Source: a virus. Taken from it: 64,000 nt of DNA. Within the stretch, counting starts at the first letter, position 1; each line of letters opens with the position of its first letter. A program made the position numbers and the translations under genes. Shown piece after piece: positions 1 through 64,000 of this stretch. The notes under the pieces are model-generated. The model made no database searches and had not been told where the DNA came from. It worked only from the letters and a program-made list of their open reading frames with translations. Location of the stretch: IMG/VR virus record IMGVR_UViG_3300043540_000091, positions 1-64,000 of that record; one strand, written 5' to 3'.

Positions 1-189
1 CTTGCAACATGTCATGCGGTAGACCATACCGTCTCCCATGCTCACGGTGCTGTCCATGCTGTCCATGCTGAACAGGATCACATTCCACAGCTCCGTTGGA
101 CTGGCTTGGTCGTCAAGAAGTACATGGTACTGCGTGCCGTTGATCAGGACGTAGGTCGAGCGCTTGTCAAACCACTCATACATGCTCAT
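1..189 (-). CDS. Hypothetical protein, C-terminus beyond left edge
   Basis: Only the first 63 residues are visible; the frame stays open to the window edge. The ATG lies one base after the TGA of the preceding gene, which supports translational coupling in the leftward operon. The visible part has an odd Met/Ser/Asp-rich stretch (SMDSMDS) made by a short direct DNA repeat near 48-70. No family is recognised. Confidence 0.6.
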   Translation of the reverse strand, partial: MSMYEWFDKRSTYVLINGTQYHVLLDDQASPTELWNVILFSMDSMDSTVSMGDGMVYRMTCCK

Positions 190-190
190 G

Positions 191-1300
191 TCACGGCCTC
201 TGGTCCAGCATCCGCACGCGGAGCATCTTGTCCTTGATCGCTAGTAACACGCGCAGCTGCTTGACCGAGATGTGCAGCTCGTCGCGGTCGGCATGGTTGT
301 CCGAGTGACGCTCAAGCACGTTTAGGAACTCGTTCTCGAACGGGGTCAGGTTAGGAGTGCGAGGTCCGTGGATGAGGTCCCTGTCCTCGCCCGTGATCAG
401 CACGTGGGTGTCGCTCACGCGCTTGTACTGAGGCGGCACCTCGAACTGGTCCTGGTCCTTGGTCTGCTCCTGAGCCTTGCCGATGGTCTCGGTGAGCTTG
501 TTGATCAGGTCCTGCTGGGACGTGATCATCTTGCCCATCTCCTCGATGCGGATGGCAGCCTTCTCGATGCGGTAGTCGCGCTCGCGAAGCTCCATGTCTT
601 TGCCAGCAAGCTCTACCTTGTGCGCCTCGCGCAGCTGCGAGATCTCGTTCTTGCGGCGGTGTACCTGGTCGTTCAGGTCGCGGACCTCTGCCCTCAGTCG
701 CTCCACCTCCTGCTTGGCCAGGAGAAGCTCGTCGCTCGGCGTGATGCTGAGGTGCTTGAGCTTGTTCGCCCTCTTGACCACGATGGCCGTGTTCTGGACC
801 TTGGGATGAGGCTTAGGCGCGATGTAGGTCTTGACCTGGTTGTCCTTCTCAAGGATGGCCATGATCTGAGGCAGGTACTCAGCTCGGAAGTAGCGGTATT
901 CCTGACTATCGGACATGCCGACGTTTACGTACCAGGCCTTCTTGACCTTGCCAGCCACGCACAGCTGGCCGAGCCTGCTGCGAACCGTGTTGACTGCTAT
1001 GTTCACCTTGCCGCCGACTGGATCTGTCGGGACGCCGTACTTCTTGAGCAGGTCGACCGTGACGTCGGTAGAGTATCGGTACTTCTGCTTGTCCTCCACC
1101 AGCTTCTTGGCGCGGCTCACGAAGCTGCCAAGTGAGTACTCGTCCATCTTGAGCAGCACGGCTGGAACCTTGTTGGTCAGCTTGAGGATTCCCTCCTTGT
1201 CGCACAGGTCGGTCACGACCTTGCAGGCTTCCTCGCCTGTAAGTCCAACACGCTCCATCATCTGCTCGATGGTCATCTTGGCATCGCTCTGGTCGTTCAT
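191..1300 (-). CDS. Hypothetical protein with winged-helix-like N-terminus and coiled coil
   Basis: This 369-residue protein has a helix-rich, basic N-terminal half (about 1-160) that looks like tandem small helical or winged-helix modules, then a long charged coiled coil at about 190-280 (heptads such as EVERLRAEVRDLNDQV) and a polar C-terminal tail. The start is fixed by a strong Shine-Dalgarno (GGAGG) seven bases upstream. The composition would fit a DNA-binding or scaffolding role, but this is inference; no named family is recognised. It is a distal gene of the leftward operon and contains no membrane segment. Confidence 0.65.
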   Translation of the reverse strand: MNDQSDAKMTIEQMMERVGLTGEEACKVVTDLCDKEGILKLTNKVPAVLLKMDEYSLGSFVSRAKKLVEDKQKYRYSTDVTVDLLKKYGVPTDPVGGKVNIAVNTVRSRLGQLCVAGKVKKAWYVNVGMSDSQEYRYFRAEYLPQIMAILEKDNQVKTYIAPKPHPKVQNTAIVVKRANKLKHLSITPSDELLLAKQEVERLRAEVRDLNDQVHRRKNEISQLREAHKVELAGKDMELRERDYRIEKAAIRIEEMGKMITSQQDLINKLTETIGKAQEQTKDQDQFEVPPQYKRVSDTHVLITGEDRDLIHGPRTPNLTPFENEFLNVLERHSDNHADRDELHISVKQLRVLLAIKDKMLRVRMLDQRP

Positions 1301-1361
1301 GTGTCCCTCCAGGGGTAGTTATTTAGGTACAACATGAACATACTACAGCGACCGCTGGCCG

Positions 1362-1685
1362 TCAATCTTCGGTGAACAGCGTCTTCTTGAGGTTCTTGCC
1401 CGCGTCAGGGCCGAGGTCTGCCTTGATGGTCCGAGTCACGGTCACCTCCATCCTGATCTCTTCCGGCCATACCTTCACCGGCTCGTATCTGCCAAGTACA
1501 TCCAATGGCTCGACCTTGGTACTGTACGTCACGCTGGTAGCATATCCGATCAGACGACTGTTCACATAGATCCTTGCTCGTGCGCCCATGAGCATTCTCG
1601 CGGTTCTTCGCCATGCCCATGTGAACGGCACCATGCTCACAGCTGCGGCTGACAGAAGTCCTCTCAGGAACCTTCTTCGATCCAT
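1362..1685 (-). CDS. Tail-tube-like protein with Tat-like signal/anchor
   Basis: The 107-residue product starts with a twin-arginine-type leader: MDRRRFLRG followed by a hydrophobic stretch LLSAAAVSMVPFTWAW and then Arg residues. From residue 33 it resembles the phage's own tail tube protein at 35651-36127: both share GARA, VN, a central LGRY.P motif and the same spacing over about 70 residues, then this copy stops early. The start is chosen because AGGAG lies five bases before the ATG, whereas the internal ATGs have poor sites. A tube-fold domain exported to or anchored in the inner membrane is unexpected; a decoy or superinfection role is speculation. If an internal Met is used instead, it is just a short tube paralogue. 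Confidence 0.6.
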   Translation of the reverse strand: MDRRRFLRGLLSAAAVSMVPFTWAWRRTARMLMGARARIYVNSRLIGYATSVTYSTKVEPLDVLGRYEPVKVWPEEIRMEVTVTRTIKADLGPDAGKNLKKTLFTED

Positions 1686-1742
1686 GCTTCTCCTCGTAGA
1701 GCTTCAGCATCATGATCGATGCCTAAGTCAGGACGGCGGCTA

Positions 1743-2216
1743 CTAGGCATGCTCGGACGAGTCCCCAGTCGACCGGTTTAGCCGGTCGCACTCTTCCTGG
1801 GCTCTCCTCAGCATCTCGTCGTGTTCTGACTTCCACTCGACCAATGTCCTGTGATTGAAGAAAGCTACCATCCGTACATACTCGTTCTCCATGATACCAT
1901 CCGTCTCGACCAATGTCGAGGGATCATTCTTGGTCGCGTTGAACTCCTCTATCAGCTGGCGCTTGACGCGCTTGCGCATGAGAGGTAGGTCCAGCTCGTC
2001 GATGGTCCTGCCAGCCCTCATCTGCTCGGCGGCCTTCTCGGTCTCTTCCTTCCCACCGCACGCGTCGTGATTCTCGAACTCGTAAAGCTCCTGCCACTTC
2101 TCGCGCGTCACGTAGCCTATCGCGCTGTGCACTCTGTACGTTCCGAGCGGCATACCCCAGCGGTCGGTGTCCTCCGAGATTCTCGGTATGGTGCCTATCC
2201 GTATGTACTCGCTCAC
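1743..2216 (-). CDS. Hypothetical charged protein
   Basis: A 157-residue acidic, helix-rich protein without recognised domain. A GTG start at 2216 is preferred: it overlaps the stop of the upstream gene (ATGTGA arrangement) and has AGGGAG at a normal distance. Longer in-frame starts would run well into the upstream gene. Nothing in the sequence indicates a catalytic function. Confidence 0.6.
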   Translation of the reverse strand: MSEYIRIGTIPRISEDTDRWGMPLGTYRVHSAIGYVTREKWQELYEFENHDACGGKEETEKAAEQMRAGRTIDELDLPLMRKRVKRQLIEEFNATKNDPSTLVETDGIMENEYVRMVAFFNHRTLVEWKSEHDEMLRRAQEECDRLNRSTGDSSEHA

Positions 2217-2506
2217 ATGAACTCCCTGTATCCGCGCGGACACCACCTAAGCTCGAAGCGCGAGCGTTCCTTGAGCATGCCGACAGGCTTGCCCTTCATC
2301 ACGTCGAACTCGAACGTCACGCCCGTGAGCGGATCGTAGTACCACGCCTCTATGTCTGGATCGTACTTGACGGCGGTAGCTATGAGGACTCGGATGATCC
2401 ACCACACGCCGTGCTTCTTGAGCATGGCCTTGGTCATGTATCCTACCTCGACGGCCTCGCCGACCGTTGCTTCTATCCTCTTGTCCTGTCCTACTCCCCA
2501 GCCCAT
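2213..2506 (-). CDS. Hypothetical protein
   Basis: 97 residues, rich in aromatic residues in its second half, with a possible amphipathic or membrane-associated helix around residues 33-47 (GVWWIIRVLIATAV). The ATG lies inside the end of the upstream gene and has GGAGACGC before it. It belongs to the overlapping chain of small genes in the leftward operon. Function unknown. Confidence 0.6.
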   Translation of the reverse strand: MGWGVGQDKRIEATVGEAVEVGYMTKAMLKKHGVWWIIRVLIATAVKYDPDIEAWYYDPLTGVTFEFDVMKGKPVGMLKERSRFELRWCPRGYREFM

Positions 2507-2787
2507 GCGTCTCCGATCGTGAGCATGCCTACCATGTTCTGCAGGCGCTCGGTCCAGTGCTTGAATTCCTCGGGTACCTCGACCTCGTGACCGTAGACCA
2601 CGAAGACGTACCTCTGCCAGTTGACGCCGTCCTTGATGTAGGCCATCCTGTGCTTGATGGCTACACAGCGTGCGTCGAAGCCCATGTACTCGCCTTCCCT
2701 ATTGGCAGCGTCCAGGGCGATTCGCATCAGCTTCCTGTGGTCGGTGTAGTACTTATCTTCCACCGCGAACTCATATAGAGCTATCAT
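2491..2787 (-). CDS. Hypothetical protein
   Basis: 98 residues with mixed alpha/beta character. Both ends overlap neighbours (16-17 bases each), the hallmark of this operon. No motif is recognised. Confidence 0.6.
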   Translation of the reverse strand: MIALYEFAVEDKYYTDHRKLMRIALDAANREGEYMGFDARCVAIKHRMAYIKDGVNWQRYVFVVYGHEVEVPEEFKHWTERLQNMVGMLTIGDAWAGE

Positions 2788-3187
2788 CTTCGTCCTTCTG
2801 CTTGAGCATGTATTCTATCGGAAACTGTCCCTTGCCCACGTTGGCGCGTCTGAACGCTGCGATGCGTGCGTCGCGAAGACATTCGAGCAGCTCGATCTGC
2901 CACGGTTGAGGTTCCACTCCGAAGTGTACCTTCAGCCACAGCTTCATGTTCTCTCTGCTCGTGAGCACGTACGCTGGGATCTTCGCGTTACGCAGCTTGG
3001 CCCTCGCCTTGTCACGGGCTGGGTTACGGCGATCGGCGTAATGTGCAGCGCCCAGCATGACCATCAAGATGGCGGATATCGAGAATACTATGACCATGGC
3101 TATACCGTCCACGCTCCACGGAGCGGCCTTGGGAGCTTCCTTGGCTACCGGCAGATATGGTACTCCTGCCCACGACTGAGTGTTCAT
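2771..3187 (-). CDS. Single-pass membrane protein, unknown
   Basis: 138 residues. A Pro/Ala-rich N-terminus precedes one clear transmembrane helix at about 29-48 (MVIVFSISAILMVMLGAA), followed by a basic soluble domain. By the positive-inside rule the C-terminal part is probably cytoplasmic. Overlaps the next gene start by 17 bases. The role is unknown. Confidence 0.65.
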   Translation of the reverse strand: MNTQSWAGVPYLPVAKEAPKAAPWSVDGIAMVIVFSISAILMVMLGAAHYADRRNPARDKARAKLRNAKIPAYVLTSRENMKLWLKVHFGVEPQPWQIELLECLRDARIAAFRRANVGKGQFPIEYMLKQKDEDDSSI

Positions 3188-3405
3188 CGAATGACACCTC
3201 TCTCGTAGAGCTTGTGCATGATCTTGGTTGTCAGCGCGAACTTAACCGAGTCTATCACCTGAGCGCCCTTCATGTCGTACGCCGACACGTAGAAGCTATC
3301 AGCGTACTCGAGGATCTTGGCTGCGCGATCGGCCAACAGCTCGATGTTGTCGATCTCGTGAGGATGAACGAGCAGCTGATCGTACCGTGCCTTGCGCCTG
3401 ATCAT
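3184..3405 (-). CDS. Hypothetical small protein
   Basis: 73 residues, basic at both ends, soluble. It overlaps both neighbours by four bases (ATGA junctions). No recognised family. Confidence 0.6.
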   Translation of the reverse strand: MIRRKARYDQLLVHPHEIDNIELLADRAAKILEYADSFYVSAYDMKGAQVIDSVKFALTTKIMHKLYERGVIR

Positions 3406-3731
3406 TGCTTGATCTCGCTGTCAGCCTTAGTGTCGAACAGTACCAGCTCGACCTTCTGGCGCAGCACCTGCAGCTCGGCGCTCGACACGAACCGAGCTAC
3501 CTTCTCCATCAGCTGTACTGCACGGTCTGCTTCTGCGGTCGCATGGCTGGTGTTGGTGGAGGCTGGGTAATGCTTGGTGAGGTAGCACTTGCTGCCAGGT
3601 CCGAGCACGGGATCTCCATCGATCTGACTGAATCGCCAGCCGGTGTTCTTCTCGAGGTACCTGATCGTATCAGGCGCTGCGCAACCACCAGGCATCATGA
3701 ACGTGATGTGACACTCGTAGTAAGGTTTCAT
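3402..3731 (-). CDS. Hypothetical protein, possible 2H-like fold
   Basis: 109 residues. The start at 3731 forms an ATGA overlap with the upstream stop, so longer in-frame starts are rejected. It opens with MKPYYECHITF, containing a His-x-Thr motif as in 2H phosphoesterases, and has a conserved-looking GPGSKCYLTKHYPAS segment. A second His-x-Thr/Ser is not obvious, so an enzymatic call is not made. Similar small proteins occur in other phages, from memory. Confidence 0.55.
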   Translation of the reverse strand: MKPYYECHITFMMPGGCAAPDTIRYLEKNTGWRFSQIDGDPVLGPGSKCYLTKHYPASTNTSHATAEADRAVQLMEKVARFVSSAELQVLRQKVELVLFDTKADSEIKQ

Positions 3732-4045
3732 GTGCATGGCTCCCATCCGCAGTTGCGAAGACAGTCCGCGTCCTTGCGTGGCAGCATAAGCTTGCTCCAC
3801 TTGGGCAGGTCTGATTTCCTGATGTCGAACGTCTGCATGTCGGCACCTGAGAACTGGCCGTAGGGTCTGCGCGAGCGCTCACTGATCTTCTTGTTCTTGA
3901 ACGGCACCATCCATGACTTGGTGAAGCCCTGGTTCCACCAGTAGCCCGTGACCTTGAGATGATCTCCCATGTCCATCACGTACTCGACCTCCAGCGCAAC
4001 GTCCATGAACTTCTCGTGCTTTATGAAGTCGTACTTGTCGATCAT
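3728..4045 (-). CDS. Hypothetical protein
   Basis: 105 residues, with an aromatic central part (GYWWNQGFTKSWMVPF) and a C-terminal Cys-containing tail. Starts with an ATGA-type overlap with the upstream gene. No family recognised. Confidence 0.6.
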   Translation of the reverse strand: MIDKYDFIKHEKFMDVALEVEYVMDMGDHLKVTGYWWNQGFTKSWMVPFKNKKISERSRRPYGQFSGADMQTFDIRKSDLPKWSKLMLPRKDADCLRNCGWEPCT

Positions 4046-4242
4046 CTCTTAACTCCTATCCTGATATGCATGGCCATCCTGCACAGCTGATCCTCGCCGT
4101 ACAGCTTCTTGATCAGATGATACTTCACGAAGTTCATCTTCTTGATCACGGTACCCTGGTACACATGCTGACTGAACACGTTCACGCGAGCGTAGTAGAA
4201 GAGTCCCTTCCTTGTCCACGGGTTCCTAGCAGGTGTTCTCAT
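4042..4242 (-). CDS. Hypothetical small basic protein, first gene of leftward operon
   Basis: 66 residues, strongly basic. Longer in-frame extensions run into the inverted repeat of the insertion sequence, so they are not native. The chosen ATG lies only six bases after a good extended -10 box, implying a leaderless transcript, because no Shine-Dalgarno is present. An internal Met at NFVKYH is an alternative start. Confidence 0.5.
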   Translation of the reverse strand: MRTPARNPWTRKGLFYYARVNVFSQHVYQGTVIKKMNFVKYHLIKKLYGEDQLCRMAMHIRIGVKR

Positions 4243-4248
4243 AGGACG

Positions 4249-4276
4249 ATCATACCACAATCGGTCAGACATGCAA
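4249..4276 (-). promoter_or_regulatory. Promoter of leftward operon (leaderless type)
   Basis: On the minus strand TTGCAT (-35), a 16-base spacer and TATGAT preceded by TGG (extended -10). The first ATG follows after six bases, so the start site would coincide with the start codon. The insertion sequence ends only 25 bases upstream and may have altered upstream elements. Confidence 0.6.
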
Positions 4277-4298
4277 TGTATCAAATTGAGTAAAGCTT

Positions 4299-4301
4299 TA
4301 A
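4299..4301. repeat. Possible 3-bp target duplication, left copy (TAA)
   Basis: TAA directly abuts the left inverted repeat and is matched by TAA at 5768-5770 abutting the right one. Three bases of AT-rich sequence could match by chance. Confidence 0.5.
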
Positions 4302-4324
4302 TACCTGGACTCCTTGAGTGTGCG
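4302..4324 (+). repeat. Left terminal inverted repeat of the IS
   Basis: 23 bases, reading TACCTGGACTCCTTGAGTG then TGCG; matches the right end with one mismatch. Confidence 0.85.
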
Positions 4325-4383
4325 TCCAAAGATCAATAAATAAGGAAAGTCCCGTAGTTAAAGTCACTTAAACTGTATCACAT

Positions 4384-4431
4384 TTGACATCTTCCAAATA
4401 TTTGTACAATGTGTTATTCTGTAGTTGGAAG
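4384..4431 (+). promoter_or_regulatory. IS promoter with inverted-repeat operator candidate
   Basis: TTGACA (4384-4389), a 15-base spacer and TACAAT (4405-4410) precede the small ORF. The inverted repeat CTTCCAA (4391-4397) / TTGGAAG (4425-4431) straddles the -10 region and could be a repressor site, or could fold in the RNA. The spacer is shorter than ideal. Confidence 0.45.
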
Positions 4432-4441
4432 TGAGGTTAGT

Positions 4442-4645
4442 ATGATCCAGAAAAAGCGCACGGTTGAGTTTGATGGCAAAATCTACACGGTGAAGTCCAA
4501 CAAGATTGAGGTTCCTAACTTGTCCGAGATGGACAGGTTTTCCGCCCTCCAATGGCTTATCAAGAACACCTATGCGACCGGCAGGGGCATCCGAACCAAG
4601 CACAATCCACTCGCAGGATTGGGTGGGCAATTTCCTTCAAGGTGA
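4442..4645 (+). CDS. Small IS-encoded protein
   Basis: 67 residues, soluble, basic, no recognised domain. The start has GAGG five bases upstream. It lies between the IS promoter and the transposase and is in the same frame as the main part of the transposase, but a TGA separates them. It might regulate transposition; this is inference from position. Confidence 0.5.
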   Translation: MIQKKRTVEFDGKIYTVKSNKIEVPNLSEMDRFSALQWLIKNTYATGRGIRTKHNPLAGLGGQFPSR

Positions 4646-4656
4646 AGTGATCTGCC

Positions 4657-5512
4657 ATGAAGTGCCCATGCGGTTCCGAGCAGTACACGAAGCGGGTACT
4701 TCCGTCCTCGCTCGAACAACTACCAACCTATTCCTCGTTATGAGTGCAAGGTCTGTCACAAGACCTTTTCTCGCCAAACCACGGCTCATACCTTCCGGCA
4801 AAAACGCCCGGACCTCAACCAAGAAATCCTGAAATGGTACTCGTCCAATGCCACGCAGCGACGGATGGCAAAGGTCATGGGCTGTAACCGGAAAACCGTG
4901 ATTCGTAAATTCCTGTTCATGGCGTGGCTTGCCCGTCAGGAGCATGAACGTCGCATACGATCTGGCGAACTGAAAACCGGCTACGTTCAGTTTGATGAGA
5001 TGGAAACCTTTGAACATACACGATTAAAACCGCTTTCAATCGCTCTGGCAGTCAGAGCCAAGACAGGCGAGATCATCGAAGCTCAGGTTGCTGAAATGAA
5101 TTGCCACGGCAAAGCCGCCAGCGTTTCTCAATTCAAATACGGCTGGCGTGCTGATCACCGAGCCGTGGCTAGAGAAGACGTATTGCGGCAAGTCAAACTT
5201 GTTGCCCGTGACCAGATCACGATTGTCTCGGACGCCAAGCGATCCTATCCCGCCGAAGTAAAGCGTTGGGTTCCGCACGCCGAGTTTCAGGCTGTCACAA
5301 GCCGTGTCGGGCGACGGAAGTTAAGCCAGCAAGCCAATCGCCGGAACCAGGATGATGCAATGTTTGCCTTGAACCTAGCTTGTGCCAAGATCAGGCATGA
5401 CATGAGCCGGATGGCGAGGAAGTCTTGTGTGACGACGAAGAAAGCCGAGCGGCTACAGGCGCACCTAGACCTCTACATCGCCTTCAATAACGGGTATCAG
5501 TTGGCGGCTTAG
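4657..5512 (+). pseudogene. IS1-like transposase with frameshift near 4690
   Basis: The N-terminus starts at ATG 4657 with MKCPCGSEQYTK (first Cys pair of a zinc ribbon). The rest continues in another frame from about 4690 with GYFRPRSN, then the second Cys pair ECKVCHKTFS, a helix-turn-helix around GCNRKTVIRKF and a DDE-type core. Acidic candidates are FDEME and VSDAKRSY; the usual third Glu before the terminal helix is not evident, with NQDDAMFALN in that region. The C-terminus (RKSCVTTKKAERL..HLDLYI.FNN) matches the conserved helix of IS1-like enzymes. Joining the frames needs a +1 shift, unlike the -1 programmed shift of IS1, so the copy is probably inactive or has a sequencing indel. Confidence 0.75.
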
Positions 5513-5718
5513 GCAGGAACTTTGAACTTCTTAGCGAGCCAAACATAATTCGACCACCAGCCTGTCATCGGAAGAAAGAAACCGATCACCTGATAGCGAA
5601 CAATCTCACCCGTATCAGTATCAACCGATACTTGAAGCCGGATAAAGAGCCATTGAAGCAGTAGCAGATTTAACCATCCCACCCACGAATATCCCAAAAA
5701 GATCGGTTTTGCTTTCAT
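5509..5718 (-). CDS. IS passenger: small two-helix membrane protein
   Basis: 69 residues with two hydrophobic segments (about 8-27 and 43-55), rich in Trp. It is convergent with the transposase, overlapping its stop by four bases, and lies wholly inside the element, so it travels with it. The ATG at 5718 is six bases after a TATAAT on the minus strand (5725-5730) with no Shine-Dalgarno, suggesting a leaderless message whose -35 (TTGAGT) lies in the inverted repeat. Function unknown. Confidence 0.5.
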   Translation of the reverse strand: MKAKPIFLGYSWVGWLNLLLLQWLFIRLQVSVDTDTGEIVRYQVIGFFLPMTGWWSNYVWLAKKFKVPA

Positions 5719-5744
5719 ATCGTTATTATAGATGCGTCCTGTTG

Positions 5745-5767
5745 CGCACACTCAAGGGGTCCAGGTA
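5745..5767 (-). repeat. Right terminal inverted repeat of the IS
   Basis: Reverse complement of the left end, 22 of 23 bases. Confidence 0.85.
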
Positions 5768-5770
5768 TAA
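5768..5770. repeat. Possible 3-bp target duplication, right copy (TAA)
   Basis: Directly abuts the right inverted repeat; matches 4299-4301. Confidence 0.5.
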
Positions 5771-5834
5771 GAGCAAAGGCTCGCAGGTAAAACTGAAGCT
5801 GGCCGACGAGATCAAAGGGAAGTGTGAGGCGGTC

Positions 5835-5960
5835 GTGTCCAAGTCGCACTGCGACTGCGGTACGCACAAGTGCGGCTACAAGGATGATGAGTCGCACTCG
5901 CACTGGTGCTCGGTTCACACCAAAGGCTTTCGTACACCTACTATCACAGAGGAGTTCTAA
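5835..5960 (+). CDS. Cys/His-rich microprotein next to the IS
   Basis: 41 residues from a GTG with GAGG five bases before it. The product contains C-D-C, H-K-C and H-S-H-W-C spacings (HCDCGTHKCGYKDDESHSHWC region, residues 5-25), suggesting a metal-binding knuckle. The frame is open upstream into the IS, so the native protein could have been longer and truncated by insertion; however the reconstructed empty site has an in-frame TAA and no ATG, which favours the short start. Confidence 0.45.
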   Translation: MSKSHCDCGTHKCGYKDDESHSHWCSVHTKGFRTPTITEEF

Positions 5961-5961
5961 C

Positions 5962-6267
5962 ATGTTACTGAGCAAGGAACAGATCGAGAAGACGATCTAC
6001 AAGAGCATCAAGTTCGTGAAGGTCTTCGAGGCCAAGGCAGGCGAAGACTTCAGCGCCATCAACGAGGCTACCGATTTCCTGCACAAGCATGGATACTCGG
6101 TTGGCAGCATGCAGCGCGGTGCTCCCATCGGCGTGGCCAAGGGCGACTGCGACATCTCGAAGTGGCGTAACTTTGGTCCGGATGTCCGCCAGCTGGACGG
6201 AGCCCTGGTAGCAGATAGCTTCCGCGAAGGCGGCGTCAAGCTGTACCTGGCACAGGAGCTTGAGTAG
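5962..6267 (+). CDS. Hypothetical protein
   Basis: 101 residues, soluble, alpha/beta, no family recognised. The ATG follows the stop of the preceding microprotein by one base and has GGAG eight bases upstream. It ends at a convergent junction with the baseplate gene. Confidence 0.6.
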   Translation: MLLSKEQIEKTIYKSIKFVKVFEAKAGEDFSAINEATDFLHKHGYSVGSMQRGAPIGVAKGDCDISKWRNFGPDVRQLDGALVADSFREGGVKLYLAQELE

Positions 6268-6304
6268 GTACCCAATCTGGGTACCTATGTACCTAATTGG
6301 GTAC
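6267..6304. terminator. Tandem GTACC hairpins at convergent junction
   Basis: GGTACCCA/TGGGTACC (6267-6285, three-base loop) is followed by GTACC/GGTAC (6289-6304). There is no good T-tract on either strand. A third small hairpin (CCCT/AGGG) lies in the end of the baseplate gene. A bidirectional terminator or RNA-stability element is likely from position. Confidence 0.5.
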
Positions 6305-6312
6305 TTGATTCC

Positions 6313-9300
6313 CTATATCAGGGAGATGGTGACATCGGTCGTCGGATCGACCACGCGAGCGCGTTCGTCGGCGGCGATCGGTATCAGATCGTTCGACGCA
6401 TCGTACGTCGGGTACGTGACCGCCACGCTGACCACTCCAGGTATCGAACCAGCGGCTGTGACCATTCTGCTTATCGATACGCTCTGACCAACGTCCAGTC
6501 CGTTAACGTATCCAGCGACCGCGCTCTTCACGCGATCTCTGATCTCTGTGAAAGGCACTCCGGACTTGGTGCGGATGCTGAACGAAGCCGTCACGCGGCG
6601 GATGATGGCAGGCTTGATGCCGATGGCCGTACCAGCAGCACGCCAGCCTGGGTAGTTGATGCGATCTGAAGGATCTCCGTAGATGACCTTGTTCAGCTCA
6701 GCGATCAGGCCGACGTAGTACTTGTACGCGTCGATACCGCTGTGGATGGTAGCAGCCGACGTAGTTGCTCCAGCGTCGAAGTTGAGCTTCGACTTGCCGA
6801 TCAGCACAGCGCCCAGCGAGCTTGAGAGCTTCTCTGTAAGCTCAGGACTGTCGAGCACGACCGTGGCATCCGTTCCAGCGCCAGGACCAACTGTGAAGAT
6901 GCGCTTCCATAAACTGACAGGCTCCGATTCCTCGACGTTGAACTGACTTAACTCTCCGCCAAGAATGACCGGCGAACCGGACGGGTTGGGTATAGCCGCA
7001 GTCCAGATGCGAGTAGCTGTCGGGAACGAGTAGCCAACGCCTTGAGATTCATCGACCACGATGTAGCGTCCCACGTTCTGTGCGCCGAGACTGTCTGTCG
7101 TGATCACCAAGGTGTCACCAGGCATGACGGACTCATGGTCGTAGAAGCGCATGTTGTTCTGATTACCAAGCACGATGACTTCCTCAGCTGCGTTCTCATG
7201 CTCGATCCAGAAGCTGTCGTTTCCGAAGATGCGCACTACCTGGAACACGCCTTGGTTTGCCTTGTCGAACTCGTCGTGTCTCCACCATGCAGGACTTACG
7301 TCAGGCTGATGGTTCTGGTTACCGTTCGAGAGGCTGGTGTAGCTGAGGCCGTTGTACGACACGCGTGCGCTGATGGCATACGTGGTGCCGGACGAGTACA
7401 GAGCTTCGACCACGTTGTTCAGTCGAACCCAGTCGCCTTCCTTGACGCCGTTGGAGATGAGGTTCATGCTAGGACCACTGATGCCGATGATGGCCACGAA
7501 GTTGCCCTGGCGCTCAATCTTGATCTCGGTGTTAGCGGTGTGGCTGACGCTTCTGATCGTCTGGAACGTACCAGATCCGGAGACTATCTCCGCACCGTCT
7601 GCATGGAGAGTGATCGCAGTGGTCTCGTCGAGCTGGATGAGCTTGTTCTGGCGAACGGTGTTCTGAAGATTTACCCACTGATCCTTGATCAAGCCCTGTC
7701 TGATCTCGTAGGGAACCGTCACTGCTCCGAGCTTGCTTCCGATGAGAGAGCCTGAGCCGGATAGAGCAAGCGACAGACTATTGGCCGTGCCGCCTGATAC
7801 CTGGATATAGCCAGATCCACCGAAGGTCTGCGTAGAGATCTGCAGTTCTCGACCATAGCGAGATAGCTGGACCGCGCCCACGTTGGTCACGCCAGTGACC
7901 ACGAGCTTGTTCCAGAATCTGACCAGCTGCTCGTTACTCTGAGCGACGAGTCTGATCTCCTCGCCGATGTCAGGAGCTGATACCCACTGCTTCTTGGCAA
8001 TGAACTGAGGCAGAGATGCGAGAGATGACAGGTTGTTGGACAAGACTCCGTTCTCTCCATCGTACATCATGTCCATCGGAGTAGAGCCATTGACTGTACC
8101 GCCAGGGCTGAGAGTAGCCGTGGCCGTTGCGAGCGACGGCAGCTGGATCTCAGATACGATCGCGCCGATGCCTTGGTCGAGGTAGGTATCCAGCACGATG
8201 TAAGATCCATTGTACGCTGCAGCGCCTCCGGACATACCGCTGATCACGATGCTGGAACCAGCAGGTATCGTGGCTGTGGTGCGGAGCTTGGCGCGGCGCG
8301 ACGTCATGAACGTGTAGAAGTTGGTGACCGTGGTCGAGATGTAGTTCGTACCAAGGTCGTTGTCCTCGGTCGATCGAGTGATGGTAGCGCTCGGCGCACC
8401 GTTACCGACAGACGCAGTGAGCTTGTCAGACATGTTGGCAGAGATGTAGTCGACGACTTCCTGAGCTGTGGTGGAGACCGTGGCGAACTGAAGGTTCTCG
8501 TTGGTCGATCCACTGAGAGATCTCGCCATGCTGCCGGTCGGGACATAGCGAGTGGCAGTTCCGTTTGTTCCAGACGCCGATCCGCTCAGCGAGTAGTAGT
8601 ACTTGAACTGAGTAGACGTGGGAGTCGAGTCGACGATGAACTTACCACCAAGGTCGAGAATCGTGACGGACCAGTAGGTCGGGCTGATGTCGGGTTGGTG
8701 ACCGACGTTACCCGACTGCAGTGACTGATAGTTCTGTCCGCTGTAGCTTACGAGATCGCCCACGGCGTACGTCGTAGCTGGAACGTAAGCATCCAGAGTA
8801 ACTCCGGCTACCTGCACGATGTCTCCAGGGTTCAGGCCGTGAGACGTGGCGGTGTTGGCCGTCATGAGAGTGCCTGCCTTCGAGATCGAGCTGACGGACA
8901 CCGTCGTTCCAGCGCTGTATGACTGGAAGTCGAACCGACCAGTGCCGGACGATGCCGCAGATCCAGACTTGATGAACTGGAACTGGTTAGCTCCGAGAAC
9001 CGCAGACACTGCGGCCAAGCCATCGTACGGGCTTCCAGCTCCGCTGATCAGGACCACGTCGCTGACGATGAGGTTGTGAGCGGCTGACGTGGTGATGGTG
9101 ACCGTGTTGGACACCTGCGACGAGTTGACGAGAGTGCCACCAGGAGTACCACTCGGAGTAGCGACCGTGAACTGGTTGGAGTTCAGGACGGTGACGGTGT
9201 ATGTCGTGTTGAGCGGGAACGTGGTTCCGCCATCGTACGAGGCCGTGTTCCAGAAGCCAACGCGCTGGCCGGTCGAGAGACCGTGTCCCGCAGCTGTCAC

Positions 9301-12300
9301 CGTGATGGTTCCAGCCTGGTTGAGCATGTTGGTGAAGCTGACGTTGTCGACCACGTAGGTACCAGCAGGAACCTCTACGCTGAACGAGTGCAGGGACACC
9401 GATATCACTCGGCCCTTGTACCCGCTGTTGGCAGGCAGGAAGCTTGTGTTCGCGGCCAGGAACATTATGTCACCTACGTGCACATCTGCTCCGAGGTTGT
9501 TGAACTTGGCTTCCGTTCCTGATCTCCAGGTGTACGTCACCACATCCTTGCCGCCGGTCGTCGTCTTGCTCACGGTGAAGGAGCTTGTGTAGTCCCAGCT
9601 TGGAGTGCGAACGGCAGGGCATGGAAGAAAGATCTTGGCGTCGATGACCTCGGACAGCTCGAAGCGGTGCGAGATGGCCGTCTGCGTGGCGGTGTCAGGA
9701 TACACGAAGCCGACGCGGACTCTGTTGCCTGACGGACCAAAGTCTGCGCTCTTGATCAGAACATCGTACGTTCCATCGGTCAGGTGAGTTCTCGCCTGTC
9801 TGTGGATCTTGAAGTTCGAGAAGTCGAAGTCGTAGAACGAGGCCGGATCGTTCAGTGCGAGGCTGGACTCAGCATCGCTCGCTGAGAAGTCCTGGTTGGA
9901 CGGAGTAGAGTGGCTCGAGACTGTCAGCTTGCGAGATACCGGCAAGGTATATGACTGAGTCTCTGCGTTACCGTCGACGACCGCGTTGGTGGTGTCAGCC
10001 GAGTAGAACTTGTACGGGCTGCGCAGGAAGAACCTGTCGCCTGCCTGCATCAACGAGTCAGGAGACTGCATGTAGATGGGCGGCTTCATGGACATGCGCT
10101 GGAGCGACGTGTCGTATCCCGTGATGAGCGAGCGTTCTCCGGCGTTAGAGTCGATGACCTGCTTGACTGCAGACGTGTCGTACTTGTTGAGAATCTCGAC
10201 GAAGTCACCGTCGTGACCACCGATGGCCTCGAAGTCAGGAAGGGTGAACACGGTGTCAGTGATAGCAAGTCCAAGGGTACTGTGAGTGAAGCTGGGTACT
10301 CCAGCCTCGGTGTCGGTCGCGGCCACGTTGCCGTAGTGGGCAGGAGTGTTCACGATGGCTGCGCCCAGAGGAAGCTGCAGAGCAGATCCGCCTTGGTCAG
10401 CCGCTGCGAAGTAGATCTCTCCGTCGTCAGAAAATGTCTTGGTAGAGATACGCACCTTAGATCCAACGATCTGAGCATCGACGCCTACCAGCGAGGTCTG
10501 GATCGTCTGAAGGAAGCTGACCAACGGCTGGGCAGCGAAGTCGATCATCTGCATCGGAGCTTGGCTGCGAACGATGACCAGACGGTCCGTGATCGGAGTG
10601 AAGCTGATGTTCAGGTTCGACCGGCTCGTGGTACCATCGTCCACTATGATCTGTCCTGTCTGAACAGACTGGATGCGCCAGAAACCTTGGTTGAAGATTA
10701 AGGGAGCTGGATCGGTTGGGTTTGCCCACACGATAAGCCAGTCACCTTCCTTAATATCGTCGAAGCCTTCCGGAACCAGCGCAGGGCTCGTAGCGGAGAT
10801 CGTCAGAAGAGTTCCGGTCTTGCTGAATGTGACTTGAGAGTTAGACTTAAGTCCGGTCTGAACAGGAAGAGATCCACCATCAGTCAGAAGCCATACGCGG
10901 CCTTGCTGCGTGGGACCGTTGGGGATGTCAGAGGTCAACGCAGATCCGCGAGTGTACTGGCTACCCATGGTGACCTTATCACCGGTAGCTAGCGCATTCG
11001 TGAATCCGACCTGTCCCGTCTGCTTGTTGAGCGTGTAGTCGGGCGATTGGCCGACGCTGTAAAGAGTATCAGTCGTGCTGAAGATCTGGTTCTTGAGAGT
11101 ACCGCCGGTGATCTCGAGCTTGGCCTTGTTGTCACTGCCTCGAGCGGACTGCAGCTGGATGATGTCGCCGAGAACCGTAGCGCTCACACCAGGCATGAGG
11201 TTGTTAATGACCTCTGCCCATATGGAGATGTCCGTCAATGATGACACGGTAGCGCCTGGATCTATGGCCTGGAAGTCGGACAGGTTGAAGACCGTCGTGA
11301 CCTCTGGGGTACCATCGACTCTGTACGACAATGTATCGCCGTCAGAGATGGCCGGTGACCACGAAGACTTCGCGCGAGTCTGAACATACGCGATCAGACC
11401 GTCCTGTTGCAGAGGCAGGTCGTTCTTGTACATGCGGCTGGTTACAGCCTTGGTCGTGGGGAATCCTAGAGCGTCGTTCGCATTCGTGCCTGTAGAAGGC
11501 ACCTTCACTTGGATGTCGTTCTTCGAGCGGTCACGAGGATAGATGACGAGGTATGTTCCGTCGCTGTTGGTCGTGCATAGGAAGTTGACGTTGGGATCTC
11601 CGTTGATTGATGCAGCGATCTCGTATGCCGTAGCGCTGGACGGGACCTTGAAGTCTGCGTCGACGAACTGGTGAACCGTCTCGACTCCAGCGATCTCGAC
11701 CGCGATGAAGGACAGGTTCTGGATCGGCCACGGACCAGCCACGTTGTTTCGTATGAGAGCCTGCGCGATCGGCTTCTGGCGAAGCTGGACCTCACGCTCG
11801 CCGCCTACCGCACTGTCGACGACGGTCTCGAACGGAGCGCCGACGAAGTTGGGCTCGTACCCTTGACCATCGTCGAACACCAGGTCGGTCGTGTTGTCAG
11901 CATAACGGATCACGTTCGAGGACTGAACCTTCTTGAGTTCGTCCTTGGCCACGACGTCCTTTGAAGCCGTCTCGATAGCCTGTTCGGTACCCTTGGACTT
12001 TGCAGACTCGTAGTCCTTGATGCGCTGACGGATGTCATCGTCGGTGTCAGCTTCTCGACCATTGTTGAAGCCGAGGCTGTTGTAGACCGTTCCGGTGAAC
12101 GCTACGCCGATGATCTCCTTGATAGCTCCGCGAGATACGTTGCCGATGGTTCCTGGCACCTGACAGCGTACTGGCACGTTCGTGACGGTTACCTCACCGT
12201 CGATGATAGTGGCCGCCGAGGTCGTAACGAAGGCGACGGCAGTGATCGACGCGCCCTGAGCGGTCTGAATCGTAGTGTTTGACGGGATGAAGCGGTTACC

Positions 12301-12864
12301 ACCTTGCGCGAGCGTAACTTCCTCGCCGAGGTTATGGAACTTGGTAGTGGGACTTGTTCCAGCAAGCGTGATGGACCAGTAAGATCCGCCAGCTTCGGCC
12401 TGGACCGAGGTATAGGTCAGAGGGCCTTCGACATTGGCCGTGCCGCGACCGATGTAAACCTTGCCGCCAGCCTGGGTAAACTTGGAAGCGTCTGCGACGT
12501 AGATCTTCAGAGATCCTGCGACCGGTGCCGGTTGACCAGCGTACACGCGGGAGGAGACCTTGGTAAACGAGGTGTCTGAGATGTCAACTCGACCGGTCGA
12601 CGCGAGCGCGGGAAGGATAGGGACGTTGGCGTCACGGGCCTGACGCTGAAGCTGTTCGCCCTCGGCGCGGTCTGCGCTCATGGCGTCGATCATGGTGATG
12701 AGGTTGGCTTCCGACTTGAAGAGTTCCTGAGCCATGGCCTGAACGAGCTGCGCGAGGTTTGAACTCTCGTTGAGGTCGAGGTCCTTGCGCAAACGCGCAC
12801 GGATACCGTCGATGAAGTCTCCAGCTATCTGTTCCTTACTGCGTAGGTCTGGTACCTTAGCCAT
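6313..12864 (-). CDS. Giant baseplate J-like protein
   Basis: 2183 residues, far longer than the usual 300-650 of baseplate J proteins. The conserved core is split: the N-terminal part has the hallmark FNNGREADTDDDIRQRIKDY (about 267-286), and the last 100 residues carry the C-terminal J domain with PGVVSVAV near the end. The roughly 1700 residues between are beta-rich, Thr/Ser/Gly-rich repeats. Two modules at about 1365-1398 and 1825-1858 share YA, V.Y.G..Y.SL..GN..HQPD.SP.WW, typical of carbohydrate-binding modules of the CBM5/12 type. It would form the wedge connecting the baseplate to receptor-binding parts, with built-in glycan contacts. The ATG has no strong Shine-Dalgarno. Confidence 0.85.
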   Translation of the reverse strand: MAKVPDLRSKEQIAGDFIDGIRARLRKDLDLNESSNLAQLVQAMAQELFKSEANLITMIDAMSADRAEGEQLQRQARDANVPILPALASTGRVDISDTSFTKVSSRVYAGQPAPVAGSLKIYVADASKFTQAGGKVYIGRGTANVEGPLTYTSVQAEAGGSYWSITLAGTSPTTKFHNLGEEVTLAQGGNRFIPSNTTIQTAQGASITAVAFVTTSAATIIDGEVTVTNVPVRCQVPGTIGNVSRGAIKEIIGVAFTGTVYNSLGFNNGREADTDDDIRQRIKDYESAKSKGTEQAIETASKDVVAKDELKKVQSSNVIRYADNTTDLVFDDGQGYEPNFVGAPFETVVDSAVGGEREVQLRQKPIAQALIRNNVAGPWPIQNLSFIAVEIAGVETVHQFVDADFKVPSSATAYEIAASINGDPNVNFLCTTNSDGTYLVIYPRDRSKNDIQVKVPSTGTNANDALGFPTTKAVTSRMYKNDLPLQQDGLIAYVQTRAKSSWSPAISDGDTLSYRVDGTPEVTTVFNLSDFQAIDPGATVSSLTDISIWAEVINNLMPGVSATVLGDIIQLQSARGSDNKAKLEITGGTLKNQIFSTTDTLYSVGQSPDYTLNKQTGQVGFTNALATGDKVTMGSQYTRGSALTSDIPNGPTQQGRVWLLTDGGSLPVQTGLKSNSQVTFSKTGTLLTISATSPALVPEGFDDIKEGDWLIVWANPTDPAPLIFNQGFWRIQSVQTGQIIVDDGTTSRSNLNISFTPITDRLVIVRSQAPMQMIDFAAQPLVSFLQTIQTSLVGVDAQIVGSKVRISTKTFSDDGEIYFAAADQGGSALQLPLGAAIVNTPAHYGNVAATDTEAGVPSFTHSTLGLAITDTVFTLPDFEAIGGHDGDFVEILNKYDTSAVKQVIDSNAGERSLITGYDTSLQRMSMKPPIYMQSPDSLMQAGDRFFLRSPYKFYSADTTNAVVDGNAETQSYTLPVSRKLTVSSHSTPSNQDFSASDAESSLALNDPASFYDFDFSNFKIHRQARTHLTDGTYDVLIKSADFGPSGNRVRVGFVYPDTATQTAISHRFELSEVIDAKIFLPCPAVRTPSWDYTSSFTVSKTTTGGKDVVTYTWRSGTEAKFNNLGADVHVGDIMFLAANTSFLPANSGYKGRVISVSLHSFSVEVPAGTYVVDNVSFTNMLNQAGTITVTAAGHGLSTGQRVGFWNTASYDGGTTFPLNTTYTVTVLNSNQFTVATPSGTPGGTLVNSSQVSNTVTITTSAAHNLIVSDVVLISGAGSPYDGLAAVSAVLGANQFQFIKSGSAASSGTGRFDFQSYSAGTTVSVSSISKAGTLMTANTATSHGLNPGDIVQVAGVTLDAYVPATTYAVGDLVSYSGQNYQSLQSGNVGHQPDISPTYWSVTILDLGGKFIVDSTPTSTQFKYYYSLSGSASGTNGTATRYVPTGSMARSLSGSTNENLQFATVSTTAQEVVDYISANMSDKLTASVGNGAPSATITRSTEDNDLGTNYISTTVTNFYTFMTSRRAKLRTTATIPAGSSIVISGMSGGAAAYNGSYIVLDTYLDQGIGAIVSEIQLPSLATATATLSPGGTVNGSTPMDMMYDGENGVLSNNLSSLASLPQFIAKKQWVSAPDIGEEIRLVAQSNEQLVRFWNKLVVTGVTNVGAVQLSRYGRELQISTQTFGGSGYIQVSGGTANSLSLALSGSGSLIGSKLGAVTVPYEIRQGLIKDQWVNLQNTVRQNKLIQLDETTAITLHADGAEIVSGSGTFQTIRSVSHTANTEIKIERQGNFVAIIGISGPSMNLISNGVKEGDWVRLNNVVEALYSSGTTYAISARVSYNGLSYTSLSNGNQNHQPDVSPAWWRHDEFDKANQGVFQVVRIFGNDSFWIEHENAAEEVIVLGNQNNMRFYDHESVMPGDTLVITTDSLGAQNVGRYIVVDESQGVGYSFPTATRIWTAAIPNPSGSPVILGGELSQFNVEESEPVSLWKRIFTVGPGAGTDATVVLDSPELTEKLSSSLGAVLIGKSKLNFDAGATTSAATIHSGIDAYKYYVGLIAELNKVIYGDPSDRINYPGWRAAGTAIGIKPAIIRRVTASFSIRTKSGVPFTEIRDRVKSAVAGYVNGLDVGQSVSISRMVTAAGSIPGVVSVAVTYPTYDASNDLIPIAADERARVVDPTTDVTISLI

Positions 12865-12890
12865 TATATTCTATCCTATGGTGTGCATTG

Positions 12891-12899
12891 AAGATTAGG
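12891..12899 (-). promoter_or_regulatory. Late-promoter-like box before baseplate J gene
   Basis: CCTAATCTT on the minus strand begins two bases after the TGA of the upstream gene and ends 26 bases before the ATG of the baseplate J gene. Confidence 0.5.
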
Positions 12900-12900
12900 C

Positions 12901-15477
12901 TCATCTGGGTATCTCCGCCTGCACCGGCAAGCTCAGCTGAGTGTTCTTGATACCCAGCAATAGAGATACTACCACAGCGCCTCCAGTTATCGTCACGTCC
13001 CCTGCCAATACACCAGCAAACCGAGGATCGGCGTCGAAGGCTCGCGCGAGCGATGCTAGGATCGACTTGGCCGACACGTCCGAAAGGGCCATGCCGGCGT
13101 CCACGGGGTTACCGAAGGAAGGGTTCTGCAGCAGCTCGTTGGTCTTGGTGTTGATGATCATCATGGCTGCCTGGATCAGATTCGTCAGTCCATACGCTAA
13201 CTTGATGTCACCGCCGCCTGTCAAGATCCAGTCGCCGGAAGAGTCCTGCAGGAAGTCGACCTTGGCCGTGCGCACGATGGGATCAAGCTCATTGATCTCA
13301 GGCGACGTCTTGAACGGGGTATTGATCAGAGGTGCATTAGACGAAGGTATTGCTATCAGCATGTCACTGTTGACCGTGTTGGGCATGGAAGTGTGTATCC
13401 TCGCGTTCTGGCTGGGCTTGTACGCCGTCAGTGGCACCGGCGAGTTGGAAGCCTCGAACGTAATGATGGTCTCGACCGACGACACGATGTCGATCGACCT
13501 GACCTTGCGCACCGTTGCCTCGATGGTATCAGACTTCACGCGCACGACCTGACCGATGTACAGGTACTGAGCGTCGGCCACGGTGAGGGTGTCGCCGCCG
13601 GACGATGCTGTCACAGCTATGTCGTATCCTACCTGGTCGACGTACGGTGCCTTGAGCCCGTTCAGGGCGGCGATCTCGATCCATCGCTCAGGAGCGCCAA
13701 GGTACTGAGTAGCGAGCTGCTCGAGCGTGCCGCCCTCAGGGAACGGAACGAAGAATCGGCTCAGGTTGGCGTTGCTGAAGTTCAGGCCAGAAGCGATGGC
13801 GTAGTCCGCGTAGAACCGGTAGTAGTCCTCTCGGTCGTTGCCGTCAGACTGGTCGAGCAGGGCGGCAAGGCTGTCCATCTGCTTGATGATGTCGTTCATG
13901 TTGTTGAGAAGGACGATGTCGTCGACGGTCAACTTCTTGTATGTGTTCTTCGGCGGAGCTAGGCCAAGGACTGCGTTGTAGGACGCAGATCCACCGCCGA
14001 GAGCTTCCGACACGTCTCGTGCGAAGTTGGCGACCGTAGTACGTCTCTGGATCACGTCGTCAGCGTTCATGGACATCACGCCTTCCGTGATGCTATCGAG
14101 CTGGTTGACGATCTCTCCAGGCAGGTTCATGTCGTCGATCGGGAAGTTCTGGAACACGTCAGGGTGATCGGCTGGGTTCTCGAAGAGCGCCTTGAGCGGA
14201 TCTGCGCTGTCGCCTGCCTGCTGATACTGCTCGGCCTGTCCAGATGACAGCTTATCGGTCGCGGACGTGTTCAGCGCGGACTGAGCCTTGCCTTGCGCCG
14301 TGAGACCGCCGATCAGCCCGATGCCTGCGACGGTAGCCGCCACTCTCTGCATGGACGACTTGTTGTCGATGAAGTACTGCTTGAACGACTCCTGCATCGC
14401 CTTCGTCGTGCTGCCGGAGAACGCGAAGTCGTACATGTCCTTGCGAAGACCTTGGAGATCCTTCGCCATCAGAGCTATCTCGCCGACTGGTCTGATGAAG
14501 GAATCGTTGATATCACTTCTGATACCAGCAAGGACTCTATGAGCTGCAGCTATAGTCGTGCGAGCCTGACGGATGCCGTTCAGGATGTTCGACAGCGTGT
14601 TGGTGACGGACCTTGAGGCGGACGGATCTGGTAGGCGCTTAGCTCCGCCTGGTACGGTAGGCAGACGTCTGAACGCGTTCAGGTTGATGGAGTACTGGTA
14701 CTCGTTCGTACCAGCCGACTTGGTGACGGAATAACTGGTCAAGCTGCATGCGTAGTACTTCTGATCCTTGTGCATCAGGAAGTACAAGCGCCAGCTTCTG
14801 TTCTCCTTCAGCTTCTTACCAGCAAGGTAATAGTCCAGGAATCGTTCGAGGTCATGGATCGATTCATACCCAGTGTGCAGCGTGTTGATCTCAGAGATCT
14901 TGTAGTTAAGAGGACCTTCGGTGCTATCAGATCCGCCGCTGAACGCTCTCACGGTTCTGTTGACCTGGTTCGCAGTGGCGTACGCGCTCTTGATCGTGTT
15001 CTGGAAGGCGTACTCGAGAGAGCGCTGCCAGTCTGGGCTCGCCGTGCCAGAGTCCTTGCCAGGAGTCTTGGTTATCACGTTCGTTCCTGTAGTACCGGCG
15101 ATGGAGATGGGACGGAACGGAGCGCCGTTGTGAGTCTCGACGATACCCTTCATGGTAGCTTCCATGACGGAAGCAGCTGGAACGGAGATGCTTATGTTCT
15201 GAGGAGCGAGAGGGAATGTGAACTCTGCCACGCGGGTATTAGTCATCTCGTCCATGATCCACAGCTTGTACGGATAACGCTGGTTGAACCGCGCCTTGTC
15301 TATCGCCGTGAAGCGGAAGAACAGATCGAACTGCTCGAGCTTCTTGTACTTCGCAGCAGACGAAGCTACCGCAGACAGCGGAGACTGTCCGACCGGCGCG
15401 ACGGTCAACGGTTCGTTGGCTATCTCGGCTACGTCAGCCAACGACTTGGTGCCAAAGGGTGAGGGAAAGTCGCTCAT
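12901..15477 (-). CDS. Baseplate protein with LysM-like and gp25-like domains
   Basis: 858 residues. The N-terminal third resembles tail proteins that precede LysM modules; a LysM-like segment lies around 578-610 (GGTLEQLATQYLGAPERWIE). The last 150 residues match the gp25/XkdS-type wedge domain: GDWILTGGGDIKLAYGLTN, then an NTKTNEL..NPSFGN motif. In most phages these are separate proteins, so this is a fusion that would tie the hub-side LysM domain to the wedge. It sits between spike-region genes and baseplate J, as expected. The central section (280-560) is helical and unassigned. Confidence 0.8.
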   Translation of the reverse strand: MSDFPSPFGTKSLADVAEIANEPLTVAPVGQSPLSAVASSAAKYKKLEQFDLFFRFTAIDKARFNQRYPYKLWIMDEMTNTRVAEFTFPLAPQNISISVPAASVMEATMKGIVETHNGAPFRPISIAGTTGTNVITKTPGKDSGTASPDWQRSLEYAFQNTIKSAYATANQVNRTVRAFSGGSDSTEGPLNYKISEINTLHTGYESIHDLERFLDYYLAGKKLKENRSWRLYFLMHKDQKYYACSLTSYSVTKSAGTNEYQYSINLNAFRRLPTVPGGAKRLPDPSASRSVTNTLSNILNGIRQARTTIAAAHRVLAGIRSDINDSFIRPVGEIALMAKDLQGLRKDMYDFAFSGSTTKAMQESFKQYFIDNKSSMQRVAATVAGIGLIGGLTAQGKAQSALNTSATDKLSSGQAEQYQQAGDSADPLKALFENPADHPDVFQNFPIDDMNLPGEIVNQLDSITEGVMSMNADDVIQRRTTVANFARDVSEALGGGSASYNAVLGLAPPKNTYKKLTVDDIVLLNNMNDIIKQMDSLAALLDQSDGNDREDYYRFYADYAIASGLNFSNANLSRFFVPFPEGGTLEQLATQYLGAPERWIEIAALNGLKAPYVDQVGYDIAVTASSGGDTLTVADAQYLYIGQVVRVKSDTIEATVRKVRSIDIVSSVETIITFEASNSPVPLTAYKPSQNARIHTSMPNTVNSDMLIAIPSSNAPLINTPFKTSPEINELDPIVRTAKVDFLQDSSGDWILTGGGDIKLAYGLTNLIQAAMMIINTKTNELLQNPSFGNPVDAGMALSDVSAKSILASLARAFDADPRFAGVLAGDVTITGGAVVVSLLLGIKNTQLSLPVQAEIPR

Positions 15478-16067
15478 GATATAACTCCTGCTCCAACGCC
15501 TGCGCCTGGAGCTGGTATCCCGATGGGAGATCCTACGATTATGACCTGCCCTGTCGAGTTCTTCAAGATGTCAGTGCATATGCCGGTAGCAACGCATAGC
15601 GAGAATATCGTCCTGTTAGATCCGTTCGCGCCCTTTACCTTCAGCTGATCATCTATGTTCTTCGCCATCTCTGGAGCAAGGATCGAAGCTATGTGCATGA
15701 TCGTACCAACACCGATAGCTACCGGCGCATGGGTAGACTTGAGAGTTGCGGACGACTTGAGGTGATCGACTACCGCCATGTTGATCGCATCGAAGCACTT
15801 CCTCGCGTTCTCTCCCTTGGTTGGCATCATGGCGAGAGCGAGCTGAGTCATGTCATCATACATCAAGGTCTTAATGCCCGTCCCGTTGCCGACGCCTGGA
15901 CCTGCTACGGTACCAACGTCCTGAGTTATGAAGGGCTTGCCGACGATGGTCATGACGATGCCTGTAGCCAGTGCCTGACAGAACTTCTTCTGGTTGGCAC
16001 CGCCGTCCCCGTGCTTCTTGAGGTTGGCCTGGATCATGTCTGCGAGTGCGTCGGCTGACAAGTTCAT
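15474..16067 (-). CDS. Baseplate-associated hypothetical protein
   Basis: 197 residues, with an Ala/Gly/Ile-rich C-terminus ending in repeated Pro/Gly (GIPAPGAGVGAG). Overlaps both neighbours by four bases. The position next to the spike suggests a baseplate or tail-tip part. It contains no PAAR signature that I can confirm. Confidence 0.6.
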   Translation of the reverse strand: MNLSADALADMIQANLKKHGDGGANQKKFCQALATGIVMTIVGKPFITQDVGTVAGPGVGNGTGIKTLMYDDMTQLALAMMPTKGENARKCFDAINMAVVDHLKSSATLKSTHAPVAIGVGTIMHIASILAPEMAKNIDDQLKVKGANGSNRTIFSLCVATGICTDILKNSTGQVIIVGSPIGIPAPGAGVGAGVIS

Positions 16068-16801
16068 CCTCCCGCCTTCACCGTCTCTACGCCCTGCGTT
16101 GGAACTCCGAAGATGGAGTCAACGACGGGATCTGTAAGAGTGGTCAGGACCTTGCCTGCCTTGCCGTTGAGAGTGATGTTACCTGCCTTCACGTCGCAAT
16201 CTCCGCCAGCCTCGATCTTTGCCTTACCACCTATCTTGGCGGTCATATCACCTCCAACGGAGGCGTTCAGCTTGCCGCTTACGTTCACCGTAGCATCACC
16301 GGTCACGTTGATGTTGAGCGTCTTGCATTCTATGGTGAGAGTCTGAGACGCCTTGTCGAAGGTGACCTTCTGTCCCTTGGAATCGTCTATGATGATCTTG
16401 TCGGGCTTGATCTGAAGATTAGGACCACTGTCGGATGTGACCGAGTAGTTGCCGTCCTTGTCTATTATCTGGACGACCTTATTGAACCGACGACGCCAGT
16501 GCTTGCCCAGCACTGGGTTCATGGGAGCTGGGTAGTTACGAGTCGCCTCGGTTATGATACCTAGGCTACGGTCGCCGCGCGGAAACTTCACCATGACCTT
16601 GGTAGCAACTTCCAAGACCACGTCATCGAAGTCGTCGGCTGATCCGAACTCGTCCTTGCGGATGCAGCGGACGGGGATGGACGCATAGTCATCACCGATG
16701 ACTAGAACCTGATACTCGTACTGGTACTTCGACGCGTTCTCCTTGTCGGTAGGAGAGTATACGTTGGTTATCATTCCGAAGTAGTATGAGTCCATCAGCA
16801 T
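16064..16801 (-). CDS. Baseplate spike protein (gpV/gp5-C-like)
   Basis: 245 residues. Residues about 7-110 form an OB-fold-like domain as in P2 gpV or T4 gp5, followed by a linker and, from about 125, short beta repeats alternating every second residue (LNINVTGDATVNVSGKLN), the signature of a triple-stranded beta-helix needle. No lysozyme domain is present. It would pierce the outer membrane during sheath contraction. Upstream is the hub, downstream a small baseplate protein. Confidence 0.85.
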   Translation of the reverse strand: MLMDSYYFGMITNVYSPTDKENASKYQYEYQVLVIGDDYASIPVRCIRKDEFGSADDFDDVVLEVATKVMVKFPRGDRSLGIITEATRNYPAPMNPVLGKHWRRRFNKVVQIIDKDGNYSVTSDSGPNLQIKPDKIIIDDSKGQKVTFDKASQTLTIECKTLNINVTGDATVNVSGKLNASVGGDMTAKIGGKAKIEAGGDCDVKAGNITLNGKAGKVLTTLTDPVVDSIFGVPTQGVETVKAGG

Positions 16802-18951
16802 TATTCGCCATCCTCGTTGCGGCCTTTACGAGGGCCTGTAGCCTGAACATCGGTGTATCCAGGCAGGTTGTTTGCGTCAGAGATCTGTTCGGTGAGAGAG
16901 CCCGACTCGAGACCGACTGCGTACGTCGGGATACCGTCTTCGCTGTCGAGCGAGGCGGCGACGATGCCGTTCGACACGGTCAATGTGGTCGTGAACTGCT
17001 TCTGTCCGCTTGAGCTGAGAGATCCACTGTGGTGGACGGCGTCGATGTGGTACAGGATACCCCTGCACTCCACGTTGTCACCTTCGCAGATCGGCTCGGT
17101 TATACCGGCGCATGTGATGGTGCCTGACAGCTTCAGGTGACCGTTGAACAACCAGTCGCCGCGCATCCTGCACAGGATATGACTGATCGTACCCATGGTG
17201 CTCGAGATCACGTCGTAGTTTGTCTCCGAGATGTCTGCTCTCAGGCCGTGACGCTTGATGTCGGGAACGTCTGCTATATAGTTCGGTACCAGGAACTGAG
17301 CTTGCTTCAGCACCTCCTGGTTCACGTTCAGGCCGAGCATCTCGACTCCGCGACTCCTACCCCAGACCTGTACGAAGTTGATCCTGGCAGATTCAGCAGA
17401 TGCGGTGTTGACGCTCTTCACGACCGACTCATCCAGTACCCATCTCGGCACGTTGTTGTACATGGTGCGAGTAGTGATCTCGTTTGAGACCGACGCAAGC
17501 CGCTCGTATTCCTTCTTGTAGGCATCAACCTGCTGGGCAGCTTCCTGAGCGACGCTCTTCTTGACTCCCTTCACGGCGGACGATTGCTTGCTCGATGAGC
17601 CCTTCTTTGGCACGAAAGTGGGAGCGACCTTAAGGAGCTTGTCGAACAGCTTGGTGCTGAACGGCTTCTCTCGCACGATGAGAGCTGGCATGATGCGTCC
17701 GTCGCGGTTGACTCTGAGCGCGGTATACATCTCGTTCACGATGGGATTAAGGAACTGACCATATATGTTCCAGAACGTGTTGTTGTCCCAGATCGGGGGA
17801 ACGAGGAACGGTACGAATCCCTTGCACCGAGTAGGAGTGCTGTAGAACACCGAGTTGGCCACGTCAGTCTGCGGCGTAAGGTCCGGCATGAACATCTTCC
17901 AAGGCTGCTTCGGATTGGCGAGCATGCTGTACTTCTGAAGGCCTAGGTAGACGTTGTACATCTGCCACAGCTTGTTGCCCTTCTTACCGAGGATGCCCGA
18001 CACGCTCTTTGGTATACCTATCGCATCGCTGAATGTTCCCGTAGCGCCTGGGATGGCCTTGTCGACGCGAGCGTTCAGATCCTTGGCATCGACGCCCATA
18101 GTTATGATGAACATCAAGCCGATGATCGCCTCAGGGCTGGTATCACCGACAGATTCATCCTTACCGTCGAGACGTCTGTAGAAGTTATCGAACGCATAAG
18201 ACAGGTTGGTGAGAGCTGCTTCCAGGCCATTGGACGCTGGCTTCTGTCCTTGGCTATTCTTCTGTGGAGCGGTCGACTTCTTCTGGCCCGACAATCCGTT
18301 GATCTGCTGCTCGAAGAACGCGGTCGTAGCTACCTCATCCTTGATCTTCTGATCGAGAGTGAGGACGTTCTGAGCGATGAACGTGTAGTAGACCGACGAA
18401 GCCATCTCCAGGAACGCTTGACATGTGATGGACTGGCCGACCACGCGCTGACCGCCAGCCTGTATGGTATCAGTCTCCGGAACCGAGATGACGCGACCAA
18501 CGAACTTGAATCCGCTGTCCCAGTTGTTCAGGTACATGTTGTTGTTGTCAGTCTTCCTGCGGCGAGATGTTCCGTTAGGATCTTTCATCAAGCGATCCAG
18601 AACCTGCTCGATGTTATCCTGCTGATCGGACATCCAAACGAATACCCAGTCACCAGGAGACACGGCGTTCCGGTAGTAGACCTCGCCGATCTTCATGTTC
18701 AACGTGCACATCTTGGCGAACGACGACTTTTGGTTGTCGACGTCGACGCTGACACAGTCGTTCTCGACGATGAGAACGCTTCTTTCTGCGAACGGATCTT
18801 CCTTGCCTATGAACATAGCGCCAGGAGTCTTGAACCTGACGAAGGCAACACACCACGACGGAGTTCTGTCTGCCTTGGTGCCAGCAGAGTCAGAGTTCCA
18901 GCTCTTGTTCGCGGTATCCTTGAGAGTGACGACGTATCGCGGTGCTGGCAT
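16801..18951 (-). CDS. Baseplate hub protein (gp27/gpD-like)
   Basis: 716 residues, starting four bases before the tape measure stop region. Size, order (tape measure - hub - spike) and beta-rich N-terminal domain with a bound-ligand type WCVAFVRF segment fit the hub on which the spike sits. The central part (about 220-330 and 450-500) is helical and looks like an insertion relative to smaller hubs. Assignment rests on synteny more than on motifs. Confidence 0.65.
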   Translation of the reverse strand: MPAPRYVVTLKDTANKSWNSDSAGTKADRTPSWCVAFVRFKTPGAMFIGKEDPFAERSVLIVENDCVSVDVDNQKSSFAKMCTLNMKIGEVYYRNAVSPGDWVFVWMSDQQDNIEQVLDRLMKDPNGTSRRRKTDNNNMYLNNWDSGFKFVGRVISVPETDTIQAGGQRVVGQSITCQAFLEMASSVYYTFIAQNVLTLDQKIKDEVATTAFFEQQINGLSGQKKSTAPQKNSQGQKPASNGLEAALTNLSYAFDNFYRRLDGKDESVGDTSPEAIIGLMFIITMGVDAKDLNARVDKAIPGATGTFSDAIGIPKSVSGILGKKGNKLWQMYNVYLGLQKYSMLANPKQPWKMFMPDLTPQTDVANSVFYSTPTRCKGFVPFLVPPIWDNNTFWNIYGQFLNPIVNEMYTALRVNRDGRIMPALIVREKPFSTKLFDKLLKVAPTFVPKKGSSSKQSSAVKGVKKSVAQEAAQQVDAYKKEYERLASVSNEITTRTMYNNVPRWVLDESVVKSVNTASAESARINFVQVWGRSRGVEMLGLNVNQEVLKQAQFLVPNYIADVPDIKRHGLRADISETNYDVISSTMGTISHILCRMRGDWLFNGHLKLSGTITCAGITEPICEGDNVECRGILYHIDAVHHSGSLSSSGQKQFTTTLTVSNGIVAASLDSEDGIPTYAVGLESGSLTEQISDANNLPGYTDVQATGPRKGRNEDGE

Positions 18952-18954
18952 CCG

Positions 18955-21228
18955 TTACCCCTGCTGTCCGCGTGGCATGCGATTCTTTGTTCCGGTAACG
19001 GGAGCTGTAGGAGATGAACCTTTATTATCAGCAGCGCTCTTGTTGTATCTTTCGCCAGCTTCACGCACAGCCGTTGCGGTCCTTGTAAAGCCATCCACGA
19101 TACTGTCCATGATAGCGCTCGTGACTTCCTTGCCAGTTCCCGCGATTGCCTCTTTTACGGCAGCGTCTATCTGTCGCTGAAGATCGGCCTGGGCCTTGTT
19201 CGTCTTGTCACCTCCAGAGTCAGCCAGCATATTGAAGCCCTTCATGCTGGTGTCGCCAGTACCTGCGCCTTCCTTGAACATTCCCTCACTGGCTTGTTGG
19301 AACGTAGCTCCGCCAGCTTGAGTATTCTCGAAGGCCTTCTTATTCTCAGTGTATAGAGTTGTAACGTCGCCTTTGGTAGCGGCATTCAGCTTCTTAAGTT
19401 CATCTCCACCAATGGTGTCCTTTACCATGTTGCTGTACGTGCCTATGACACCTCGTAAAGCTTCGCGGACTTTAGACGCGGTCATGCCTCCGCCGACGTA
19501 TCTTGCGATAGCATCGTGCGTCTTCCGATTGCCCAGGCCCATCTTCATGAATGTGTCGATAGCGAAAGCGTTAGTTACACCAAGCTCTCTCAACTTCGAG
19601 ATGGTCATGGCAGACATGGCGGAAGATCCGCCGTTCATCAAATTGTCCACGGTCTGCGTGGCTGTTATACCCTGCTGAACTCCCTCGACCTTATTGAAAC
19701 CTGGAGCGTTTGCAGATATTGCACCAGACACAGATGCGCCAACAGATCCAAAATCCTGGCTTGCTCCGGAGTTGGCCATCAGTCCGGATACATATCCGGC
19801 CAGCGATCTGTTAGCAGCTACGTCGGTAGCATGGAGTCCAGCGCCAGCGAGTACTCCGGTCATCTGATTGTTCACTGCCGTGAGAGATGAGCCTGACAAG
19901 GCCGAAACCCTGATCATCTGCTGTCTGGTCGTATCGTCGTATCCAGATCGGAACATGGCGTTGGCGAACATTGCCTGGTCACGCATGTCACGCCGCGTCG
20001 GATTCAGGCCTTGAGCGATCATCATGTTGATGATTGGGTTCGCGCGGTCCATGCTGACGCCGTTTGCAGCGTAGTTCAATGATATATTGTGAGCGCCGTG
20101 GATGGTATTGATCCTTTGAAGATCTCCAAGCTCTGCGTTCTCTCGGAGCTGCATCTGTGCGGCATTACCAAACACGACGCCGTAAGCTTCCTTGTCTCTC
20201 GCGCGAAGTGCGGCTTGTTCCTCAGCTCTTATCTGCGCATACGGCTTGTTCGCAGCCGTGAAGGATGACGCCATCATACCGATACCGCCGCCAGCCGCGA
20301 GAAGGCTGAGACCTCCAGAAGGTATCGCTCCGAGCACGGATGCCGCAAGAGCTGCAGCGCCAGCACCAAACCGTGCATACGGGTTCTGTACGAGATATTG
20401 TCCGGTGACGGACATCCTGTTCCAGATACTGTCGTTGGCGGCGTTTTCAAGTCCTCCGCCGAACTTGTTCACCATGAGAGTGGTCGGATCTCCCGCCATG
20501 GCTTCCTGAGCAGCGCCTCTCTTCAGTCTCTGCTGCGCGATCCACGCGTCGGCTTCCTTGGTGTAAAGCTCCTGCATTCCAAGTCTACCGGCTACGCTCA
20601 TCACCTGACCGGCAGCGTATGGCAATCCCGCCACTGCTGCGCCTGCCATGATAGCTCCGCCTACGGTAGCATACTGGCCGAGACCGTACTTGGAAGCGAA
20701 CGCATGAGCACCTTCGCTGATCGGCTGCTTGATAAACAGCTCGCGCTGCAGCTGAGCCTTCTCCGATGCGATGGCCGTCCCCTGAGCCCTCAGACTGTTC
20801 AGTTCGCGCTGGTGGTTGGAGATACCCTCTTGGTAATCCTGCTCGTTCATCGTCTTTCGACGCGACTTGAAGGACTCGAGAGCGTTCTCAGATTCCTTGA
20901 TCTTGTTCAGGATCTTGTCTGACTCAAGCTCGAAGTTCTTGACTTCCTGTTTCATCGCGTCGATGATGCCGCGATACGACTTGCCCAAGAACTCGTTTGA
21001 TCGGCGGTTCAGTTCATCGAACCGGTTGAACAACCCGTTGATGCCGCCGCCGGTCTTGTTCAAGGTTTCGAGAGATTGCTGGAACTCCTTGAGGCGGGAG
21101 TCGACGCCGTGAAGAGCATAGTCGCCGACTCGACCAAAGTCGTTCATCCGCTCTTCGGCGCGCTTGAGCAGGTCGAGCACCTGCTCCATGCCGTTCATTT
21201 TAGCCTCGAACGTCAGCTTAGCTGCCAT
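18955..21228 (-). CDS. Tape measure protein
   Basis: 757 residues, mostly helical, with an N-terminal coiled coil (about 1-170) and two hydrophobic Gly/Ala-rich regions near 185-215 and 290-325, as usual in proteins that span the tail lumen and reach the host membrane. It lies between the chaperone genes and the hub. Its length would predict a tail of about 110 nm by the usual 1.5 angstrom per residue rule. Its ATG overlaps the end of the HNH gene by 11 bases. Confidence 0.85.
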   Translation of the reverse strand: MAAKLTFEAKMNGMEQVLDLLKRAEERMNDFGRVGDYALHGVDSRLKEFQQSLETLNKTGGGINGLFNRFDELNRRSNEFLGKSYRGIIDAMKQEVKNFELESDKILNKIKESENALESFKSRRKTMNEQDYQEGISNHQRELNSLRAQGTAIASEKAQLQRELFIKQPISEGAHAFASKYGLGQYATVGGAIMAGAAVAGLPYAAGQVMSVAGRLGMQELYTKEADAWIAQQRLKRGAAQEAMAGDPTTLMVNKFGGGLENAANDSIWNRMSVTGQYLVQNPYARFGAGAAALAASVLGAIPSGGLSLLAAGGGIGMMASSFTAANKPYAQIRAEEQAALRARDKEAYGVVFGNAAQMQLRENAELGDLQRINTIHGAHNISLNYAANGVSMDRANPIINMMIAQGLNPTRRDMRDQAMFANAMFRSGYDDTTRQQMIRVSALSGSSLTAVNNQMTGVLAGAGLHATDVAANRSLAGYVSGLMANSGASQDFGSVGASVSGAISANAPGFNKVEGVQQGITATQTVDNLMNGGSSAMSAMTISKLRELGVTNAFAIDTFMKMGLGNRKTHDAIARYVGGGMTASKVREALRGVIGTYSNMVKDTIGGDELKKLNAATKGDVTTLYTENKKAFENTQAGGATFQQASEGMFKEGAGTGDTSMKGFNMLADSGGDKTNKAQADLQRQIDAAVKEAIAGTGKEVTSAIMDSIVDGFTRTATAVREAGERYNKSAADNKGSSPTAPVTGTKNRMPRGQQG

Positions 21229-21694
21229 AGATCATCTTGTCGCTTTTCTTAAGATTGTCAATAGCCCATAAAGTCTGAAGATTAGTAAAATGAAACGCCT
21301 TTCTTACTTCAGAAGCGTCGCGCATGTCGAATGAGGATGGAGGTATGATGTGATCTATATGCCACTCGCCGTGATTGTCCCAAGACATTTCAGGCTTAAA
21401 CATAGACTGAAGATGAGTTTTTAGCTCTGAGACTGAGCATCCAAGAAGGCCTACGGTCGTGTACTGGCACTTTCTTTCCTTTAGCACTTCTTTCAGCCTG
21501 TTGCGAAGATAACGCTTGATCTTGAACTGCACGTCGGTCTTTAATCTGACTCGCTCGCGCTCAAGAGCTTTAGCTTTAACCTTTTCCCAATTCTTTTCAC
21601 GATACACAGCATTACGAGCAAGAATCTTGTCGCGATTCTTTTCGTAATAGAGTCTTTCTGCCTGCTTAGCGGTTTCGACGTCTTTATAGGCCAT
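21218..21694 (-). CDS. HNH homing endonuclease
   Basis: 158 residues. A basic N-terminal DNA-binding region with NUMOD-like repeats of Lys/Arg/Glu helices is followed by a classic HNH core: EWHIDHIIPPSSFD, then HFTNLQTLWAIDNLKKSDK. It is wedged between the second chaperone and the tape measure gene, with overlaps on both sides, and has lower GC than its neighbours, as expected of an invading free-standing endonuclease. Confidence 0.9.
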   Translation of the reverse strand: MAYKDVETAKQAERLYYEKNRDKILARNAVYREKNWEKVKAKALERERVRLKTDVQFKIKRYLRNRLKEVLKERKCQYTTVGLLGCSVSELKTHLQSMFKPEMSWDNHGEWHIDHIIPPSSFDMRDASEVRKAFHFTNLQTLWAIDNLKKSDKMIYGS

Positions 21695-22194
21695 TAATCA
21701 AGTCCTTCATCGTCGGGGAACGGATCTTCGCCCTGAACGAAACGTGTGGTAGGTCTTGAATCAAGATTAGGCTCCTGGGAAGAAGCCTTCGGAACACTCT
21801 TATTTCCGTTTTTACCAGACATTACGGGAGCTTGCTTGTTAAGCTTCTTCTCGATCTCGGCCAACTCCTGTTGATACCAGTCGTCATCCTCAGCTTCAGC
21901 CTCAGCCTGCTCCTCCTGGCCTTTGGTCGTGCTACCCGCAACGGTATCTTCTATGATACGATCGAACCGTTCCAGCACCTCGTCACTGTCCGAGTTGCGA
22001 AGCTTCCAGTACGTATCCTCGAACCATGTCTTGATCACTTCCTCGTCGGCCATCTCCATGACGTCGGCGAGGGGAGTGTGAAACTCACGAGAGTACCATC
22101 GACACAATGACTTGTACCAGGCGTCGTAGGTGTACCCATCGGCGTGAGCAAGGGCTATCACCCTCAACGCCTTAAGCGTATCGGGCTTAATCAT
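21694..22194 (-). CDS. Tail assembly chaperone candidate (distal)
   Basis: 166 residues. The N-terminal part is helical with HADGYTYDAWYKSLCRWYSREF, followed by an acidic, low-complexity C-terminal half. Position between the first chaperone and the tape measure is the standard place of tail assembly chaperones. It has no clear ribosome-binding site and lies in the same frame as the upstream gene, separated by one TAA and AATCAT. A late-promoter-like box (21763-21771) lies within its 3' part. Confidence 0.55.
   Translation of the reverse strand: MIKPDTLKALRVIALAHADGYTYDAWYKSLCRWYSREFHTPLADVMEMADEEVIKTWFEDTYWKLRNSDSDEVLERFDRIIEDTVAGSTTKGQEEQAEAEAEDDDWYQQELAEIEKKLNKQAPVMSGKNGNKSVPKASSQEPNLDSRPTTRFVQGEDPFPDDEGLD
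21763..21771 (-). promoter_or_regulatory. Intragenic late-promoter-like box before HNH/tape measure
   Basis: CCTAATCTT on the minus strand inside the 3' part of the second chaperone gene, 68 bases before the HNH start. It encodes part of EPNLD, so coding constraint could explain it; but its place ahead of the long tape-measure transcript is suggestive. Confidence 0.35.
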
Positions 22195-22200
22195 ATGATT

Positions 22201-22617
22201 TTACTCAGCTTCTTGGTCGCGAGTGTCAACTTTCTTGACGCTCTTGGCGAGAGTCTTGAGAGCCTTCTCAGATTGAGACTGAAGCTCCTTCTCGCGTTCG
22301 GCGATTGCATCCTCGGTCAGCTTGTAAAGCTCGCCGATGACGTTCTCATCTTCCAGCTCGAGGCCGCCGTCCGAGTTCTTCCACCAGTCCGGACCGTCGA
22401 CGATGCGAACGTACAGGAGGCCAAGCATGAACGCTTCTCCCTGCAGCGCTGGCGGCGCGGATGCGGCGTTACCACCTAAGATGAAGCGACGGCGCTCGTC
22501 GGCCAAGAAGTTCTCTCGGCGATTCAAGACCGTCTTCACGGTGATCTTGCCCTGATAGGGCTTACCGGTACGGGTACCAGTAGTACTGATGGATACGGTT
22601 GACGTTGTTTCGGCCAT
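22201..22617 (-). CDS. Tail assembly chaperone candidate (proximal)
   Basis: 138 residues. A Thr/Ser-rich N-terminus is followed by a helical body ending in a charged coiled segment. It starts the leftward tail operon with an ideal AGGAGG seven bases before the ATG. Synteny (before tape measure) supports the role; sequence similarity to known chaperones is not evident. Confidence 0.55.
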   Translation of the reverse strand: MAETTSTVSISTTGTRTGKPYQGKITVKTVLNRRENFLADERRRFILGGNAASAPPALQGEAFMLGLLYVRIVDGPDWWKNSDGGLELEDENVIGELYKLTEDAIAEREKELQSQSEKALKTLAKSVKKVDTRDQEAE

Positions 22618-22661
22618 GATAGGACCTCCTGTGAACCGATAATACTACATTTTGTGGGATG

Positions 22662-22689
22662 TAGACAAGATTAGGATCTATGGTATGAT
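22662..22689 (+). promoter_or_regulatory. Promoter of rightward early operon (leaderless type)
   Basis: TAGACA, 16-base spacer, TGG-TATGAT, then six bases to the ATG at 22696. The architecture is identical to the promoter at 4249-4276. Confidence 0.65.
22667..22675 (-). promoter_or_regulatory. Late-promoter-like box of the tail operon
   Basis: CCTAATCTT on the minus strand, 49 bases before the first chaperone ATG. On the same strand TTGTCT-18-TATTAT follows, so a host-type promoter may overlap. It also overlaps the divergent promoter at 22662-22689. Confidence 0.55.
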
Positions 22690-22695
22690 CATTAC

Positions 22696-23136
22696 ATGAC
22701 TTTTGAACCAAATAACGTACACATCCTAGGCCTGTCTCCCAAGGACCAGTATGTGCTACGTCTGCTCATGACGAACCTGATGGCAGGGTACATCGACAAG
22801 GCAGTGGGAGACGCTGCCAACATAAGGACGCTGGAAGTCGTGGACAAGGCCGCGCAGCGGACCGTGTCGCTCTTCACGAGATTCTGTGACTTCGTCGATA
22901 TGCTGTGTCCCGAGTCGATGCTTGGAAGGGCCAAGCCGAAGGTCCTGATGATCAAGCCCGAACTCATGAAGTATGTTGTCGGCGCGTGCAACGGATGGAA
23001 CGCGTACAACAACTACCTGAACTCTGAGCAGCGGTCGATGGTCGCAGGCTCGTTCGACGCGATCAACATGAAGATTGTAGAATCTTACAAGTATACCTAT
23101 AACAAGTGGGAGATAGAGGGAGCCCGAAAGGGTTAG
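22696..23136 (+). CDS. Hypothetical protein, first gene of rightward operon
   Basis: 146 residues, largely helical with two Cys; no domain recognised. The ATG has no Shine-Dalgarno and probably lies at or within one base of the transcript start. It is followed by the exonuclease gene eight bases downstream. Confidence 0.6.
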   Translation: MTFEPNNVHILGLSPKDQYVLRLLMTNLMAGYIDKAVGDAANIRTLEVVDKAAQRTVSLFTRFCDFVDMLCPESMLGRAKPKVLMIKPELMKYVVGACNGWNAYNNYLNSEQRSMVAGSFDAINMKIVESYKYTYNKWEIEGARKG

Positions 23137-23144
23137 GAGATCAT

Positions 23145-24029
23145 ATGAAGATGTACATATTCGACGTTTCAAATATATTCTACCGTGCGTTCTACGCGAA
23201 CAATCTCGCAACGTCCTATGGATTCCCAACAGGCGGACTCCATGGGTTCCTGCGCATGTCGCTCAGCATCATCCGCGACGCAAGGCCTGAGCTGGTAGCG
23301 TTCGCGATGGAAGGCGAAGGTCCTTCGCCTCGCAAGCAGATCGAGCCATTGTACAAGGCCAACCGTACGGACGTGCCGCCGGAGCTGAAGCAGCAACTTG
23401 CGGTGCTTCCGGAGCTGATGCACGTCATGGGCTTCCCGACTTTCAAGTTCCAGAGCTTCGAGGCTGACGACATCATCGCCAGTATAGTCAAGCTCGCGCT
23501 CAAGCAGGGCATCGAGCCCGTCATCGTCTCGTCCGACAAGGACTTCTGCCAGCTGGTCCAGGGACCGGTCAAGATGTACAACATCGGCAAGGAGGAGATG
23601 GTCGACGAGAACGGCGTGTTCGCACGATACGGCATTCGTCCAGATCAGTTCATAGACTACCTCTCGATCGTCGGAGATACCTCTGACAACATCCAAGGAG
23701 TGAAGGGTGTTGGTCCCAAGGGAGCTGAGAAACTTCTGCAGGAGTACGGGACGCTCGATGCTATCTACCAGAATGTAGGCCTCATCAAGGGGGCGACTCA
23801 GAAGAAATTGATCGAGTCGAAGGATCAGGTCTTCAGGGCTCGCGAGCTTGTGAAGTTCATGGACGTTCCGTTCATCGCAGACCTGCGCACTGTGTGCAAC
23901 TGGGCTGGTCCGCGCCGCGCTGAATGCATCGACTTCCTCAAGAAGTATGAGTTCAGAGAGATCGAGTCGATCCTGTTCCGTACCGAGGTAGTCACCGTTG
24001 GTGGAGTTGAGATAGGAGTTCGCCGATGA
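23145..24029 (+). CDS. 5'-3' exonuclease (FEN / Pol I N-terminal type)
   Basis: 294 residues. It shows the PIN-like nuclease motifs in order: FDVSNIFYRAFYA (first Asp), FAMEGEGPSPRKQIEPLYKANR, FEADDIIAS, VSSDKDFCQLV and GDTSDNIQGVKGVGPKGAEKLL (helix-hairpin-helix). These supply the acidic metal ligands and DNA-binding loop of T5 D15/T4 RNase H relatives. It would remove RNA primers or 5' flaps during phage replication. AGGAG seven bases before the ATG fixes the start. Confidence 0.92.
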   Translation: MKMYIFDVSNIFYRAFYANNLATSYGFPTGGLHGFLRMSLSIIRDARPELVAFAMEGEGPSPRKQIEPLYKANRTDVPPELKQQLAVLPELMHVMGFPTFKFQSFEADDIIASIVKLALKQGIEPVIVSSDKDFCQLVQGPVKMYNIGKEEMVDENGVFARYGIRPDQFIDYLSIVGDTSDNIQGVKGVGPKGAEKLLQEYGTLDAIYQNVGLIKGATQKKLIESKDQVFRARELVKFMDVPFIADLRTVCNWAGPRRAECIDFLKKYEFREIESILFRTEVVTVGGVEIGVRR

Positions 24030-24499
24030 AACAAGTACTCATCCGCAAGAATGATCAGATCAAGGAGCTTAGCGGCAGCCGCATCTCCTTCTATCACAAG
24101 ACTGACAATCCAGAACCAAACGCGCATCTTGGCGTAAGCGTGTCGGACCGCCAGATCACCAAGCTGGTCTTCCCGTTCGCTGCCAAGATCGTGTCGGGAG
24201 GTACTCTTGACATAGACTTCTCTCTACCAGAGAACGTCGCATCGAAGGGTATCACTCTCCTGGGAGCTTACTGGGACGGCACGAAGGTGACCGCCTATCT
24301 GCGCTCCATCCTGGATCTTCCACAGTGGATTCCTGAAGAAGAGCCGGTTCTGATCGGTACGCTCGTGCAAGTCACGACCATGCGACAGATCGAAGATGCG
24401 CTGCTCGGCGACTACAAGCTGAACGAGGAGAAGTCTGGTGCTGCGCTAGTGCTCGAGAAGGAAGAACCCAAACCAAAGAAGCGCGGACGGAATAAGTGA
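24026..24499 (+). CDS. Hypothetical protein with basic tail
   Basis: 157 residues, beta-rich body with a Lys/Arg-rich C-terminus (PKPKKRGRNK) that suggests nucleic-acid contact. Overlaps the exonuclease stop by four bases and the phosphoesterase start by one. No known family. Confidence 0.6.
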   Translation: MKQVLIRKNDQIKELSGSRISFYHKTDNPEPNAHLGVSVSDRQITKLVFPFAAKIVSGGTLDIDFSLPENVASKGITLLGAYWDGTKVTAYLRSILDLPQWIPEEEPVLIGTLVQVTTMRQIEDALLGDYKLNEEKSGAALVLEKEEPKPKKRGRNK

Positions 24500-25167
24500 T
24501 GCTTGGCAAGCCTCTGTTCGCAACCAGCGACTGGCACATCGGTCATGAGAAGGCTATTGAATATGACAAGAGGCCTTTCAAGAATCTTGATCACATGCAC
24601 GAGTCCCTGATCACTCGATACAACGCTACCGTTCCAGAGAACGGAGTGTGCATGTTCCTCGGTGACATGAGCAACAGGCCTGAGGAGATGCGCAAGGTCA
24701 TCAGCCGACTTAACGGAACGAAGATCCTATTCCTAGGCAATCACGACAAGGGTATGGGTACGATGTACAACTGCGGCTTCGACTTCGTCCTATGGGGAGG
24801 GGTGATGTACATCGGCGACATCCGAGTGACGATCAGTCACTGTCCTCTTCTCGGCGTGTGGCGCGAAGATACCTCCAACATGGGCAGGCGCAAGAAGATG
24901 ACCGAGCAGGAGAAGCGCAACAACCCTCCTGAGAACTGGCATGGCGAGACGCGCGAGAAGCATCGCATGTCGTCCATGACGGATGAAGGACAGTTCCACC
25001 TGCACGGCCACATCCACAGTACAGACTGGAAGACTCAGAGTCAGAAGATCCTCGGCAAGCAGTTCGACGTCGGAGTGACGGCCAACAACTACACTCCCGT
25101 GAGCTGGAGCACCATCGTGTCATGGGTAATGAAGATGTCGAACAAGGAGTTTAAGGATGAAGGATAA
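24499..25167 (+). CDS. Calcineurin-like metallophosphoesterase
   Basis: 222 residues with all blocks of the family: SDWHIGHEKA (D-x-H), FLGDMSNRPEEM (GD), FLGNHDKGM (GNHD), ISHCPL and HLHGHIHS (GHxH). The dimetal site should hydrolyse phosphomono- or diesters; the substrate in phages is usually unknown. The region between ISHCPL and GHIH holds a basic insert. The ATG in a TGATG overlap is preferred to the GTG one codon upstream. Confidence 0.9.
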   Translation: MLGKPLFATSDWHIGHEKAIEYDKRPFKNLDHMHESLITRYNATVPENGVCMFLGDMSNRPEEMRKVISRLNGTKILFLGNHDKGMGTMYNCGFDFVLWGGVMYIGDIRVTISHCPLLGVWREDTSNMGRRKKMTEQEKRNNPPENWHGETREKHRMSSMTDEGQFHLHGHIHSTDWKTQSQKILGKQFDVGVTANNYTPVSWSTIVSWVMKMSNKEFKDEG

Positions 25168-25378
25168 CGTCGGGAACGAGATCTATCAGGGAGATATCAT
25201 AGAACTCGTCAACTGTCACATGGCCATCGACGGTATGCTCAGTCTAGTGAAGCAGTATGCCGTCATAGGGCTTCGCGAAGACGAAGGTAGGGTTGTCATA
25301 ATTGATGATCGTGGACTTGAAGGATGGTACAGGTCCGACAGGTTCGTAACCCGCCAGCACTTTTCGGAGTTACCTTAG
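25157..25378 (+). CDS. YopX-like small protein
   Basis: 73 residues. The start MKDNVGNEIYQGDIIEL matches the YopX-type pattern (D-x-x-G-x-x-I-x-x-G-D-I), a common small phage protein with a beta-barrel fold and unknown function. Overlaps the phosphoesterase end by 11 bases and the convergent holin-like gene by four. Confidence 0.6.
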   Translation: MKDNVGNEIYQGDIIELVNCHMAIDGMLSLVKQYAVIGLREDEGRVVIIDDRGLEGWYRSDRFVTRQHFSELP

Positions 25379-25641
25379 TCTTGGGACGGAGGCGGTGGAG
25401 GAGGCAAGGCCTTCTGCGCGGCTTCAACTTCGATCTTCTTCTGCCAAACCTTACCACCGAACGCAGCGCCCACGAAGACGCCTACCAGAGTGGCTAGGCC
25501 GACGAGATCAGACTTCACGTCGAGACCATGGATCGCGAGATAGCCTCCGATGAGGAGGCTGATGAAGGACATCACTCTGGTCGAGGATACCTTGGACTGT
25601 TCAGAGAAGAGGGCTTCTAGCCAGTCTCCGATTCTACTCAC
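25375..25641 (-). CDS. Holin-like membrane protein
   Basis: 88 residues with two hydrophobic helices (about 22-40 and 46-62), short linkers, and a charged C-terminus ending in a run of Pro. GTG start overlaps the upstream TGA. Size, topology and the adjacent lysin candidate suggest a class II holin. The function is inferred from context only. Confidence 0.6.
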   Translation of the reverse strand: MSRIGDWLEALFSEQSKVSSTRVMSFISLLIGGYLAIHGLDVKSDLVGLATLVGVFVGAAFGGKVWQKKIEVEAAQKALPPPPPPSQD

Positions 25642-26060
25642 AGCTTGATTACTCCGGTGATCTTAAGGATAATGGTAACGATCGCGGCGATAGCGGCGAT
25701 GATGGGAGCGGCTCCCTTGAGGAAGTTCCACGTCGCGATGAGCCATGTGATCGGCTTCTCTGCTATGATGAGGCGTTCGTTTATGATGATGTCTCGCTGC
25801 TTGATCTCTTCCTTGGTGAGACGGTTCATCTCTTTCAGCTCAAGGACGCCAGCGATGTGAGTCTTGAGTTCTGCGTTGTACACGGCCATGTTCTCGTTGA
25901 GTTTCGCAAGTTCTGCAGCCATGCGATCGGACTGACGCATGTAGCTGTCCATATTAACTTCTTGCTTGGCTACCGTGACTTCCAGCGCGGAGATCTTCTC
26001 CGTCTGCTGATCCTGCTTCTCGTGCAACCTGTCTAACGACTTCTTCAACTCCGAACTCAT
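25638..26060 (-). CDS. Coiled-coil protein with C-terminal membrane anchor
   Basis: 140 residues. An N-terminal coiled coil (about 1-95) precedes one or two hydrophobic helices at about 103-137 (IIAAIAAIVTIILKITGVI). It lies between lysin candidate and holin-like gene. Possible roles are antiholin, holin partner or membrane tether; no family is recognised. Confidence 0.6.
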   Translation of the reverse strand: MSSELKKSLDRLHEKQDQQTEKISALEVTVAKQEVNMDSYMRQSDRMAAELAKLNENMAVYNAELKTHIAGVLELKEMNRLTKEEIKQRDIIINERLIIAEKPITWLIATWNFLKGAAPIIAAIAAIVTIILKITGVIKL

Positions 26061-26093
26061 TCAAGACCTCTGAAATAGTTGACTACATTGGTA

Positions 26094-26102
26094 AAGATTA
26101 GG
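26094..26102 (-). promoter_or_regulatory. Late-promoter-like box before lysis genes
   Basis: CCTAATCTT on the minus strand overlaps the TAA stop of the peptidase-like gene and lies 33 bases before the coiled-coil gene. It would give the two downstream lysis genes their own transcript. Confidence 0.5.
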
Positions 26103-26592
26103 ATAGACCTTTGGACTCCAGGAACGCATATATGTCATCTGGGCCAATCAGGTTTCTGTCCTTATCCGTCCATTCCCCGTATATCTCGCGCAGGATGAGG
26201 TAGGCCCATTCCGAGCAGTTCATTCCGTCATCGATGGGGTTCCTACCTATCTTGATGCCGACCTTGGCCGCCAGCCGGACTAGACCTATGCCTAGGTTCT
26301 GGAGGTAGCCGTATGAGGTTCCCGCATAGTCGTGGCAATCCTGCATGATGCGAGCGTACAACTCGTCCGAGATCTCGAGCTTCACTTCCTTCACGACCTG
26401 GTTGATCCTTAGGAAGGAGTTCTCGGCCATGGCCGCGCATCCGTGTCCGGTCTCTTGGCTGACCGTTCGATCAGAGAACTGCGGTTCCTGATACATGAAG
26501 TACACATGGCTGAACGGTCGTCCCATGCACCAACGAAGGATTATCGATCCTATCTTAGGGCTCTTAGAGAACCCAAACCATATGGTCTTCAT
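26098..26592 (-). CDS. Permuted papain-like cysteine peptidase, lysin candidate
   Basis: 164 residues. FSHVYFMY (residues 28-35) supplies a His and GMNCSEWAYLIL (about 123-134) a Cys, in the His-before-Cys order of circularly permuted NlpC/P60 (YaeF/YiiX-like) enzymes, and GPDDIYAFLES closes the fold. Known members cleave amide or ester bonds in peptides or lipids. With a holin-like gene beside it and no other endolysin in view, a cell-wall peptidase role is plausible but not shown. Follows the fibre gene by one base. Confidence 0.65.
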   Translation of the reverse strand: MKTIWFGFSKSPKIGSIILRWCMGRPFSHVYFMYQEPQFSDRTVSQETGHGCAAMAENSFLRINQVVKEVKLEISDELYARIMQDCHDYAGTSYGYLQNLGIGLVRLAAKVGIKIGRNPIDDGMNCSEWAYLILREIYGEWTDKDRNLIGPDDIYAFLESKGLS

Positions 26593-26593
26593 G

Positions 26594-27688
26594 TTACATC
26601 ACCGTGGCCAAGATCAGGTTCGCGGCGTTCGTTACCTTGATGGCAGCAGAGGCTATGGAGGCGGCGTTCGTGGCCAACGTAGCGTTGGTAGACACCATCG
26701 TGCTGACCTCGGCTGCGAGGTTCGCAAGATCGGTCGCGAACGTGGACAGCTGGGTTCCGAACGTGGCTACATCGCCTGCCAGCAACGTCTCAGTTGCGGC
26801 GATGGCCGTGGCCGTGGAAGCCAAGCTGCTCGCCGACGCCGTCAGGCTGGTAGCAGAAGACGCGATGCTGCTCGCCGATGCCGTCAGGCTGGTAGCGGAT
26901 GCTCCGATCGAGGTGTTCAAGCCTGCAAGCGTGGTCAGGTCGGAAGCCAACGTTGAGAGATATCCTGACAATGCGGTGAGATCCGACTGGAACGCTGCGT
27001 GGTCTCCCTGGAAGGCTATATGGTCTGCCAAGAAGTTCGAGTGGTCCGCCTGGAAGTTCGCATGATCTCCAGTAAGATCCAGGTGATCCTGGTGTAGATC
27101 AGCATGATCGGCTTGGAACGCAGCGTCATCAGCTTGGAAGTTGGTATGATCCGTCTGGAAGTTGGTGTGATCCGTCTGGAAGTTGGTGTGATCCGTCTGG
27201 AAGTTGGCGTGATCAGCAGCCAGATCGGTCTCTGTATTCTGAAGCTGCGTGGCCGTGCTCTGCAACTGGTCAGGAAGGTTGGCCGTAGCTATCGCGGTGA
27301 CGTTGAGCGTGGCGGTGTTGTTGTCCAAGATGTTGTTCGCGGAGAACGCTCTCACGCCGACAGTGTATACCTGACCTTTCAAGAGATACGTTGTCTGATC
27401 TCCAAGCTGGATGAACCTAAGAGAAGTCCAGGTAGATCTTCCTTCTGCGACGATGTTAGATCCGACGAACAAGGATGCTGCCGGTACGCTCGCTCCCAAG
27501 GCGGCGTACACGATGTACCTTATAGGCGTTGCCGCTCCGTTGACTGCCGCGAGAGTCCACGATGCCTGGATAGATCCATCCACTCCGGCGGTCGCGGCGG
27601 TGATACCCGCAAATGACGGAGTGGTAGTGTTGGTCTGCGCTGTTGTACCAAAGGTCTTGGTCCAGAGGCCAGTCCAGGCGTAGCTCAT
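26594..27688 (-). CDS. Fibre protein with FnIII-like domain and His/Phe heptads
   Basis: 364 residues. An N-terminal fibronectin-III-like domain (about 20-130) leads into a run of twelve 7-residue repeats at about 155-240, consensus x-D-H-x-x-F-Q, then an Ala/Ser/Thr-rich coiled coil with hydrophobic heptads to the C-terminus. His and Phe fall at positions i and i+3, the core positions of a coiled coil, so a trimer would stack His layers. The DNA has 21-bp tandem repeats at 27127-27215. A slender tail fibre or its shaft is the best guess. Confidence 0.7.
   Translation of the reverse strand: MSYAWTGLWTKTFGTTAQTNTTTPSFAGITAATAGVDGSIQASWTLAAVNGAATPIRYIVYAALGASVPAASLFVGSNIVAEGRSTWTSLRFIQLGDQTTYLLKGQVYTVGVRAFSANNILDNNTATLNVTAIATANLPDQLQSTATQLQNTETDLAADHANFQTDHTNFQTDHTNFQTDHTNFQADDAAFQADHADLHQDHLDLTGDHANFQADHSNFLADHIAFQGDHAAFQSDLTALSGYLSTLASDLTTLAGLNTSIGASATSLTASASSIASSATSLTASASSLASTATAIAATETLLAGDVATFGTQLSTFATDLANLAAEVSTMVSTNATLATNAASIASAAIKVTNAANLILATVM
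27127..27215 (-). repeat. 21-bp tandem repeats in fibre gene
   Basis: At least four near-perfect 21-bp units encode the TDHTNFQ heptads; the units are almost identical at DNA level, including silent positions, which points to recent slippage expansion. Confidence 0.8.
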
Positions 27689-27689
27689 G

Positions 27690-29897
27690 TTATGACTCCC
27701 TGATAGTAACGAACGTCAACACTCCAGGAGGCGACACGACGTTGAATCGAACGCGCGTTCCAACAGTGTTTGGGATAGTTCCGAGAGGTAACCATGTCGT
27801 ACCTCCGTCCGTCGAGTAAGAGAACAGAGAGGCGTTCGTGACGGTGTCACCGCTGAACATCAAGCTGCCGCTCGCGTCGTATCCTCTGACGTATAGTCTA
27901 GGAACAGATGTGGCGTATGCAGCCGACAGATCGAAGGCGACGTAGCTCGGGTTGTCGGTTCCGGTAGTCGTGTTGTCATGGTCACCGGACCAGTTGTCGC
28001 TCAGCTCAGTCAACAGCTGGAGAGCCACGTTGATCTCGTTGATCTGAGCAGGGCTGTTTGCGAAGTGCGTCGCTACATATGGATTGATGCGGATCTGATA
28101 GTACTGCTGGATCGACAGGTTGTTGTCGAACGCTGTCTGAACCGTTGTCCATCCGCCGCTGGTCGTGTTGAAGATCGGATCGATATCGGTAGCTGCAGAT
28201 CGAATCTGGAACTGCACTGAGTCAGTCACGTTGAACAGCTGCTCAGCCGTCTGGATGAATCTCAGGACAGATCCGATCGACGGAGTAGACATCACCTTAC
28301 TGATGATGTACGAGTATCCGAAGTAAGCGTCTGATCTCAGATCCATCGCGATCACACCACGCTGACCGACAGTGCTGCCAGAGATGAACAACCATCCGTC
28401 TCTTGTGTCGATGTTCGTGACCGACGCGAGTGACGCTGGTACGCTCTGGATGGATGCGCCTTCCAGATACGCGTTGCCCAACCCGCCGAACGTGAGGCTG
28501 ATAGCACTGTTCTGAAGCGGCTTGACCACGAACGATGACGTGTTCGTGACGTAGATGAATCGATCCAGCACGCTCGAGTAGGCGATGTAAGTAGCCGTTG
28601 GAGCTACGATGTCTGCACCTGCGCCGGTAAGAGTCGCGGCGGTCAGAGATGGCCAGCCCGTCACGCCGCTCGTCAGCTCAGAGATCTTGCCCATGTACAA
28701 GTTGGTTGACGTACCAAGACAGAAGCAGTCCTGACCGTTGAGTGAAGAGTTCAGCGGAGCGCTTGTAGGAACACAATAATCGAAGGAGTTTGCTGACAAG
28801 ATTGTACCAGTCAGCGTAGGAGCGATGATACCGGTCTTGAAGCTGAACGTGTTACCACTGATACCGAACGCCCTCAGCATGCTGAAGCTTGAGTTTGAGG
28901 AAGTTGGTACGATCGCGGCACCTGTAGCTGTAGCAGCCAGGTTGAAGTACCACTGACCGCCGACCTGTTGCAGATCGCGTATGAAGTATACGTTGGAAGC
29001 TGCAGCTTGCGCAGTACCGTTAGCCCACGCATTGAAGTTCGTTGGGACCGCGCCGGTACCGGCCATGAGTACTACAGCCTCGAACAAGGCCGAAGTTGGA
29101 GTAGTTGACGAGTATCCGTTGTTGGAAGCTCCCATCGTGAAGTAAGCTACCGGCGACGTACCTGCGTACGCAGTAGTCTGAGCGTTCACGCCGTTGGTGA
29201 TAGCTCCGCTGGGAGCTGGGTTGGAAGCAAGATCCCACGCATAGTACGATAACGAAGAGGATGCACCGTTCTGTTGATATACCTTACTGTTGATCGATAC
29301 GTCCGAGCTTGTCCAAGGTAACGCGACACCATCAGACACTGTCGCGACATGGTTAAGACCAAGAGCTGAAGAGTCTTGAAGGAAGTACACGGCCTTCGCG
29401 CCAGTCAACGAAGATGGATAGATCGCGGTACCGCCAGCCGTGAAGTCCTCAGCCACGACTCCCCACGCTACGTACGTTCCACCGTTGATCACTACAGATC
29501 CCGTAGTAGATATCACGATCTGCCAGGTCGCGCCGCTATCGTTTACCTTGAATCCCTTGATTGTCTGAGTAGTAGAAGCGGCGTTGGCGAGTGATACAGA
29601 GATCTTTCCGACGTACGAGTATGTTCCCAAGATGTTGTCATAGTTGAACAGCGCGACGGTGACAGTACCTGATGCCGGAGCACCAAGGACGAACAGTCTG
29701 TTAGTGTTTGGATTGAGGTATGTTGCCGTAGGCACGATACCGGCCAGCGTCTGAGTATCGATGAACTGAGTCAACGGCGGTCCGAGTACGGCCTGACCGT
29801 TCAGCGACTTCGACGAAACGCGACCTGCTATGGTCGTTCTCGTCTTGTCGTACGTGTTGCCTACGCTAGATAGCAGACCTAAGTTATATGACTTCAT
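27690..29897 (-). CDS. Large structural protein, probable tail fibre
   Basis: 735 residues, very rich in Ser, Thr, Ala, Gly and beta-branched residues with a repetitive beta pattern throughout, and a Gly/Thr-rich jelly-roll-like C-terminal region. It is coupled to the short fibre gene downstream. A receptor-binding or decoration role is inferred from composition and position. No enzymatic domain is seen. Confidence 0.6.
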   Translation of the reverse strand: MKSYNLGLLSSVGNTYDKTRTTIAGRVSSKSLNGQAVLGPPLTQFIDTQTLAGIVPTATYLNPNTNRLFVLGAPASGTVTVALFNYDNILGTYSYVGKISVSLANAASTTQTIKGFKVNDSGATWQIVISTTGSVVINGGTYVAWGVVAEDFTAGGTAIYPSSLTGAKAVYFLQDSSALGLNHVATVSDGVALPWTSSDVSINSKVYQQNGASSSLSYYAWDLASNPAPSGAITNGVNAQTTAYAGTSPVAYFTMGASNNGYSSTTPTSALFEAVVLMAGTGAVPTNFNAWANGTAQAAASNVYFIRDLQQVGGQWYFNLAATATGAAIVPTSSNSSFSMLRAFGISGNTFSFKTGIIAPTLTGTILSANSFDYCVPTSAPLNSSLNGQDCFCLGTSTNLYMGKISELTSGVTGWPSLTAATLTGAGADIVAPTATYIAYSSVLDRFIYVTNTSSFVVKPLQNSAISLTFGGLGNAYLEGASIQSVPASLASVTNIDTRDGWLFISGSTVGQRGVIAMDLRSDAYFGYSYIISKVMSTPSIGSVLRFIQTAEQLFNVTDSVQFQIRSAATDIDPIFNTTSGGWTTVQTAFDNNLSIQQYYQIRINPYVATHFANSPAQINEINVALQLLTELSDNWSGDHDNTTTGTDNPSYVAFDLSAAYATSVPRLYVRGYDASGSLMFSGDTVTNASLFSYSTDGGTTWLPLGTIPNTVGTRVRFNVVSPPGVLTFVTIRES

Positions 29898-29899
29898 GT

Positions 29900-30352
29900 T
29901 TATCCCCTATACGCTTCAGTTTCATCGGGAGCAGTGTTTAAGATCGCAGCTGCCCTATCAGCTGAGATCAAGTTCAATCCTATCAACTCGCTGACACCTG
30001 CGATCGTGTCAGATCTCTTAAGGTCAACGAACGTGGCGGCCTGGACGTTCTGCAGCAGGATGGCCGGAATGGATACTGGATTCTTCTCGACGTAGTCCAG
30101 TATCGCAAGTCGCTCAGGAACAGTAAAGCGGCGGAGCATGCCGAGCTTCGTGATCAACATAGATTGTGGTACGTTTCCCGCATGATCGAGTAGCTGCCTA
30201 CCGTCGAAGTACCATCCAATCATCGGCTGAGGAATCATTCCTGTCACGTCCACGACAGCGTCGAAGATCTTAGAGATGGACATGTACTGCTCGTCGGTGT
30301 CGACGGTGCACAAGCCTACAACGGAAGAGTTACGAACTAACGCGCAAAGCAT
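29900..30352 (-). CDS. Hypothetical protein in fibre operon
   Basis: 150 residues, alpha/beta, with MIGWYFDGRQLLDHAG in the middle. Starts with GAGG six bases before the ATG. It could be a fibre chaperone by position, but there is no similarity that I recognise. Confidence 0.55.
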   Translation of the reverse strand: MLCALVRNSSVVGLCTVDTDEQYMSISKIFDAVVDVTGMIPQPMIGWYFDGRQLLDHAGNVPQSMLITKLGMLRRFTVPERLAILDYVEKNPVSIPAILLQNVQAATFVDLKRSDTIAGVSELIGLNLISADRAAAILNTAPDETEAYRG

Positions 30353-30359
30353 ATCGACC

Positions 30360-31079
30360 TCATGGAGTATAAATCCTTGTCACATTCTTGAAAGTGCCGT
30401 CTGGGTTATACTGGATGTCCTTCTCAAGCATCTGCCCATCATACACTCTCGTTACGACAACCTTGGTGAGCTGGCCGCTCAGGTTCCAGGTATAGTCCTT
30501 GTGAAACACATGGACGATCTTGGAGCTTGAGTCCCAGGTATCTGACGAGGCTATCGTACCATCTGGATTATACGTCGGTTCAGTATAGAAGCTCGGGTAG
30601 TTGATGTCCCACGCAAGTTCGAGACTGAGTGCGTCTGGGAACTCCAAGGTATCGAAGTCTGCCTTGGTGAATCCAACGGTGTCGATATAGATCACGCCCT
30701 GAGTAGCATCCTGCTTGAGCACCGTGGCGCATGGCATGCCAGACGGAGCGGCTGACAGGTTACCGGCGTTGTCGGAGAATAGCTTGGTTCCTATCGGCCA
30801 TGCGCTGGTGTTCAGAGGGACGGTAGCCGTGCCGATCATGAAACCTAAGGCCGTGATGTAGCCAGTGTTCTGCCCAGAGGCAGACTGGATCACGCTGGAC
30901 GTAACGCCACGGATGACCTGCGTTACGCTCGTATGGAGCTGGGCTGCTGGATATCCGAGAGGTCCGATGCCCGTGAAGGTGACGACCTTGAACGCGGCTA
31001 TCGGCGTACCGGCGTCGTTCTCGACCAGCTCGTTACTTGGCGCATGTAGGTCGCTGCCGCGAAGAGACTTGTGTAGCAT
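30360..31079 (-). CDS. Structural protein, unknown
   Basis: 239 residues. The N-terminal 110 residues contain the G-x-x-A.G.....T....F-S-D-N-x-G pattern of small beta-barrel capsid-cement or decoration proteins; the C-terminal part is rich in Tyr, Asp and Thr (YNPDGT twice). The gene starts directly at the stop of the next upstream one. Function inferred as structural. Confidence 0.5.
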   Translation of the reverse strand: MLHKSLRGSDLHAPSNELVENDAGTPIAAFKVVTFTGIGPLGYPAAQLHTSVTQVIRGVTSSVIQSASGQNTGYITALGFMIGTATVPLNTSAWPIGTKLFSDNAGNLSAAPSGMPCATVLKQDATQGVIYIDTVGFTKADFDTLEFPDALSLELAWDINYPSFYTEPTYNPDGTIASSDTWDSSSKIVHVFHKDYTWNLSGQLTKVVVTRVYDGQMLEKDIQYNPDGTFKNVTRIYTP

Positions 31080-31297
31080 TATGTTACCACCACGTTACCG
31101 TTCTCGTCAGTTACGACGAGAGGGCCGAGATCAACGTACTGCCCAGTGACCGGATCGATAAGCTTGAGAGCGTTGCCAGCCTGGTTCTTGTCATGAGTGA
31201 CGATACGGTTCGGGTTGAACACGCGCACCATATCCAACTTCTTGGTGATCGGGTTCAGTACCAGTTCTTCTCTGTCACGTTCTTTCTTGTCAGCCAT
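31079..31297 (-). CDS. Hypothetical small protein
   Basis: 72 residues, very charged N-terminus (MADKKERDREEL) and a beta-rich C-terminus. The start at 31297 lies one base after the upstream stop. No family. Confidence 0.6.
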   Translation of the reverse strand: MADKKERDREELVLNPITKKLDMVRVFNPNRIVTHDKNQAGNALKLIDPVTGQYVDLGPLVVTDENGNVVVT

Positions 31298-31298
31298 A

Positions 31299-31889
31299 TT
31301 ATACCAATACCGTCGTCTTGTACTCGACGGCGCTTCCGTTATTATTGTATATGATGTCCACGTAGTACTGCTCGACGTTGGCAAGCATGAAGTGGTACCT
31401 GAGCGGCTTGTCGTCGGCGTCGCGGTCAATGATGATGTCGTCCGAGTCCGGCAGCTTGTCGGCGTCCACCTGGAGGCGGTTGTTCCCTTGAGTGTCGATC
31501 GAGGTGTCGATCGGATTGCCGTATCTTCCGACCAAGAGATTGCGAAGGGCGACGGCTGGCTCTTCCTCGTACACCGCGCGGAGGACGATGTTCGAGTCGA
31601 ACTTGTTGCGTTCCTGCTCGGACATGGTCAGCATGCCGCCGTTGAACTGAACGGGGTTCATGAACGACAACATGCCGCTGTCGGCTGATCCTACCTGAAT
31701 CTGGGTATCGCTGAGGACTCTCTTGATCTCGAAGTCTTGAGATTGCTGGCCGGTTTTACTGAGCGTGACTATCTGCTTCGTGTGAAGTCCTGCCGTACTG
31801 GATACAGTTACGACATGATTCGCCACTGATATGGGCGTAAGAATAACTGTAGGCCACTTCCTCTCGAAAGTGGACGGAGTGTTAGCCAT
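31299..31889 (-). CDS. Structural protein, first of fibre operon
   Basis: 196 residues, beta-rich and acidic in its C-terminal part (DADKLPDSDDIIIDRDADD). GAGG lies ten bases upstream of the ATG. It heads the operon of fibre and lysis genes and is preceded by a late-promoter-like box. No family. Confidence 0.55.
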   Translation of the reverse strand: MANTPSTFERKWPTVILTPISVANHVVTVSSTAGLHTKQIVTLSKTGQQSQDFEIKRVLSDTQIQVGSADSGMLSFMNPVQFNGGMLTMSEQERNKFDSNIVLRAVYEEEPAVALRNLLVGRYGNPIDTSIDTQGNNRLQVDADKLPDSDDIIIDRDADDKPLRYHFMLANVEQYYVDIIYNNNGSAVEYKTTVLV

Positions 31890-31961
31890 CTTTTCAAATC
31901 CTCAGTCTTTTCAAACTGTTACAACCCACGTTGCATGCTAAGGCCGATCCTCAGCATATAG

Positions 31962-31970
31962 AAGATTAGG
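31962..31970 (-). promoter_or_regulatory. Late-promoter-like box of fibre operon
   Basis: CCTAATCTT on the minus strand in the 175-base divergent intergenic region, 72 bases before the first fibre-operon ATG; the longest leader of the set. Confidence 0.55.
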
Positions 31971-32010
31971 TTTGGCAAGGTCTCGAAATGAGTCATGTTC
32001 ACAGAAAAGT

Positions 32011-32039
32011 TTGACCGGAGGAATAGGTCGTGCGATACT
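32011..32039 (+). promoter_or_regulatory. Promoter of rightward operon
   Basis: TTGACC, 17-base spacer, GATACT preceded by TGC. AGGAG follows before the ATG at 32065, so this transcript has a normal leader. Confidence 0.5.
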
Positions 32040-32064
32040 AGACCAAGGTAATAAGGAGAAAAGA

Positions 32065-32352
32065 ATGAAGAACAAGAACATCACAAACGCTGCCTTGCAA
32101 CGGTTCATCGAGCTGAAGGCCGAGATCAAACGTCTCGAGTCTGAGGTTGATGCCATCAAGAAGGACCTCGTTGCGACTGGTCCGTTTGAAACGGATCGCT
32201 TCGTGGTGGACATCAAGTCCGTTACAAAGCATCTGACGATCGATGCGGATACGCTCTGCACGATCTTAGATCCTGCGTTCGTAGCACAGAACAACCTGAT
32301 CAAGCAGATCTCGTATCCGCTGGTCCAGGTTCAGCCTAAGAAGGCTGCTTGA
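32065..32352 (+). CDS. Hypothetical protein
   Basis: 95 residues: helical, charged first half (LKAEIKRLESEVDAIKKDL) and a beta-rich second half. The ATG has AGGAG eight bases upstream, which excludes the longer frame. Small proteins of this build are common early phage products of unknown role. Confidence 0.65.
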   Translation: MKNKNITNAALQRFIELKAEIKRLESEVDAIKKDLVATGPFETDRFVVDIKSVTKHLTIDADTLCTILDPAFVAQNNLIKQISYPLVQVQPKKAA

Positions 32353-32362
32353 TACCGAATTA

Positions 32363-32448
32363 GGGAGTTACTGACGTCGTCAGCGGCGGTCCAGGACGGA
32401 CTGCTAGTCCGAGATTAGACTCGGAGCCGGTGTAAGTCCGGACCTCCC
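32363..32448 (+). ncRNA. tRNA-like cloverleaf / structured leader
   Basis: 86 bases fold into a closing stem GGGAG/CTCCC with four hairpins in tRNA order: CTGAC/GTCAG (32371-32383), GCGGTCC/GGACTGC (32386-32404), TCCGAG/CTCGGA (32408-32425) and CCGG/CCGG with loop TGTAAGT (32427-32441). Length, arm order and long fourth arm match a class II (Ser-type) tRNA, and the second hairpin would show GGA in a 7-base loop. But U8, the D-loop GG, U33 and the T-loop TTC are missing. CCTCC at 32443-32447 can also pair with the GGAGG of the next gene. It may be a degenerate tRNA or a riboswitch-like leader. Confidence 0.5.
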
Positions 32449-32463
32449 AGCTTTTATAGGAGG
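32443..32463 (+). promoter_or_regulatory. Candidate Shine-Dalgarno-sequestering hairpin
   Basis: CCTCC (32443-32447) can pair with GGAGG (32459-32463), the ribosome site of the GTG at 32469. The same CCTCC overlaps the 3' strand of the cloverleaf closing stem, so the two pairings exclude each other, the usual logic of a translational switch. Confidence 0.4.
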
Positions 32464-32468
32464 ATACC

Positions 32469-32804
32469 GTGAGAGAACAGACGAAGGACTACACTTTCCT
32501 CGAGGAGGTTACCACGGGCGTGGTAACTATTACACACCTCCCTGGAGGATTCGGGCAGAACAGCCAGAAGCTGGCTGAGCCGATCGAGATCATCAAGACG
32601 GAGATCGTCGACGTCGGGAACGGACTTGATCGCCCGTTCAAGAGCTCGGGCTTGGCCGCCGAGATAATGCCTCAGCGCGTTCGCACGTGCCGGAGCTGCG
32701 GCAAGACGCTGACGCCGGACCGTCACTTGAACTGCAAGAAATGCCTTCCCAAGCTTCCAGATGAACTGGACGGCCTCGAATACTGCGGAGTCTCAGGTGA
32801 GTAA
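32469..32804 (+). CDS. Zinc-ribbon protein
   Basis: 111 residues from a GTG with AGGAGG five bases upstream. C-x2-C pairs CRSCGK and CKKCL (about 78-96) form a zinc ribbon; the N-terminal 70 residues are unassigned. It follows the tRNA-like leader and could be controlled by it. Confidence 0.6.
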   Translation: MREQTKDYTFLEEVTTGVVTITHLPGGFGQNSQKLAEPIEIIKTEIVDVGNGLDRPFKSSGLAAEIMPQRVRTCRSCGKTLTPDRHLNCKKCLPKLPDELDGLEYCGVSGE

Positions 32805-33027
32805 AAAGATATTGATCGACCATCAGGCGCTCAAAAAGATCCAGGACATGGCAATCATCGAGTTCCACAACACTCGGCATACGCCGGAGGACTCGCGCGA
32901 GACGCAGATCTTCCTCATCCTGAAGGGGTTCCATGCCTTCCTCGTGTCGCAGGGCATCGATCCTCAGTTCACCGTCAAACCGGCAAAGGACGAGCCAGGA
33001 GACTGCACTCCGCTCGATGACCTATGA
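32797..33027 (+). CDS. Hypothetical protein
   Basis: 76 residues from a GTG inside the end of the previous gene, with GGAG six bases before. Helical; no family recognised. Ends with a four-base overlap with the glycosylase-like gene. Confidence 0.55.
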   Translation: MSKKILIDHQALKKIQDMAIIEFHNTRHTPEDSRETQIFLILKGFHAFLVSQGIDPQFTVKPAKDEPGDCTPLDDL

Positions 33028-33572
33028 AGGTCCTGTTCATCGGCTGCAATCCTTCGCTCAAGAACATCGATCCGAAGGTGCCTTTCGAGGGCACTCGCTC
33101 GGGCAAGGCGCTCGACGGATGGATCGCCAAACTTGGCCTTTCCAAGGACCAGGTGAGCTTCATGAACCTGACCAAGTATGCCACTCAGAATCAGGCCAAA
33201 CTGAAGAAGTCTGACGTCAACTTGGACCAGTTCAGGTTTGAGCTTGGCCTTAAGCTCATCGCCGCAGAACATGGTGAGGATCGCGCACTCAGCATGATCA
33301 TCTCGATGTACCAGTCTCAAGGCAAGCTAGATCTGCAGGCGCTCGGTCCGAATCCTCCAGAGCAGGTAGAGGCGGACCTTGCCGCCATCTCCTCGACTCC
33401 GCTGCCAAAAGTCGTCGTTCTTGGAGAGATGGCTTCCTGGGGTTTGTCCAAGGTCGGTGGGAGCCTCCCGCACTTCAAGCTTCCTCATCCGTCTGGACTC
33501 AACCATAAGCTCAACGATACCGGAGCTTTAGAGAACACACTTGCGAACTGTAAAGATTGGCTGTATAGTTGA
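33024..33572 (+). CDS. Uracil-DNA-glycosylase-superfamily protein
   Basis: 182 residues with the fold's landmarks: FIGCNPSLKN at the N-terminus (motif A region), GTRSGKALDGWIAKLG, a central VVVLGEMASWGL strand and the C-terminal LPHPSGLNHKLND, equivalent to the HPSxxN DNA-intercalation loop. An insertion of about 50 residues lies in the middle. It may remove uracil from DNA or be a divergent relative; motif A lacks the usual Asp/Gln-Asp, so specificity is uncertain. Confidence 0.75.
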   Translation: MKVLFIGCNPSLKNIDPKVPFEGTRSGKALDGWIAKLGLSKDQVSFMNLTKYATQNQAKLKKSDVNLDQFRFELGLKLIAAEHGEDRALSMIISMYQSQGKLDLQALGPNPPEQVEADLAAISSTPLPKVVVLGEMASWGLSKVGGSLPHFKLPHPSGLNHKLNDTGALENTLANCKDWLYS

Positions 33573-33604
33573 CCAAAATGGTTAGTTTATCGTGGAGGTA
33601 AGGT

Positions 33605-34045
33605 ATGAGAGAAGTCCCGATCAGTCGATATCTGAACATGAACTTGGTCGACCTCCTGCGCAAGCTTGATGCGGTCGGAGAAACCAGCACCTACGCAACT
33701 AGAGTGTACCTCTCGCACGAGGACGCTGCCGTCCTGCGCCGCAACAACCGCCGCAAGATACGCTCTCAGATGAAGTATGCCTCCAAGAAGGCCGTAGACC
33801 ACGCGATCGGCATGGACTGGCTCAACCATGGTCCCAATACGTCCCTTGGCAAGTCGATACGCCCAGGATGGGCGCTCGTCGACGATGACGGTATCCGCAC
33901 AGACAAGTTCGTGGAACGAGTACGTAAGGCCATCGAAGAGAAGCTTGAGGAACCACAGCCGCCGACGTTGAAGGAACGACTGCTCGCATTCTTCGAGAAG
34001 CACTTCATCTTCAGAGGACCACATGAAACTGCCGGAGAGGGTTAG
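33605..34045 (+). CDS. Hypothetical protein
   Basis: 146 residues, basic, with GGAGG seven bases before the ATG. Contains RRNNRRKIRSQMKYASKKA, a likely nucleic-acid-binding helix. Its end overlaps the Rrf2-like gene by 23 bases. Confidence 0.6.
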   Translation: MREVPISRYLNMNLVDLLRKLDAVGETSTYATRVYLSHEDAAVLRRNNRRKIRSQMKYASKKAVDHAIGMDWLNHGPNTSLGKSIRPGWALVDDDGIRTDKFVERVRKAIEEKLEEPQPPTLKERLLAFFEKHFIFRGPHETAGEG

Positions 34046-34355
34046 GATAGCGGTAGACGTGCTACATCATCTCAAGACCGCTACCGGTGGACAGCCGCAG
34101 AAGGTCAGAGATCTGGCCGTCATCGTTGATACTTCTGAGAACTTCCTGCATCAAGTTGTCGCCAAGCTTGGCGCTGCCAAGAAGATATCTGTCATCAAAG
34201 GTCCCAAGGGCGGCGTTGCACCGGCATTGTCAGACGTGAACCTACTTCAGGTATATCAAGTGTTTGGGTACATGAACGAGGAGATCGCTGGAAGCATGCC
34301 GAGTTCTGACATCGAGAGGAAGCTCCGGTCTGTGCTTGAAAACATTGTTCTGTGA
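34023..34355 (+). CDS. Rrf2-family-like transcription regulator
   Basis: 110 residues. The winged helix shows the Rrf2 arrangement: RVRIAVDVLHHL, KVRDLAVIVDTSENFLHQVVAKL and the wing KGPKGGVAPALS. The three Cys that hold an Fe-S cluster in IscR/NsrR are absent, so it probably binds DNA without a cluster. It sits upstream of two exported-protein genes and may control them or phage timing; this is inference. Confidence 0.7.
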   Translation: MKLPERVRIAVDVLHHLKTATGGQPQKVRDLAVIVDTSENFLHQVVAKLGAAKKISVIKGPKGGVAPALSDVNLLQVYQVFGYMNEEIAGSMPSSDIERKLRSVLENIVL

Positions 34356-34376
34356 TGCTAGACTTAGGTTATAAAT
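34346..34376 (+). promoter_or_regulatory. Weak promoter before lipoprotein gene
   Basis: TATAAA (34371-34376) with a poor -35 (TTCTGT at 16 bases or TTGTTC at 19). The regulator gene ends inside it. Confidence 0.35.
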
Positions 34377-34398
34377 CAAGCTTCAAAGGAGAGGTTAC

Positions 34399-35058
34399 AT
34401 GAAGAAGATCTTGGCAATCGTACTGACGCTCACGCTGGCAGGGTGTCCTGGCCGCAAGGAGACGGTGACGATCTATGACGGCACGAACGGTGCTCCTGGC
34501 GCTGACGGAACGAATGGAAACGATGGAGCCTCGTGCTCGGCGACTCAACTGCCCGAAGGCGTGCGTATCACATGCGGCAGTAGCGTTGCCTACGTGTATA
34601 ACGGCACGAACGGCACGAACGGGACCAACGGAACGAACGGCACGTCGTGCAGCATCTCGAACGCCAACGGCGGAGCGATGATCACATGCGGCGGTACCAG
34701 CCAGATGATCTACGACGGAAGAGACGGAGCGGTCGGTCCTGCCGGTCCCGCCGGACCGCAAGGCCAGCCAGGTCAGAATGCTCTCGCGAACGCGATCGGT
34801 ATCGAGGGATACATCTATCTGTGCGGAATCAACTTCAGTAACGACGAGATCTTCCTGCGACTCACGGACGGAAAGATCCTTGCACTGTACGACGGTGGAG
34901 CTAACCAGGACCGTCTCGTACTTCTTGCGCCTGGTAACTACATCACGACCGACGACAATAACCAGAACCAAGCATGCCACTTCTCCGTGTCGAGCGACGC
35001 ACGACCGAAGGTCACGAGCGCATCGGGATGGCCTGCTTCCACAGGATTGGTGCAGTAA
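34399..35058 (+). CDS. Lipoprotein with collagen-like repeats
   Basis: 219 residues. The signal peptide MKKILAIVLTLTLAGC ends in a lipobox (LAG-Cys16). The mature part alternates Gly-x-x repeats (GTNGTNGTNGTNGT and GPAGPAGPQGQPG) with Cys-containing motifs (ITCG twice), then a globular domain. Such lipoproteins belong to Gram-negative bacterial surfaces and look host-derived; on a phage this could change the host surface, for example to block superinfection, or act as an outer-membrane spanin. Neither is shown. AGGAGAGG lies seven bases upstream. Confidence 0.75.
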   Translation: MKKILAIVLTLTLAGCPGRKETVTIYDGTNGAPGADGTNGNDGASCSATQLPEGVRITCGSSVAYVYNGTNGTNGTNGTNGTSCSISNANGGAMITCGGTSQMIYDGRDGAVGPAGPAGPQGQPGQNALANAIGIEGYIYLCGINFSNDEIFLRLTDGKILALYDGGANQDRLVLLAPGNYITTDDNNQNQACHFSVSSDARPKVTSASGWPASTGLVQ

Positions 35059-35579
35059 TGAAAACACTCATCGCCATCATCATGATCCTACTACCCGCAT
35101 ACTCGTTCGGATCTGAGTCTTGCCAAACTCAACCTGGCGAGGAAGTCGTTCAAGAGAAGATGGTCATCGACACCAAGGTTCCAGAGAACCTGAAGGGAGC
35201 TACGATCATCGTTCGTACGGCTGACGGCAAAGAAGAAGCCATGCCGGTCGAGAAGTTCAAGGTCGTACCTCGCAAGCAGCAGTATGTCGTGACCAAGGTC
35301 AAGCAACAGGTCTTCACGACGTGCAACGAGGCTCCCAAGGTTGAGACCGTGGTCGTTACCAAGGTCAAGACCTACAAGAATCGGATCAGCCTTCTGGCAG
35401 GTGAAGGTCCTAACAAGAACGTGGACATAACCCGCTCAGGAAGCTCGGTCACGATGGAGTCGAAGTCCGGCGCGGACGGCGGGATTCAGTATCAGAGATC
35501 CCTCACCGAGCGCCTGAACGTAGGCGTGCAGCTTCAGACCAACGAGACTGGCCTTCTCAGTGTAGGCCTGGACTTCTAG
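35058..35579 (+). CDS. Secreted/periplasmic protein
   Basis: 173 residues with a signal peptide (MKTLIAIIMILLPAYSFGS). The mature part has a Val/Lys-rich extended region (about 55-110) and ends in beta strands with terminal Phe (GLLSVGLDF), a pattern seen in outer-membrane-associated proteins. TAATG coupling to the lipoprotein gene suggests they work together in the envelope. Family unknown. Confidence 0.65.
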   Translation: MKTLIAIIMILLPAYSFGSESCQTQPGEEVVQEKMVIDTKVPENLKGATIIVRTADGKEEAMPVEKFKVVPRKQQYVVTKVKQQVFTTCNEAPKVETVVVTKVKTYKNRISLLAGEGPNKNVDITRSGSSVTMESKSGADGGIQYQRSLTERLNVGVQLQTNETGLLSVGLDF

Positions 35580-35589
35580 TCTATAAAGC

Positions 35590-35625
35590 AGAAGGGCCGG
35601 TCACCATACGGCAACCAGCCCTTCT
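35590..35625. terminator. Bidirectional terminator-like hairpin
   Basis: AGAAGGGC/GCCCTTCT outer stem with an inner imperfect GGT.(A)CC/GG..ACC stem, located between the convergent secreted-protein and tube genes. T-tracts are weak on both sides. Confidence 0.65.
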
Positions 35626-35650
35626 TCGATCATTCTATTATTATAAGGTA

Positions 35651-36127
35651 TTAGGTGCCATCGTCCAAGTTGGCGGAGCTTCCACCCTCGTCGTCTCCGC
35701 CATCGCGTATGCCGAACTCGTCCTCACCACGGATGCCGATGATGTCAATGCGGATGTCCGAGACGCCGCGAGCAGCGACGCCTGACGACCAGCCCTGAAC
35801 GCGACAGCCGACTGCGGTGAAGATGGTCTTGTTCGTCTGACGATCCAAGATCGCAATCGAGAAGTCTTCTTCAGACAGTAGGTTCTTCAACAGCGTAGCA
35901 TTGGCGACCTTGTAAGGACCAGCGTCAACGACACGGTATCCGGTCAGAGACAACTGCACCGGTTCCTGAGTCGTTGGGATGATCTCTGCGGGGTTGTAGC
36001 GCCCAAGGATGAACGCCGGGTCTTTACCCTGACGAATGGACCAAGTACATTGGCTGAACAAACCGACGGGGTTCCCGTTCACCAGAACCTTCGCTCGCGC
36101 ACCTGTTAAGATCTTTGCCTTTGCCAT
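35651..36127 (-). CDS. Tail tube protein
   Basis: 158 residues. Lies just after the sheath gene, as in most myoviruses, and has the beta-rich composition and GARAKVLVNGNPVGLFS start of a tube monomer, with an acidic Gly/Asp tail. A truncated homologue is encoded at 1362-1685. The start has no strong Shine-Dalgarno but lies 12 bases after the sheath stop. Confidence 0.8.
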   Translation of the reverse strand: MAKAKILTGARAKVLVNGNPVGLFSQCTWSIRQGKDPAFILGRYNPAEIIPTTQEPVQLSLTGYRVVDAGPYKVANATLLKNLLSEEDFSIAILDRQTNKTIFTAVGCRVQGWSSGVAARGVSDIRIDIIGIRGEDEFGIRDGGDDEGGSSANLDDGT

Positions 36128-36139
36128 TTCAGTCTCCCA

Positions 36140-38908
36140 TTACTGCTGAGTGGCCGTCTGCTCTACCTGGCTGGCCAGGAGAGAGATCGGGACGAAGTAG
36201 ATCAGACCGGCCAGCTTGATCTCGCAAGAGATTACCAGGGCGCCGCCCTGCAGATTCGCAGTGGCGTTCTTGTAACCTTTCGGAGCATCGTCGGAAGCGG
36301 CGATCCAGCGCAGGCGCTTGAAGTTGAACATCTGGGCTTCCAGGATGCTCAGAGCAGCTGCTGCGGTGATCTCCGCGACAGACTTACCGACCACCAAGCG
36401 ATCGAACTGATCAATCAAGGTGAGCGTGATCAAGTCGGAAACATACACGGCCTGAAGGCTGTTGTACACGAAGTTGTTGTCCACAGAGTAGGTCGTCTGG
36501 TCCGATACCCAACGGAATCCGCCGGTCGGAACCTTCTCGAGGAATAGCAAGCCTGCCTTGAGAGCATCCTTGCGGTCACCAGGAGATGACGGGTCCCATC
36601 CATCCACCGCGCCGATGCCGCCGCAGTTCGCGAACTTCTTGACGATGCCCTTGTATCCAGCGGCAGCGGACATACCAGCAGCATCGACAGCGGACATCCA
36701 CGGTTGGAACATCTTGTTGTTGCCCTGCGAGTCCTGAGCCTTGAACGGCTGGAATGCGAGTCCGATGCGGTACGCTGCCAAGATACCGGCCTCTTCTTTA
36801 CAAGCGGCATACGGAGCTTGGATCGAGCAGATACCTTGACGATTCGCACGCATCTCGATCTGGCTCATCTTGTTGATGTGCGACTTGAGATACTCGTTCA
36901 CGGCGTCGACGGTGTACGTCGAGCTTGACTCGGTCTCTTCCAGAGCGATGTCCTGATCGGCGTCGACAGACACCAGAGGAACGATGAAGTTCGTGGTGAG
37001 CTTCTCGCAGGCGTCGATGGCCGTGGTGAACGCGGCGGACGAGGTTCCGTTCTTAGCTCCATTCGCCAAGAACTGAGCGTTGTCCATTGCTTCAGGCAAG
37101 CCCGACTGCTCGACAGTCCAGCCAACTAAACCATCTGCGTTGACAGCTGACGACCAGGAGTTTGCATCTGCCTTGATGCGAGCGTTCTTATGAGAAGCGA
37201 GACCAGAGGCGAGGTAGGTGTTCTCGTCAAGAGCCGAGGGAGCTACGGCGTTGAAGCGAGCCGACGTCACCTGAGCGGACCAACCGGTCTGCGAGCTGAT
37301 GTAGTTCGCCAAGTCAGCCATGATCTTGAACTGCTTGTAGGTGCAGCTAAAGATGATGTTTGCGTCGACCTTGAAGTCGATCTGAGTCGGACCAACCACG
37401 ATGCTCGCGTTGTCGGAGATACAACCGACCTCGAGGATAACGTCGCCGCCTGCCTTGTAAGCGTTCGACACGTTGCCCTTGGCGATAGTCATCTGGTTGA
37501 CATACTCAGCGCCGCTGATCAAGCGACTGTTGGAGAGTCCCATGTCGTTTCCACCGGCATCCAACCACACTGCGCTGACATCGCCCTCGATGGACAGCGT
37601 CTTGCCAGTTCCGGTCTTCTGAGCGGCCATCACGACCAACGGTTCAGATCCAGACGAATAAGCATGAAAAGCGGTACCAGTGCCTGACGAACCTTCGCTT
37701 ACGCGAGTGGCTGACAGGGTAGTAGCCGTTGAAGCCGTGATCTGATAGAATCCAGGCTGAACGGTTCCGAAGGCCGATGCGATGGCCATCATGTCGCCAG
37801 CTTTAGGATTGGCGTTCCAAGACTTGCTCGGAGGAGTTTGGATCTGGATGTTTGAACCGTCGTTCAAGAGGATCGAGTAGGTCCCGAACACATCCTGCAT
37901 AGATTGACGAGCGTCACCCGACACGTTCTTGACTTCGATCTGACTGTAGAGGACCAGGTCATTCAGGTCAGAAGAAGCCGATCCGGATGCTGCCACGAGA
38001 GCGGCAGTCGACGAGATCCTCTTAAGGGTGAGGACAGCCGACGTGATCGTGTTCACCACAGACTCAACGACGTATGTACCGACGTTAGCATGAGCGTTTC
38101 CAGAGATGGCCGAGTTCTGAGCAGCGCCGTAGTCACCGTTTGCGGGGATGACTGCGGTGTCACCGATGACCGGAGCGTTGGCCCACTGACTTCCAGACTG
38201 GAGAGTCACGGTGAGAGTATCCGCATCCACGACAGCTGCAGTCAAGCTCAGGCCGGAGGACGGGATGACAAGCTTGCGGTTACCGCCGTTTGCTTGGATT
38301 CCAAGAGAGATGGATTCCAGCGCAGCGACGAGAGCGTCCGGAGCTTGCTTGGGAGTGATGGTCACGTTCAGCTTGCTTCCGCCGTTTGCACGAAGAGCGA
38401 GCGTGGTCGATCCAGTCAAGCGAGGAGCGTACGTGAACAAGCTGGTAGTCGGAGCTATCTCGGCTTGCGAGACGTCAGACTTATAGGTGATGAGGTTACC
38501 AGGAGCGCCCTGGCGCTTAGCCTTAGCAGAAGCGTACTCGGGCTGGCCCTTCTTATCCAAGGACAGAGCAGCGGAGGCGGCGCTCGACATGTTGGTCTTG
38601 ATCATGCGGACCAAGGTAACACCGCCCAAGATGTTAGGATCGTTGGCGGCTGAGATCACCTTTGCGAACGCGTCAACCAGGCGGCCAGAGCCGTACTTGG
38701 CGACAACGCGACCGTATTGGTCGGGAGTATATGCGACCTGGGACAGGTCAGACTCATCAAGGAAGCCAGGACCTTCGTCCGCTTCGCCGATAAGAGTAAC
38801 CACACCAGCCGAGGCTGAGTTCCCTTGCCCTGACTGAACGGTCAGCGACACATATGTGCCAGGATCGATCAGCGTGATACCGTCTTGTGTAGTATAAGCC
38901 TGAGCCAT
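36140..38908 (-). CDS. Tail sheath protein
   Basis: 922 residues, larger than the usual 400-700. The N-terminus (GITLIDPGTYVSLTV) and the C-terminal region conserved in contractile sheaths (RIGLAFQPF, NNFVYNSLQAVYVSDLITLTLIDQ, LKAGLLFLEK) are present. The middle (about 170-560) holds extra beta domains, likely exposed on the tail surface. GGAGG lies before the ATG. It forms the contracting cylinder around the tube. Confidence 0.9.
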   Translation of the reverse strand: MAQAYTTQDGITLIDPGTYVSLTVQSGQGNSASAGVVTLIGEADEGPGFLDESDLSQVAYTPDQYGRVVAKYGSGRLVDAFAKVISAANDPNILGGVTLVRMIKTNMSSAASAALSLDKKGQPEYASAKAKRQGAPGNLITYKSDVSQAEIAPTTSLFTYAPRLTGSTTLALRANGGSKLNVTITPKQAPDALVAALESISLGIQANGGNRKLVIPSSGLSLTAAVVDADTLTVTLQSGSQWANAPVIGDTAVIPANGDYGAAQNSAISGNAHANVGTYVVESVVNTITSAVLTLKRISSTAALVAASGSASSDLNDLVLYSQIEVKNVSGDARQSMQDVFGTYSILLNDGSNIQIQTPPSKSWNANPKAGDMMAIASAFGTVQPGFYQITASTATTLSATRVSEGSSGTGTAFHAYSSGSEPLVVMAAQKTGTGKTLSIEGDVSAVWLDAGGNDMGLSNSRLISGAEYVNQMTIAKGNVSNAYKAGGDVILEVGCISDNASIVVGPTQIDFKVDANIIFSCTYKQFKIMADLANYISSQTGWSAQVTSARFNAVAPSALDENTYLASGLASHKNARIKADANSWSSAVNADGLVGWTVEQSGLPEAMDNAQFLANGAKNGTSSAAFTTAIDACEKLTTNFIVPLVSVDADQDIALEETESSSTYTVDAVNEYLKSHINKMSQIEMRANRQGICSIQAPYAACKEEAGILAAYRIGLAFQPFKAQDSQGNNKMFQPWMSAVDAAGMSAAAGYKGIVKKFANCGGIGAVDGWDPSSPGDRKDALKAGLLFLEKVPTGGFRWVSDQTTYSVDNNFVYNSLQAVYVSDLITLTLIDQFDRLVVGKSVAEITAAAALSILEAQMFNFKRLRWIAASDDAPKGYKNATANLQGGALVISCEIKLAGLIYFVPISLLASQVEQTATQQ

Positions 38909-38932
38909 TTACGCTACCTCCAAATCACCAGA

Positions 38933-38941
38933 TAGATTAGG
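38933..38941 (-). promoter_or_regulatory. Late-promoter-like box (variant) before sheath
   Basis: CCTAATCTA on the minus strand, one base off the consensus, overlapping the TAA of the upstream gene and 24 bases before the sheath ATG. Confidence 0.45.
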
Positions 38942-39194
38942 TTCTGAACCCGAAGTCTTTCAAACCTTGATCGAACTTCTTGTAGTCCATAAACCCTCTA
39001 GACTCAAAGTGCCGCTTGATGGCAGCTTTCAGATCTTGGTTGAGATTATATTTAGTCGCAGTACGAATCCACCAAGCATCGAAGGAGATCGGGATCGACA
39101 CGGGCGCTGGAGTTACGGGAGCACGCTCCGGCGCTGCATCTTCCTGACCTACGACGATGACTTCGTCAACCATACCTTTACGTTTCGAGTTCAT
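38937..39194 (-). CDS. Hypothetical small virion-region protein
   Basis: 85 residues: a flexible Pro/Ala-rich stretch (PERAPVTPAPVS) then a helical domain with FDAWWIRTATKYNL. It lies between a linker-rich protein and the sheath. Function unknown. Confidence 0.6.
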   Translation of the reverse strand: MNSKRKGMVDEVIVVGQEDAAPERAPVTPAPVSIPISFDAWWIRTATKYNLNQDLKAAIKRHFESRGFMDYKKFDQGLKDFGFRT

Positions 39195-39195
39195 C

Positions 39196-40302
39196 TTAGC
39201 GTCCTTCCATCTTCTTGGACTTCTTAGGTTCCCAAGGCTTCTTGAGATCTTCTTTGATCTCTTCCTTGCTCATACGTATACCAGCCGGTTTAGCTGGCAT
39301 CTTTGGAGCTGCCATGGCAGGCTTCGGAGCAGCCGGAGCTGGCGCGGGAGCGGCCATTGCCTTGGTCAACTCTTCAAACTTGGCAGGCTCGTTCTTGGCA
39401 AGATCGATTAGATCTTTGGCTGCCTTGATGATCTCTGCTTTGTTCATGGGTTTCTTCTCGTCGGCGGACATACCTGCCTCCTTGTTCTCTTCAGATCGCG
39501 CTTGTGATGGATCGTGTAAGGTGCGAAGATGCGCGAGCATCGCACGCTGGCGTTCTGGGGTATCCAAGATCTTCATGGCATGACCGATCGTGTCGGCATG
39601 CTCAGATACATCATGAGCCTTGTCCTGCGGGCTGTTAGGCGCATGAGGCATATCGTCCTTCTTGACCTCGGACAGAGCCAAGCCCATCTCGGATGTTTTT
39701 TCCATTTCCTTCTCGGCCTTGGGCAGATTGGGCTTAGGCATTTCTTTAAGTTCTGCCAGCTTGTCCTTGTGCTGTTCCTTCGCCCAAGCGTTTGTCTTAG
39801 CGCTTGCGCCGCCAGGTGCCATGTGAGCTCCGACGCTTGAAGTTCCAGTCTTATGGCTTGCTCCGAAGTGAGCTTCGTGAACGCCCTTCTGTTTGCCCTT
39901 CTCGCCCTTTTCCATCTCAGCCTTGGGGAGGTTCGGCTTAGGAGCTTGCTTCATGTGAGCGAGACGGTCAGCAGCATCTTCCTTGGCCGATGACATGTAC
40001 TGCGCCGGTTCACGGACCTTCGTACCCATCGAGGATTGACCGGCTGGACGGCGCGGATCTTGATGGTTGATGCCGAAGTGATGAGAACGATTGGGATCAT
40101 TGTTGGTTATGAAGTTGCCGCCATGCTTGTCAGGGCCTATGTTACGCTTCCACTTCTCGTGGTGCGCGGCAGACGCCATGGACTTGCGACGTGCCTGTTC
40201 TTCTTTCGGAATAGCCTTGCCAAGTTCTTGAAATTGCTCAGGGTTTTCCTTAGCAGCCTTCAAGAGTCCCTTCGCTTGTTGAATAGCCTTATCTCTGCTC
40301 AC
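39196..40302 (-). CDS. Linker-rich late protein with PKPNLPKAE repeats
   Basis: 368 residues from a GTG with TAGGAG upstream. Low-complexity, Lys/Glu/Ala/Pro/His-rich. Two copies of PKPNLPKAE (about 125 and 198) recur in the protein at 46977-48917. Its ends share a repeated helix (AAKENPEQFQELGKAI and LAKNEPAKFEELTKAM), so N- and C-termini are paralogous. Many sites fit the hydrophobic-x-K-(S/A/T) pattern proposed as a maturation cleavage motif. Possibly an internal head or scaffold protein; this is inference. Confidence 0.55.
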   Translation of the reverse strand: MSRDKAIQQAKGLLKAAKENPEQFQELGKAIPKEEQARRKSMASAAHHEKWKRNIGPDKHGGNFITNNDPNRSHHFGINHQDPRRPAGQSSMGTKVREPAQYMSSAKEDAADRLAHMKQAPKPNLPKAEMEKGEKGKQKGVHEAHFGASHKTGTSSVGAHMAPGGASAKTNAWAKEQHKDKLAELKEMPKPNLPKAEKEMEKTSEMGLALSEVKKDDMPHAPNSPQDKAHDVSEHADTIGHAMKILDTPERQRAMLAHLRTLHDPSQARSEENKEAGMSADEKKPMNKAEIIKAAKDLIDLAKNEPAKFEELTKAMAAPAPAPAAPKPAMAAPKMPAKPAGIRMSKEEIKEDLKKPWEPKKSKKMEGR

Positions 40303-40326
40303 CGTGCAATTCTCCTAACTGATCGA

Positions 40327-40335
40327 AAGATTAGG
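40327..40335 (-). promoter_or_regulatory. Late-promoter-like box before linker-rich gene
   Basis: CCTAATCTT on the minus strand, five bases after the TGA of the 766-residue gene and 24 bases before the GTG. Confidence 0.5.
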
Positions 40336-40339
40336 TTAT

Positions 40340-42640
40340 TCATGCAGGCTCTTCCGAATGGACCTTTACCGGATGGAACATGGCAACCACGTTCGGCAGC
40401 GGCGAGCTGGAGTTGGTGTAGCCGTGGTATCCGGCGTCACGTATCCTGCCAAGGATCATGTCAGAGTTCCACGCGCCGCCGTTGTCAGAGATCGCGGACT
40501 TCACATGGCTATCTGGATCTTTGGCGAGGTCATAGATCTTGGTCGTGTGAGGCAAGGACACCTTGTACTTCGCCGAAGAGCGGCTGCGCACGATGTCTTC
40601 CGGTTGAGATCCGGCACGATAGAAGTAGGAGCGAGCAACTTCCGGCAGGCCGCGCTTGTATTCCTGTGATGGTGCGCCGGTACCCATGTGACCAGGAGAG
40701 ATCTCGCTCAGTCCCTTGATCGCGCTGTAGTGTTCAAGCTGGATCGGAGCATTCTTTGCCATCGGATGAGGGAAGTTGAGTCGGAACTTGAAGGATGACC
40801 CGTCAGGCATGCGTACTTCAGTGTGATCTCCGGATGGATCTGTCACCTCAGAGTGACCAGCGCCGATGCCCATCGGTTTGTGAGACGGATGCGTTGCGAT
40901 CTCTTCGTGTTGCCCATGCTCTCCGTGGATGACCGCGAGCTGCCCATACTTCTTACCGAGCTGTATCGCATGCTCTCGCGACATTCCTGGAACGACGTAG
41001 CTAGGCTCGGTAGAGCCTCCCCATCGACCGACAGCATGAAGAGGTGAGTACCCAAGGCTCGCAACGTCAGACAAGAACGACTTGTGCGCTGCGGCGTTGT
41101 CAGCCTCTCCTGCTCCAGATCTGTGAGGAGTCAGGATCGCGAACCGGCCATTGGTAAGAAGCTTGGAGACGTGCTCGGAGTTCTTTGCAAGATCGCTCTT
41201 GGCCATGCGCTTCTTGAGCTTCGATCTGAAATACGCCTGAGCCTTACTGCGAGCTTCTTCATGATGGCCCTGGCCGCGAAGATTGATAGCGGTATGAGGC
41301 GACGGCTTGGTTACCCATCCTTTATCCGGTGAGTACTTCGCGTTTGAAGACTCGCGTTCCTCGAACAGCTTGGCTGTCTCAGGAGTATAGACTTCCTTAC
41401 CTCCGGCGATGTACTTACCGTTTGGCAGCTTGCGAGCTACCTGTACGTCCGGACGATCTGCGGCCATCTCGAATCCAGGCTTCTTGACTACACGTCCCTT
41501 CGCGTGAGCTGGGAGCCCAAGCTGACGACGGATCTGGTTCTCGCGAGCGGTCGATTCGTACTCGTCCTTGACACGCGCCTGTTGCTTGTATCCGTACTTT
41601 ACGTTCTGCGCTCCCCACTCCTTGTCCATCATCTCCTGGAACTGCTTCATGGCTACCTTCTCAGGTGCCATGTCCAAGTGAGCGAGTTCGTGAGCGAGAG
41701 AGTCGGGATTGCCGATATGTTCAAGATATCCAGTAGTTAAGTCGGGCTTGTTGATCATTTTTCCGGAAGAAGATTTCTTGCCCTTTGCCTGCCTTACCTT
41801 AACTCCATACTTCTTCTCGGCGTACTCAGACAATGTCTTCATCTGCTTCGCGCGTTGCTTGGAGTTGGGAGAGGTCTTCCAACTTCCAAACACCTTCTTG
41901 CGCTGCTCACGAACGTTCTTTGACTTCTCGAGGTCGTTTACAGTCGCTTCAGACTTGCCGCCGCCGAAGCCGATCGCAGCAAGGAGTTGCTTACTTTCTT
42001 GAGCTACGTTGTCGAGTCCAGTCTTCTCCGGCAGTCCTCCTGACAAGCTTTGCTGGATGGCCTTGCCCTGTTCAGCCGTGGGGAACTTCGGAGGAGTCGT
42101 GCCGCCTGGTTCGATCTTCTTCGCGGGAAGCTCTCCCTTGATCGTAGTGTATCCTGGCTTCACGTTCGGATTGATGACCTTGCCGCCCTCGCCTATTCCA
42201 AGCAGCTTCTCAGACATGCGGCGACCTTCGTTCTGGTCTCGACGCCAAACGCTCGTTACGAAGCGTGCTGCCTCTTCTCTGGCTGGATGATTGTATGGGA
42301 CGGGCTGGCCGGATAAGAAATGTTGCTTGAGAGAATCTGGGATCTGAACACCGGCGACATGGGTAGTCTCCGGAGTCTTCGGCACGATGGCAGATCCGAC
42401 CTTCTTAGACTTCTGGATGACCTTCCCGAAACCCTTGGGCTTGGGAGGCTCTTTGACGGTGACAGAGCCAAGAGGCTGCTTCGGCGGTTCCTTCATAGTG
42501 ACCGAGCCGAGAGGCTGCTTCGGAGCTGGCTTAACGGTGACAGATCCAACGGGAGGAGTCGCCGTGGGCTTCACGGTAACGGTACCGAACTCTCCGGATC
42601 TAGCTAACTTCTTGCCAAAAATCTTCTTGAAGGCGTTCAT
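40340..42640 (-). CDS. Multidomain protein: HExxH, DUF3293 and C-terminal module
   Basis: 766 residues. Parts in order: N-terminal tandem repeats of about 13 residues (GSVTVKEPPKQPL, four copies, 20-70); a helical region; a putative zinc metallopeptidase with LAHELAHLD near 316 and a downstream Glu-rich helix; a linker MAKSDLAKNSEH near 485; a DUF3293-like domain (NGRFAILTPHRSGAGEAD ... GQLAVIHG, about 495-570); and a C-terminal module starting HYSAIKGLSEISPGHMGTG (about 637). Such chimaeras occur as virion or polyvalent phage proteins. It has no Shine-Dalgarno; the late box lies six bases from the ATG. Likely packaged; delivery into the host is inference. Confidence 0.65.
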   Translation of the reverse strand: MNAFKKIFGKKLARSGEFGTVTVKPTATPPVGSVTVKPAPKQPLGSVTMKEPPKQPLGSVTVKEPPKPKGFGKVIQKSKKVGSAIVPKTPETTHVAGVQIPDSLKQHFLSGQPVPYNHPAREEAARFVTSVWRRDQNEGRRMSEKLLGIGEGGKVINPNVKPGYTTIKGELPAKKIEPGGTTPPKFPTAEQGKAIQQSLSGGLPEKTGLDNVAQESKQLLAAIGFGGGKSEATVNDLEKSKNVREQRKKVFGSWKTSPNSKQRAKQMKTLSEYAEKKYGVKVRQAKGKKSSSGKMINKPDLTTGYLEHIGNPDSLAHELAHLDMAPEKVAMKQFQEMMDKEWGAQNVKYGYKQQARVKDEYESTARENQIRRQLGLPAHAKGRVVKKPGFEMAADRPDVQVARKLPNGKYIAGGKEVYTPETAKLFEERESSNAKYSPDKGWVTKPSPHTAINLRGQGHHEEARSKAQAYFRSKLKKRMAKSDLAKNSEHVSKLLTNGRFAILTPHRSGAGEADNAAAHKSFLSDVASLGYSPLHAVGRWGGSTEPSYVVPGMSREHAIQLGKKYGQLAVIHGEHGQHEEIATHPSHKPMGIGAGHSEVTDPSGDHTEVRMPDGSSFKFRLNFPHPMAKNAPIQLEHYSAIKGLSEISPGHMGTGAPSQEYKRGLPEVARSYFYRAGSQPEDIVRSRSSAKYKVSLPHTTKIYDLAKDPDSHVKSAISDNGGAWNSDMILGRIRDAGYHGYTNSSSPLPNVVAMFHPVKVHSEEPA
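42450..42600 (-). repeat. Imperfect 36-39-bp repeats at 5' end of 766-residue gene
   Basis: Encode four copies of a GSVTVKEPPKQPL-like peptide. DNA copies have diverged more than those of the fibre gene. Confidence 0.6.
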
Positions 42641-42646
42641 GGTCTA

Positions 42647-42655
42647 AAGATTAGG
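42647..42655 (-). promoter_or_regulatory. Late-promoter-like box, six bases from ATG
   Basis: CCTAATCTT on the minus strand, starting right after the TAG of the Nudix gene and only six bases before the ATG at 42640. No ribosome site fits between them, so this copy implies leaderless or coupled translation. Confidence 0.5.
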
Positions 42656-43837
42656 CTAATACGTCCTGAGTACCTGGATACCAGACGTAAGTTCGAGTGG
42701 ATGTATGATGATGCCTGCGTCCTCGGCGGAGATGGCCGGTCCGAACGATGACAGTTTCTTGAACGTGGGTTCATCGATCTCCACATGTGGCTCGTTTGAG
42801 CTAGACGTAGGTCCTATAGGAGACGTCGCGGCCATGAGGTGAGTCAGCTTCTCTGGCATCCCATGGACCACCAAGACGTGCTTCTTGCGGCCAACGGCTG
42901 CGATCTCTTGAGGAACGAACACGAGCTTTGACGATTGGATCGGAACGGAGGCATCGTGCGCGGACACCAGCTCGTGCAGCTTAGGATGCTGTGCGGCGGC
43001 CATCGGCCCAAAGTTCTTTACCACCATGCGAAATGGCTTGCCGTCATCGCTAGACGTACGTCCATATACCGTGACGGGGTACGACAAGATGAGATCCTTC
43101 TGGACCGGTTCTGCCTTCTTAAGTGACGGATCTTTTATGAAGCTGTTTGCCCAATGCACCGCGTCCTGAGTCATGTCTCGACTGCGGACGATCTTCTTGC
43201 CGGAGATCTTCTGAGCGTGCGCGGCCATGGTCGTCCCGATACCTTTACGACGATGAAGTCTGTTCACCTCGAAGTTGAACGGCATCAGGTCGCCGGACGG
43301 CGTATGGGTTACAGCCAAGAAACCAACCTGCTTCCCGCCACGTATAGCCTTGACGATGAAGTCGTGATTCTTTGGGTTGAACGCGCCTGGATCAACCGCA
43401 AACGATTCGACCTTGATCTTTGTAGCGGACTTCTCAACAGGCTCAGGCTTCTTCATCGTGTGGTTCATCCATTCCACGAGGATGTTACGTTCTTTTGGAA
43501 TGTGAAGGCTGTCGTGCGACGTCGGATCAAGGAACTTGAAGGTGACGAACTCTGAGTCAGGATCTGCGCCAGCATACGGGCTGAAGCCTTCCGGATACTC
43601 ACACGAGAACAGGTGAACGTGGGCGTCTCCATACATGTTCTCGTGCATGTGGTCGAGCTTAACTCCCTTGAGTCCAGTCTCTTCCTCGAGTTCGCGTGAC
43701 GCGGCTTCGCTGTCGATCTCGCCGCTCTTCGCATGTCCACCTGCCAATGCCCACCTATGATTGTCACGACGAAGGCCGTGCAGAAATAGGTTCGGCATCT
43801 CAGGATGTCTGATTGCGATGGCGACGATCTTCTTCAT
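42656..43837 (-). CDS. Nudix hydrolase - GNAT acetyltransferase fusion
   Basis: 393 residues. The Nudix box GX5EX7REUXEEXGU is intact (GGHAKSGEIDSEAASREL then EEETGL, about 36-59). After the linker KKPEPVEKSATK (about 128-139) comes a GNAT-like domain with the acetyl-CoA loop RRKGIGTTMAAHAQK (about 200-214). After a second linker KKAEPVQKD (about 238-246) is an unassigned C-terminal domain. Both linkers contain the proposed cleavage motif, so it may be a polyprotein of three pieces. The ATG overlaps the upstream stop (TAATG). Its location among neck genes is unusual for a metabolic enzyme. Confidence 0.75.
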   Translation of the reverse strand: MKKIVAIAIRHPEMPNLFLHGLRRDNHRWALAGGHAKSGEIDSEAASRELEEETGLKGVKLDHMHENMYGDAHVHLFSCEYPEGFSPYAGADPDSEFVTFKFLDPTSHDSLHIPKERNILVEWMNHTMKKPEPVEKSATKIKVESFAVDPGAFNPKNHDFIVKAIRGGKQVGFLAVTHTPSGDLMPFNFEVNRLHRRKGIGTTMAAHAQKISGKKIVRSRDMTQDAVHWANSFIKDPSLKKAEPVQKDLILSYPVTVYGRTSSDDGKPFRMVVKNFGPMAAAQHPKLHELVSAHDASVPIQSSKLVFVPQEIAAVGRKKHVLVVHGMPEKLTHLMAATSPIGPTSSSNEPHVEIDEPTFKKLSSFGPAISAEDAGIIIHPLELTSGIQVLRTY

Positions 43838-44796
43838 TAAGGGTCTTCCTCCATCTTCCATCCCTGCGACTGAGCGTAGATCTGGTATTCATCTGGAGTG
43901 CGCGGACCGTCAATGATCCTGATGCCGCCCTTGATACCTTGGATCTTGGGAGCTGCGTACTTGATGAAGTTAGCTTCTACCTGGCCCGACAAGCTCATCG
44001 AGCAGCTGTATACACGCTCAGCTCCGTTGAAGTGCGGGTTCTCATCGATAGACCCAAGAGTGAAGGTCGATAGCTCGAATCCTCTACGCTCAAGATACGC
44101 TTCTTTGTAGCGGAGGAAGATGTACTGCGCGATCTGTCTAAGCCATATCGCCTGATTAAGATCAGACTCGGCGTGCAGGCCTATGGCGAACTGCTCTTCG
44201 AGGAAGGTCAGTTCCTTGTTCAGGTTCCACAGCGCGGTGGGCGGTACTACGTACGCATTGGTGAAGTCATCGTCGATGCCAGGTGTTATGAGGAACGCCT
44301 TTGGTCCGAGAACGGCGTTGATCACGTATGCCTTACTCGAACGCTTGGACACAAGATACTGCCCTGGCAACATGTTCGTGGTGTCGATGTTGTCGGGCAG
44401 GGTGAAGAGCCCCTTCTGCTTGTTGTACGCCTTAGGAGTGAACTCTGTATATGTCACCTGGATCTGCTTCGTGATATCGATCGGATCAAAATCTTCCTCT
44501 GATCCGATGTCCGCGAGTGAGTCTCGCTCTGTCATCTCTCTTGAGGAGGTGCGTACCACGGTAATGCAAGGGAAGCGAGGGGTGTCGACGCGGTTGACCA
44601 GGTAGACATCGATGTTGTTGCCAAGGAACCACTCCCTCGCACGTTGGATCTCCTTGTGACCATAGTCTAGTCGAGCGAGAGGATCGTTCGCGAGATCTGC
44701 GAAGATGTCGTCCAAGATCCAGTTGTTCTTGCGCAGGTCGGCAAGCGCTCCCTCGATCATGGTCTTGATAAGGATGTCAGTCGCGAGTATTCCCAT
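43837..44796 (-). CDS. Neck / tail-completion protein candidate
   Basis: 319 residues, alpha/beta, without low complexity. Position between the gp10-like protein and the Nudix fusion, and length, suggest a head-tail joining or tail terminator protein. Contains YVVPPTALWNLNKELTF and ends MEEDP. No family can be named with certainty. Confidence 0.5.
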   Translation of the reverse strand: MGILATDILIKTMIEGALADLRKNNWILDDIFADLANDPLARLDYGHKEIQRAREWFLGNNIDVYLVNRVDTPRFPCITVVRTSSREMTERDSLADIGSEEDFDPIDITKQIQVTYTEFTPKAYNKQKGLFTLPDNIDTTNMLPGQYLVSKRSSKAYVINAVLGPKAFLITPGIDDDFTNAYVVPPTALWNLNKELTFLEEQFAIGLHAESDLNQAIWLRQIAQYIFLRYKEAYLERRGFELSTFTLGSIDENPHFNGAERVYSCSMSLSGQVEANFIKYAAPKIQGIKGGIRIIDGPRTPDEYQIYAQSQGWKMEEDP

Positions 44797-44797
44797 G

Positions 44798-45772
44798 TTA
44801 TTGTCCTAACGTCTCCTCGATATTCTTCACTATCGTCTCCCACTGCGCGTTCGCATGGTCATACGCCTTCTGAAGAAAGTTTGCAGGCTCGACTGCGGGA
44901 TACATCCATCGATTCTCTTGCTTATGCTTCGACGATATAACCCTGAAGACAACCGTCTCCTTCTTAACAGAACCCTTCTTGGTCGCGGCGATCTTAGCAG
45001 CGTCGCGCTTGTTCGTTACGAGCTTGCCCTTGTCATACACGTTCTGAAAGACTGCGGCTCCCTGTAATTTGAATATACCAGAATGAGGGCGAAGGCCAGT
45101 CCTGGCCGCCTCCGTTTCCGTTCGCGGTCTGGAATAGATCACGCCAGGAGCATAGCCAGCGGCGTCATGTGGACGTATGTCCAGCTTCCTGATCAACCCA
45201 AGCTTAGGAGTATTGTCCAGGTTCTTCTCGATCTTTGTCAGATTGATCTTGTTCTGCTTGGTGTAATCTCGCACGATCTGTGACAAGGCAGGGTGAGAAG
45301 CGGTATCCTTCTTGTTGGAGGTCTCTTTGAACGGGATGGCCCTGTACAGAGATCCATCCTTCGCGCGTTTTACTCCACGGGCACCTGGCTTCAATAGCCA
45401 TTCTCCCATGAATGTTTCCTTACGGCCCTCTTCCAGCCAGCGTGCGCGTTCGTCAATCTCAACTACCCACAGTCCATCACCGACCTTGATCCAGCGAAGG
45501 TACTTTGGGACCTGGTCTACGTGAGGATCGTTGGTAGATCTGCTGGACGCGTCCTTGCCGAACTCGCCCGTACCAAGGTAGAAGTTACGCTTGAAGTCAT
45601 CGTCCTTCCATTTCTCCTTGGTTAAGCCGATGATGTATGCGTGGGAGGCTTTAGACAGAAGCTCGACTTGCTGGACGACTACGTCTTCGACAAGCTCGCG
45701 TGCGAGTCTTACCTTCGCAGCGATCTCGTCTACGTTTACCCTGAATCTAAAGAGGCCCTTCATGTCGTTCAT
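44798..45772 (-). CDS. HK97-gp10-like neck protein candidate
   Basis: 324 residues. The C-terminal MYPAVEPANFLQKAYDHA segment is typical of HK97 gp10/tail-completion proteins (P-a-x-P-F-L-x-x-A), and the N-terminal helices fit. It is longer than the usual 130-180 residues because of a central basic insertion. It would join tail to head. TAATG overlap with the upstream gene. Confidence 0.65.
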   Translation of the reverse strand: MNDMKGLFRFRVNVDEIAAKVRLARELVEDVVVQQVELLSKASHAYIIGLTKEKWKDDDFKRNFYLGTGEFGKDASSRSTNDPHVDQVPKYLRWIKVGDGLWVVEIDERARWLEEGRKETFMGEWLLKPGARGVKRAKDGSLYRAIPFKETSNKKDTASHPALSQIVRDYTKQNKINLTKIEKNLDNTPKLGLIRKLDIRPHDAAGYAPGVIYSRPRTETEAARTGLRPHSGIFKLQGAAVFQNVYDKGKLVTNKRDAAKIAATKKGSVKKETVVFRVISSKHKQENRWMYPAVEPANFLQKAYDHANAQWETIVKNIEETLGQ

Positions 45773-46962
45773 TAGGTAGCACCTTGATCACCGGCCTTCG
45801 AGTTGTGCGACTCGACTGATATGGCGTTACCTTTATCGTCTTGCACTTGCCCTGCTGCGACGGAACGCCACTTGGCCTTGCCATCGACGATCACCTTCTT
45901 CTTGCGGTTCTTAACTGTTCCGACAGGATACCGAATCTTGAGAGCCTTGTTCAGCTCTTCGGTCAGCGACGTGACTTCAAACTTCTTGGTGCTGCCTTCC
46001 TTGCGGCTCTTCACCATACCAACAAGCTTGTGGATCAGCGTGACTACCTTCTTGAATGCCTCTGGATTCTTATCGTGAAGCTCCATCAGCTTCGGCATGC
46101 GATCCTGCACGTCGGCCAGGAGCTTGCCAAGCTTCTCATTGTCATCTCCAGAATCATCGTCAGATTCACTGTCCGACTCGTCTGAATCATCGTCGCTCTT
46201 GGACTTGGAGCTGTCTTCCGAGTCTTCGGAATCACTGGACTTCTCCTTTGACTCAGTCTTCGGCTTGTCGCTCTTCTTCTCGCCGGACAGGGCTTCGAGC
46301 AAGCTGTCAGGCCCTTCACCTTGTTGTTGTTGCTCAGCCTGCTGCTGTTGTTGTTGCATCATCTGCTGCATCTCCTGAGCAGGTCCCATCAACTGCGATA
46401 CCGTAGCTTGGATGAGCTGATTCTCTGCCTCGAGAGCTTGCTGCGGATTAAGGCCAGGGACGTACTTGCCGACAGAATCTTTGCTCGAATCTGCCTTGGG
46501 AGACGGTGGATGAGTCTCGTCGAACAGATTCGGCTGGAAGTTGAAGGAATCATCCTCGATCTGGAGACTCTTCTTCATCTCGTCGTATGACTCATCTTTG
46601 GGATCGTACAGCTCGATGTCGTTCGTGTATACAGACTTCTTTGCGGCCAACGCAGCCTCTCTCAGATTGAGGCCCATGCCGACAGCCATGAGCATGCCGA
46701 ACACCTTCTTGTATCCTGCGAGGATCAGCGGGAGTTCTTCTGCTACTGTGACGGGAAGTTCTAGGATCTGACGTTCGTAGGTCGACAGCTTTACCTGTCC
46801 ACCGCGCTCGCCGACGAGCTTGTTGACCTTATCAGCGACAGACTTCAGTTGATAGTCTAGGCCTTGAGCTTCGGACAGATAGCCGCTGTCGACCAGATCT
46901 CTGATCTTGTCGGCTACGCCGTCCGTTATGATCATTACCCAAACTGATGTCTGCGTTGACAT
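45772..46962 (-). CDS. Acidic Ser/Asp- and Gln-rich protein
   Basis: 396 residues. A helical N-terminal domain (about 1-150) is followed by a poly-Gln-rich stretch (MQQMMQQQQQQAEQQQQ, about 195), a 60-residue Ser/Asp/Glu/Lys disordered stretch (about 220-280) and a basic C-terminal domain. The acidic block contains repeated SD/SED units that could bind metal or mimic DNA. AGGAG precedes the ATG. It lies among head-neck genes; role unknown. Confidence 0.6.
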   Translation of the reverse strand: MSTQTSVWVMIITDGVADKIRDLVDSGYLSEAQGLDYQLKSVADKVNKLVGERGGQVKLSTYERQILELPVTVAEELPLILAGYKKVFGMLMAVGMGLNLREAALAAKKSVYTNDIELYDPKDESYDEMKKSLQIEDDSFNFQPNLFDETHPPSPKADSSKDSVGKYVPGLNPQQALEAENQLIQATVSQLMGPAQEMQQMMQQQQQQAEQQQQGEGPDSLLEALSGEKKSDKPKTESKEKSSDSEDSEDSSKSKSDDDSDESDSESDDDSGDDNEKLGKLLADVQDRMPKLMELHDKNPEAFKKVVTLIHKLVGMVKSRKEGSTKKFEVTSLTEELNKALKIRYPVGTVKNRKKKVIVDGKAKWRSVAAGQVQDDKGNAISVESHNSKAGDQGAT

Positions 46963-46976
46963 CGGATCTCCTCATC

Positions 46977-48917
46977 TTAGATACCGTGGTTCTTCTTGAT
47001 CAGCAGCCTTGCTTTAAGAGTCAAGAGGAACATCTTCACTGCTTCTGGATCGGCATCCTTGTCAAACTCAAGTCCGTACGTTCCATCGCTCTTTCGGATG
47101 GCATGAACGAACTTGGCCGGATGCCCTTCCTCGTCCTTCTTCAGAACTCTGAAACATGCGCACGGAGTAAACTCAGGGTTACCGTCTTCGCCCTTCACGA
47201 ACTCGGGCTTGCCACATTCCGGACAGGTAGACTTGAAGAGCATCTCTTCTGTGGCGATCTCGGTCTTGCCGAGCTTGCTACGGAAGTAGTCGCTCTTGGT
47301 CATATTCGGCTTCATGGTCGGGTTCTTCGGCTTCATAGCGCCTGGAGTCTGAGGAGGTTTGTACCCGCCGGTACCAGACATCTGAGCTTGCTTGGCTGCA
47401 GAGGCCTGCGGATTATTGCCAGCCGGTACCGGAGGTTTGGGAGGCTGCGGAGCGTGAGGAGCCTTCGGCTGACCTGCGCCTTTCGGCATCTCCGCCTTGC
47501 CCATCTCTTCCTTCTTGACGTGCTCGGGAAGATCTCTACCTTTAGACTCCTGATCCCAGTGATGAACAGCTTCCTTGCCGCCGAGAGCCTTGGTCCCAGC
47601 ATCGGTGTGAGCCCAGCGACGCTGAGCATCTGAAGCGTATGGCTTGGACAGAAGTTCTGACTTCGGAAGGTTTGGCTTAGGCATCTTCTTATACTGAAGA
47701 AGATCTCTCTGGCGTCCCCAGAATGCAAGAGGAGATTGTCTGCTGTCGCCTCTGGCCTTCGGATGAAGATGTTCGTTTGTTCCAGACGGCTTGACAGCTG
47801 CGTCAGCTCGCTCTTGTCGAATCTTACGCTTCTCTCTGTCGGATGGACCAGACTCGAGCTTGGCCTTCTCCATCTCTTCCTTCTTGATACCATCAGAAGA
47901 CATGCGCTGCTCTATGCCGGTCTGTTGTTCCTTCTGTGTGGCAGCCATGCGCGGAGACGCGATGTTGCGAGATGCCTGCTGGTTTGCTGCCTTGTTGCCA
48001 TCAGTCGCAGTGGACATGGCTTGCTTAGCCATCTTACCTTCAGCGGCATCTTCGCCTTCCTTGACCTTCTTAGGTTCTGGGCCTTCCTGAGCAAGCTTCT
48101 GAGTAGGTTCTGCTTTATGGTCACGGACCTCGAGGATGGACTGTTGCTTCTCTTTGATTGCAGGATTCGCGGCGATTGCCTTGATGTCAGCCTTGTTCTT
48201 CTCTTCTGGAGTCTGAGCGTTCTCACGCTTCTGCGGATCGCCCTCGACTTCCTTCTCAGATACCTTATCCAACTCGTCCTCCAGCTTCCTGCCAAACATA
48301 TGGCGAGCGGTCAACGAGTCGACTAGCTTGCCTATTACTGCTGTAAGTTCGCGCACGTTTGCGTGCGACATCTCCCACTTGATCTGTTCAGGATCGCTCG
48401 CAGGCTTAACGTTGGCAAGCTCTATCATTTGGTGTAACGCGGAGAACTCAGGCTTCTTACCTTCCTCAGAGTGCTTCTCCTCAGAGATTTCCAAGGCCTT
48501 TTCGTGATCATAGACCTTTGCTACTTCAGGCTTATTAGCTTCACCGAACTCATCATACAACTCGCCGACCGTCATGAGGTGGGCAGACGCTGCGGGAAGG
48601 GACTGCTTCTCGAACGAATGAATAACTCGACCGCCCGACACAAACTCGGCGCGGTACTGGTCGATGTCCTGCTTCTCAAAGTGGATGGCGATGTCGTCGC
48701 GACCAGGGAACTTGACGTCCTTGATCTCACCTGGTTTCATGGGCTTGATCGTTTGGATAAGCCACGACAGGATGGTACGCGGGACGACGATGAGAGGAAG
48801 GTAGTATTCCAAAGGATCTACGACAGCCTGAGTCCGTTGCTTATAGATGGCCTTCTCGAGAGTCTCGTACCCTCGATCACCAAGCATGGCTTTAAGCAAC
48901 TTCTGGCTGTCGTTCAT
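46977..48917 (-). CDS. Linker-rich multidomain protein with zinc ribbon
   Basis: 646 residues from the ATG with AAGGA upstream. A folded N-terminal domain (about 1-130) leads into 400 residues of charged, Pro-rich disordered sequence containing PKPNLPKSE (about 410) and HVKKEEMGKAEMPKG, then a C-terminal domain with a zinc ribbon (CPECGKPEF ... CACF, about 563-590) and a short beta-alpha part. YFRSKLGK at about 545 also occurs as YFRSKLKK in the 766-residue protein. Many hydrophobic-x-K-(S/A/T) sites, including LFKS just before the zinc ribbon, could release the C-terminal domain. Confidence 0.55.
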   Translation of the reverse strand: MNDSQKLLKAMLGDRGYETLEKAIYKQRTQAVVDPLEYYLPLIVVPRTILSWLIQTIKPMKPGEIKDVKFPGRDDIAIHFEKQDIDQYRAEFVSGGRVIHSFEKQSLPAASAHLMTVGELYDEFGEANKPEVAKVYDHEKALEISEEKHSEEGKKPEFSALHQMIELANVKPASDPEQIKWEMSHANVRELTAVIGKLVDSLTARHMFGRKLEDELDKVSEKEVEGDPQKRENAQTPEEKNKADIKAIAANPAIKEKQQSILEVRDHKAEPTQKLAQEGPEPKKVKEGEDAAEGKMAKQAMSTATDGNKAANQQASRNIASPRMAATQKEQQTGIEQRMSSDGIKKEEMEKAKLESGPSDREKRKIRQERADAAVKPSGTNEHLHPKARGDSRQSPLAFWGRQRDLLQYKKMPKPNLPKSELLSKPYASDAQRRWAHTDAGTKALGGKEAVHHWDQESKGRDLPEHVKKEEMGKAEMPKGAGQPKAPHAPQPPKPPVPAGNNPQASAAKQAQMSGTGGYKPPQTPGAMKPKNPTMKPNMTKSDYFRSKLGKTEIATEEMLFKSTCPECGKPEFVKGEDGNPEFTPCACFRVLKKDEEGHPAKFVHAIRKSDGTYGLEFDKDADPEAVKMFLLTLKARLLIKKNHGI

Positions 48918-48926
48918 GAACAATCC

Positions 48927-49325
48927 TTAAGTGTTTGAGCCGCTGTTCGGATTGTACTCAAGCTCATCGGAGATCTCATATCCGAAGCAGGTCGCTGCGG
49001 ATGCTATGATGAACAAGTCTGAACCCATGGCTATGATGGTGTAAGCGTTCGGAGTCAGAGCGATACCATCAGCGCCGCCGGTGGGAGCAGTCACTGACGA
49101 GTTAGGTCCAGTCTTTGCCCAAGCCACAGATGACGAGTTGTTGTAAACCGCTATCAACCTGCCCATCTTGGAGGCTGCTTTGGCAGCATTCAATGCTCCC
49201 ATGATCGAGACTTTTCCAAGGATAGGGCCTAAGGTCTTAAGTGCTCCAGATTCCTGGTTAAAAGAGTAGTCAGTGGCCGTTGAGCCAACTCTATCCTGAC
49301 TAGCTTTTGATCGCTTCATGTTCAT
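48927..49325 (-). CDS. Small virion-like protein
   Basis: 132 residues: short basic N-terminus, then an Ala/Ser/Gly-rich beta pattern with SSSVAWAKTGP and GGADGIALTPNAYTIIAMGSD, as in small capsid decoration proteins. GGAGA lies six bases before the ATG. Role inferred from composition and location. Confidence 0.5.
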   Translation of the reverse strand: MNMKRSKASQDRVGSTATDYSFNQESGALKTLGPILGKVSIMGALNAAKAASKMGRLIAVYNNSSSVAWAKTGPNSSVTAPTGGADGIALTPNAYTIIAMGSDLFIIASAATCFGYEISDELEYNPNSGSNT

Positions 49326-49347
49326 GGGAATCTCCTATATACGCTGA

Positions 49348-49356
49348 AAGATTAGG
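49348..49356 (-). promoter_or_regulatory. Late-promoter-like box before 132-residue gene
   Basis: CCTAATCTT on the minus strand, two bases after the TGA of the 302-residue gene and 22 bases before the ATG at 49325. Confidence 0.5.
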
Positions 49357-49357
49357 T

Positions 49358-50266
49358 TCATAGCATGCCGCCGTCCGGTCCAGAATCGTTTGGTCCAGTG
49401 ACTCCGCCAACGGGAGGAGCGCCTTGGAATCGCTGGTCCATGATATGCTGGTTCGGATCTCGGTTTTGGTCGCTAAGTACGTGTTCTCTAATGACTAATG
49501 CCTGAAACGGTGTACGCTGAAGCTTGCGATTGAAGGTTTCAGGATCGGTGACCTGCGAAACCCTGATCTCGTGGAGCATCCGCGCTACGATGAAGTACGG
49601 GGTATACCGGTATCGGATGGAATATACCGTACCACGGCCAAGCTTCTCGTTGAATCCTGGTCGGTCCTGGCTGATCCACTTGATGAAGCCTTCCTTGGTG
49701 ATCTCGAAGTGCGTTCCTTCCTTGTATTCCTTGCCGTCCGCGTCGATTAGGTGCTCGACGCAGGTCGCTGGATACTGAAGCTTGTCTACTCCGGTCGTGT
49801 TCGCTTCGACATACTGGAAGGCGATGACTCGGACCTCGATATCTTTGAGGTAGAATCGGTCCCACGGTGCTAGAAGAACTTCCTTGTCTGGGCAGTTCTC
49901 GTACCATAGCTGGCTCGTCACTATCGCGACGTCGTGTTTGGTCATACCCTCGACCTCTACGTTCCAGTCGGACGTATTCTGGCTAAACCACAGAGTCAGT
50001 TCGCCTACCTCCTTGTAGATGAAGCCGTCAGACGACTGGCGTTTAGACTGGACAGCATGAACGTCGCCGATGGATGCCATGCCTGACGGATCTGGTATCG
50101 CACGCATGTGGATGACTTTGACGCCCTGACCTCTGATCAGACTCTCGAATGCTTCCATGTCGAAGGACTGCTGGAACTCGCCGAGCTTGAAGATTTGCTG
50201 CATCGCATCGGTCGGCTTGGAGGCCCTGGCTCGCGGACCGCCGCGACGTTTAGGATTGTCAGCCAT
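49358..50266 (-). CDS. Structural protein, unknown
   Basis: 302 residues with a basic N-terminus (MADNPKRRGGPRARASK) and Gly/Pro tail. AAGGAGG six bases before the ATG at 50266 fixes the start. Mostly beta/alpha, no family recognised. Its position between capsid and neck genes suggests a head component. Confidence 0.55.
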   Translation of the reverse strand: MADNPKRRGGPRARASKPTDAMQQIFKLGEFQQSFDMEAFESLIRGQGVKVIHMRAIPDPSGMASIGDVHAVQSKRQSSDGFIYKEVGELTLWFSQNTSDWNVEVEGMTKHDVAIVTSQLWYENCPDKEVLLAPWDRFYLKDIEVRVIAFQYVEANTTGVDKLQYPATCVEHLIDADGKEYKEGTHFEITKEGFIKWISQDRPGFNEKLGRGTVYSIRYRYTPYFIVARMLHEIRVSQVTDPETFNRKLQRTPFQALVIREHVLSDQNRDPNQHIMDQRFQGAPPVGGVTGPNDSGPDGGML

Positions 50267-50753
50267 CTTGGTCCTCCTTGAGGTCCTCGCAGTCTTGAGC
50301 AAGAGTCACCGGACTGGAAAGAGATGTGTCTCTCACCATGGCATACCGTGAAACTGTTCCGGACTTGAGTTCTTCCATTAGGTCAGACTTTCGCATGACT
50401 TCAATGGAACCCTTATTGATGTCGTATACCATGTAGACTCCGGTCTTGTCACCGTTTGTTGACAGCGGAGTCAGGATCGCATTGCGCATCCTCTGGAACA
50501 GCTCTCCTTCTGACTTGGTAAGATCTTCAGACTTATGGAAGTCTTCCTTCCACTTGATGTCATGCTTCTTGCTGGCAAGGTACTTGGCGATGGCGCGGTG
50601 AGGAGCCGCTCCAATCGACGAGATGGAACCATCCTCGTCCTTCATGAAGAACGCGTGCAGGCCGCCCTTGGTAGCGATATACACCACCGGCTTCCCATCG
50701 GTTGTCTTGCCAGCTATAGCCTTCTTTTCGATCTGATCAGAGCTGATCTTCAT
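50259..50753 (-). CDS. Hypothetical head-region protein
   Basis: 164 residues. Contains FHKSEDLTKSEGELF and VMRKSDLMEE, three further copies of the (hydrophobic)-x-K-S-(E/D) pattern. The N-terminal half is a beta-rich domain. Overlaps neighbours by one and eight bases. Confidence 0.55.
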   Translation of the reverse strand: MKISSDQIEKKAIAGKTTDGKPVVYIATKGGLHAFFMKDEDGSISSIGAAPHRAIAKYLASKKHDIKWKEDFHKSEDLTKSEGELFQRMRNAILTPLSTNGDKTGVYMVYDINKGSIEVMRKSDLMEELKSGTVSRYAMVRDTSLSSPVTLAQDCEDLKEDQDG

Positions 50754-51790
50754 TACTTCCTCTCATTGGCGGTCTTTACGTTGTCCGCCAGCTTCTGCAT
50801 AGAAGACTTCATCGAGTCGGGCTTGACTTCATCCAGCTTCTCGTCGCGTATCCGGCCTGGATCTGGCTGAAAGTTAGAAGAGCGCATCGGATCTTCTGTG
50901 ATCTCATCTTCTCTTCGCTTGTACCAGTTCTTTACCCTCATCTTGAAGTCTTCAGATTCCACTTCAGGCATCGACTTCGACAGTCCTGTAGGTTTCCTGA
51001 ATGGATTGAGCTGGCTTATGGCGGTGAACTTATTTACATAATCGCTGCTGGACAGCTTATCCTTGGTGATGTCGCGTGGCATCAGATTGTGGCCATGCAG
51101 CCACGCATACGCAGCTCTCTGCAGGTTACCACCCTGTCTCCTTATCACATGCTGAGCAAGCCTCCTGGCCAACCCAAGCTCGATCTGCGGATTCTTCTTG
51201 AAGTGCTCGTCCAGCTGGTCGCGCGACATGTTCTCCAGCTTCGCATACTCTGGAGTCAAAGATCCGTCCATGCGCATCCTGCCAACGAGTTCCTTTACGG
51301 TAGGCTTGAGCAATCCCCACTTGCCAACCGCTCTCATCCCCTTGAACTTGCCAGATCTGATCGGTTTGTGATTGACGTTGTTGCCTCCAGAAGATTCGAT
51401 CTGCTGGATGTTCCAAAGGAAGCTGTCGCTCGGATGACTGCCGAAGTCATCTTTGGGAGCTTCTGCCTGGACAGGAGTTGCATGCATCGAAGGAGATACC
51501 ATAGGATGCGGAGCTTGTGTAACGGAAGGAACTGAAGAAGCCAGGGCAATGCCGAGTGCCGCAGCCTTGGATCTGAGAGACTTCGATATCTCGGCGTCTT
51601 CAACCCAAGACCTCATGTTGTGGCCATCTAAGTATTCAGCAATGCACTGTACTGCCTCTTTGAGAGTACTGCAGCCCATGGCGATGTCTTCGGCCATCGG
51701 GAAATGCATGTAGACCTGCGCCAGATCCTCGACATCGGAGATCTTGTACCACTGGCGTTCTCCTGGCGCGAACTCAACATACAAAATCAT
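50753..51790 (-). CDS. Virion-associated lytic transglycosylase (SLT-like)
   Basis: 345 residues. The SLT-type core lies at about 125-250: WNIQQIESSGGNNV (catalytic Glu133 in ESS), GKWGLLKPTV, a helix with LGLARRLAQHV and AAYAWLHGHN, and YVNKF. This fold cleaves peptidoglycan glycan strands. An N-terminal domain and a hydrophobic segment (about 72-90) precede it; the C-terminus is charged. Encoded among head genes, it would help the genome cross the host wall after injection. Linker sites EISKSL and GLSKSMPE flank the core. Confidence 0.75.
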   Translation of the reverse strand: MILYVEFAPGERQWYKISDVEDLAQVYMHFPMAEDIAMGCSTLKEAVQCIAEYLDGHNMRSWVEDAEISKSLRSKAAALGIALASSVPSVTQAPHPMVSPSMHATPVQAEAPKDDFGSHPSDSFLWNIQQIESSGGNNVNHKPIRSGKFKGMRAVGKWGLLKPTVKELVGRMRMDGSLTPEYAKLENMSRDQLDEHFKKNPQIELGLARRLAQHVIRRQGGNLQRAAYAWLHGHNLMPRDITKDKLSSSDYVNKFTAISQLNPFRKPTGLSKSMPEVESEDFKMRVKNWYKRREDEITEDPMRSSNFQPDPGRIRDEKLDEVKPDSMKSSMQKLADNVKTANERK

Positions 51791-53625
51791 GCAGCTCCTC
51801 TCTGGCCAGCTATCCTGCTACGGTAGGATTCAGCCCAAGATTTGAGCATCTCCTTCTTGTCTTCCGGCATTTCGTCGATGGCGTTGGCGATGGCTTCCAT
51901 GTGAGGGACTTTGTACACCGGATTGTTGTCCTTGTCATAGCCCTTCATCTCCCAGAAATGCCGAAGCATCCGGTTCTTTGGATCTACGTCTGGGTTGGAC
52001 CGAACGGCTTCAGTCTCCATGTAAGGATTGCCAGCCAGAGACTTGAACGCAGAGGCCGCTTCCTCCGGAGTCATGCTGTCCAAGATGTTCTCGAGCGCAG
52101 ACCTCAGCATGTGAGTCTGGTTGTAGGTAAGATTCGGCTTGCGGTTCACCATGTCGGCGATTGCAAACATAGCGTCGCGCTTGTCTTTAGGAAGTGAGCG
52201 TATGGACTTGGCGCTGATCCGAGGAGTCTCCGGCTTCTTGATCCTGGCCGACTCAAAGGTGTTTCCCAGTGACTCTTGGTTGTACATGTGATCTGAGTCA
52301 GGATCTGCAGCCATCGACTTGGCCCACTGGTCCATCTTATGCCAACGGTCCATGAAGTTGCTACGGATGTGCTTGCGAAGAGTCTCGTCCTTGACTGAGC
52401 TGAGTTGATTCTCCATCTCGTCTCTGATGTTGCCGCCGTTGCCGTTCCACCAGTCGACGAGATCTTGGTGAGAATGCCAACCGCCGCCTGCCGAGTTCTG
52501 AGCGTGGTTCAGGACAGAGCCTTTTATGTAAGCCCAAGGCGTTTCCTTGTCCAGCGGAGACTGATCGGCTGCGCCGCCGAACATCATTCGCTGCCTGCGA
52601 TTCATGGCAGAGTCTTTGATTGGCTTATGGTACTGGAAGTTGCGTTCATGGTCGATGGCTAAGACAGGATCGTATCCGCGAGCATCGCTGTGACTGCCTA
52701 CCATCAAGTTACCCTGGTGCCGATCGAGATTGTTCGCGAGGTAGTCCATGACTCCGATCTTATGCACGTCAGAAGGATTCACAGTTCTCTCGATCCGGTA
52801 TCCACCGCGCGGCTGCCACACCATCAGAGAGCCTATCGGCTTATGGTCCTTGGCGAACTTGTGCACGGTCAAAGGGACTCCTTCATGTTCATGAGCAGAG
52901 ACGTCTTCCGCCAGGTGACCGATCTTGCCAGCGTTGAAGAGTACCTTCGTCGCCATTGTTGCCCAGCCGGTGATCGGAGCTTTAACCCAGCTCTTGGTGT
53001 GATACTCAAGCTTCTTATGGTACGGCTTGGCCATGTAGATGTCGGTATACACCGGCGGCTTGTGTACAGGACGAACCATCTTGGCAGAGATACCTCCGAT
53101 CGAGTCATCGTCGTGAGCGGCTACCTTCTCTGGGCTCGCCAATAGCTTGCCGTAGTCAGCGTGCACGGGAAACTGTTTCAGGTGTGCGGCATGGTCCACA
53201 GTCAGGTGCGCGTCGGGATGCTGCTTCTTTGCTACGCGATTCCAGTCCTTCGCCTTGACTGCCTTCGAGAGGTCGCTGAGAGACAGTCCATTGAGATAGC
53301 CGGTAGTCTCAGAAGCAAGGCGCTCGCATGACTTTCTAAGCATACACTTCTCGAAGTTCGATCCTACCTGATGGTTTATCTCCTGGGCAAACTTGGGATC
53401 GGTAAGATAGGACTCTACGAAACGTAGAACATCCATGCCCTTTGACATCCGCTTCATGATGGAAGGCGACTTCGACTTCACGAGAGCGGCGAATGCGTCT
53501 GCGGCTTCCTGTCCAAGCTCAGACGACAAGGCTTCGACGAACGCATCTACGCGCACGACCTCCGGAGATCCTGTTTTCTCTAGGCGGTCATATCGTCTGT
53601 CGAGCCAGCGTCTGATCTTACCCAT
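51787..53625 (-). CDS. HipA/PI-kinase-like domain protein
   Basis: 612 residues. A catalytic loop LANNLDRHQGNLMV near 296-309 and a metal-binding IDHERNF near 323-329 match the N-x-D-R-H-x-x-N ... (A/I)-D-x kinase signature of HipA and phosphatidylinositol 3/4-kinase-like enzymes, preceded by a plausible ATP-Lys region around 225-260. C-terminal helices (about 460-612) are unassigned. The N-terminus has RLEKTGSPE, a possible processing site. A kinase made with head proteins may be packaged and phosphorylate host targets; this is inference. Confidence 0.6.
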   Translation of the reverse strand: MGKIRRWLDRRYDRLEKTGSPEVVRVDAFVEALSSELGQEAADAFAALVKSKSPSIMKRMSKGMDVLRFVESYLTDPKFAQEINHQVGSNFEKCMLRKSCERLASETTGYLNGLSLSDLSKAVKAKDWNRVAKKQHPDAHLTVDHAAHLKQFPVHADYGKLLASPEKVAAHDDDSIGGISAKMVRPVHKPPVYTDIYMAKPYHKKLEYHTKSWVKAPITGWATMATKVLFNAGKIGHLAEDVSAHEHEGVPLTVHKFAKDHKPIGSLMVWQPRGGYRIERTVNPSDVHKIGVMDYLANNLDRHQGNLMVGSHSDARGYDPVLAIDHERNFQYHKPIKDSAMNRRQRMMFGGAADQSPLDKETPWAYIKGSVLNHAQNSAGGGWHSHQDLVDWWNGNGGNIRDEMENQLSSVKDETLRKHIRSNFMDRWHKMDQWAKSMAADPDSDHMYNQESLGNTFESARIKKPETPRISAKSIRSLPKDKRDAMFAIADMVNRKPNLTYNQTHMLRSALENILDSMTPEEAASAFKSLAGNPYMETEAVRSNPDVDPKNRMLRHFWEMKGYDKDNNPVYKVPHMEAIANAIDEMPEDKKEMLKSWAESYRSRIAGQRGAA

Positions 53626-53626
53626 G

Positions 53627-54520
53627 TTACACGTTTGAACTGAATAGGTTGTTCCCGAACATGGTCTTGAGCTGCTTCACGATGTCCTTATATCGGGTAT
53701 CCAGAGCCTGCCTCTTGTCCTGCAGAAGCTCGATCATCCGATCGTTGATGGACTGGCTCAGGCCGTCGATGGACATGGACTGCGATGCGGTCCTGAACAG
53801 CGGCAAGAGAAGATCGCAAGCGTAGATCGCGGCCATCGAACCGATAGCCTCGTTGACGACGACAGGTACGGTCCCGTCCTCGCACATCAGGCCGGTCTCG
53901 CACTCCACCGTCCAGTAGGCCGGTACCCAGCCCTGCTGACCGATGAACTGAAGTATCGTCGCGCCAGCCGCGCCAGTGGCGTTGGCCGTTCCAAGCGCCG
54001 TGAATGCCGGTGACAGCGGGTTCACGTTCAGGTAGCCACGGACGGCATTGCCCATCTCGATCCAGTCGGCTGGAATGCGATAGATCTCCCCGCCGGACGG
54101 AAACTGCTTGTTGGCTTCCAGGTTACCCTGATCGTCCACTACTTCGGTGTAGTTCGAGGATACGATAGCCATGCGGATCACGCGTCGGATCGGCTTGAAG
54201 GGGATCTCGAGGAAGATGTGCTGGTTGTAGAGGTTCGGATCGAATGCCAGCCTATGACGCAGGACCTTGGTCTGTACCAAGGCCTTGGTATCCAGCTGAA
54301 ACTTCGCCAAGCCACGTTTGATAAAATCCTCAAGATCCTCAGGAGTTAGCTTCTCCTTAGTAATCGGAGATACCAGAGGAATACCGAACAAGAATCGACG
54401 GGCCATCTTATTGCCGTCGAGCATCGGCTCAAGTTCGGCGTATAGACCGGTTCCGTCTATCGCACGCTCTGGGAACACTGCGCCTGTTGGCTTCTTAGCC
54501 TTTGAAAAGTCTGAACTCAT
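53627..54520 (-). CDS. Head-tail connector region protein
   Basis: 297 residues, alpha/beta with a Gly/Ala-rich loop (ALGTANATGAAGATI) and C-terminal helices. Fits a neck or head-completion protein by position. ATG overlaps the stop of the upstream gene by one base. Family not recognised. Confidence 0.5.
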   Translation of the reverse strand: MSSDFSKAKKPTGAVFPERAIDGTGLYAELEPMLDGNKMARRFLFGIPLVSPITKEKLTPEDLEDFIKRGLAKFQLDTKALVQTKVLRHRLAFDPNLYNQHIFLEIPFKPIRRVIRMAIVSSNYTEVVDDQGNLEANKQFPSGGEIYRIPADWIEMGNAVRGYLNVNPLSPAFTALGTANATGAAGATILQFIGQQGWVPAYWTVECETGLMCEDGTVPVVVNEAIGSMAAIYACDLLLPLFRTASQSMSIDGLSQSINDRMIELLQDKRQALDTRYKDIVKQLKTMFGNNLFSSNV

Positions 54521-54927
54521 TAGCAGAAGAACCTTCCAGAATCTGCATCAGAAGCGATGAGCCTGCCGTCCAGCAGGAGGGTTTCGGACAGTCCGCCATC
54601 AGTCAGGACTGCAGTCACTGAGCCAGATATCGACTCGGTGGACAGCAGGGTGACCTTGAATATCGACCGATCGTCCGTTGGGTACACCATGATTCCAGAC
54701 CTGGTTATGACTCCGGCCTGGTCTATATTATCGAACGTGAACCGGAGAGTAGCGCCAGAACTTGGCAGCCACCTTTGAAGATCATCTCCAGGGCTGGCAT
54801 CGGCTGGCACCTGTATGATCTGAAAGTACAGGTCCTGCTGCGATCCGTTCACATGCTCGAATCTATCGACAGGACGGAACGTATTAAAACCCTTTACGTT
54901 TTCGAGTAAGCGGAGCATACGCTTCAT
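54520..54927 (-). CDS. Structural protein, first of head-neck operon
   Basis: 135 residues, beta-rich, with terminal Cys. AGGGAGG lies nine bases before the ATG, behind a late-promoter-like box, marking it as an operon head. Function unknown. Confidence 0.55.
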   Translation of the reverse strand: MKRMLRLLENVKGFNTFRPVDRFEHVNGSQQDLYFQIIQVPADASPGDDLQRWLPSSGATLRFTFDNIDQAGVITRSGIMVYPTDDRSIFKVTLLSTESISGSVTAVLTDGGLSETLLLDGRLIASDADSGRFFC

Positions 54928-54956
54928 GTCAGGACCTCCCTACAGGCGCTGATCTG

Positions 54957-54965
54957 AAGATTAGG
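54957..54965 (-). promoter_or_regulatory. Late-promoter-like box of head-neck operon
   Basis: CCTAATCTT on the minus strand, 33 bases after the stop of the 88-residue gene and 29 bases before the ATG at 54927. It marks the boundary between the early-type block to the right and the structural block to the left. Confidence 0.6.
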
Positions 54966-54998
54966 CTCGATAATGACCTCATTTAACTTCTCGTATTG

Positions 54999-55265
54999 TC
55001 AGGATAATGAAGGATCTTCGGAGTCGTCGACTTCGAGGTCGCTCAAGCTCAACCCGAACTCTCGGGCCATCTCGTTCATGTGGCGGTTGGCTTCTGCAAG
55101 GTCAGCCTGGACTCTTGCGTCCCTCTCCATCAGTGCGGTGAAGATGGTCAGGACCTGCTCGAAGGAACCGATATGTATGTCACTCGACTTCTGCTGTGGC
55201 CGCATAGACTTGAGGTGCTCGACAAGCCGCTCTTCGATCTTCTTGAAGAATACCTTCGCCGTCAT
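54999..55265 (-). CDS. Hypothetical helical protein
   Basis: 88 residues, two predicted helices and an acidic tail (DLEVDDSEDPSLS). Four-base overlap with upstream gene. No family. Confidence 0.6.
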   Translation of the reverse strand: MTAKVFFKKIEERLVEHLKSMRPQQKSSDIHIGSFEQVLTIFTALMERDARVQADLAEANRHMNEMAREFGLSLSDLEVDDSEDPSLS

Positions 55266-55555
55266 ACATCATCCTCCAGCATAATTTCCCGCGAATCATC
55301 GTTGATCTTTTCCAGACTCAGAGTGATGGCTTCCACGCAGTTTCCGCCGCTGTTCCGAGGGGTAACCCACAATGCTTGGCCGGTACCGATCGCGATCGAT
55401 TCGGCATATCCACGCGAGGCTATGAAGCACTTCCACACTGGACCTTCGATGACGACGAATCCACCGACAAGCTCTCCGCGCTGGTTTAGGATCGGGAACG
55501 ATTCGTTGGCCGGAGACCAATACCCATTGAAGAACGTGGTGAACGAACGTGTCAT
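55262..55555 (-). CDS. Hypothetical protein
   Basis: 97 residues, beta-rich first half, acidic tail. The ATG at 55555 makes an ATGA overlap with the upstream stop; the longer open frame is rejected. Confidence 0.6.
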   Translation of the reverse strand: MTRSFTTFFNGYWSPANESFPILNQRGELVGGFVVIEGPVWKCFIASRGYAESIAIGTGQALWVTPRNSGGNCVEAITLSLEKINDDSREIMLEDDV

Positions 55556-55788
55556 AAGTCCTTCTTCTCCTCTTCGATGATCCTCTCCTCTACCACTTCC
55601 ATTCCATGCTCGCAAACCCAAAGACCAGCGAGGTTCATCGCCAGCGCGATCAGCATCTTCGTCATGTCGGCCTGAAGATTGTGCAGTATCATGAGCGAGA
55701 TGCAGCAAGCAAAGATCGAGATCCGCGCGACAACGCGCGACACCTTGAACCAGGCTCGAGTGAACTTCAAGTAGCTAAGGAGCTTCAT
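55552..55788 (-). CDS. Small membrane protein with two helices
   Basis: 78 residues with hydrophobic segments at about 17-35 and 41-58 and a Glu-rich cytoplasmic tail (VEERIIEEEKKDL). GGAGG four bases before the ATG. Role unknown; could be an antiholin-like or exclusion protein. Confidence 0.6.
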   Translation of the reverse strand: MKLLSYLKFTRAWFKVSRVVARISIFACCISLMILHNLQADMTKMLIALAMNLAGLWVCEHGMEVVEERIIEEEKKDL

Positions 55789-56296
55789 ATTTCCTCCGGA
55801 AACGAGCATCGAGTTCCTGCCGCTTCAGTCTTATCTGTTTCTCTGTCGGCATTTTCCCAGTCATCCAGATGCGCTTGTAAACCCAAAGGTCAAGCTTCTT
55901 GCGCGACTTGAACTTCCAGATCGGTATCGTGAGCTGCAGCTCTCTGAAGATGCGTTCCTGGTACTTCGCGTCGGACTTCTCCATCTCATAGATGAGACGG
56001 TTGTGTTCCTTGGTAGCTTCCCCGTTTGCGTCAGCTTCAAGGGCGCGGTCGATATGTATCGGAGTCTTCTTGTCTGCCGCGATCCAGGCCATGTGATGGG
56101 CAAACTCGTGAACAAGATCCAGGATGATGCCAGTCTTTGACCTCTGAGCCCAGAGGTAGACGGTGATCTCGCTTCCGTCCGTAGACCACTCGGCGGCTGT
56201 TACCTGTCCGCGTTCGTACTTCTTCCACAGGATCTTGATACCAAGGCCAGCGGCGTACTTCTCCAGGCGGTCAATTTCTTTGTCGCGGATTCTCAT
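55775..56296 (-). CDS. SprT/ImmA-like metalloprotein with HExxH
   Basis: 173 residues. LVHEFAHHMA (about 67-76) is a zinc-peptidase HExxH motif in a small N-terminal catalytic domain; a second Glu ligand may come from ALEADANGEATKEHN (about 92-106). The C-terminus is basic. The family is a small phage metallopeptidase type; the target is unknown. ATG at 56296 chosen because upstream codons lie in a terminator. Confidence 0.6.
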   Translation of the reverse strand: MRIRDKEIDRLEKYAAGLGIKILWKKYERGQVTAAEWSTDGSEITVYLWAQRSKTGIILDLVHEFAHHMAWIAADKKTPIHIDRALEADANGEATKEHNRLIYEMEKSDAKYQERIFRELQLTIPIWKFKSRKKLDLWVYKRIWMTGKMPTEKQIRLKRQELDARFRRKYEAP

Positions 56297-56312
56297 GAAA
56301 CAATAATAGCAC

Positions 56313-56340
56313 AAAAGCCCACCTTTTACAGTGGGCCTTT
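56313..56340 (-). terminator. Intrinsic terminator between unknown and HExxH genes
   Basis: AAAGGCCCAC / GTGGGCTTTT with a seven-base loop, followed by T-rich sequence on the minus strand. It would end transcription coming from the DUF932 operon and is symmetrical enough to work in both directions. Confidence 0.75.
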
Positions 56341-56348
56341 GGTCTAGT

Positions 56349-56618
56349 CTAGTTACCTTTCGGAGCTTCGATCTGGACCGAGGTCGGTGCCGTCCAGCCA
56401 GGAGCTTCCTTGGCGACGTGGGAGAGCCAGATCTTCCCTGACATCACTTCCGTGGCCAGCTGCATCGCAGCAACGAGTCCCATCTGATTTCCAGGGTAGG
56501 GGTTGGTCTCAACCAACCCGCCCTTCTGCATCGAGATATAGACTCGGTACCCAACCGCAGGATCTAAGACCACTTGAACCAGCTCGTGGTTCACGATCGT
56601 CTTGTTCTTGGTTTTCAT
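56349..56618 (-). CDS. Hypothetical protein
   Basis: 89 residues, alpha/beta, ending just before a terminator. Overlaps the DUF932 gene stop by four bases, so they form one transcript. No family. Confidence 0.6.
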   Translation of the reverse strand: MKTKNKTIVNHELVQVVLDPAVGYRVYISMQKGGLVETNPYPGNQMGLVAAMQLATEVMSGKIWLSHVAKEAPGWTAPTSVQIEAPKGN

Positions 56619-57580
56619 TGTGCACCTCCAGCAGCCATCGTAGTGGCAACGCTCATCGCGCGAGCGTTGATGTCCTTTGACTGACCGAACCAGAGGCTGT
56701 CGAAGCGCTTGTCAGCATTGTCCTTCGCCTCGTAGCTGAGGTACTGGGTTACTCCGTTGTAGAGTCCCCACATCGTACCGCCAACACCTTTGATGTCAGC
56801 TCCGAATCCAGTCTCGAACAACCGGCGGATATCCTCAGTAATCGCATGCAAGCGAGTCTGTTGACGCTCGGTGATCTCCTGCTCGGTGACGTTCGGGTAG
56901 AACACCAGGTGAACGTATTTCTTGAGATCGGCTTCCTTGACTCCCATGCGAACCATCGCCTTGAAGCGCTCACCGGAAGCTTCAAACTGCTGATTCGCAG
57001 TGTTTACCATCTCTTGGATGTTCTCGAGAGCCAGCTCGATCTTCTTGGTGTGGCGTACGCGTAGCAACGCACTGTCCGTCGCGCCGATCGCTGCAGCGAG
57101 AGTGTTCGCGCATACGACGCGGATCGGAGTGAAGCCAACCTGAGCGGAGGCCATACCGTCGTGACGGTTCGTGAGGAGGATGTACTTGCGAACCTCGTCG
57201 CCCTTGACGATCGTCATCGGATCGCGGTTGAGCTGAGCGAGAACCCAGATCTTCCTGCCGTTGTCCAACGAACCAGCGGTCTCGAGGGAGACTTCACCAG
57301 ACTGAATGAAGGGCTCGAAGAACTCAAACGCTTTGGCGTTCTGAAGAGGATGATACTTGCTTCCGACTTCTCCCAGGATGGAGTTGTCGGTTTCACGAAC
57401 AACAACTTGTCCTTGGAGCTTGCGGCCATCGGCCATAAAAGTGGGCTCCATGCGAACGGTCCAGTTGAGACCTGCTTGGACGATTCCTTCTGCGATTGAC
57501 GGTGCATCCTGAACGATCTTGCCCAGCTGATGCCAGGGAACTTCTTTGACGCTGAACATGTTTTCAACTTCGTGTGCCAT
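56615..57580 (-). CDS. DUF932 phage/plasmid-like protein
   Basis: 321 residues. The family signature is clear: an N-terminal VPWHQLGKIV, central LTNRHDGMASAQVGFTPIRVVCANTL and the C-terminal GLYNGVTQYLSYE. DUF932 proteins are frequent in large phages and plasmids; their biochemical role is not settled. AAGGAG lies before the ATG. Confidence 0.88.
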   Translation of the reverse strand: MAHEVENMFSVKEVPWHQLGKIVQDAPSIAEGIVQAGLNWTVRMEPTFMADGRKLQGQVVVRETDNSILGEVGSKYHPLQNAKAFEFFEPFIQSGEVSLETAGSLDNGRKIWVLAQLNRDPMTIVKGDEVRKYILLTNRHDGMASAQVGFTPIRVVCANTLAAAIGATDSALLRVRHTKKIELALENIQEMVNTANQQFEASGERFKAMVRMGVKEADLKKYVHLVFYPNVTEQEITERQQTRLHAITEDIRRLFETGFGADIKGVGGTMWGLYNGVTQYLSYEAKDNADKRFDSLWFGQSKDINARAMSVATTMAAGGAQ

Positions 57581-57614
57581 TTTTGACTCCTTGAGAGTAG
57601 TTGGTTACAGACTC

Positions 57615-57643
57615 AGTGTAACCCGACCTCAGTCCAGAGTCAA
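57615..57643 (-). promoter_or_regulatory. Promoter of DUF932 transcript
   Basis: TTGACT, 17-base spacer, TACACT on the minus strand, 35 bases before the ATG. A sigma70-type promoter, unlike the late boxes. Confidence 0.65.
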
Positions 57644-57710
57644 AAATCTTTTATGAGATTCTCGTATTACGAATCATGATATGTAATAAACCAATCTTAT
57701 CACATACTTA

Positions 57711-58289
57711 TCACATACTTAGCATCTTCTCCGCGCATCTCACCATGAGATGTGTATCACCTTTGGCCGTGTGCAGGTCTTTAGGATCGGCGTGGACTCC
57801 CAGGAAGTTGGCCAGCGTCTCGAGCTTGAAGCGGGTATTCCACGGGAGCTTGCCGGTCACCTTACGCTCGCGAGCCATGCATGACGTATCAAGAACTCCG
57901 CCGTAGTCTGTGAATCGGTTGAAGATGTCGGGCCTCAGGATGTTGTTCACGACGAAGCTCCTGTCAAAGGCCTCGTTGTGTCCCATCCGCACGAGTCTGT
58001 TAGATCCGTTGCCGGATTCCTCCTTGAGGAAGTTGAAGAGTTCTATCGCGGCATCGTCGAGGCTTCTTGCAACGGCGTCGTGCTTGACGAGATCGATGCG
58101 ATTCACCTTCATGGCCTCAGCCGTCACGACGTATACGCCATCATGAGGCTTTAGCTTCAGGTCGATCTCGTTCAGCAACTTGAACTTGCCGTTCTCGAGA
58201 GAGAACGTGGCGGCATAGTAGGTCAGCAGCATGTGCTTACTCGGATCTGTGCCGCCGGTCTCGCAATCATGCGCGTAGAACTTGTCCAC
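57711..58289 (-). CDS. DEDD (DnaQ-like) 3'-5' exonuclease
   Basis: 192 residues. HDCETGG (Asp8, Glu10), MGHNEAFDRSFV (Asp in ExoII) and LHTAKGDTHLM (His and Asp of ExoIII) make the DEDDh site. It is preceded directly by the ligase gene; the GTG start follows the ligase TAG without a gap. Such stand-alone exonucleases act in proofreading, repair or RNA turnover. No polymerase is linked to it here. Confidence 0.85.
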   Translation of the reverse strand: MDKFYAHDCETGGTDPSKHMLLTYYAATFSLENGKFKLLNEIDLKLKPHDGVYVVTAEAMKVNRIDLVKHDAVARSLDDAAIELFNFLKEESGNGSNRLVRMGHNEAFDRSFVVNNILRPDIFNRFTDYGGVLDTSCMARERKVTGKLPWNTRFKLETLANFLGVHADPKDLHTAKGDTHLMVRCAEKMLSM

Positions 58290-59477
58290 CTACTCCTCGT
58301 TTCTGATGCGAAGTCCAACAGGGAAGCGAGGTACGCCGTTAGCGCCGGTGAGTCCTTGGAACTGCACTGTCAACAGTTTGTTCTTCCATAGAGACTCATC
58401 CTCGAACAGCTTGCGAAGATTGTCGAGCGAGCCCGACATCTTAGCCTTGAACTCATGACCTTCCTTGGTGCGGCACAGTAAGGCACCTACGTGCCCTTGG
58501 AGCTTGCCGCGACCTTCTTCGATGCCGGTGATCTGGAACTCAGCATCCTCGAACTCCTTCATCTTCTGGAGGTCGTACGAACGCTTATTCTGCGCGTACA
58601 GGCCAGCGCCGTTGCGCAGCATGACGCCCTCGTATCCTGCGGCGCGGAGCTGCGTGAACAGTACTGTGACTTCGGTCTCGTCGTTCGCCAACTGCGTGGC
58701 TACTGGGACGATCACGTTGAAGTCAACCTGCGACAAGGAAGAGAACAGCTCATCGTTACGATCGGCGAACGGTTTGTCAGTAACCATGTCGTAGACGTGA
58801 TACTGAACATTCTCATGACCAGGAGCGGGAACTTCCTGTCTAATCAAGGACGCAAGCTCCTCGAAGTTGTTGTGATAGCTGTGATTGTACAGCTCGCCAT
58901 CCAGGATGATGTCCGTGAAGTTGGCTTCCAGCTCCACGATGATGTGGGGTACGGAAGTGATGGGCTTGCGAGTGCGAGACCACAGAGTGGCCTTGCCGTT
59001 CTTCACGATGGCGATGCAGCGATGGCCGTCAAGCTTCGGCTGAACGTAGCAGGGCCAAGCGATCTTCTTCGCGTGCTTGGAGAACGACTGGGCCAGCATC
59101 GGGAACAGTCCACCGGCCACGAAGTCAGAGTCAACTTCCTGTGCGCGAGCGGCCTCTTCCGACTCGACGTACCCTTCCTTCTTCTGCTTCTCCCACTTGG
59201 ACTTAGCTTCCTTGACGGCCTGTTCGAAGGCGGTCGTCGCGTTGCGTTTGCCGAGGTTCTTGCCTTCAAGAACGGTGTCGGAAGTGCGCTGAGGGCTCGT
59301 GGTTCCAACCTGTCCGTACATGGTGACGATCTCGCCGACCTTGTTGCCGTTCGGATACGTCTTCTCTTGAACGAAGATGTCCCAGTACTGGATCGCGCCA
59401 GTGTTGGTCTTCTTGAAGAGTCGAGAGAACTTGTTGACGTTCAATCGCTCGCTGAATGTGCTTTGTACCATGTTCAT
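58290..59477 (-). CDS. ATP-dependent DNA ligase with WGR-like domain
   Basis: 395 residues. An N-terminal WGR-like domain (about 17-95: YWDIFVQEK ... MYGQVGTTSP) is followed by the nucleotidyltransferase domain with VQPKLDGHRC (catalytic Lys in KLDG, about 147), DGELYNH and GYEGVMLRNG (motif IV) and the OB-fold near 340-390. It seals nicks in phage DNA. The ATG overlaps the upstream stop (TAATG). Confidence 0.9.
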   Translation of the reverse strand: MNMVQSTFSERLNVNKFSRLFKKTNTGAIQYWDIFVQEKTYPNGNKVGEIVTMYGQVGTTSPQRTSDTVLEGKNLGKRNATTAFEQAVKEAKSKWEKQKKEGYVESEEAARAQEVDSDFVAGGLFPMLAQSFSKHAKKIAWPCYVQPKLDGHRCIAIVKNGKATLWSRTRKPITSVPHIIVELEANFTDIILDGELYNHSYHNNFEELASLIRQEVPAPGHENVQYHVYDMVTDKPFADRNDELFSSLSQVDFNVIVPVATQLANDETEVTVLFTQLRAAGYEGVMLRNGAGLYAQNKRSYDLQKMKEFEDAEFQITGIEEGRGKLQGHVGALLCRTKEGHEFKAKMSGSLDNLRKLFEDESLWKNKLLTVQFQGLTGANGVPRFPVGLRIRNEE

Positions 59478-59905
59478 TACTGCTTCTCCTTCGTGGCGTA
59501 CACCTTTTCGTATGACTCGTCGATCTCGCTCTCGATCTGGTCAAGGTCGTCTCTTCCAAGACCTCTGATGGACGTCACGGTGTATGCGACCGCGAAGAGG
59601 CACTTCTTGTCGTCCGGTTTACAGAAGCCCTTGCCCTGCAGCTCGTTCGGAAGTGTTTCTTCCAGAATCTGAAGGCATACCATGCCGCGAGTCATCGCGA
59701 GAGCTTGTCCCATCTGCTGGTCCTTTACGCCTGCAGCCGTGCAGCCGCTGGCCATCGTAGTGACGATCAGCGCGTGCTGAGCTTCCTTCACCGCGATCTT
59801 CTCGACCAAGGTAGGCGGACGATTGACGTACGCCACGACTCCCAGAATAACCACCGCCAAAGCGGTCACGGCCAACATCATGGCGTATTTCAAGATCTTA
59901 TTCAC
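59477..59905 (-). CDS. Membrane-anchored or secreted Cys-containing protein
   Basis: 142 residues. An N-terminal hydrophobic helix (about 8-27) acts as a signal or anchor; the outside domain contains four Cys (GCTAA, VCLQ, FCKPDDKKC) that could make disulfides in the periplasm, then an acidic coiled tail. GTG start with GGAGG five bases upstream. Function unknown. Confidence 0.6.
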   Translation of the reverse strand: MNKILKYAMMLAVTALAVVILGVVAYVNRPPTLVEKIAVKEAQHALIVTTMASGCTAAGVKDQQMGQALAMTRGMVCLQILEETLPNELQGKGFCKPDDKKCLFAVAYTVTSIRGLGRDDLDQIESEIDESYEKVYATKEKQ

Positions 59906-59927
59906 CTATTCCTCCAAGGTTACATGT

Positions 59928-59957
59928 ATCATACCCAAAATTCTACGATCGACGCAA
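59928..59957 (-). promoter_or_regulatory. Promoter of ligase operon
   Basis: TTGCGT, 18-base spacer, TATGAT preceded by TGGG on the minus strand; GGAGG and a GTG follow. Confidence 0.55.
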
Positions 59958-60287
59958 GAGACCTGCATCGTTCGGATTCGCACCGCGAAGCGCTGTGGAT
60001 GAACCCTCTTCCTTCAAGATCCCCATCCGGCGCAGAGTCTGACGCTCGAACTGCGTGTGCCTGCCGATGTAGTTTACCTTGCGCTCAAGTCTCTGTAGGG
60101 TGTCGTTCAGTTCGTTCACTCGAACCAAGGTCGCATGCTGCGTGTCAGATCCGAAGAACTGACGAATGCGAGGGAGAAGCGTCGCGCGGTTCCGGTAGAT
60201 GTAGACGGCTGCGGCCATCTCACCGACGATGAATGCGCCTACCAAGATACCACCTAAGAGAGCGAGTGCGTTGAGTAACATTTCCAT
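59943..60287 (-). CDS. Small membrane protein with cytoplasmic tail
   Basis: 114 residues. One N-terminal transmembrane helix (about 4-31) and a basic, helical tail including a short coiled coil (VNELNDTLQRLERKV). GGAGG five bases before the ATG. Possibly a spanin-like or exclusion protein; no family. Confidence 0.6.
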   Translation of the reverse strand: MEMLLNALALLGGILVGAFIVGEMAAAVYIYRNRATLLPRIRQFFGSDTQHATLVRVNELNDTLQRLERKVNYIGRHTQFERQTLRRMGILKEEGSSTALRGANPNDAGLLRRS

Positions 60288-60307
60288 ATGGACCTCCGTT
60301 TCATACC

Positions 60308-60336
60308 AATATACTGGACCGAGATCCGTTAGTCAA
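60308..60336 (-). promoter_or_regulatory. Promoter of 114-residue membrane protein gene
   Basis: TTGACT, 17-base spacer, TATATT on the minus strand, inside the end of the upstream gene, 20 bases before the ATG. Confidence 0.6.
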
Positions 60337-60580
60337 CTGAAGATTGCTTTGTCCCAGAACGAGACACAGCCTGCTCGAATATGTCGAAGAATAGCTCATG
60401 GTCAAACACCACGAACATCAGAATGTCAATGACCTGTTCCTTGGTCAGAGTTTGAAGGGCCTGCTCTGCAGCCAGTTCCAGCCCTGACTTCATGGCCTCG
60501 ACCGAAGCAGATCGGTCCGCGCGGCTGGTCAGGTTCAAGATCTCTTCCGTGAATCTTACGACCGCGTCTTCTCTACTCAT
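60329..60580 (-). CDS. Hypothetical helical protein
   Basis: 83 residues, helical and acidic. ATG overlaps the upstream stop by four bases. No family. Confidence 0.6.
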   Translation of the reverse strand: MSREDAVVRFTEEILNLTSRADRSASVEAMKSGLELAAEQALQTLTKEQVIDILMFVVFDHELFFDIFEQAVSRSGTKQSSVD

Positions 60581-61185
60581 CTGGCCGCCATGTTGTAGCG
60601 CTTGCCAGAGTAGATCTCGTAGAGCGACTCGTTCTCGATGTCCTTGTTGGTGATGCCGAACTCATCGTACATCCACTTCTTCCAGCGGCCAAGGATCTTG
60701 AGAGAGTCCGCAACGGGAGCCTCGTGGACCTCGACCTCGAGGAAGTCGCGCGTGGGCGCTCCGTCGACCGTCACGCGATACCAGACCACGTCGACGATAT
60801 ACCTGCCTTCCTGGATGAAGTATATGTCGCAGTCCTTGTGAATCGGTAGGATCTTGGTTATACCAAGCTCTCGCATGAAGTCCTGGACCTGGATCGGAGA
60901 CGTTTCCTTGGCGAGCTTGAGGTTGATCTCGCGGCGGCGCGTGGTGGACTTCTTGGACAGGCGAGCCTTGATGGTCAGCTCGTTGGTCGTAGATCCGTGG
61001 CGATGGCGCGGGACGCCGCGATTCGATTTGTAGTAGTAGTCGAAGCCAGCCACGGTCAGCTTGCGGAACTTCTTGCCTCGAACGTACTTGCGGATCGCCT
61101 TGTTGAAGTCAGAACGCTCGACCGGCTTGTCCAGCTCGGTCGAGTAGCCGCTCCACTTGATCTCGATCTCTTCGTTCTTGGCCAC
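60577..61185 (-). CDS. CYTH-domain protein
   Basis: 202 residues. The N-terminal EIEIK motif (ExExK), LTIKARL, REINLKLA and FLEVEVHE strands, each with alternating charged residues, form the triphosphate tunnel of CYTH enzymes (class IV adenylate cyclase, thiamine triphosphatase, polyphosphatase). The activity in phages is untested. Its ATG overlaps the upstream stop by one base. Confidence 0.7.
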   Translation of the reverse strand: MAKNEEIEIKWSGYSTELDKPVERSDFNKAIRKYVRGKKFRKLTVAGFDYYYKSNRGVPRHRHGSTTNELTIKARLSKKSTTRRREINLKLAKETSPIQVQDFMRELGITKILPIHKDCDIYFIQEGRYIVDVVWYRVTVDGAPTRDFLEVEVHEAPVADSLKILGRWKKWMYDEFGITNKDIENESLYEIYSGKRYNMAAR

Positions 61186-61499
61186 TATCCAGCCTTGTCC
61201 GGTACGGGCATCGCGAGGAACGCGTTGATGACCTCAGGAGTGCTGTTGCGTAGCTCGCGGACCGTGCGGCGAAGCACGTTCATGGCCTGCAGCATCTCGA
61301 CGTCGAAGAGCTTGGGTTCCATCTTGCCGGTGTCAGGGTTCTTCTCCATGATCACGCCGCCCTTGCCGTCCTTTTTCATGAACTTCTTGAAGACTCCGGT
61401 GCCGGTGAAGGTGATCTCATCCTTCACGCCCATCTCCGTCAGCTTCTTGGTGAGGAGTCTCGAGATTCGCTTCTGTTCCTTCTTCGATAAGTACGACAT
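61185..61499 (-). CDS. Hypothetical protein, first of leftward operon
   Basis: 104 residues, very basic at the N-terminus (SKKEQKRISRLLTKKL). AGGAGG and an ideal promoter precede it. Function unknown. Confidence 0.65.
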   Translation of the reverse strand: MSYLSKKEQKRISRLLTKKLTEMGVKDEITFTGTGVFKKFMKKDGKGGVIMEKNPDTGKMEPKLFDVEMLQAMNVLRRTVRELRNSTPEVINAFLAMPVPDKAG

Positions 61500-61517
61500 G
61501 GTACCTCCTGTCTCGGT

Positions 61518-61545
61518 ATTATACGCCAAAACGACTTTCTTGCAA
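61518..61545 (-). promoter_or_regulatory. Strong sigma70-type promoter, leftward
   Basis: TTGCAA, 16-base spacer, TATAAT on the minus strand, with AGGAGG and ATG following. Confidence 0.75.
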
Positions 61546-61552
61546 GTAGGTG

Positions 61553-61581
61553 TTGACACTGGACCAAGGTCGTGAGAAGAT
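61553..61581 (+). promoter_or_regulatory. Divergent promoter, rightward
   Basis: TTGACA, 17-base spacer, weak -10 GAAGAT. GGAGG and ATG (61601) follow. The -35 of both divergent promoters are eight bases apart. Confidence 0.55.
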
Positions 61582-61600
61582 GGCCTGACTGGAGGTTCAT

Positions 61601-61921
61601 ATGAAGTTTGGAGAAGCACTTGACATGGCGATGCAGATCGTGGACGACGTCTTGAATACTCCTGGCTACGGCCAGCAGCGTCTAGCGATGACGCTCGAGA
61701 ACAAGCCCATCATCGACGAGCTTGTCGCCGCCGCTGAGAGCAATCCGTTCCTGGAATGGTTTGCAATGGGAACTGTGGATACGACGAACGGATACTTCGT
61801 GATCCGCGCCAAGTACATGAGCGTCAACGACTTTCACTTCCCGTCAGATCCTGATCCGGTGCCGGATAACGTGATCCACGTTGACTTCCGCGCACGCCGC
61901 CGCGTGAAGAGAGCCGCCTAG
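61601..61921 (+). CDS. Hypothetical protein
   Basis: 106 residues, alpha/beta with a very basic C-terminal tail (DFRARRRVKRAA). Single-gene rightward transcript ending in a hairpin. No family recognised. Confidence 0.65.
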   Translation: MKFGEALDMAMQIVDDVLNTPGYGQQRLAMTLENKPIIDELVAAAESNPFLEWFAMGTVDTTNGYFVIRAKYMSVNDFHFPSDPDPVPDNVIHVDFRARRRVKRAA

Positions 61922-61927
61922 AAAAGC

Positions 61928-61953
61928 GAAAGGCCCAGTTTCCTGAGCCTTTC
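61928..61953. terminator. Terminator between convergent gene and capsid gene
   Basis: GAAAGGC/GCCTTTC stem with an inner CAG/CTG pairing; on the minus strand it is followed by CGCTTTTC. It would stop late transcription after the capsid gene and early transcription from the left. Confidence 0.7.
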
Positions 61954-61981
61954 ATCAAGATCCTTACTTTTAATCGACGAC

Positions 61982-63373
61982 TTAGAACAAGTTGTCGACG
62001 ATGACGTTCTTGCGGGGTTGGTAACCGGCAAGAGTCCGGAAGCAGAAGTGAGCTTCCGGAACGCTGAGATCCGAGATAGCCAGCTTCATGCGGCTGTACG
62101 GAGCCAGTTCGTGGAATCCCCAGCAATCCTTCTGGATGAGGTATCCAGTCACGAAGGCCGGAGCCTTGTTGCCGAGGTCAGTGAACACAACCGAGGCAGC
62201 GCCGTTCGCAGCCATGCGACCGATGTACTTGGCGTTGGTAGCCGAGATACCGCGATACACGTTGTAGTGAGTAGCACCGGCCACGCCAGCGATCGTCAAG
62301 GAGACGTGCTGACCGGAGGTCACAGCCACGCCAGCCGAAGCGACTGCCACGCCTTCCGAGCGTTCGTTCTCAGCCGTCACCAGGTACACATAGGTACCGG
62401 CGGGGATCAAGGCACCAGTGCCGGACGCTGCGCCAGTGGCGGAAGCGGGAGCGGCGGGAGCGCCGATGATCGGGCGGAGAGGAGCGGTCTTACCAGAGAG
62501 GAAGCGGCTGTCTTCGATGCCGACAGTGCCGTTCGATACCCATTGGCGGCGGAGGTCCGCGCCGGAGGCATCTTGAGCCGAACCTGCCAACACGATGCGC
62601 TGGATGCTGTTAGCACCAGAACCGAGGGCGAAGGCTTTGTTGTAACCCGACAAGATCGTCGGATCAACGAACAAGGTCTCAGCCTTACCCATGTTCATGC
62701 GGCTACGGAGAGCGGCATCTTCGATGATGGGCTGGTCAAGGGCACCGTTCTTCGACAGAACAACCGACTGATTGCTGCCGTACGAAGCGAACATGAGGTC
62801 CTGAGTCGACACCAAGATGTCCGACATACGGACTTGAGCGTCAACGCCGAGGATGTTCGGCAACTCGGGCATGGTCGCGGGGTTACCGTCGAACACACCG
62901 TTGTTCGAGAAGTCGGCCTTACCTTTGAAGGAGTCGAACTCGATGTCCGCGCTCAACTTGATCGCGGCGTTATCGGCCTCACGATCTTCAGCCTTTTTGC
63001 CGTCGATGGTCTCAACCATGTTGGCGGCCACAGTCACGCGTTCAACGCAGCTGTAGAAGCACATGGGGACCGTCGCACGGATATAGTCGCCGACGTTCAG
63101 ATCGCCAACCGCGCCTTCGCGCTGAGCCGATCCGCCGAAGCGTCCATAAGACAGCTGACGGTTGAACTGAACCAGGAGGGACTTCGCCTTCTTGACGCCA
63201 AACAGCTTCTGCAGCTTGATGTGGCTGTCGTCGAAGGTGACGTTCTGCATCACCGGCTCGAGGTTCTCGATCTGCAATGCAGATCCTTGGACCAACTGCG
63301 AGGGAGCTACGTTGTAGTTGCCAGCCTCGAGTGTTTTCACCAGACTCTCAAGAGTCTTGACGAGATCGTTCAT
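61982..63373 (-). CDS. Major capsid protein with Ig/FnIII-like insertion
   Basis: 463 residues. Position beside a scaffold-like gene, length and the N-terminal MNDLVKTLESLVKTLE plus FDDSHIKLQKLFG and SYGRFGGSAQREG segments fit HK97-fold capsid proteins of large phages. Residues about 305-405 are an inserted beta domain: an Ala/Gly/Pro linker, GTYVYLVTAENERSEG, then ATHYNVYRG and DLG, the FnIII/Ig-like pattern seen on capsid surfaces. The rest returns to the capsid fold up to KNVIVDNLF. Confidence 0.8.
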   Translation of the reverse strand: MNDLVKTLESLVKTLEAGNYNVAPSQLVQGSALQIENLEPVMQNVTFDDSHIKLQKLFGVKKAKSLLVQFNRQLSYGRFGGSAQREGAVGDLNVGDYIRATVPMCFYSCVERVTVAANMVETIDGKKAEDREADNAAIKLSADIEFDSFKGKADFSNNGVFDGNPATMPELPNILGVDAQVRMSDILVSTQDLMFASYGSNQSVVLSKNGALDQPIIEDAALRSRMNMGKAETLFVDPTILSGYNKAFALGSGANSIQRIVLAGSAQDASGADLRRQWVSNGTVGIEDSRFLSGKTAPLRPIIGAPAAPASATGAASGTGALIPAGTYVYLVTAENERSEGVAVASAGVAVTSGQHVSLTIAGVAGATHYNVYRGISATNAKYIGRMAANGAASVVFTDLGNKAPAFVTGYLIQKDCWGFHELAPYSRMKLAISDLSVPEAHFCFRTLAGYQPRKNVIVDNLF

Positions 63374-63374
63374 T

Positions 63375-64000
63375 TTACTTTCCCCCTTTGGAGTGTATTA
63401 GCTTCTCGATATCACCGTGTCCTTCACCAGTGATGAAGAACTTATTTACCAGTTCACGTTCGCTCTTTTCGAGCTTGGTCATCGGGATCTTGCGAAGAGC
63501 ATCCTTAGCCTGTTGCGCAGTCATCGCCTTAACTTCACCGCCATTGCTGGCCGGAGCGTCAAGCTCAGATTTCTGGATCACCTGGATGTCAGTGATCGAC
63601 TTGCGCGAGGGCTTCGTCAAGACCTCGAAGGCCTTCACGATCTGCTCGTTGGCTTGCACCAGCTCACCAACTTGCTTCTTCAACGCTTCAATCTCAACGT
63701 CCTTTTCGGACTTGCCCATCTCAGCCGGAGCTGCGGCGGGTTCTGCAGCGGGTTCTGCGGCAGGAGCCGGAGCTGCGTCAGCAGCGCCTTCATCCTGTGC
63801 ATACGATGCTTGCAGGGCCTGACGGAGGATCGAGTAATGACGCTCGAGTTCTTCCGGAGGCATGCTTGAATAGATCTGCGACAGTTCTTCATCAGAAAGA
63901 GGAGCATCTTCTGCGCCAGCTTCCTGTTCAAGAGCCTGATCGCCTTCTGCGGCAGGAGCAGCATCGGCAGCGGGAGCGGCAGGAGCAGCATCGGCAGCGG
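63375..64000 (-). CDS. Ala/Pro-rich scaffold-like protein, N-terminus beyond right edge
   Basis: The frame stays open to the window edge (208 residues visible). The right part is Ala/Pro/Asp repeats (AADAAPAAP), then DEELSQIYSSMPPEELERHY, an AAEPAAEP repeat and a coiled coil starting EMGKSEKDVEIEALKK. The C-terminal 60 residues form a helical domain ending LIHSKGGK. A disordered plus coiled-coil protein just upstream of the capsid gene is the usual build of a scaffold or core protein. Three (M/L/I)-x-K-S-E sites lie in it: MGKSE, IQKSE, LEKSE. Confidence 0.65.
   Translation of the reverse strand, partial: AADAAPAAPAADAAPAAEGDQALEQEAGAEDAPLSDEELSQIYSSMPPEELERHYSILRQALQASYAQDEGAADAAPAPAAEPAAEPAAAPAEMGKSEKDVEIEALKKQVGELVQANEQIVKAFEVLTKPSRKSITDIQVIQKSELDAPASNGGEVKAMTAQQAKDALRKIPMTKLEKSERELVNKFFITGEGHGDIEKLIHSKGGK

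What the first reader, a model, noticed from the sequence alone, without database searches (positions are those of the whole stretch)
1362..1685. A truncated tail-tube paralogue carrying a twin-arginine leader
The gene fuses a Tat-like signal (RRRFLRG plus hydrophobic stretch) to a domain matching the phage's own tail tube protein: GARA, VN, LGRY.P and the same spacing. It is expressed from a small-gene operon, not from the tail module. An envelope-located tube mimic is not a known phage strategy; it might cap incoming tubes, poison assembly or act at the membrane.
Basis: partly seen in the sequence, partly recalled or inferred. Interest (0 to 1): 0.75.

Follow-up and report, generated by a model that had tools for sequence, protein, structure and literature searches.

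The report
Export-tagged half copy of tail tube
This phage carries, besides its normal tail-tube gene, a small extra gene that joins an export-type leader to only the first half of the tube protein; a distant relative keeps the same odd gene in the same place, so it is probably a working protein aimed at the cell envelope, perhaps to block rival phages, but what it does is untested.

Summary
Window 1362-1685 (-) encodes 107 aa: a twin-arginine-type leader (MDRRRFLRG + hydrophobic stretch) followed by about 80 residues homologous to the N-terminal half of the phage's own tail tube (35651-36127; 33.8 bits against a tube profile, best of 20,000 shuffles 9.5). The tube identification is solid (beside the sheath gene; profile matches the phage 812 tube). 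A strong Shine-Dalgarno precedes the leader's ATG. The decisive new evidence is a second copy in another phage contig (IMGVR_UViG_3300028800_000093, 109 aa, 38% identical): same leader, same half domain, same place downstream of the J-like baseplate gene, unrelated neighbour genes. The twin arginines are kept through synonymous codon changes. In 19 related phage genomes the Pfam Tat profile (E <= 1) hits only these two genes. The retained part corresponds to the ring-to-ring contact region of known tubes; the second half is absent in both. So this is not a tube subunit and unlikely to be a chance ORF. Function is inference: an envelope-located tube-end binder for superinfection exclusion is my leading guess (about 0.35). 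The half domain did not fold confidently in AlphaFold, and Tat export is undemonstrated.

The parts
1362..1685 (-). Tat-type leader + half tail tube gene, 107 aa
1690..1695 (-). Shine-Dalgarno GAGGAG, 4 nt before ATG 1685
   Evidence: sequence shows directly
1614..1685 (-). leader, residues 1-24 (twin-arginine motif RRRFLRG at 1659-1679, then LLSAAAVSMVPFTWA)
   Evidence: conserved in orthologue; synonymous codon changes at R3, R4, F6, R8
1365..1604 (-). tube-like half domain, residues 28-107; equivalent to tube residues about 3-87
35651..36127 (-). the phage's own tail tube protein (158 aa), the paralogue
   Evidence: adjacent to sheath
36140..38908 (-). tail sheath (922 aa)
   Evidence: phrog_279 E 3.6e-19; Mx1 sheath E 1e-131
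6313..12864 (-). baseplate J-like protein (2183 aa), the conserved gene upstream of the cassette
   Evidence: PF04865 E 1.4e-9; synteny
191..4045 (-). small-gene cassette that holds the gene
   Evidence: only 3728-4045 and a piece near 2861-2998 have homologues in relative G004

Best explanation
An accessory phage gene made by duplication of the phage's own tail-tube gene, cut back to the N-terminal half (N-loop, beta1, beta2, beta2-beta3 loop, up to the middle helix) and joined to a twin-arginine-type leader. Shown here: homology, leader, ribosome site, conservation in a second phage at the same genomic place. Inferred: the leader puts the half-tube in or across the inner membrane. There it would use its ring-to-ring contact surface to bind the end of an incoming tube of a related phage (or stray tube subunits) and stop DNA delivery, i.e. 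superinfection exclusion by a piece of self tube.
For: Homology. Both known members fall with tubes, not with the baseplate tube-like paralogues, and group together at 94/94 in a tree. Orthologue with same leader and a similar cut. Protein-level selection in the leader: codon-position matches 12/20/10 of 27, 8 of 13 identical residues with different codons. In 19 related genomes, Pfam Tat profile hits at E <= 1 only at these two genes. The loss of the second half in both, with retention of LGRYxP (6 of 11 loop residues equal to tube consensus in each), fits an inter-ring binder: the beta2-beta3 loop and N-loop are the main inter-ring contacts in known tubes (PMC8718954). Sparse presence among relatives and a variable cassette fit an accessory function. 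Precedents for envelope-located phage proteins acting on incoming phage: T4 Spackle gp61.3 (PMC7650644), Ltp of TP-J34 (PMC3952083), P22 SieA (PMC10883804).
Against: No expression, localisation or infection data. Tat scores are below curated cut-offs and TIGR01409 is inconsistent. No conserved cleavage site; basic residues on both sides of the hydrophobic stretch leave topology open. Tat moves folded proteins, yet the half domain did not fold confidently alone and has no structural match. Only two members are known. The beta2-beta3 assignment is by analogy, not superposition.
Confidence: 0.35

Rival explanations
1. Membrane-tethered but cytoplasm-facing regulator: the leader only anchors, and the half-tube sequesters free tube subunits or tube ends, delaying or poisoning tail assembly (of self, for timing, or of a co-infecting phage).
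For: Half domain keeps the polymerisation region and lacks the barrel half, the make-up of a dominant negative. Blocking tail assembly is an established strategy (Tab PMC10884400; Tai PMC11364771). No cleavage site conserved.
Against: An ordinary TM anchor would not need conserved twin arginines. Tab is linked to the tape measure, and no tube-derived inhibitor turned up in the papers searched.
Confidence: 0.22
2. Minor virion or delivery component: a tube-tip piece with a membrane-inserting N-terminus that extends the tube into the inner membrane during DNA delivery.
For: Lies directly beyond the J-like baseplate gene on the same strand, where relatives encode further tail genes, including a tube-like paralogue.
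Against: Absent from most near-complete relatives with the same tail. Half domain cannot close a hexameric barrel by itself (inference from the known fold). Neighbours are unrelated small genes, not tail genes.
Confidence: 0.13
3. Decoy for host immunity that senses tube proteins (as DSR2 does): a half-tube that occupies the sensor at the membrane without triggering it.
For: DSR2 recognises tail tube proteins and phages encode inhibitors of it (PMC10981675, PMC11087589).
Against: The leader has no clear role against a cytoplasmic sensor; host and its defences unknown; no PADLOC match.
Confidence: 0.1
4. Relic: a duplicated tube fragment fused by chance to a leader-like frame, without function.
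For: Truncated, divergent, found in only two phages; no confident fold.
Against: Two diverged lineages keep leader, length, reading frame, ribosome site and protein-level constraint.
Confidence: 0.12

Closest known systems
Phage major tail tube proteins (phage 812 ORF50 tube; this phage's own 35651-36127)
   Same: N-terminal half homologous, including GARA, VNG-type turn and LGRYxP loop
   Different: Lacks the second half of the beta-sandwich; has an export-type leader; not next to the sheath gene
T4 Spackle gp61.3 (PMC7650644)
   Same: Small phage protein with an N-terminal export signal thought to act on tail parts of incoming phage in the periplasm
   Different: Own novel fold with cleaved signal; targets the gp5 lysozyme domain; not derived from a tail protein
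Ltp superinfection-exclusion lipoprotein of TP-J34 (PMC3952083)
   Same: Envelope-anchored phage protein that blocks DNA injection; its cited target is the tape measure protein
   Different: Lipoprotein; not a tail paralogue
Tab and Tai tail-assembly inhibitors (PMC10884400, PMC11364771)
   Same: Mobile-element proteins that block tail formation
   Different: Not described there as tube-derived or exported; Tab is linked to the tape measure protein
Baseplate tube-like paralogue of this phage group (e.g. Mx1 WNM70276.1; G004 14658-15113)
   Same: Second tube-like protein encoded downstream of the J-like gene
   Different: About 150 aa, two-halved, no leader; separate clade from tubes and from this gene

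Membership tests
Major tail tube protein | Sequence homology to tubes | tested here: met
Major tail tube protein | Complete beta-sandwich with strands lining the lumen (second half present) | tested here: not met
   ends at the residue equivalent to tube 87 of 158; orthologue equally short
Major tail tube protein | Gene next to the sheath gene | tested here: not met
   that place is held by 35651-36127
Tat substrate | Twin-arginine motif followed by hydrophobic stretch near the N-terminus | tested here: met
   RRRFLRG and RRGFIRG in the two members; PF10518 17.8 and 21.7 bits, the only hits at E <= 1 in 19 genomes
Tat substrate | Score over curated cut-off of Tat profiles | tested here: not met
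   PF10518 cut-off 22.7; TIGR01409 15.9 against 16.7, and not reported in the six-frame search
Tat substrate | Signal peptidase site (A-x-A) | tested here: inconclusive
   no conserved A-x-A; TWA in one member only; an uncleaved anchor is possible
Tat substrate | Export dependent on the Tat translocase | not testable with these tools
   needs reporter fusions
Superinfection-exclusion protein | Accessory, unevenly distributed gene | tested here: met
   found in 2 phages; absent from most large relatives
Superinfection-exclusion protein | Envelope location | tested here: inconclusive
   predicted by leader only
Superinfection-exclusion protein | Blocks a second phage | not testable with these tools
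   needs plating assays

The most novel reading that the evidence does not exclude
A phage exports a half copy of its own tail tube to the cell envelope as a self-derived decoy or cap that stops tubes of related phages; exclusion by a fragment of the injection device itself, routed through Tat.
Probability: 0.3. Interest if true: 0.85.

Novelty: new variant of a known kind. Interest (0 to 1): 0.62.

Why it matters
If it acts on incoming tubes, it would show that phages turn a fragment of their own injection tube into an envelope-based block, a simple self-versus-self exclusion rule and a source of tube-targeting inhibitors of contractile systems. Even without that, a conserved Tat-type leader on a virion-protein fragment is an arrangement that I did not find described in the papers searched, and it gives a clear, cheap test.

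Tried and rejected
Close relatives of the gene by peptide patterns in viral contigs and genomes: none beyond the one orthologue; none in 50,697 phage records. Relatives of the neighbouring genes 191-1300 and 1743-2246: none. Idea that the gene is the baseplate tube-like paralogue moved or shortened: rejected, it groups with tubes. Idea of a hidden C-terminal half elsewhere in the record: the tube profile hits nothing else significant. Idea of an internal start without leader: contradicted by ribosome sites and codon pattern in both members. Foldseek with the half-domain model: nothing, low-confidence model. Rfam near the gene: nothing. Promoter-like sites: no more than chance. Defence library: nothing for the gene.

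Full report
Observation. Window 1362-1685 on the minus strand is an ATG-initiated ORF of 107 aa with GAGGAG four bases before the ATG and better codon-usage score than any overlapping frame. Residues 28-107 align with residues 3-87 of the 158-aa protein at 35651-36127 (32%, pairwise E 4e-12). In the whole 138,678-bp virus record the only matches are itself and that protein. A profile from 11 tubes scores it 33.8 bits, against 9.5 for the best of 20,000 shuffles.

Is 35651-36127 the tail tube? Yes: it lies beside a 922-aa sheath (phrog_279 E 3.6e-19; Mx1 sheath). A profile of its family matches the solved phage 812 tail tube (E 6e-8), and its model (pLDDT 69.4) has phage 812, monocin and other contractile-system tubes as best matches.

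Leader. MDRRRFLRGLLSAAAVSMVPFTWA has the twin-arginine pattern. Pfam TAT_signal gives 16.3 bits on the protein and NCBIfam TIGR01409 15.9 bits, each under the curated cut-off. In a six-frame search of 19 related phage records the Pfam profile hits, at E up to 1, only this gene (8.8e-4) and its orthologue (2.3e-5). TIGR01409 in the same kind of search did not report them, so the profile evidence is good but not uniform. A motif scan of 11,424 frames found five candidates, two of them these genes.

Orthologue. Among 20 further relatives reached through the tube, one (IMGVR_UViG_3300028800_000093, 65,369 bp, tube 85% identical) carries MNTINRRGFIRGMLGLAAMAAFPFTWTAKKATKVFTGARAKVYINGQLIGTF...PLNVLGRYEPIEM..., 109 aa. 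It keeps RRxFxRG, the hydrophobic stretch, PFTW, GARA, LIG and LxVLGRYEP, and ends at a similar point. It has GGAGG three bases before its ATG. In the leader, matches at codon positions 1, 2, 3 are 12, 20, 10 of 27; the two arginines are encoded CGA AGA in one and CGT CGT in the other. Protein-level constraint on the leader is the simplest reading. Divergence is large, so this is a count and not a rate test.

Place. The two phages are syntenic from the J-like baseplate gene onward, and in both the gene lies about 3-5 kb beyond that gene on the same strand, among small genes that are otherwise unrelated. In other relatives this interval is short or filled differently and is followed by a roughly 740-aa tail protein, a tube-like paralogue of about 150 aa and a large fibre-like protein. 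Both contigs end near the gene, so what follows it is unknown; the window's record may lack some 15 kb compared with relatives of 155-160 kb.

Origin. In a tree of N-terminal halves the two proteins group together (94/94) on the tube side, well apart from the baseplate paralogues (100/100). Branches are long and the exact point of duplication is not resolved.

Structure. AlphaFold with 30 rows gives the half domain pLDDT 51.7 and pTM 0.32, with strands at the positions where the tube has them, and no structural match. This neither shows nor excludes a tube-like fold. In known tubes the beta2-beta3 loop and N-loop carry the ring-to-ring contacts, and the inner sheet closes the barrel (PMC8718954). 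By sequence register the retained, most tube-like stretch (PxxxLGRYxP, 6 of 11 residues equal to the consensus in each member) lies in that loop; this is inference, not superposition.

Mechanism. Steps shown: a translated-looking gene, homology, leader type, conservation. Steps inferred: envelope location; binding to tube ends or subunits; benefit as exclusion of related phages. Envelope-located phage proteins that act on incoming phage exist (Spackle; Ltp), as do tail-assembly blockers (Tab, Tai) and immunity triggered by tube proteins (DSR2), but the searches found no description of an exported fragment of the phage's own tube. I put exclusion at about 0.35, a membrane-tethered assembly inhibitor at 0.22, and lower values on a virion part, an immune decoy and a relic.

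Verdict. As a kind, it would be a new variant of envelope-located phage interference; function is open.

Noticed in passing
relatives: G004 14658-15113, G014 53102-53569, G017 45580-46068, G019 83065-83511, Mx1 138748-139170: A second, two-halved tube-like protein (about 150 aa) is conserved after a roughly 740-aa tail protein; in many relatives it lies just beyond the J-like gene. Not found in the window's record, which may be incomplete.
   Followed up: partly
G000 record 127829-128128 (outside window); relative in G004 7909-8289: 99-aa protein in the fibre region with a tube-N-terminus-like stretch (TGANTIVLMNGQPV); another possible half-tube without leader.
   Followed up: no
window 4865-5512 (+): Weak match to IS1-family transposase (NCBIfam E 0.01), between the J-like gene and the small-gene cassette.
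   Followed up: partly
window 6313-12864 (-): J-like baseplate protein contains a carbohydrate-binding module match (CBM_5_12, two stretches).
   Followed up: no
window 34399-35058 and 34974-35579 (+): Lipoprotein-like collagen-repeat protein followed by a protein with a signal-peptide-like start, next to the tube gene; a similar pair occurs in relative G016 (17401-18610).
   Followed up: no
window 12901-15477 (-): Weak match to a putative tail tube initiator family (PF23980, E 3.7e-4, below cut-off).
   Followed up: no

What the first reader, a model, noticed from the sequence alone, without database searches (positions are those of the whole stretch)
39196..64000. Candidate virion polyproteins with a shared cleavage motif and host-directed enzyme domains
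Head-region proteins share a recurrent linker motif, (L/M/I/V/F)-x-K-(S/A/T) often followed by E/D: MGKSE, IQKSE, LEKSE, LTKSE, MTKSD, LGKTE, MAKSD, LPKSE, LPKAE, MGKAE, VEKSA. It lies in Pro/Lys/Glu-rich linkers and between domains. In the Nudix-GNAT protein a copy sits between Nudix and GNAT and a related one (VQKD) before the third domain; in the 766-residue protein one sits between the HExxH and DUF3293 domains; in the 646-residue protein one precedes the zinc ribbon. T4 gp21 uses a similar short code, (L/I)-x-E. If processed, the phage would package a set of enzymes (Nudix, acetyltransferase, metallopeptidase, kinase-like, transglycosylase) for delivery at infection.
Basis: partly seen in the sequence, partly recalled or inferred. 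Interest (0 to 1): 0.85.

Follow-up and report, generated by a model that had tools for sequence, protein, structure and literature searches.

The report
Capsid-protease cut sites joining phage effector enzymes
In a large SPO1/Mx1-like phage, the short motif that the head-maturation protease most likely cuts (hydrophobic-x-Lys followed by Ser, Ala or Thr) also marks the joints between enzyme modules in large proteins that are probably packed in the head, which suggests the virus makes its effectors as polyproteins and trims them while the particle matures.

Summary
The window belongs to a 138,678-bp phage record related to Myxococcus phage Mx1, with an SPO1-like head. [LMIVF]-x-K-[SAT] is enriched 1.6-fold (3.7-fold when followed by E/D) in its head module. 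Cargo proteins reach 2.2-fold and 6.5-fold. Tail and neck proteins show no significant excess. Mx1 repeats the pattern independently.

The motif sits at the major capsid protein (MCP) N-terminus in every relative read. It aligns with the point where the 439-residue solved chain of phage 812 MCP begins, directly after Lys24. In 55 aligned scaffolds, seven of the eight best-conserved lysine columns are motif lysines. The protease lies just beyond the window (contig 72447-74198); it carries a copy of the MCP N-terminal arm including the cut site, as do the SPO1, 812, Listeria and Enterococcus proteases.

In the cargo, domain splits, permutations and insertions among relatives fall at these sites 1.6-3.5 times more often than at random positions. 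Examples are a VTC domain at K249 of the Nudix-GNAT protein and a zincin-like domain between duplicated KSE sites.

The cleavage reading is strongly supported by comparison, but cargo cutting, packaging and delivery are untested. Trypsin-based proteomics cannot see cuts after lysine.

The parts
61982..63373 (-). Major capsid protein; predicted cut LVK13|T14 (bond at about 63334/63335)
   Evidence: 52.6% identity to Mx1 MCP, about 28% to SPO1 gp6.1; L-x-K-[AT] invariant in the relatives read; aligns with K24|S25 of phage 812 MCP, whose 439-aa PDB chain starts after K24
63375..64000 (-). Scaffold, 282 aa; the gene runs past the window end to contig 64223; sites LAK21, LAK27, MGK171, IVK197, IQK218, LEK253
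   Evidence: Directly upstream of MCP as in SPO1/Mx1; homologous to Mx1 18798-19670; 7 motif-K columns conserved in 55 relatives. The protease itself lies outside the window at contig 72447-74198
42656..43861 (-). Cargo polyprotein Nudix - VEK144|S - GNAT - LKK249|A - 2H-phosphoesterase-like domain
   Evidence: Pfam NUDIX and weak GNAT; split between the first two domains in relative G002 (alignments end at 139, begin at 143) and a VTC domain inserted at the second site in G007
40340..42640 (-). Cargo polyprotein, 766 aa: linker - VPK88 - domain - LEK239 - HExxH domain - MAK481|S - DUF3293 - C-terminal domain
   Evidence: DUF3293 510-570; blocks 93-150, 232-477 and 491-685 occur in another order in a 1290-aa protein of G002
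39196..40302 (-). Linker-rich cargo or core protein, 368 aa, 8 sites including MPKPNLPK|AE twice
   Evidence: Motif list; same linker in the 646-aa protein and in relatives
46977..48917 (-). 646-aa protein; module 420-474 (QRRWAHT...ALGG...WD) between LPK419|S and MGK474|A; zinc ribbon after LGK551|T / LFK562|S
   Evidence: The short module alone matches in many relatives with limits close to 417-420 and 474-479
50259..50753 (-). 164-aa head protein with tandem sites FHK74|SE, LTK80|SE
   Evidence: In G002 about 305 aa with a zincin-like HEGFH motif are inserted exactly here, flanked by KSE sites on both sides
50753..51790 (-). Transglycosylase-like cargo, 345 aa; ISK70|S followed by a signal-peptide-like segment
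   Evidence: Homology to the Mx1 1480-aa polyprotein begins at that protein's LSK1063|S site; K invariant in orthologues; SLT Pfam in relatives
51787..53625 (-). Kinase-like (PI3K/HipA-type) cargo, 612 aa, 5 sites
   Evidence: PF00454; sites

Best explanation
The motif [LMIVF]-x-K|[S/A/T], often followed by E/D, is the recognition code of the phage's own procapsid maturation protease (an SPO1-lineage protease with an assemblin-like predicted fold). In the procapsid the protease trims the MCP arm after K13, chops the scaffold at about six sites, and probably cuts itself at a copy of the MCP arm. Proteins loaded with the scaffold (Nudix-GNAT-2H-like, zincin/DUF3293, transglycosylase, kinase-like and Zn-ribbon proteins) carry the same sites at their domain joints. 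They are therefore polyproteins, cut into single enzymes inside the head and probably ejected with the DNA. Shown here: motif enrichment, conservation, coincidence with the solved MCP start in 812, the copy in the protease, and domain shuffling at sites. Inferred: that cutting happens at the cargo sites, that cargo is packaged, and that it acts in the host.
For: Enrichment in head and cargo but not in neck or tail proteins, repeated in Mx1. MCP site invariant in relatives and aligned with the start of the 812 MCP chain of 439 residues. Scaffold: 7 motif-K columns are 7 of the 8 best-conserved K columns in 55 relatives. SPO1 scaffold has 11 KS sites against 0.7 expected and is the top protein of the SPO1 and 812 genomes in an unsupervised scan. 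Protease carries an MCP-arm copy: SPO1 protease 158-214 matches MCP 15-71, E 2.3e-6; five Herelleviridae; clearly in about 29 of 45 relatives. Logo conditioned only on KS gives P3 M/L and P2' E. Domain boundaries near sites 1.3-1.8-fold and 1.6-1.9-fold, or 2.5-3.5-fold for the strict motif, while controls lacking the hydrophobic P3 or with Arg show none. Individual splits and insertions.
Against: No virion proteomics of this phage or Mx1 was available. The rest of the genome shows a mild excess of the strict motif (16 against 8). Some proteases lack a recognisable MCP-arm copy, for example L062. Boundaries are not all independent, and one Glu control (ends) reached 1.6-fold by few counts. The deposited 812 chain may be trimmed by its authors for other reasons. 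Fold match to herpesvirus proteases is weak by E-value (3e-3).
Confidence: 0.78

Rival explanations
1. The motif is a cut site only in the MCP, scaffold and protease. In the multi-domain proteins it is a short docking motif that carries them onto the scaffold or protease, and they stay whole.
For: A protease-binding site could look the same as a cut site. Iyer et al. note that some polyvalent proteins (N4 virion RNAP, TraC1) travel unprocessed.
Against: Sites lie at domain joints and flank inserted domains on both sides; a docking motif would not need to do so.
Confidence: 0.12
2. Cargo is processed by its own zincin (HExxH) domain, as proposed for polyvalent proteins such as P1 DdrB, and K-S-E linkers are just flexible linkers.
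For: HExxH motif in the 766-aa protein; Iyer et al. 2017.
Against: The same code is in MCP, scaffold and protease of SPO1 and 812, where the Herelleviridae protease is the natural enzyme; the zincin-like module itself is inserted between KSE sites.
Confidence: 0.05
3. The pattern is a by-product of Lys/Glu/Ser-rich, low-complexity linkers.
For: Sites do lie in Pro/Lys/Glu-rich linkers, and the rest of the genome shows a mild excess of the strict form.
Against: Composition-preserving shuffles, Arg/Glu/reversed controls and K[SAT] without hydrophobic P3 do not show it; K columns conserved in scaffolds.
Confidence: 0.03

Closest known systems
Herelleviridae (SPO1/812/Listeria P100-type) head maturation: MCP precursor, scaffold and procapsid protease
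   Same: Gene order portal-protease-scaffold-MCP, MCP family (phrog_752), [hydrophobic]xK|[SA] at the MCP start, KS-studded scaffold, MCP-arm copy in the protease. From memory, not checked here: Listeria A511 Cps is reported to be cut after Lys23 (Loessner and Scherer 1995); the Listeria LMTA-94 MCP read here has K23-S24 at that place.
   Different: SPO1 and 812 show motif excess essentially in the scaffold only; multi-domain effector polyproteins with the code were seen only in the Mx1-like group.
Polyvalent proteins of phages and conjugative elements (Iyer et al. 2017, PMC5512222)
   Same: Multi-domain proteins with NUDIX, GNAT, ART-PolyVal, zincin, 2H and peptidoglycan-acting domains encoded by portal-terminase phages, proposed to be packaged and injected.
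   Different: That paper proposes processing by zincin domains; here the capsid protease's cut code lies at the joints.
SPN3US gp245 / phiKZ-type prohead protease (PMC10052503) and T4 gp21
   Same: One protease cuts MCP, portal, itself and ejected internal proteins at a short code; T4 gp21 recalled from memory.
   Different: Code there is AXE| (SPN3US) or (L/I)xE| (T4, from memory); here P1 is Lys, and substrates are multi-enzyme polyproteins rather than proteins with an N-terminal propeptide.

Membership tests
SPO1-lineage procapsid maturation protease (assemblin superfamily) | Sequence homology to known members | tested here: met
   27% to Listeria proteases E 1e-4, 41% to Mx1; SPO1 protease hit E 1.6e-5; phrog_1028
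SPO1-lineage procapsid maturation protease (assemblin superfamily) | Conserved His and Ser in the N-terminal domain | tested here: met
   H40 and S120 invariant in 17 proteases including five Herelleviridae
SPO1-lineage procapsid maturation protease (assemblin superfamily) | Herpesvirus-assemblin-like fold | tested here: inconclusive
   AlphaFold2 model of the orthologue L036; the top seven PDB matches are HCMV/KSHV proteases, best prob 0.99 but E 3e-3 and TM 0.2-0.4
SPO1-lineage procapsid maturation protease (assemblin superfamily) | Gene order portal-protease-scaffold-MCP | tested here: met
   Same order, with cargo genes between, in G000 and Mx1; SPO1
SPO1-lineage procapsid maturation protease (assemblin superfamily) | Cuts MCP, scaffold and itself after Lys | not testable with these tools
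   Needs enzyme assay or virion N-termini
Polyvalent proteins (Iyer et al. 2017) | Several effector domains in one chain, encoded by portal-terminase phages | tested here: met
   NUDIX+GNAT, DUF3293+HExxH, PI3K-like in the window; NUDIX+ART-PolyVal+GNAT in Mx1
Polyvalent proteins (Iyer et al. 2017) | Packaged in the virion and injected | not testable with these tools
   No proteome available
T4 gp21 / SPN3US gp245 cleavage code | Glu at P1 | tested here: not met
   P1 is Lys throughout; it works like those systems but uses another code

The most novel reading that the evidence does not exclude
The capsid-maturation protease site is the joint of a modular effector system: enzyme modules bounded by K|S/A sites are gained, lost, permuted and inserted between phages, and are freed from polyproteins only inside the procapsid. 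In the transglycosylase modules the cut (K|S or K|G) would also unmask a signal-peptide-like N-terminus, so that an enzyme packed in the head could be exported to the cell wall after injection.
Probability: 0.4. Interest if true: 0.87.

Novelty: new variant of a known kind. Interest (0 to 1): 0.72.

Why it matters
How the multi-domain 'polyvalent' effectors of large phages are processed has been an open question, with self-cutting zincins as the main proposal. If the capsid protease does it with a readable code, the mature effectors of a whole phage group can be predicted from sequence. It also gives the SPO1 lineage, including B. subtilis SPO1, a testable cut code, and explains why it could be overlooked: trypsin, the usual proteomics enzyme, makes the same cut.

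Tried and rejected
Chance or composition: rejected by shuffles and by Arg, Glu, reversed and non-hydrophobic-P3 controls. All head-region genes as one class: rejected, since neck/connector genes and the 55-61.6 kb genes lack the excess. The 2170-aa protein (contig 65330-71842) shows 7 sites in 2170 residues, so it is not counted as part of the system. T4-type Glu code: not met. Genome-contig scan for relatives found none, so no host information. Single-protein viral scan with the Nudix-GNAT protein found none. AlphaFold2 model of the Nudix-GNAT protein was poor (mean pLDDT 47.5, only the Nudix domain usable) and says nothing about exposure of the linkers. Literature search found no paper stating the Lys code for Herelleviridae; only open-licence papers are held, so absence is weak.

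Full report
What the window is. The window is bases 1-64000 of a 138,678-bp virus record. Its major capsid protein (MCP, 61982-63373) is 52.6% identical to that of Myxococcus phage Mx1 and about 28% identical to SPO1 gp6.1 over 200 residues (phrog_752). Mx1 has the same late-gene order, and most head genes have a one-to-one partner. A scan of IMG/VR with the MCP gave 80 further loci.

Observation. Residue shuffles within each protein give 81 against 51 for [LMIVF].K[SAT], and 25 against 6.8 with E/D following, in head genes. The tail gives 32 against 27 and 3 against 2.8. The rest gives 69 against 63 and 16 against 8. The excess sits in the seven cargo proteins (34 against 15.5; 13 against 2.0) and in scaffold plus protease (11 against 4.0), not in neck, connector and MCP proteins (10 against 7.7). 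Mx1, not used to define the motif, repeats it more strongly: KSE with hydrophobic P3 is 12 against 0.6 in head proteins and 0 in the non-head proteins tested. A logo conditioned only on 'KS' in 1286 non-redundant proteins of relatives recovers M/L at P3 and E at P2'.

Cleavage code. (1) In all relatives read, the MCP begins with a short leader ending L-x-K followed by A or T. In PDB, Staphylococcus phage 812-type MCP exists as a 463-residue sequence (5lii) and as a 439-residue chain (9row, 9rox, 9roz) whose residue 3 is Gln27, so it starts at Ser25, after VVK24. HMMER aligns K24 with K13 of the window MCP. (2) The scaffold, which capsid proteases normally destroy, carries up to nine strict sites in relatives. 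In an alignment of 55 scaffolds, seven of the eight best-conserved Lys columns are motif columns, 75-95% K against a mean of 46%. SPO1's scaffold has 11 such KS sites against 0.7, 812's 7 against 0.7, SIOphi's 7 against 0.6; five downstream neck proteins have none in excess. A blind scan of the whole SPO1 and 812 genomes puts the scaffold first. (3) The protease is just outside the window at contig 72447-74198. It matches Mx1 and Listeria proteases and phrog_1028, has invariant His and Ser, and the model of its orthologue best matches herpesvirus assemblins, with weak significance. It contains a copy of the MCP N-terminal arm with the site (LNK213|ALTAGMGNVAPGQLTGGAAL), and a PI3K-like domain follows it. 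The same copy is in SPO1 (E 2.3e-6), in four other Herelleviridae and, clearly, in about 29 of 45 proteases of relatives, at residues about 190 to 540. A self-cut that frees the catalytic domain is the simplest reading; an anchor that mimics the MCP arm is another.

Cargo joints. Domain limits inferred from local alignments lie within 12 residues of motif sites 1.3-1.8 times more often than random. In the cargo regions of five relatives the figure is 1.6-1.9 times, and 2.5-3.5 times for the strict motif (28 of 98 starts against 8.0; maximum of 300 randomisations 16). K[SAT] without hydrophobic P3 and Arg versions show none. Concrete cases: the Nudix and GNAT-2H parts are separate genes in G002, where alignments end at 139 and begin at 143, beside K144. 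In G007 a VTC domain (Pfam E 5e-33) lies between GNAT and the third domain at K249. In G002 the 164-aa protein is interrupted at its tandem KSE sites by about 305 residues containing HEGFH, with KSE on both sides. The 766-aa protein's blocks 93-150, 232-477 and 491-685 recur in a different order, with limits within about 10 residues of K88, K239 and K481 for the inner ones. The transglycosylase, a separate gene here, is embedded in Mx1's 1480-residue Nudix/ART/GNAT protein, and the homology starts at the LSK|S site in both. A 55-residue QRRW module between LPK419|S and MGK474|A is found in many other contexts.

A further pattern. In transglycosylase modules of at least a dozen relatives a basic, hydrophobic, AxA-like segment follows directly after a K|S or K|G site. 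SP-like segments follow 31 of 2433 sites against 17 of 6260 random positions (sequences; SLT domain). This would be an export signal unmasked by the cut. It is a crude pattern match, not a trained predictor.

What is known. Polyvalent proteins (PMC5512222) describe this kind of multi-domain protein and predict packaging; for processing they propose zincins. SPN3US gp245 (PMC10052503) shows a capsid protease cutting ejected proteins, with an AXE code and propeptides. MCP cutting after Lys in Listeria A511 is recalled from memory. The link between the capsid-protease code and the joints of polyvalent proteins was not found in the papers that could be searched.

Why it may have been missed. Published SPO1-like proteomes include tryptic digestion (for example), and trypsin produces the same K|S ends.

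Limits. No proteomics; the host of this record is unknown; boundary counts are not independent events; some proteases lack the arm copy; G-numbered relatives are metagenomic contigs.

Noticed in passing
contig 72447-74198 (outside window), SPO1 NC_011421 41157-41927, 812 KJ206560 49336-50109: The procapsid protease of the SPO1 lineage carries a copy of the MCP N-terminal arm including the cut site; sequence searches with the MCP N-terminus find two places in most Herelleviridae records (581 records, 1021 places).
   Followed up: yes
50753-51790; L133, L040, L047, L064, L067, L079, L080, L088, L089, L153, L154: Signal-peptide-like segments directly after K|S or K|G sites, nearly always before an SLT transglycosylase-like domain.
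   Followed up: partly
46977-48917 residues 420-474; L127, L128, L133, L136, L138, L079: A 55-residue 'AQRRWAHT..G..ALGG...V.EWD..(S/T)KG' module in several protein contexts, usually flanked by cut sites; may be a packaging tag.
   Followed up: partly
42656-43861, third domain: Looks like a 2H phosphoesterase (HxT...HxS in the G002 copy), but the first His is lost in the window copy; possible relative of phage anti-signalling 2H enzymes.
   Followed up: no
contig 74180-74968 (outside window): GIY-YIG-type homing endonuclease-like ORF wedged between protease and MuF-like gene.
   Followed up: no
contig 65330-71842 (outside window): 2170-residue protein between protease and scaffold with repeat-like structure, no Pfam or PHROG match; C-terminal half homologous to a separate 1105-aa protein in G002.
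   Followed up: no
scaffold alignment column 569 (window 'PSRKSIT'): The best-conserved Lys of the scaffold (98%) has the form P-x-x-K-[AS]-x-T and lacks the hydrophobic P3; either a different cut site or another function.
   Followed up: no
39196-40302 and 46977-48917: The linker MPKPNLPK|[AS]E is repeated in two different proteins and recurs in relatives, as if the cut-site cassette itself were copied.
   Followed up: partly
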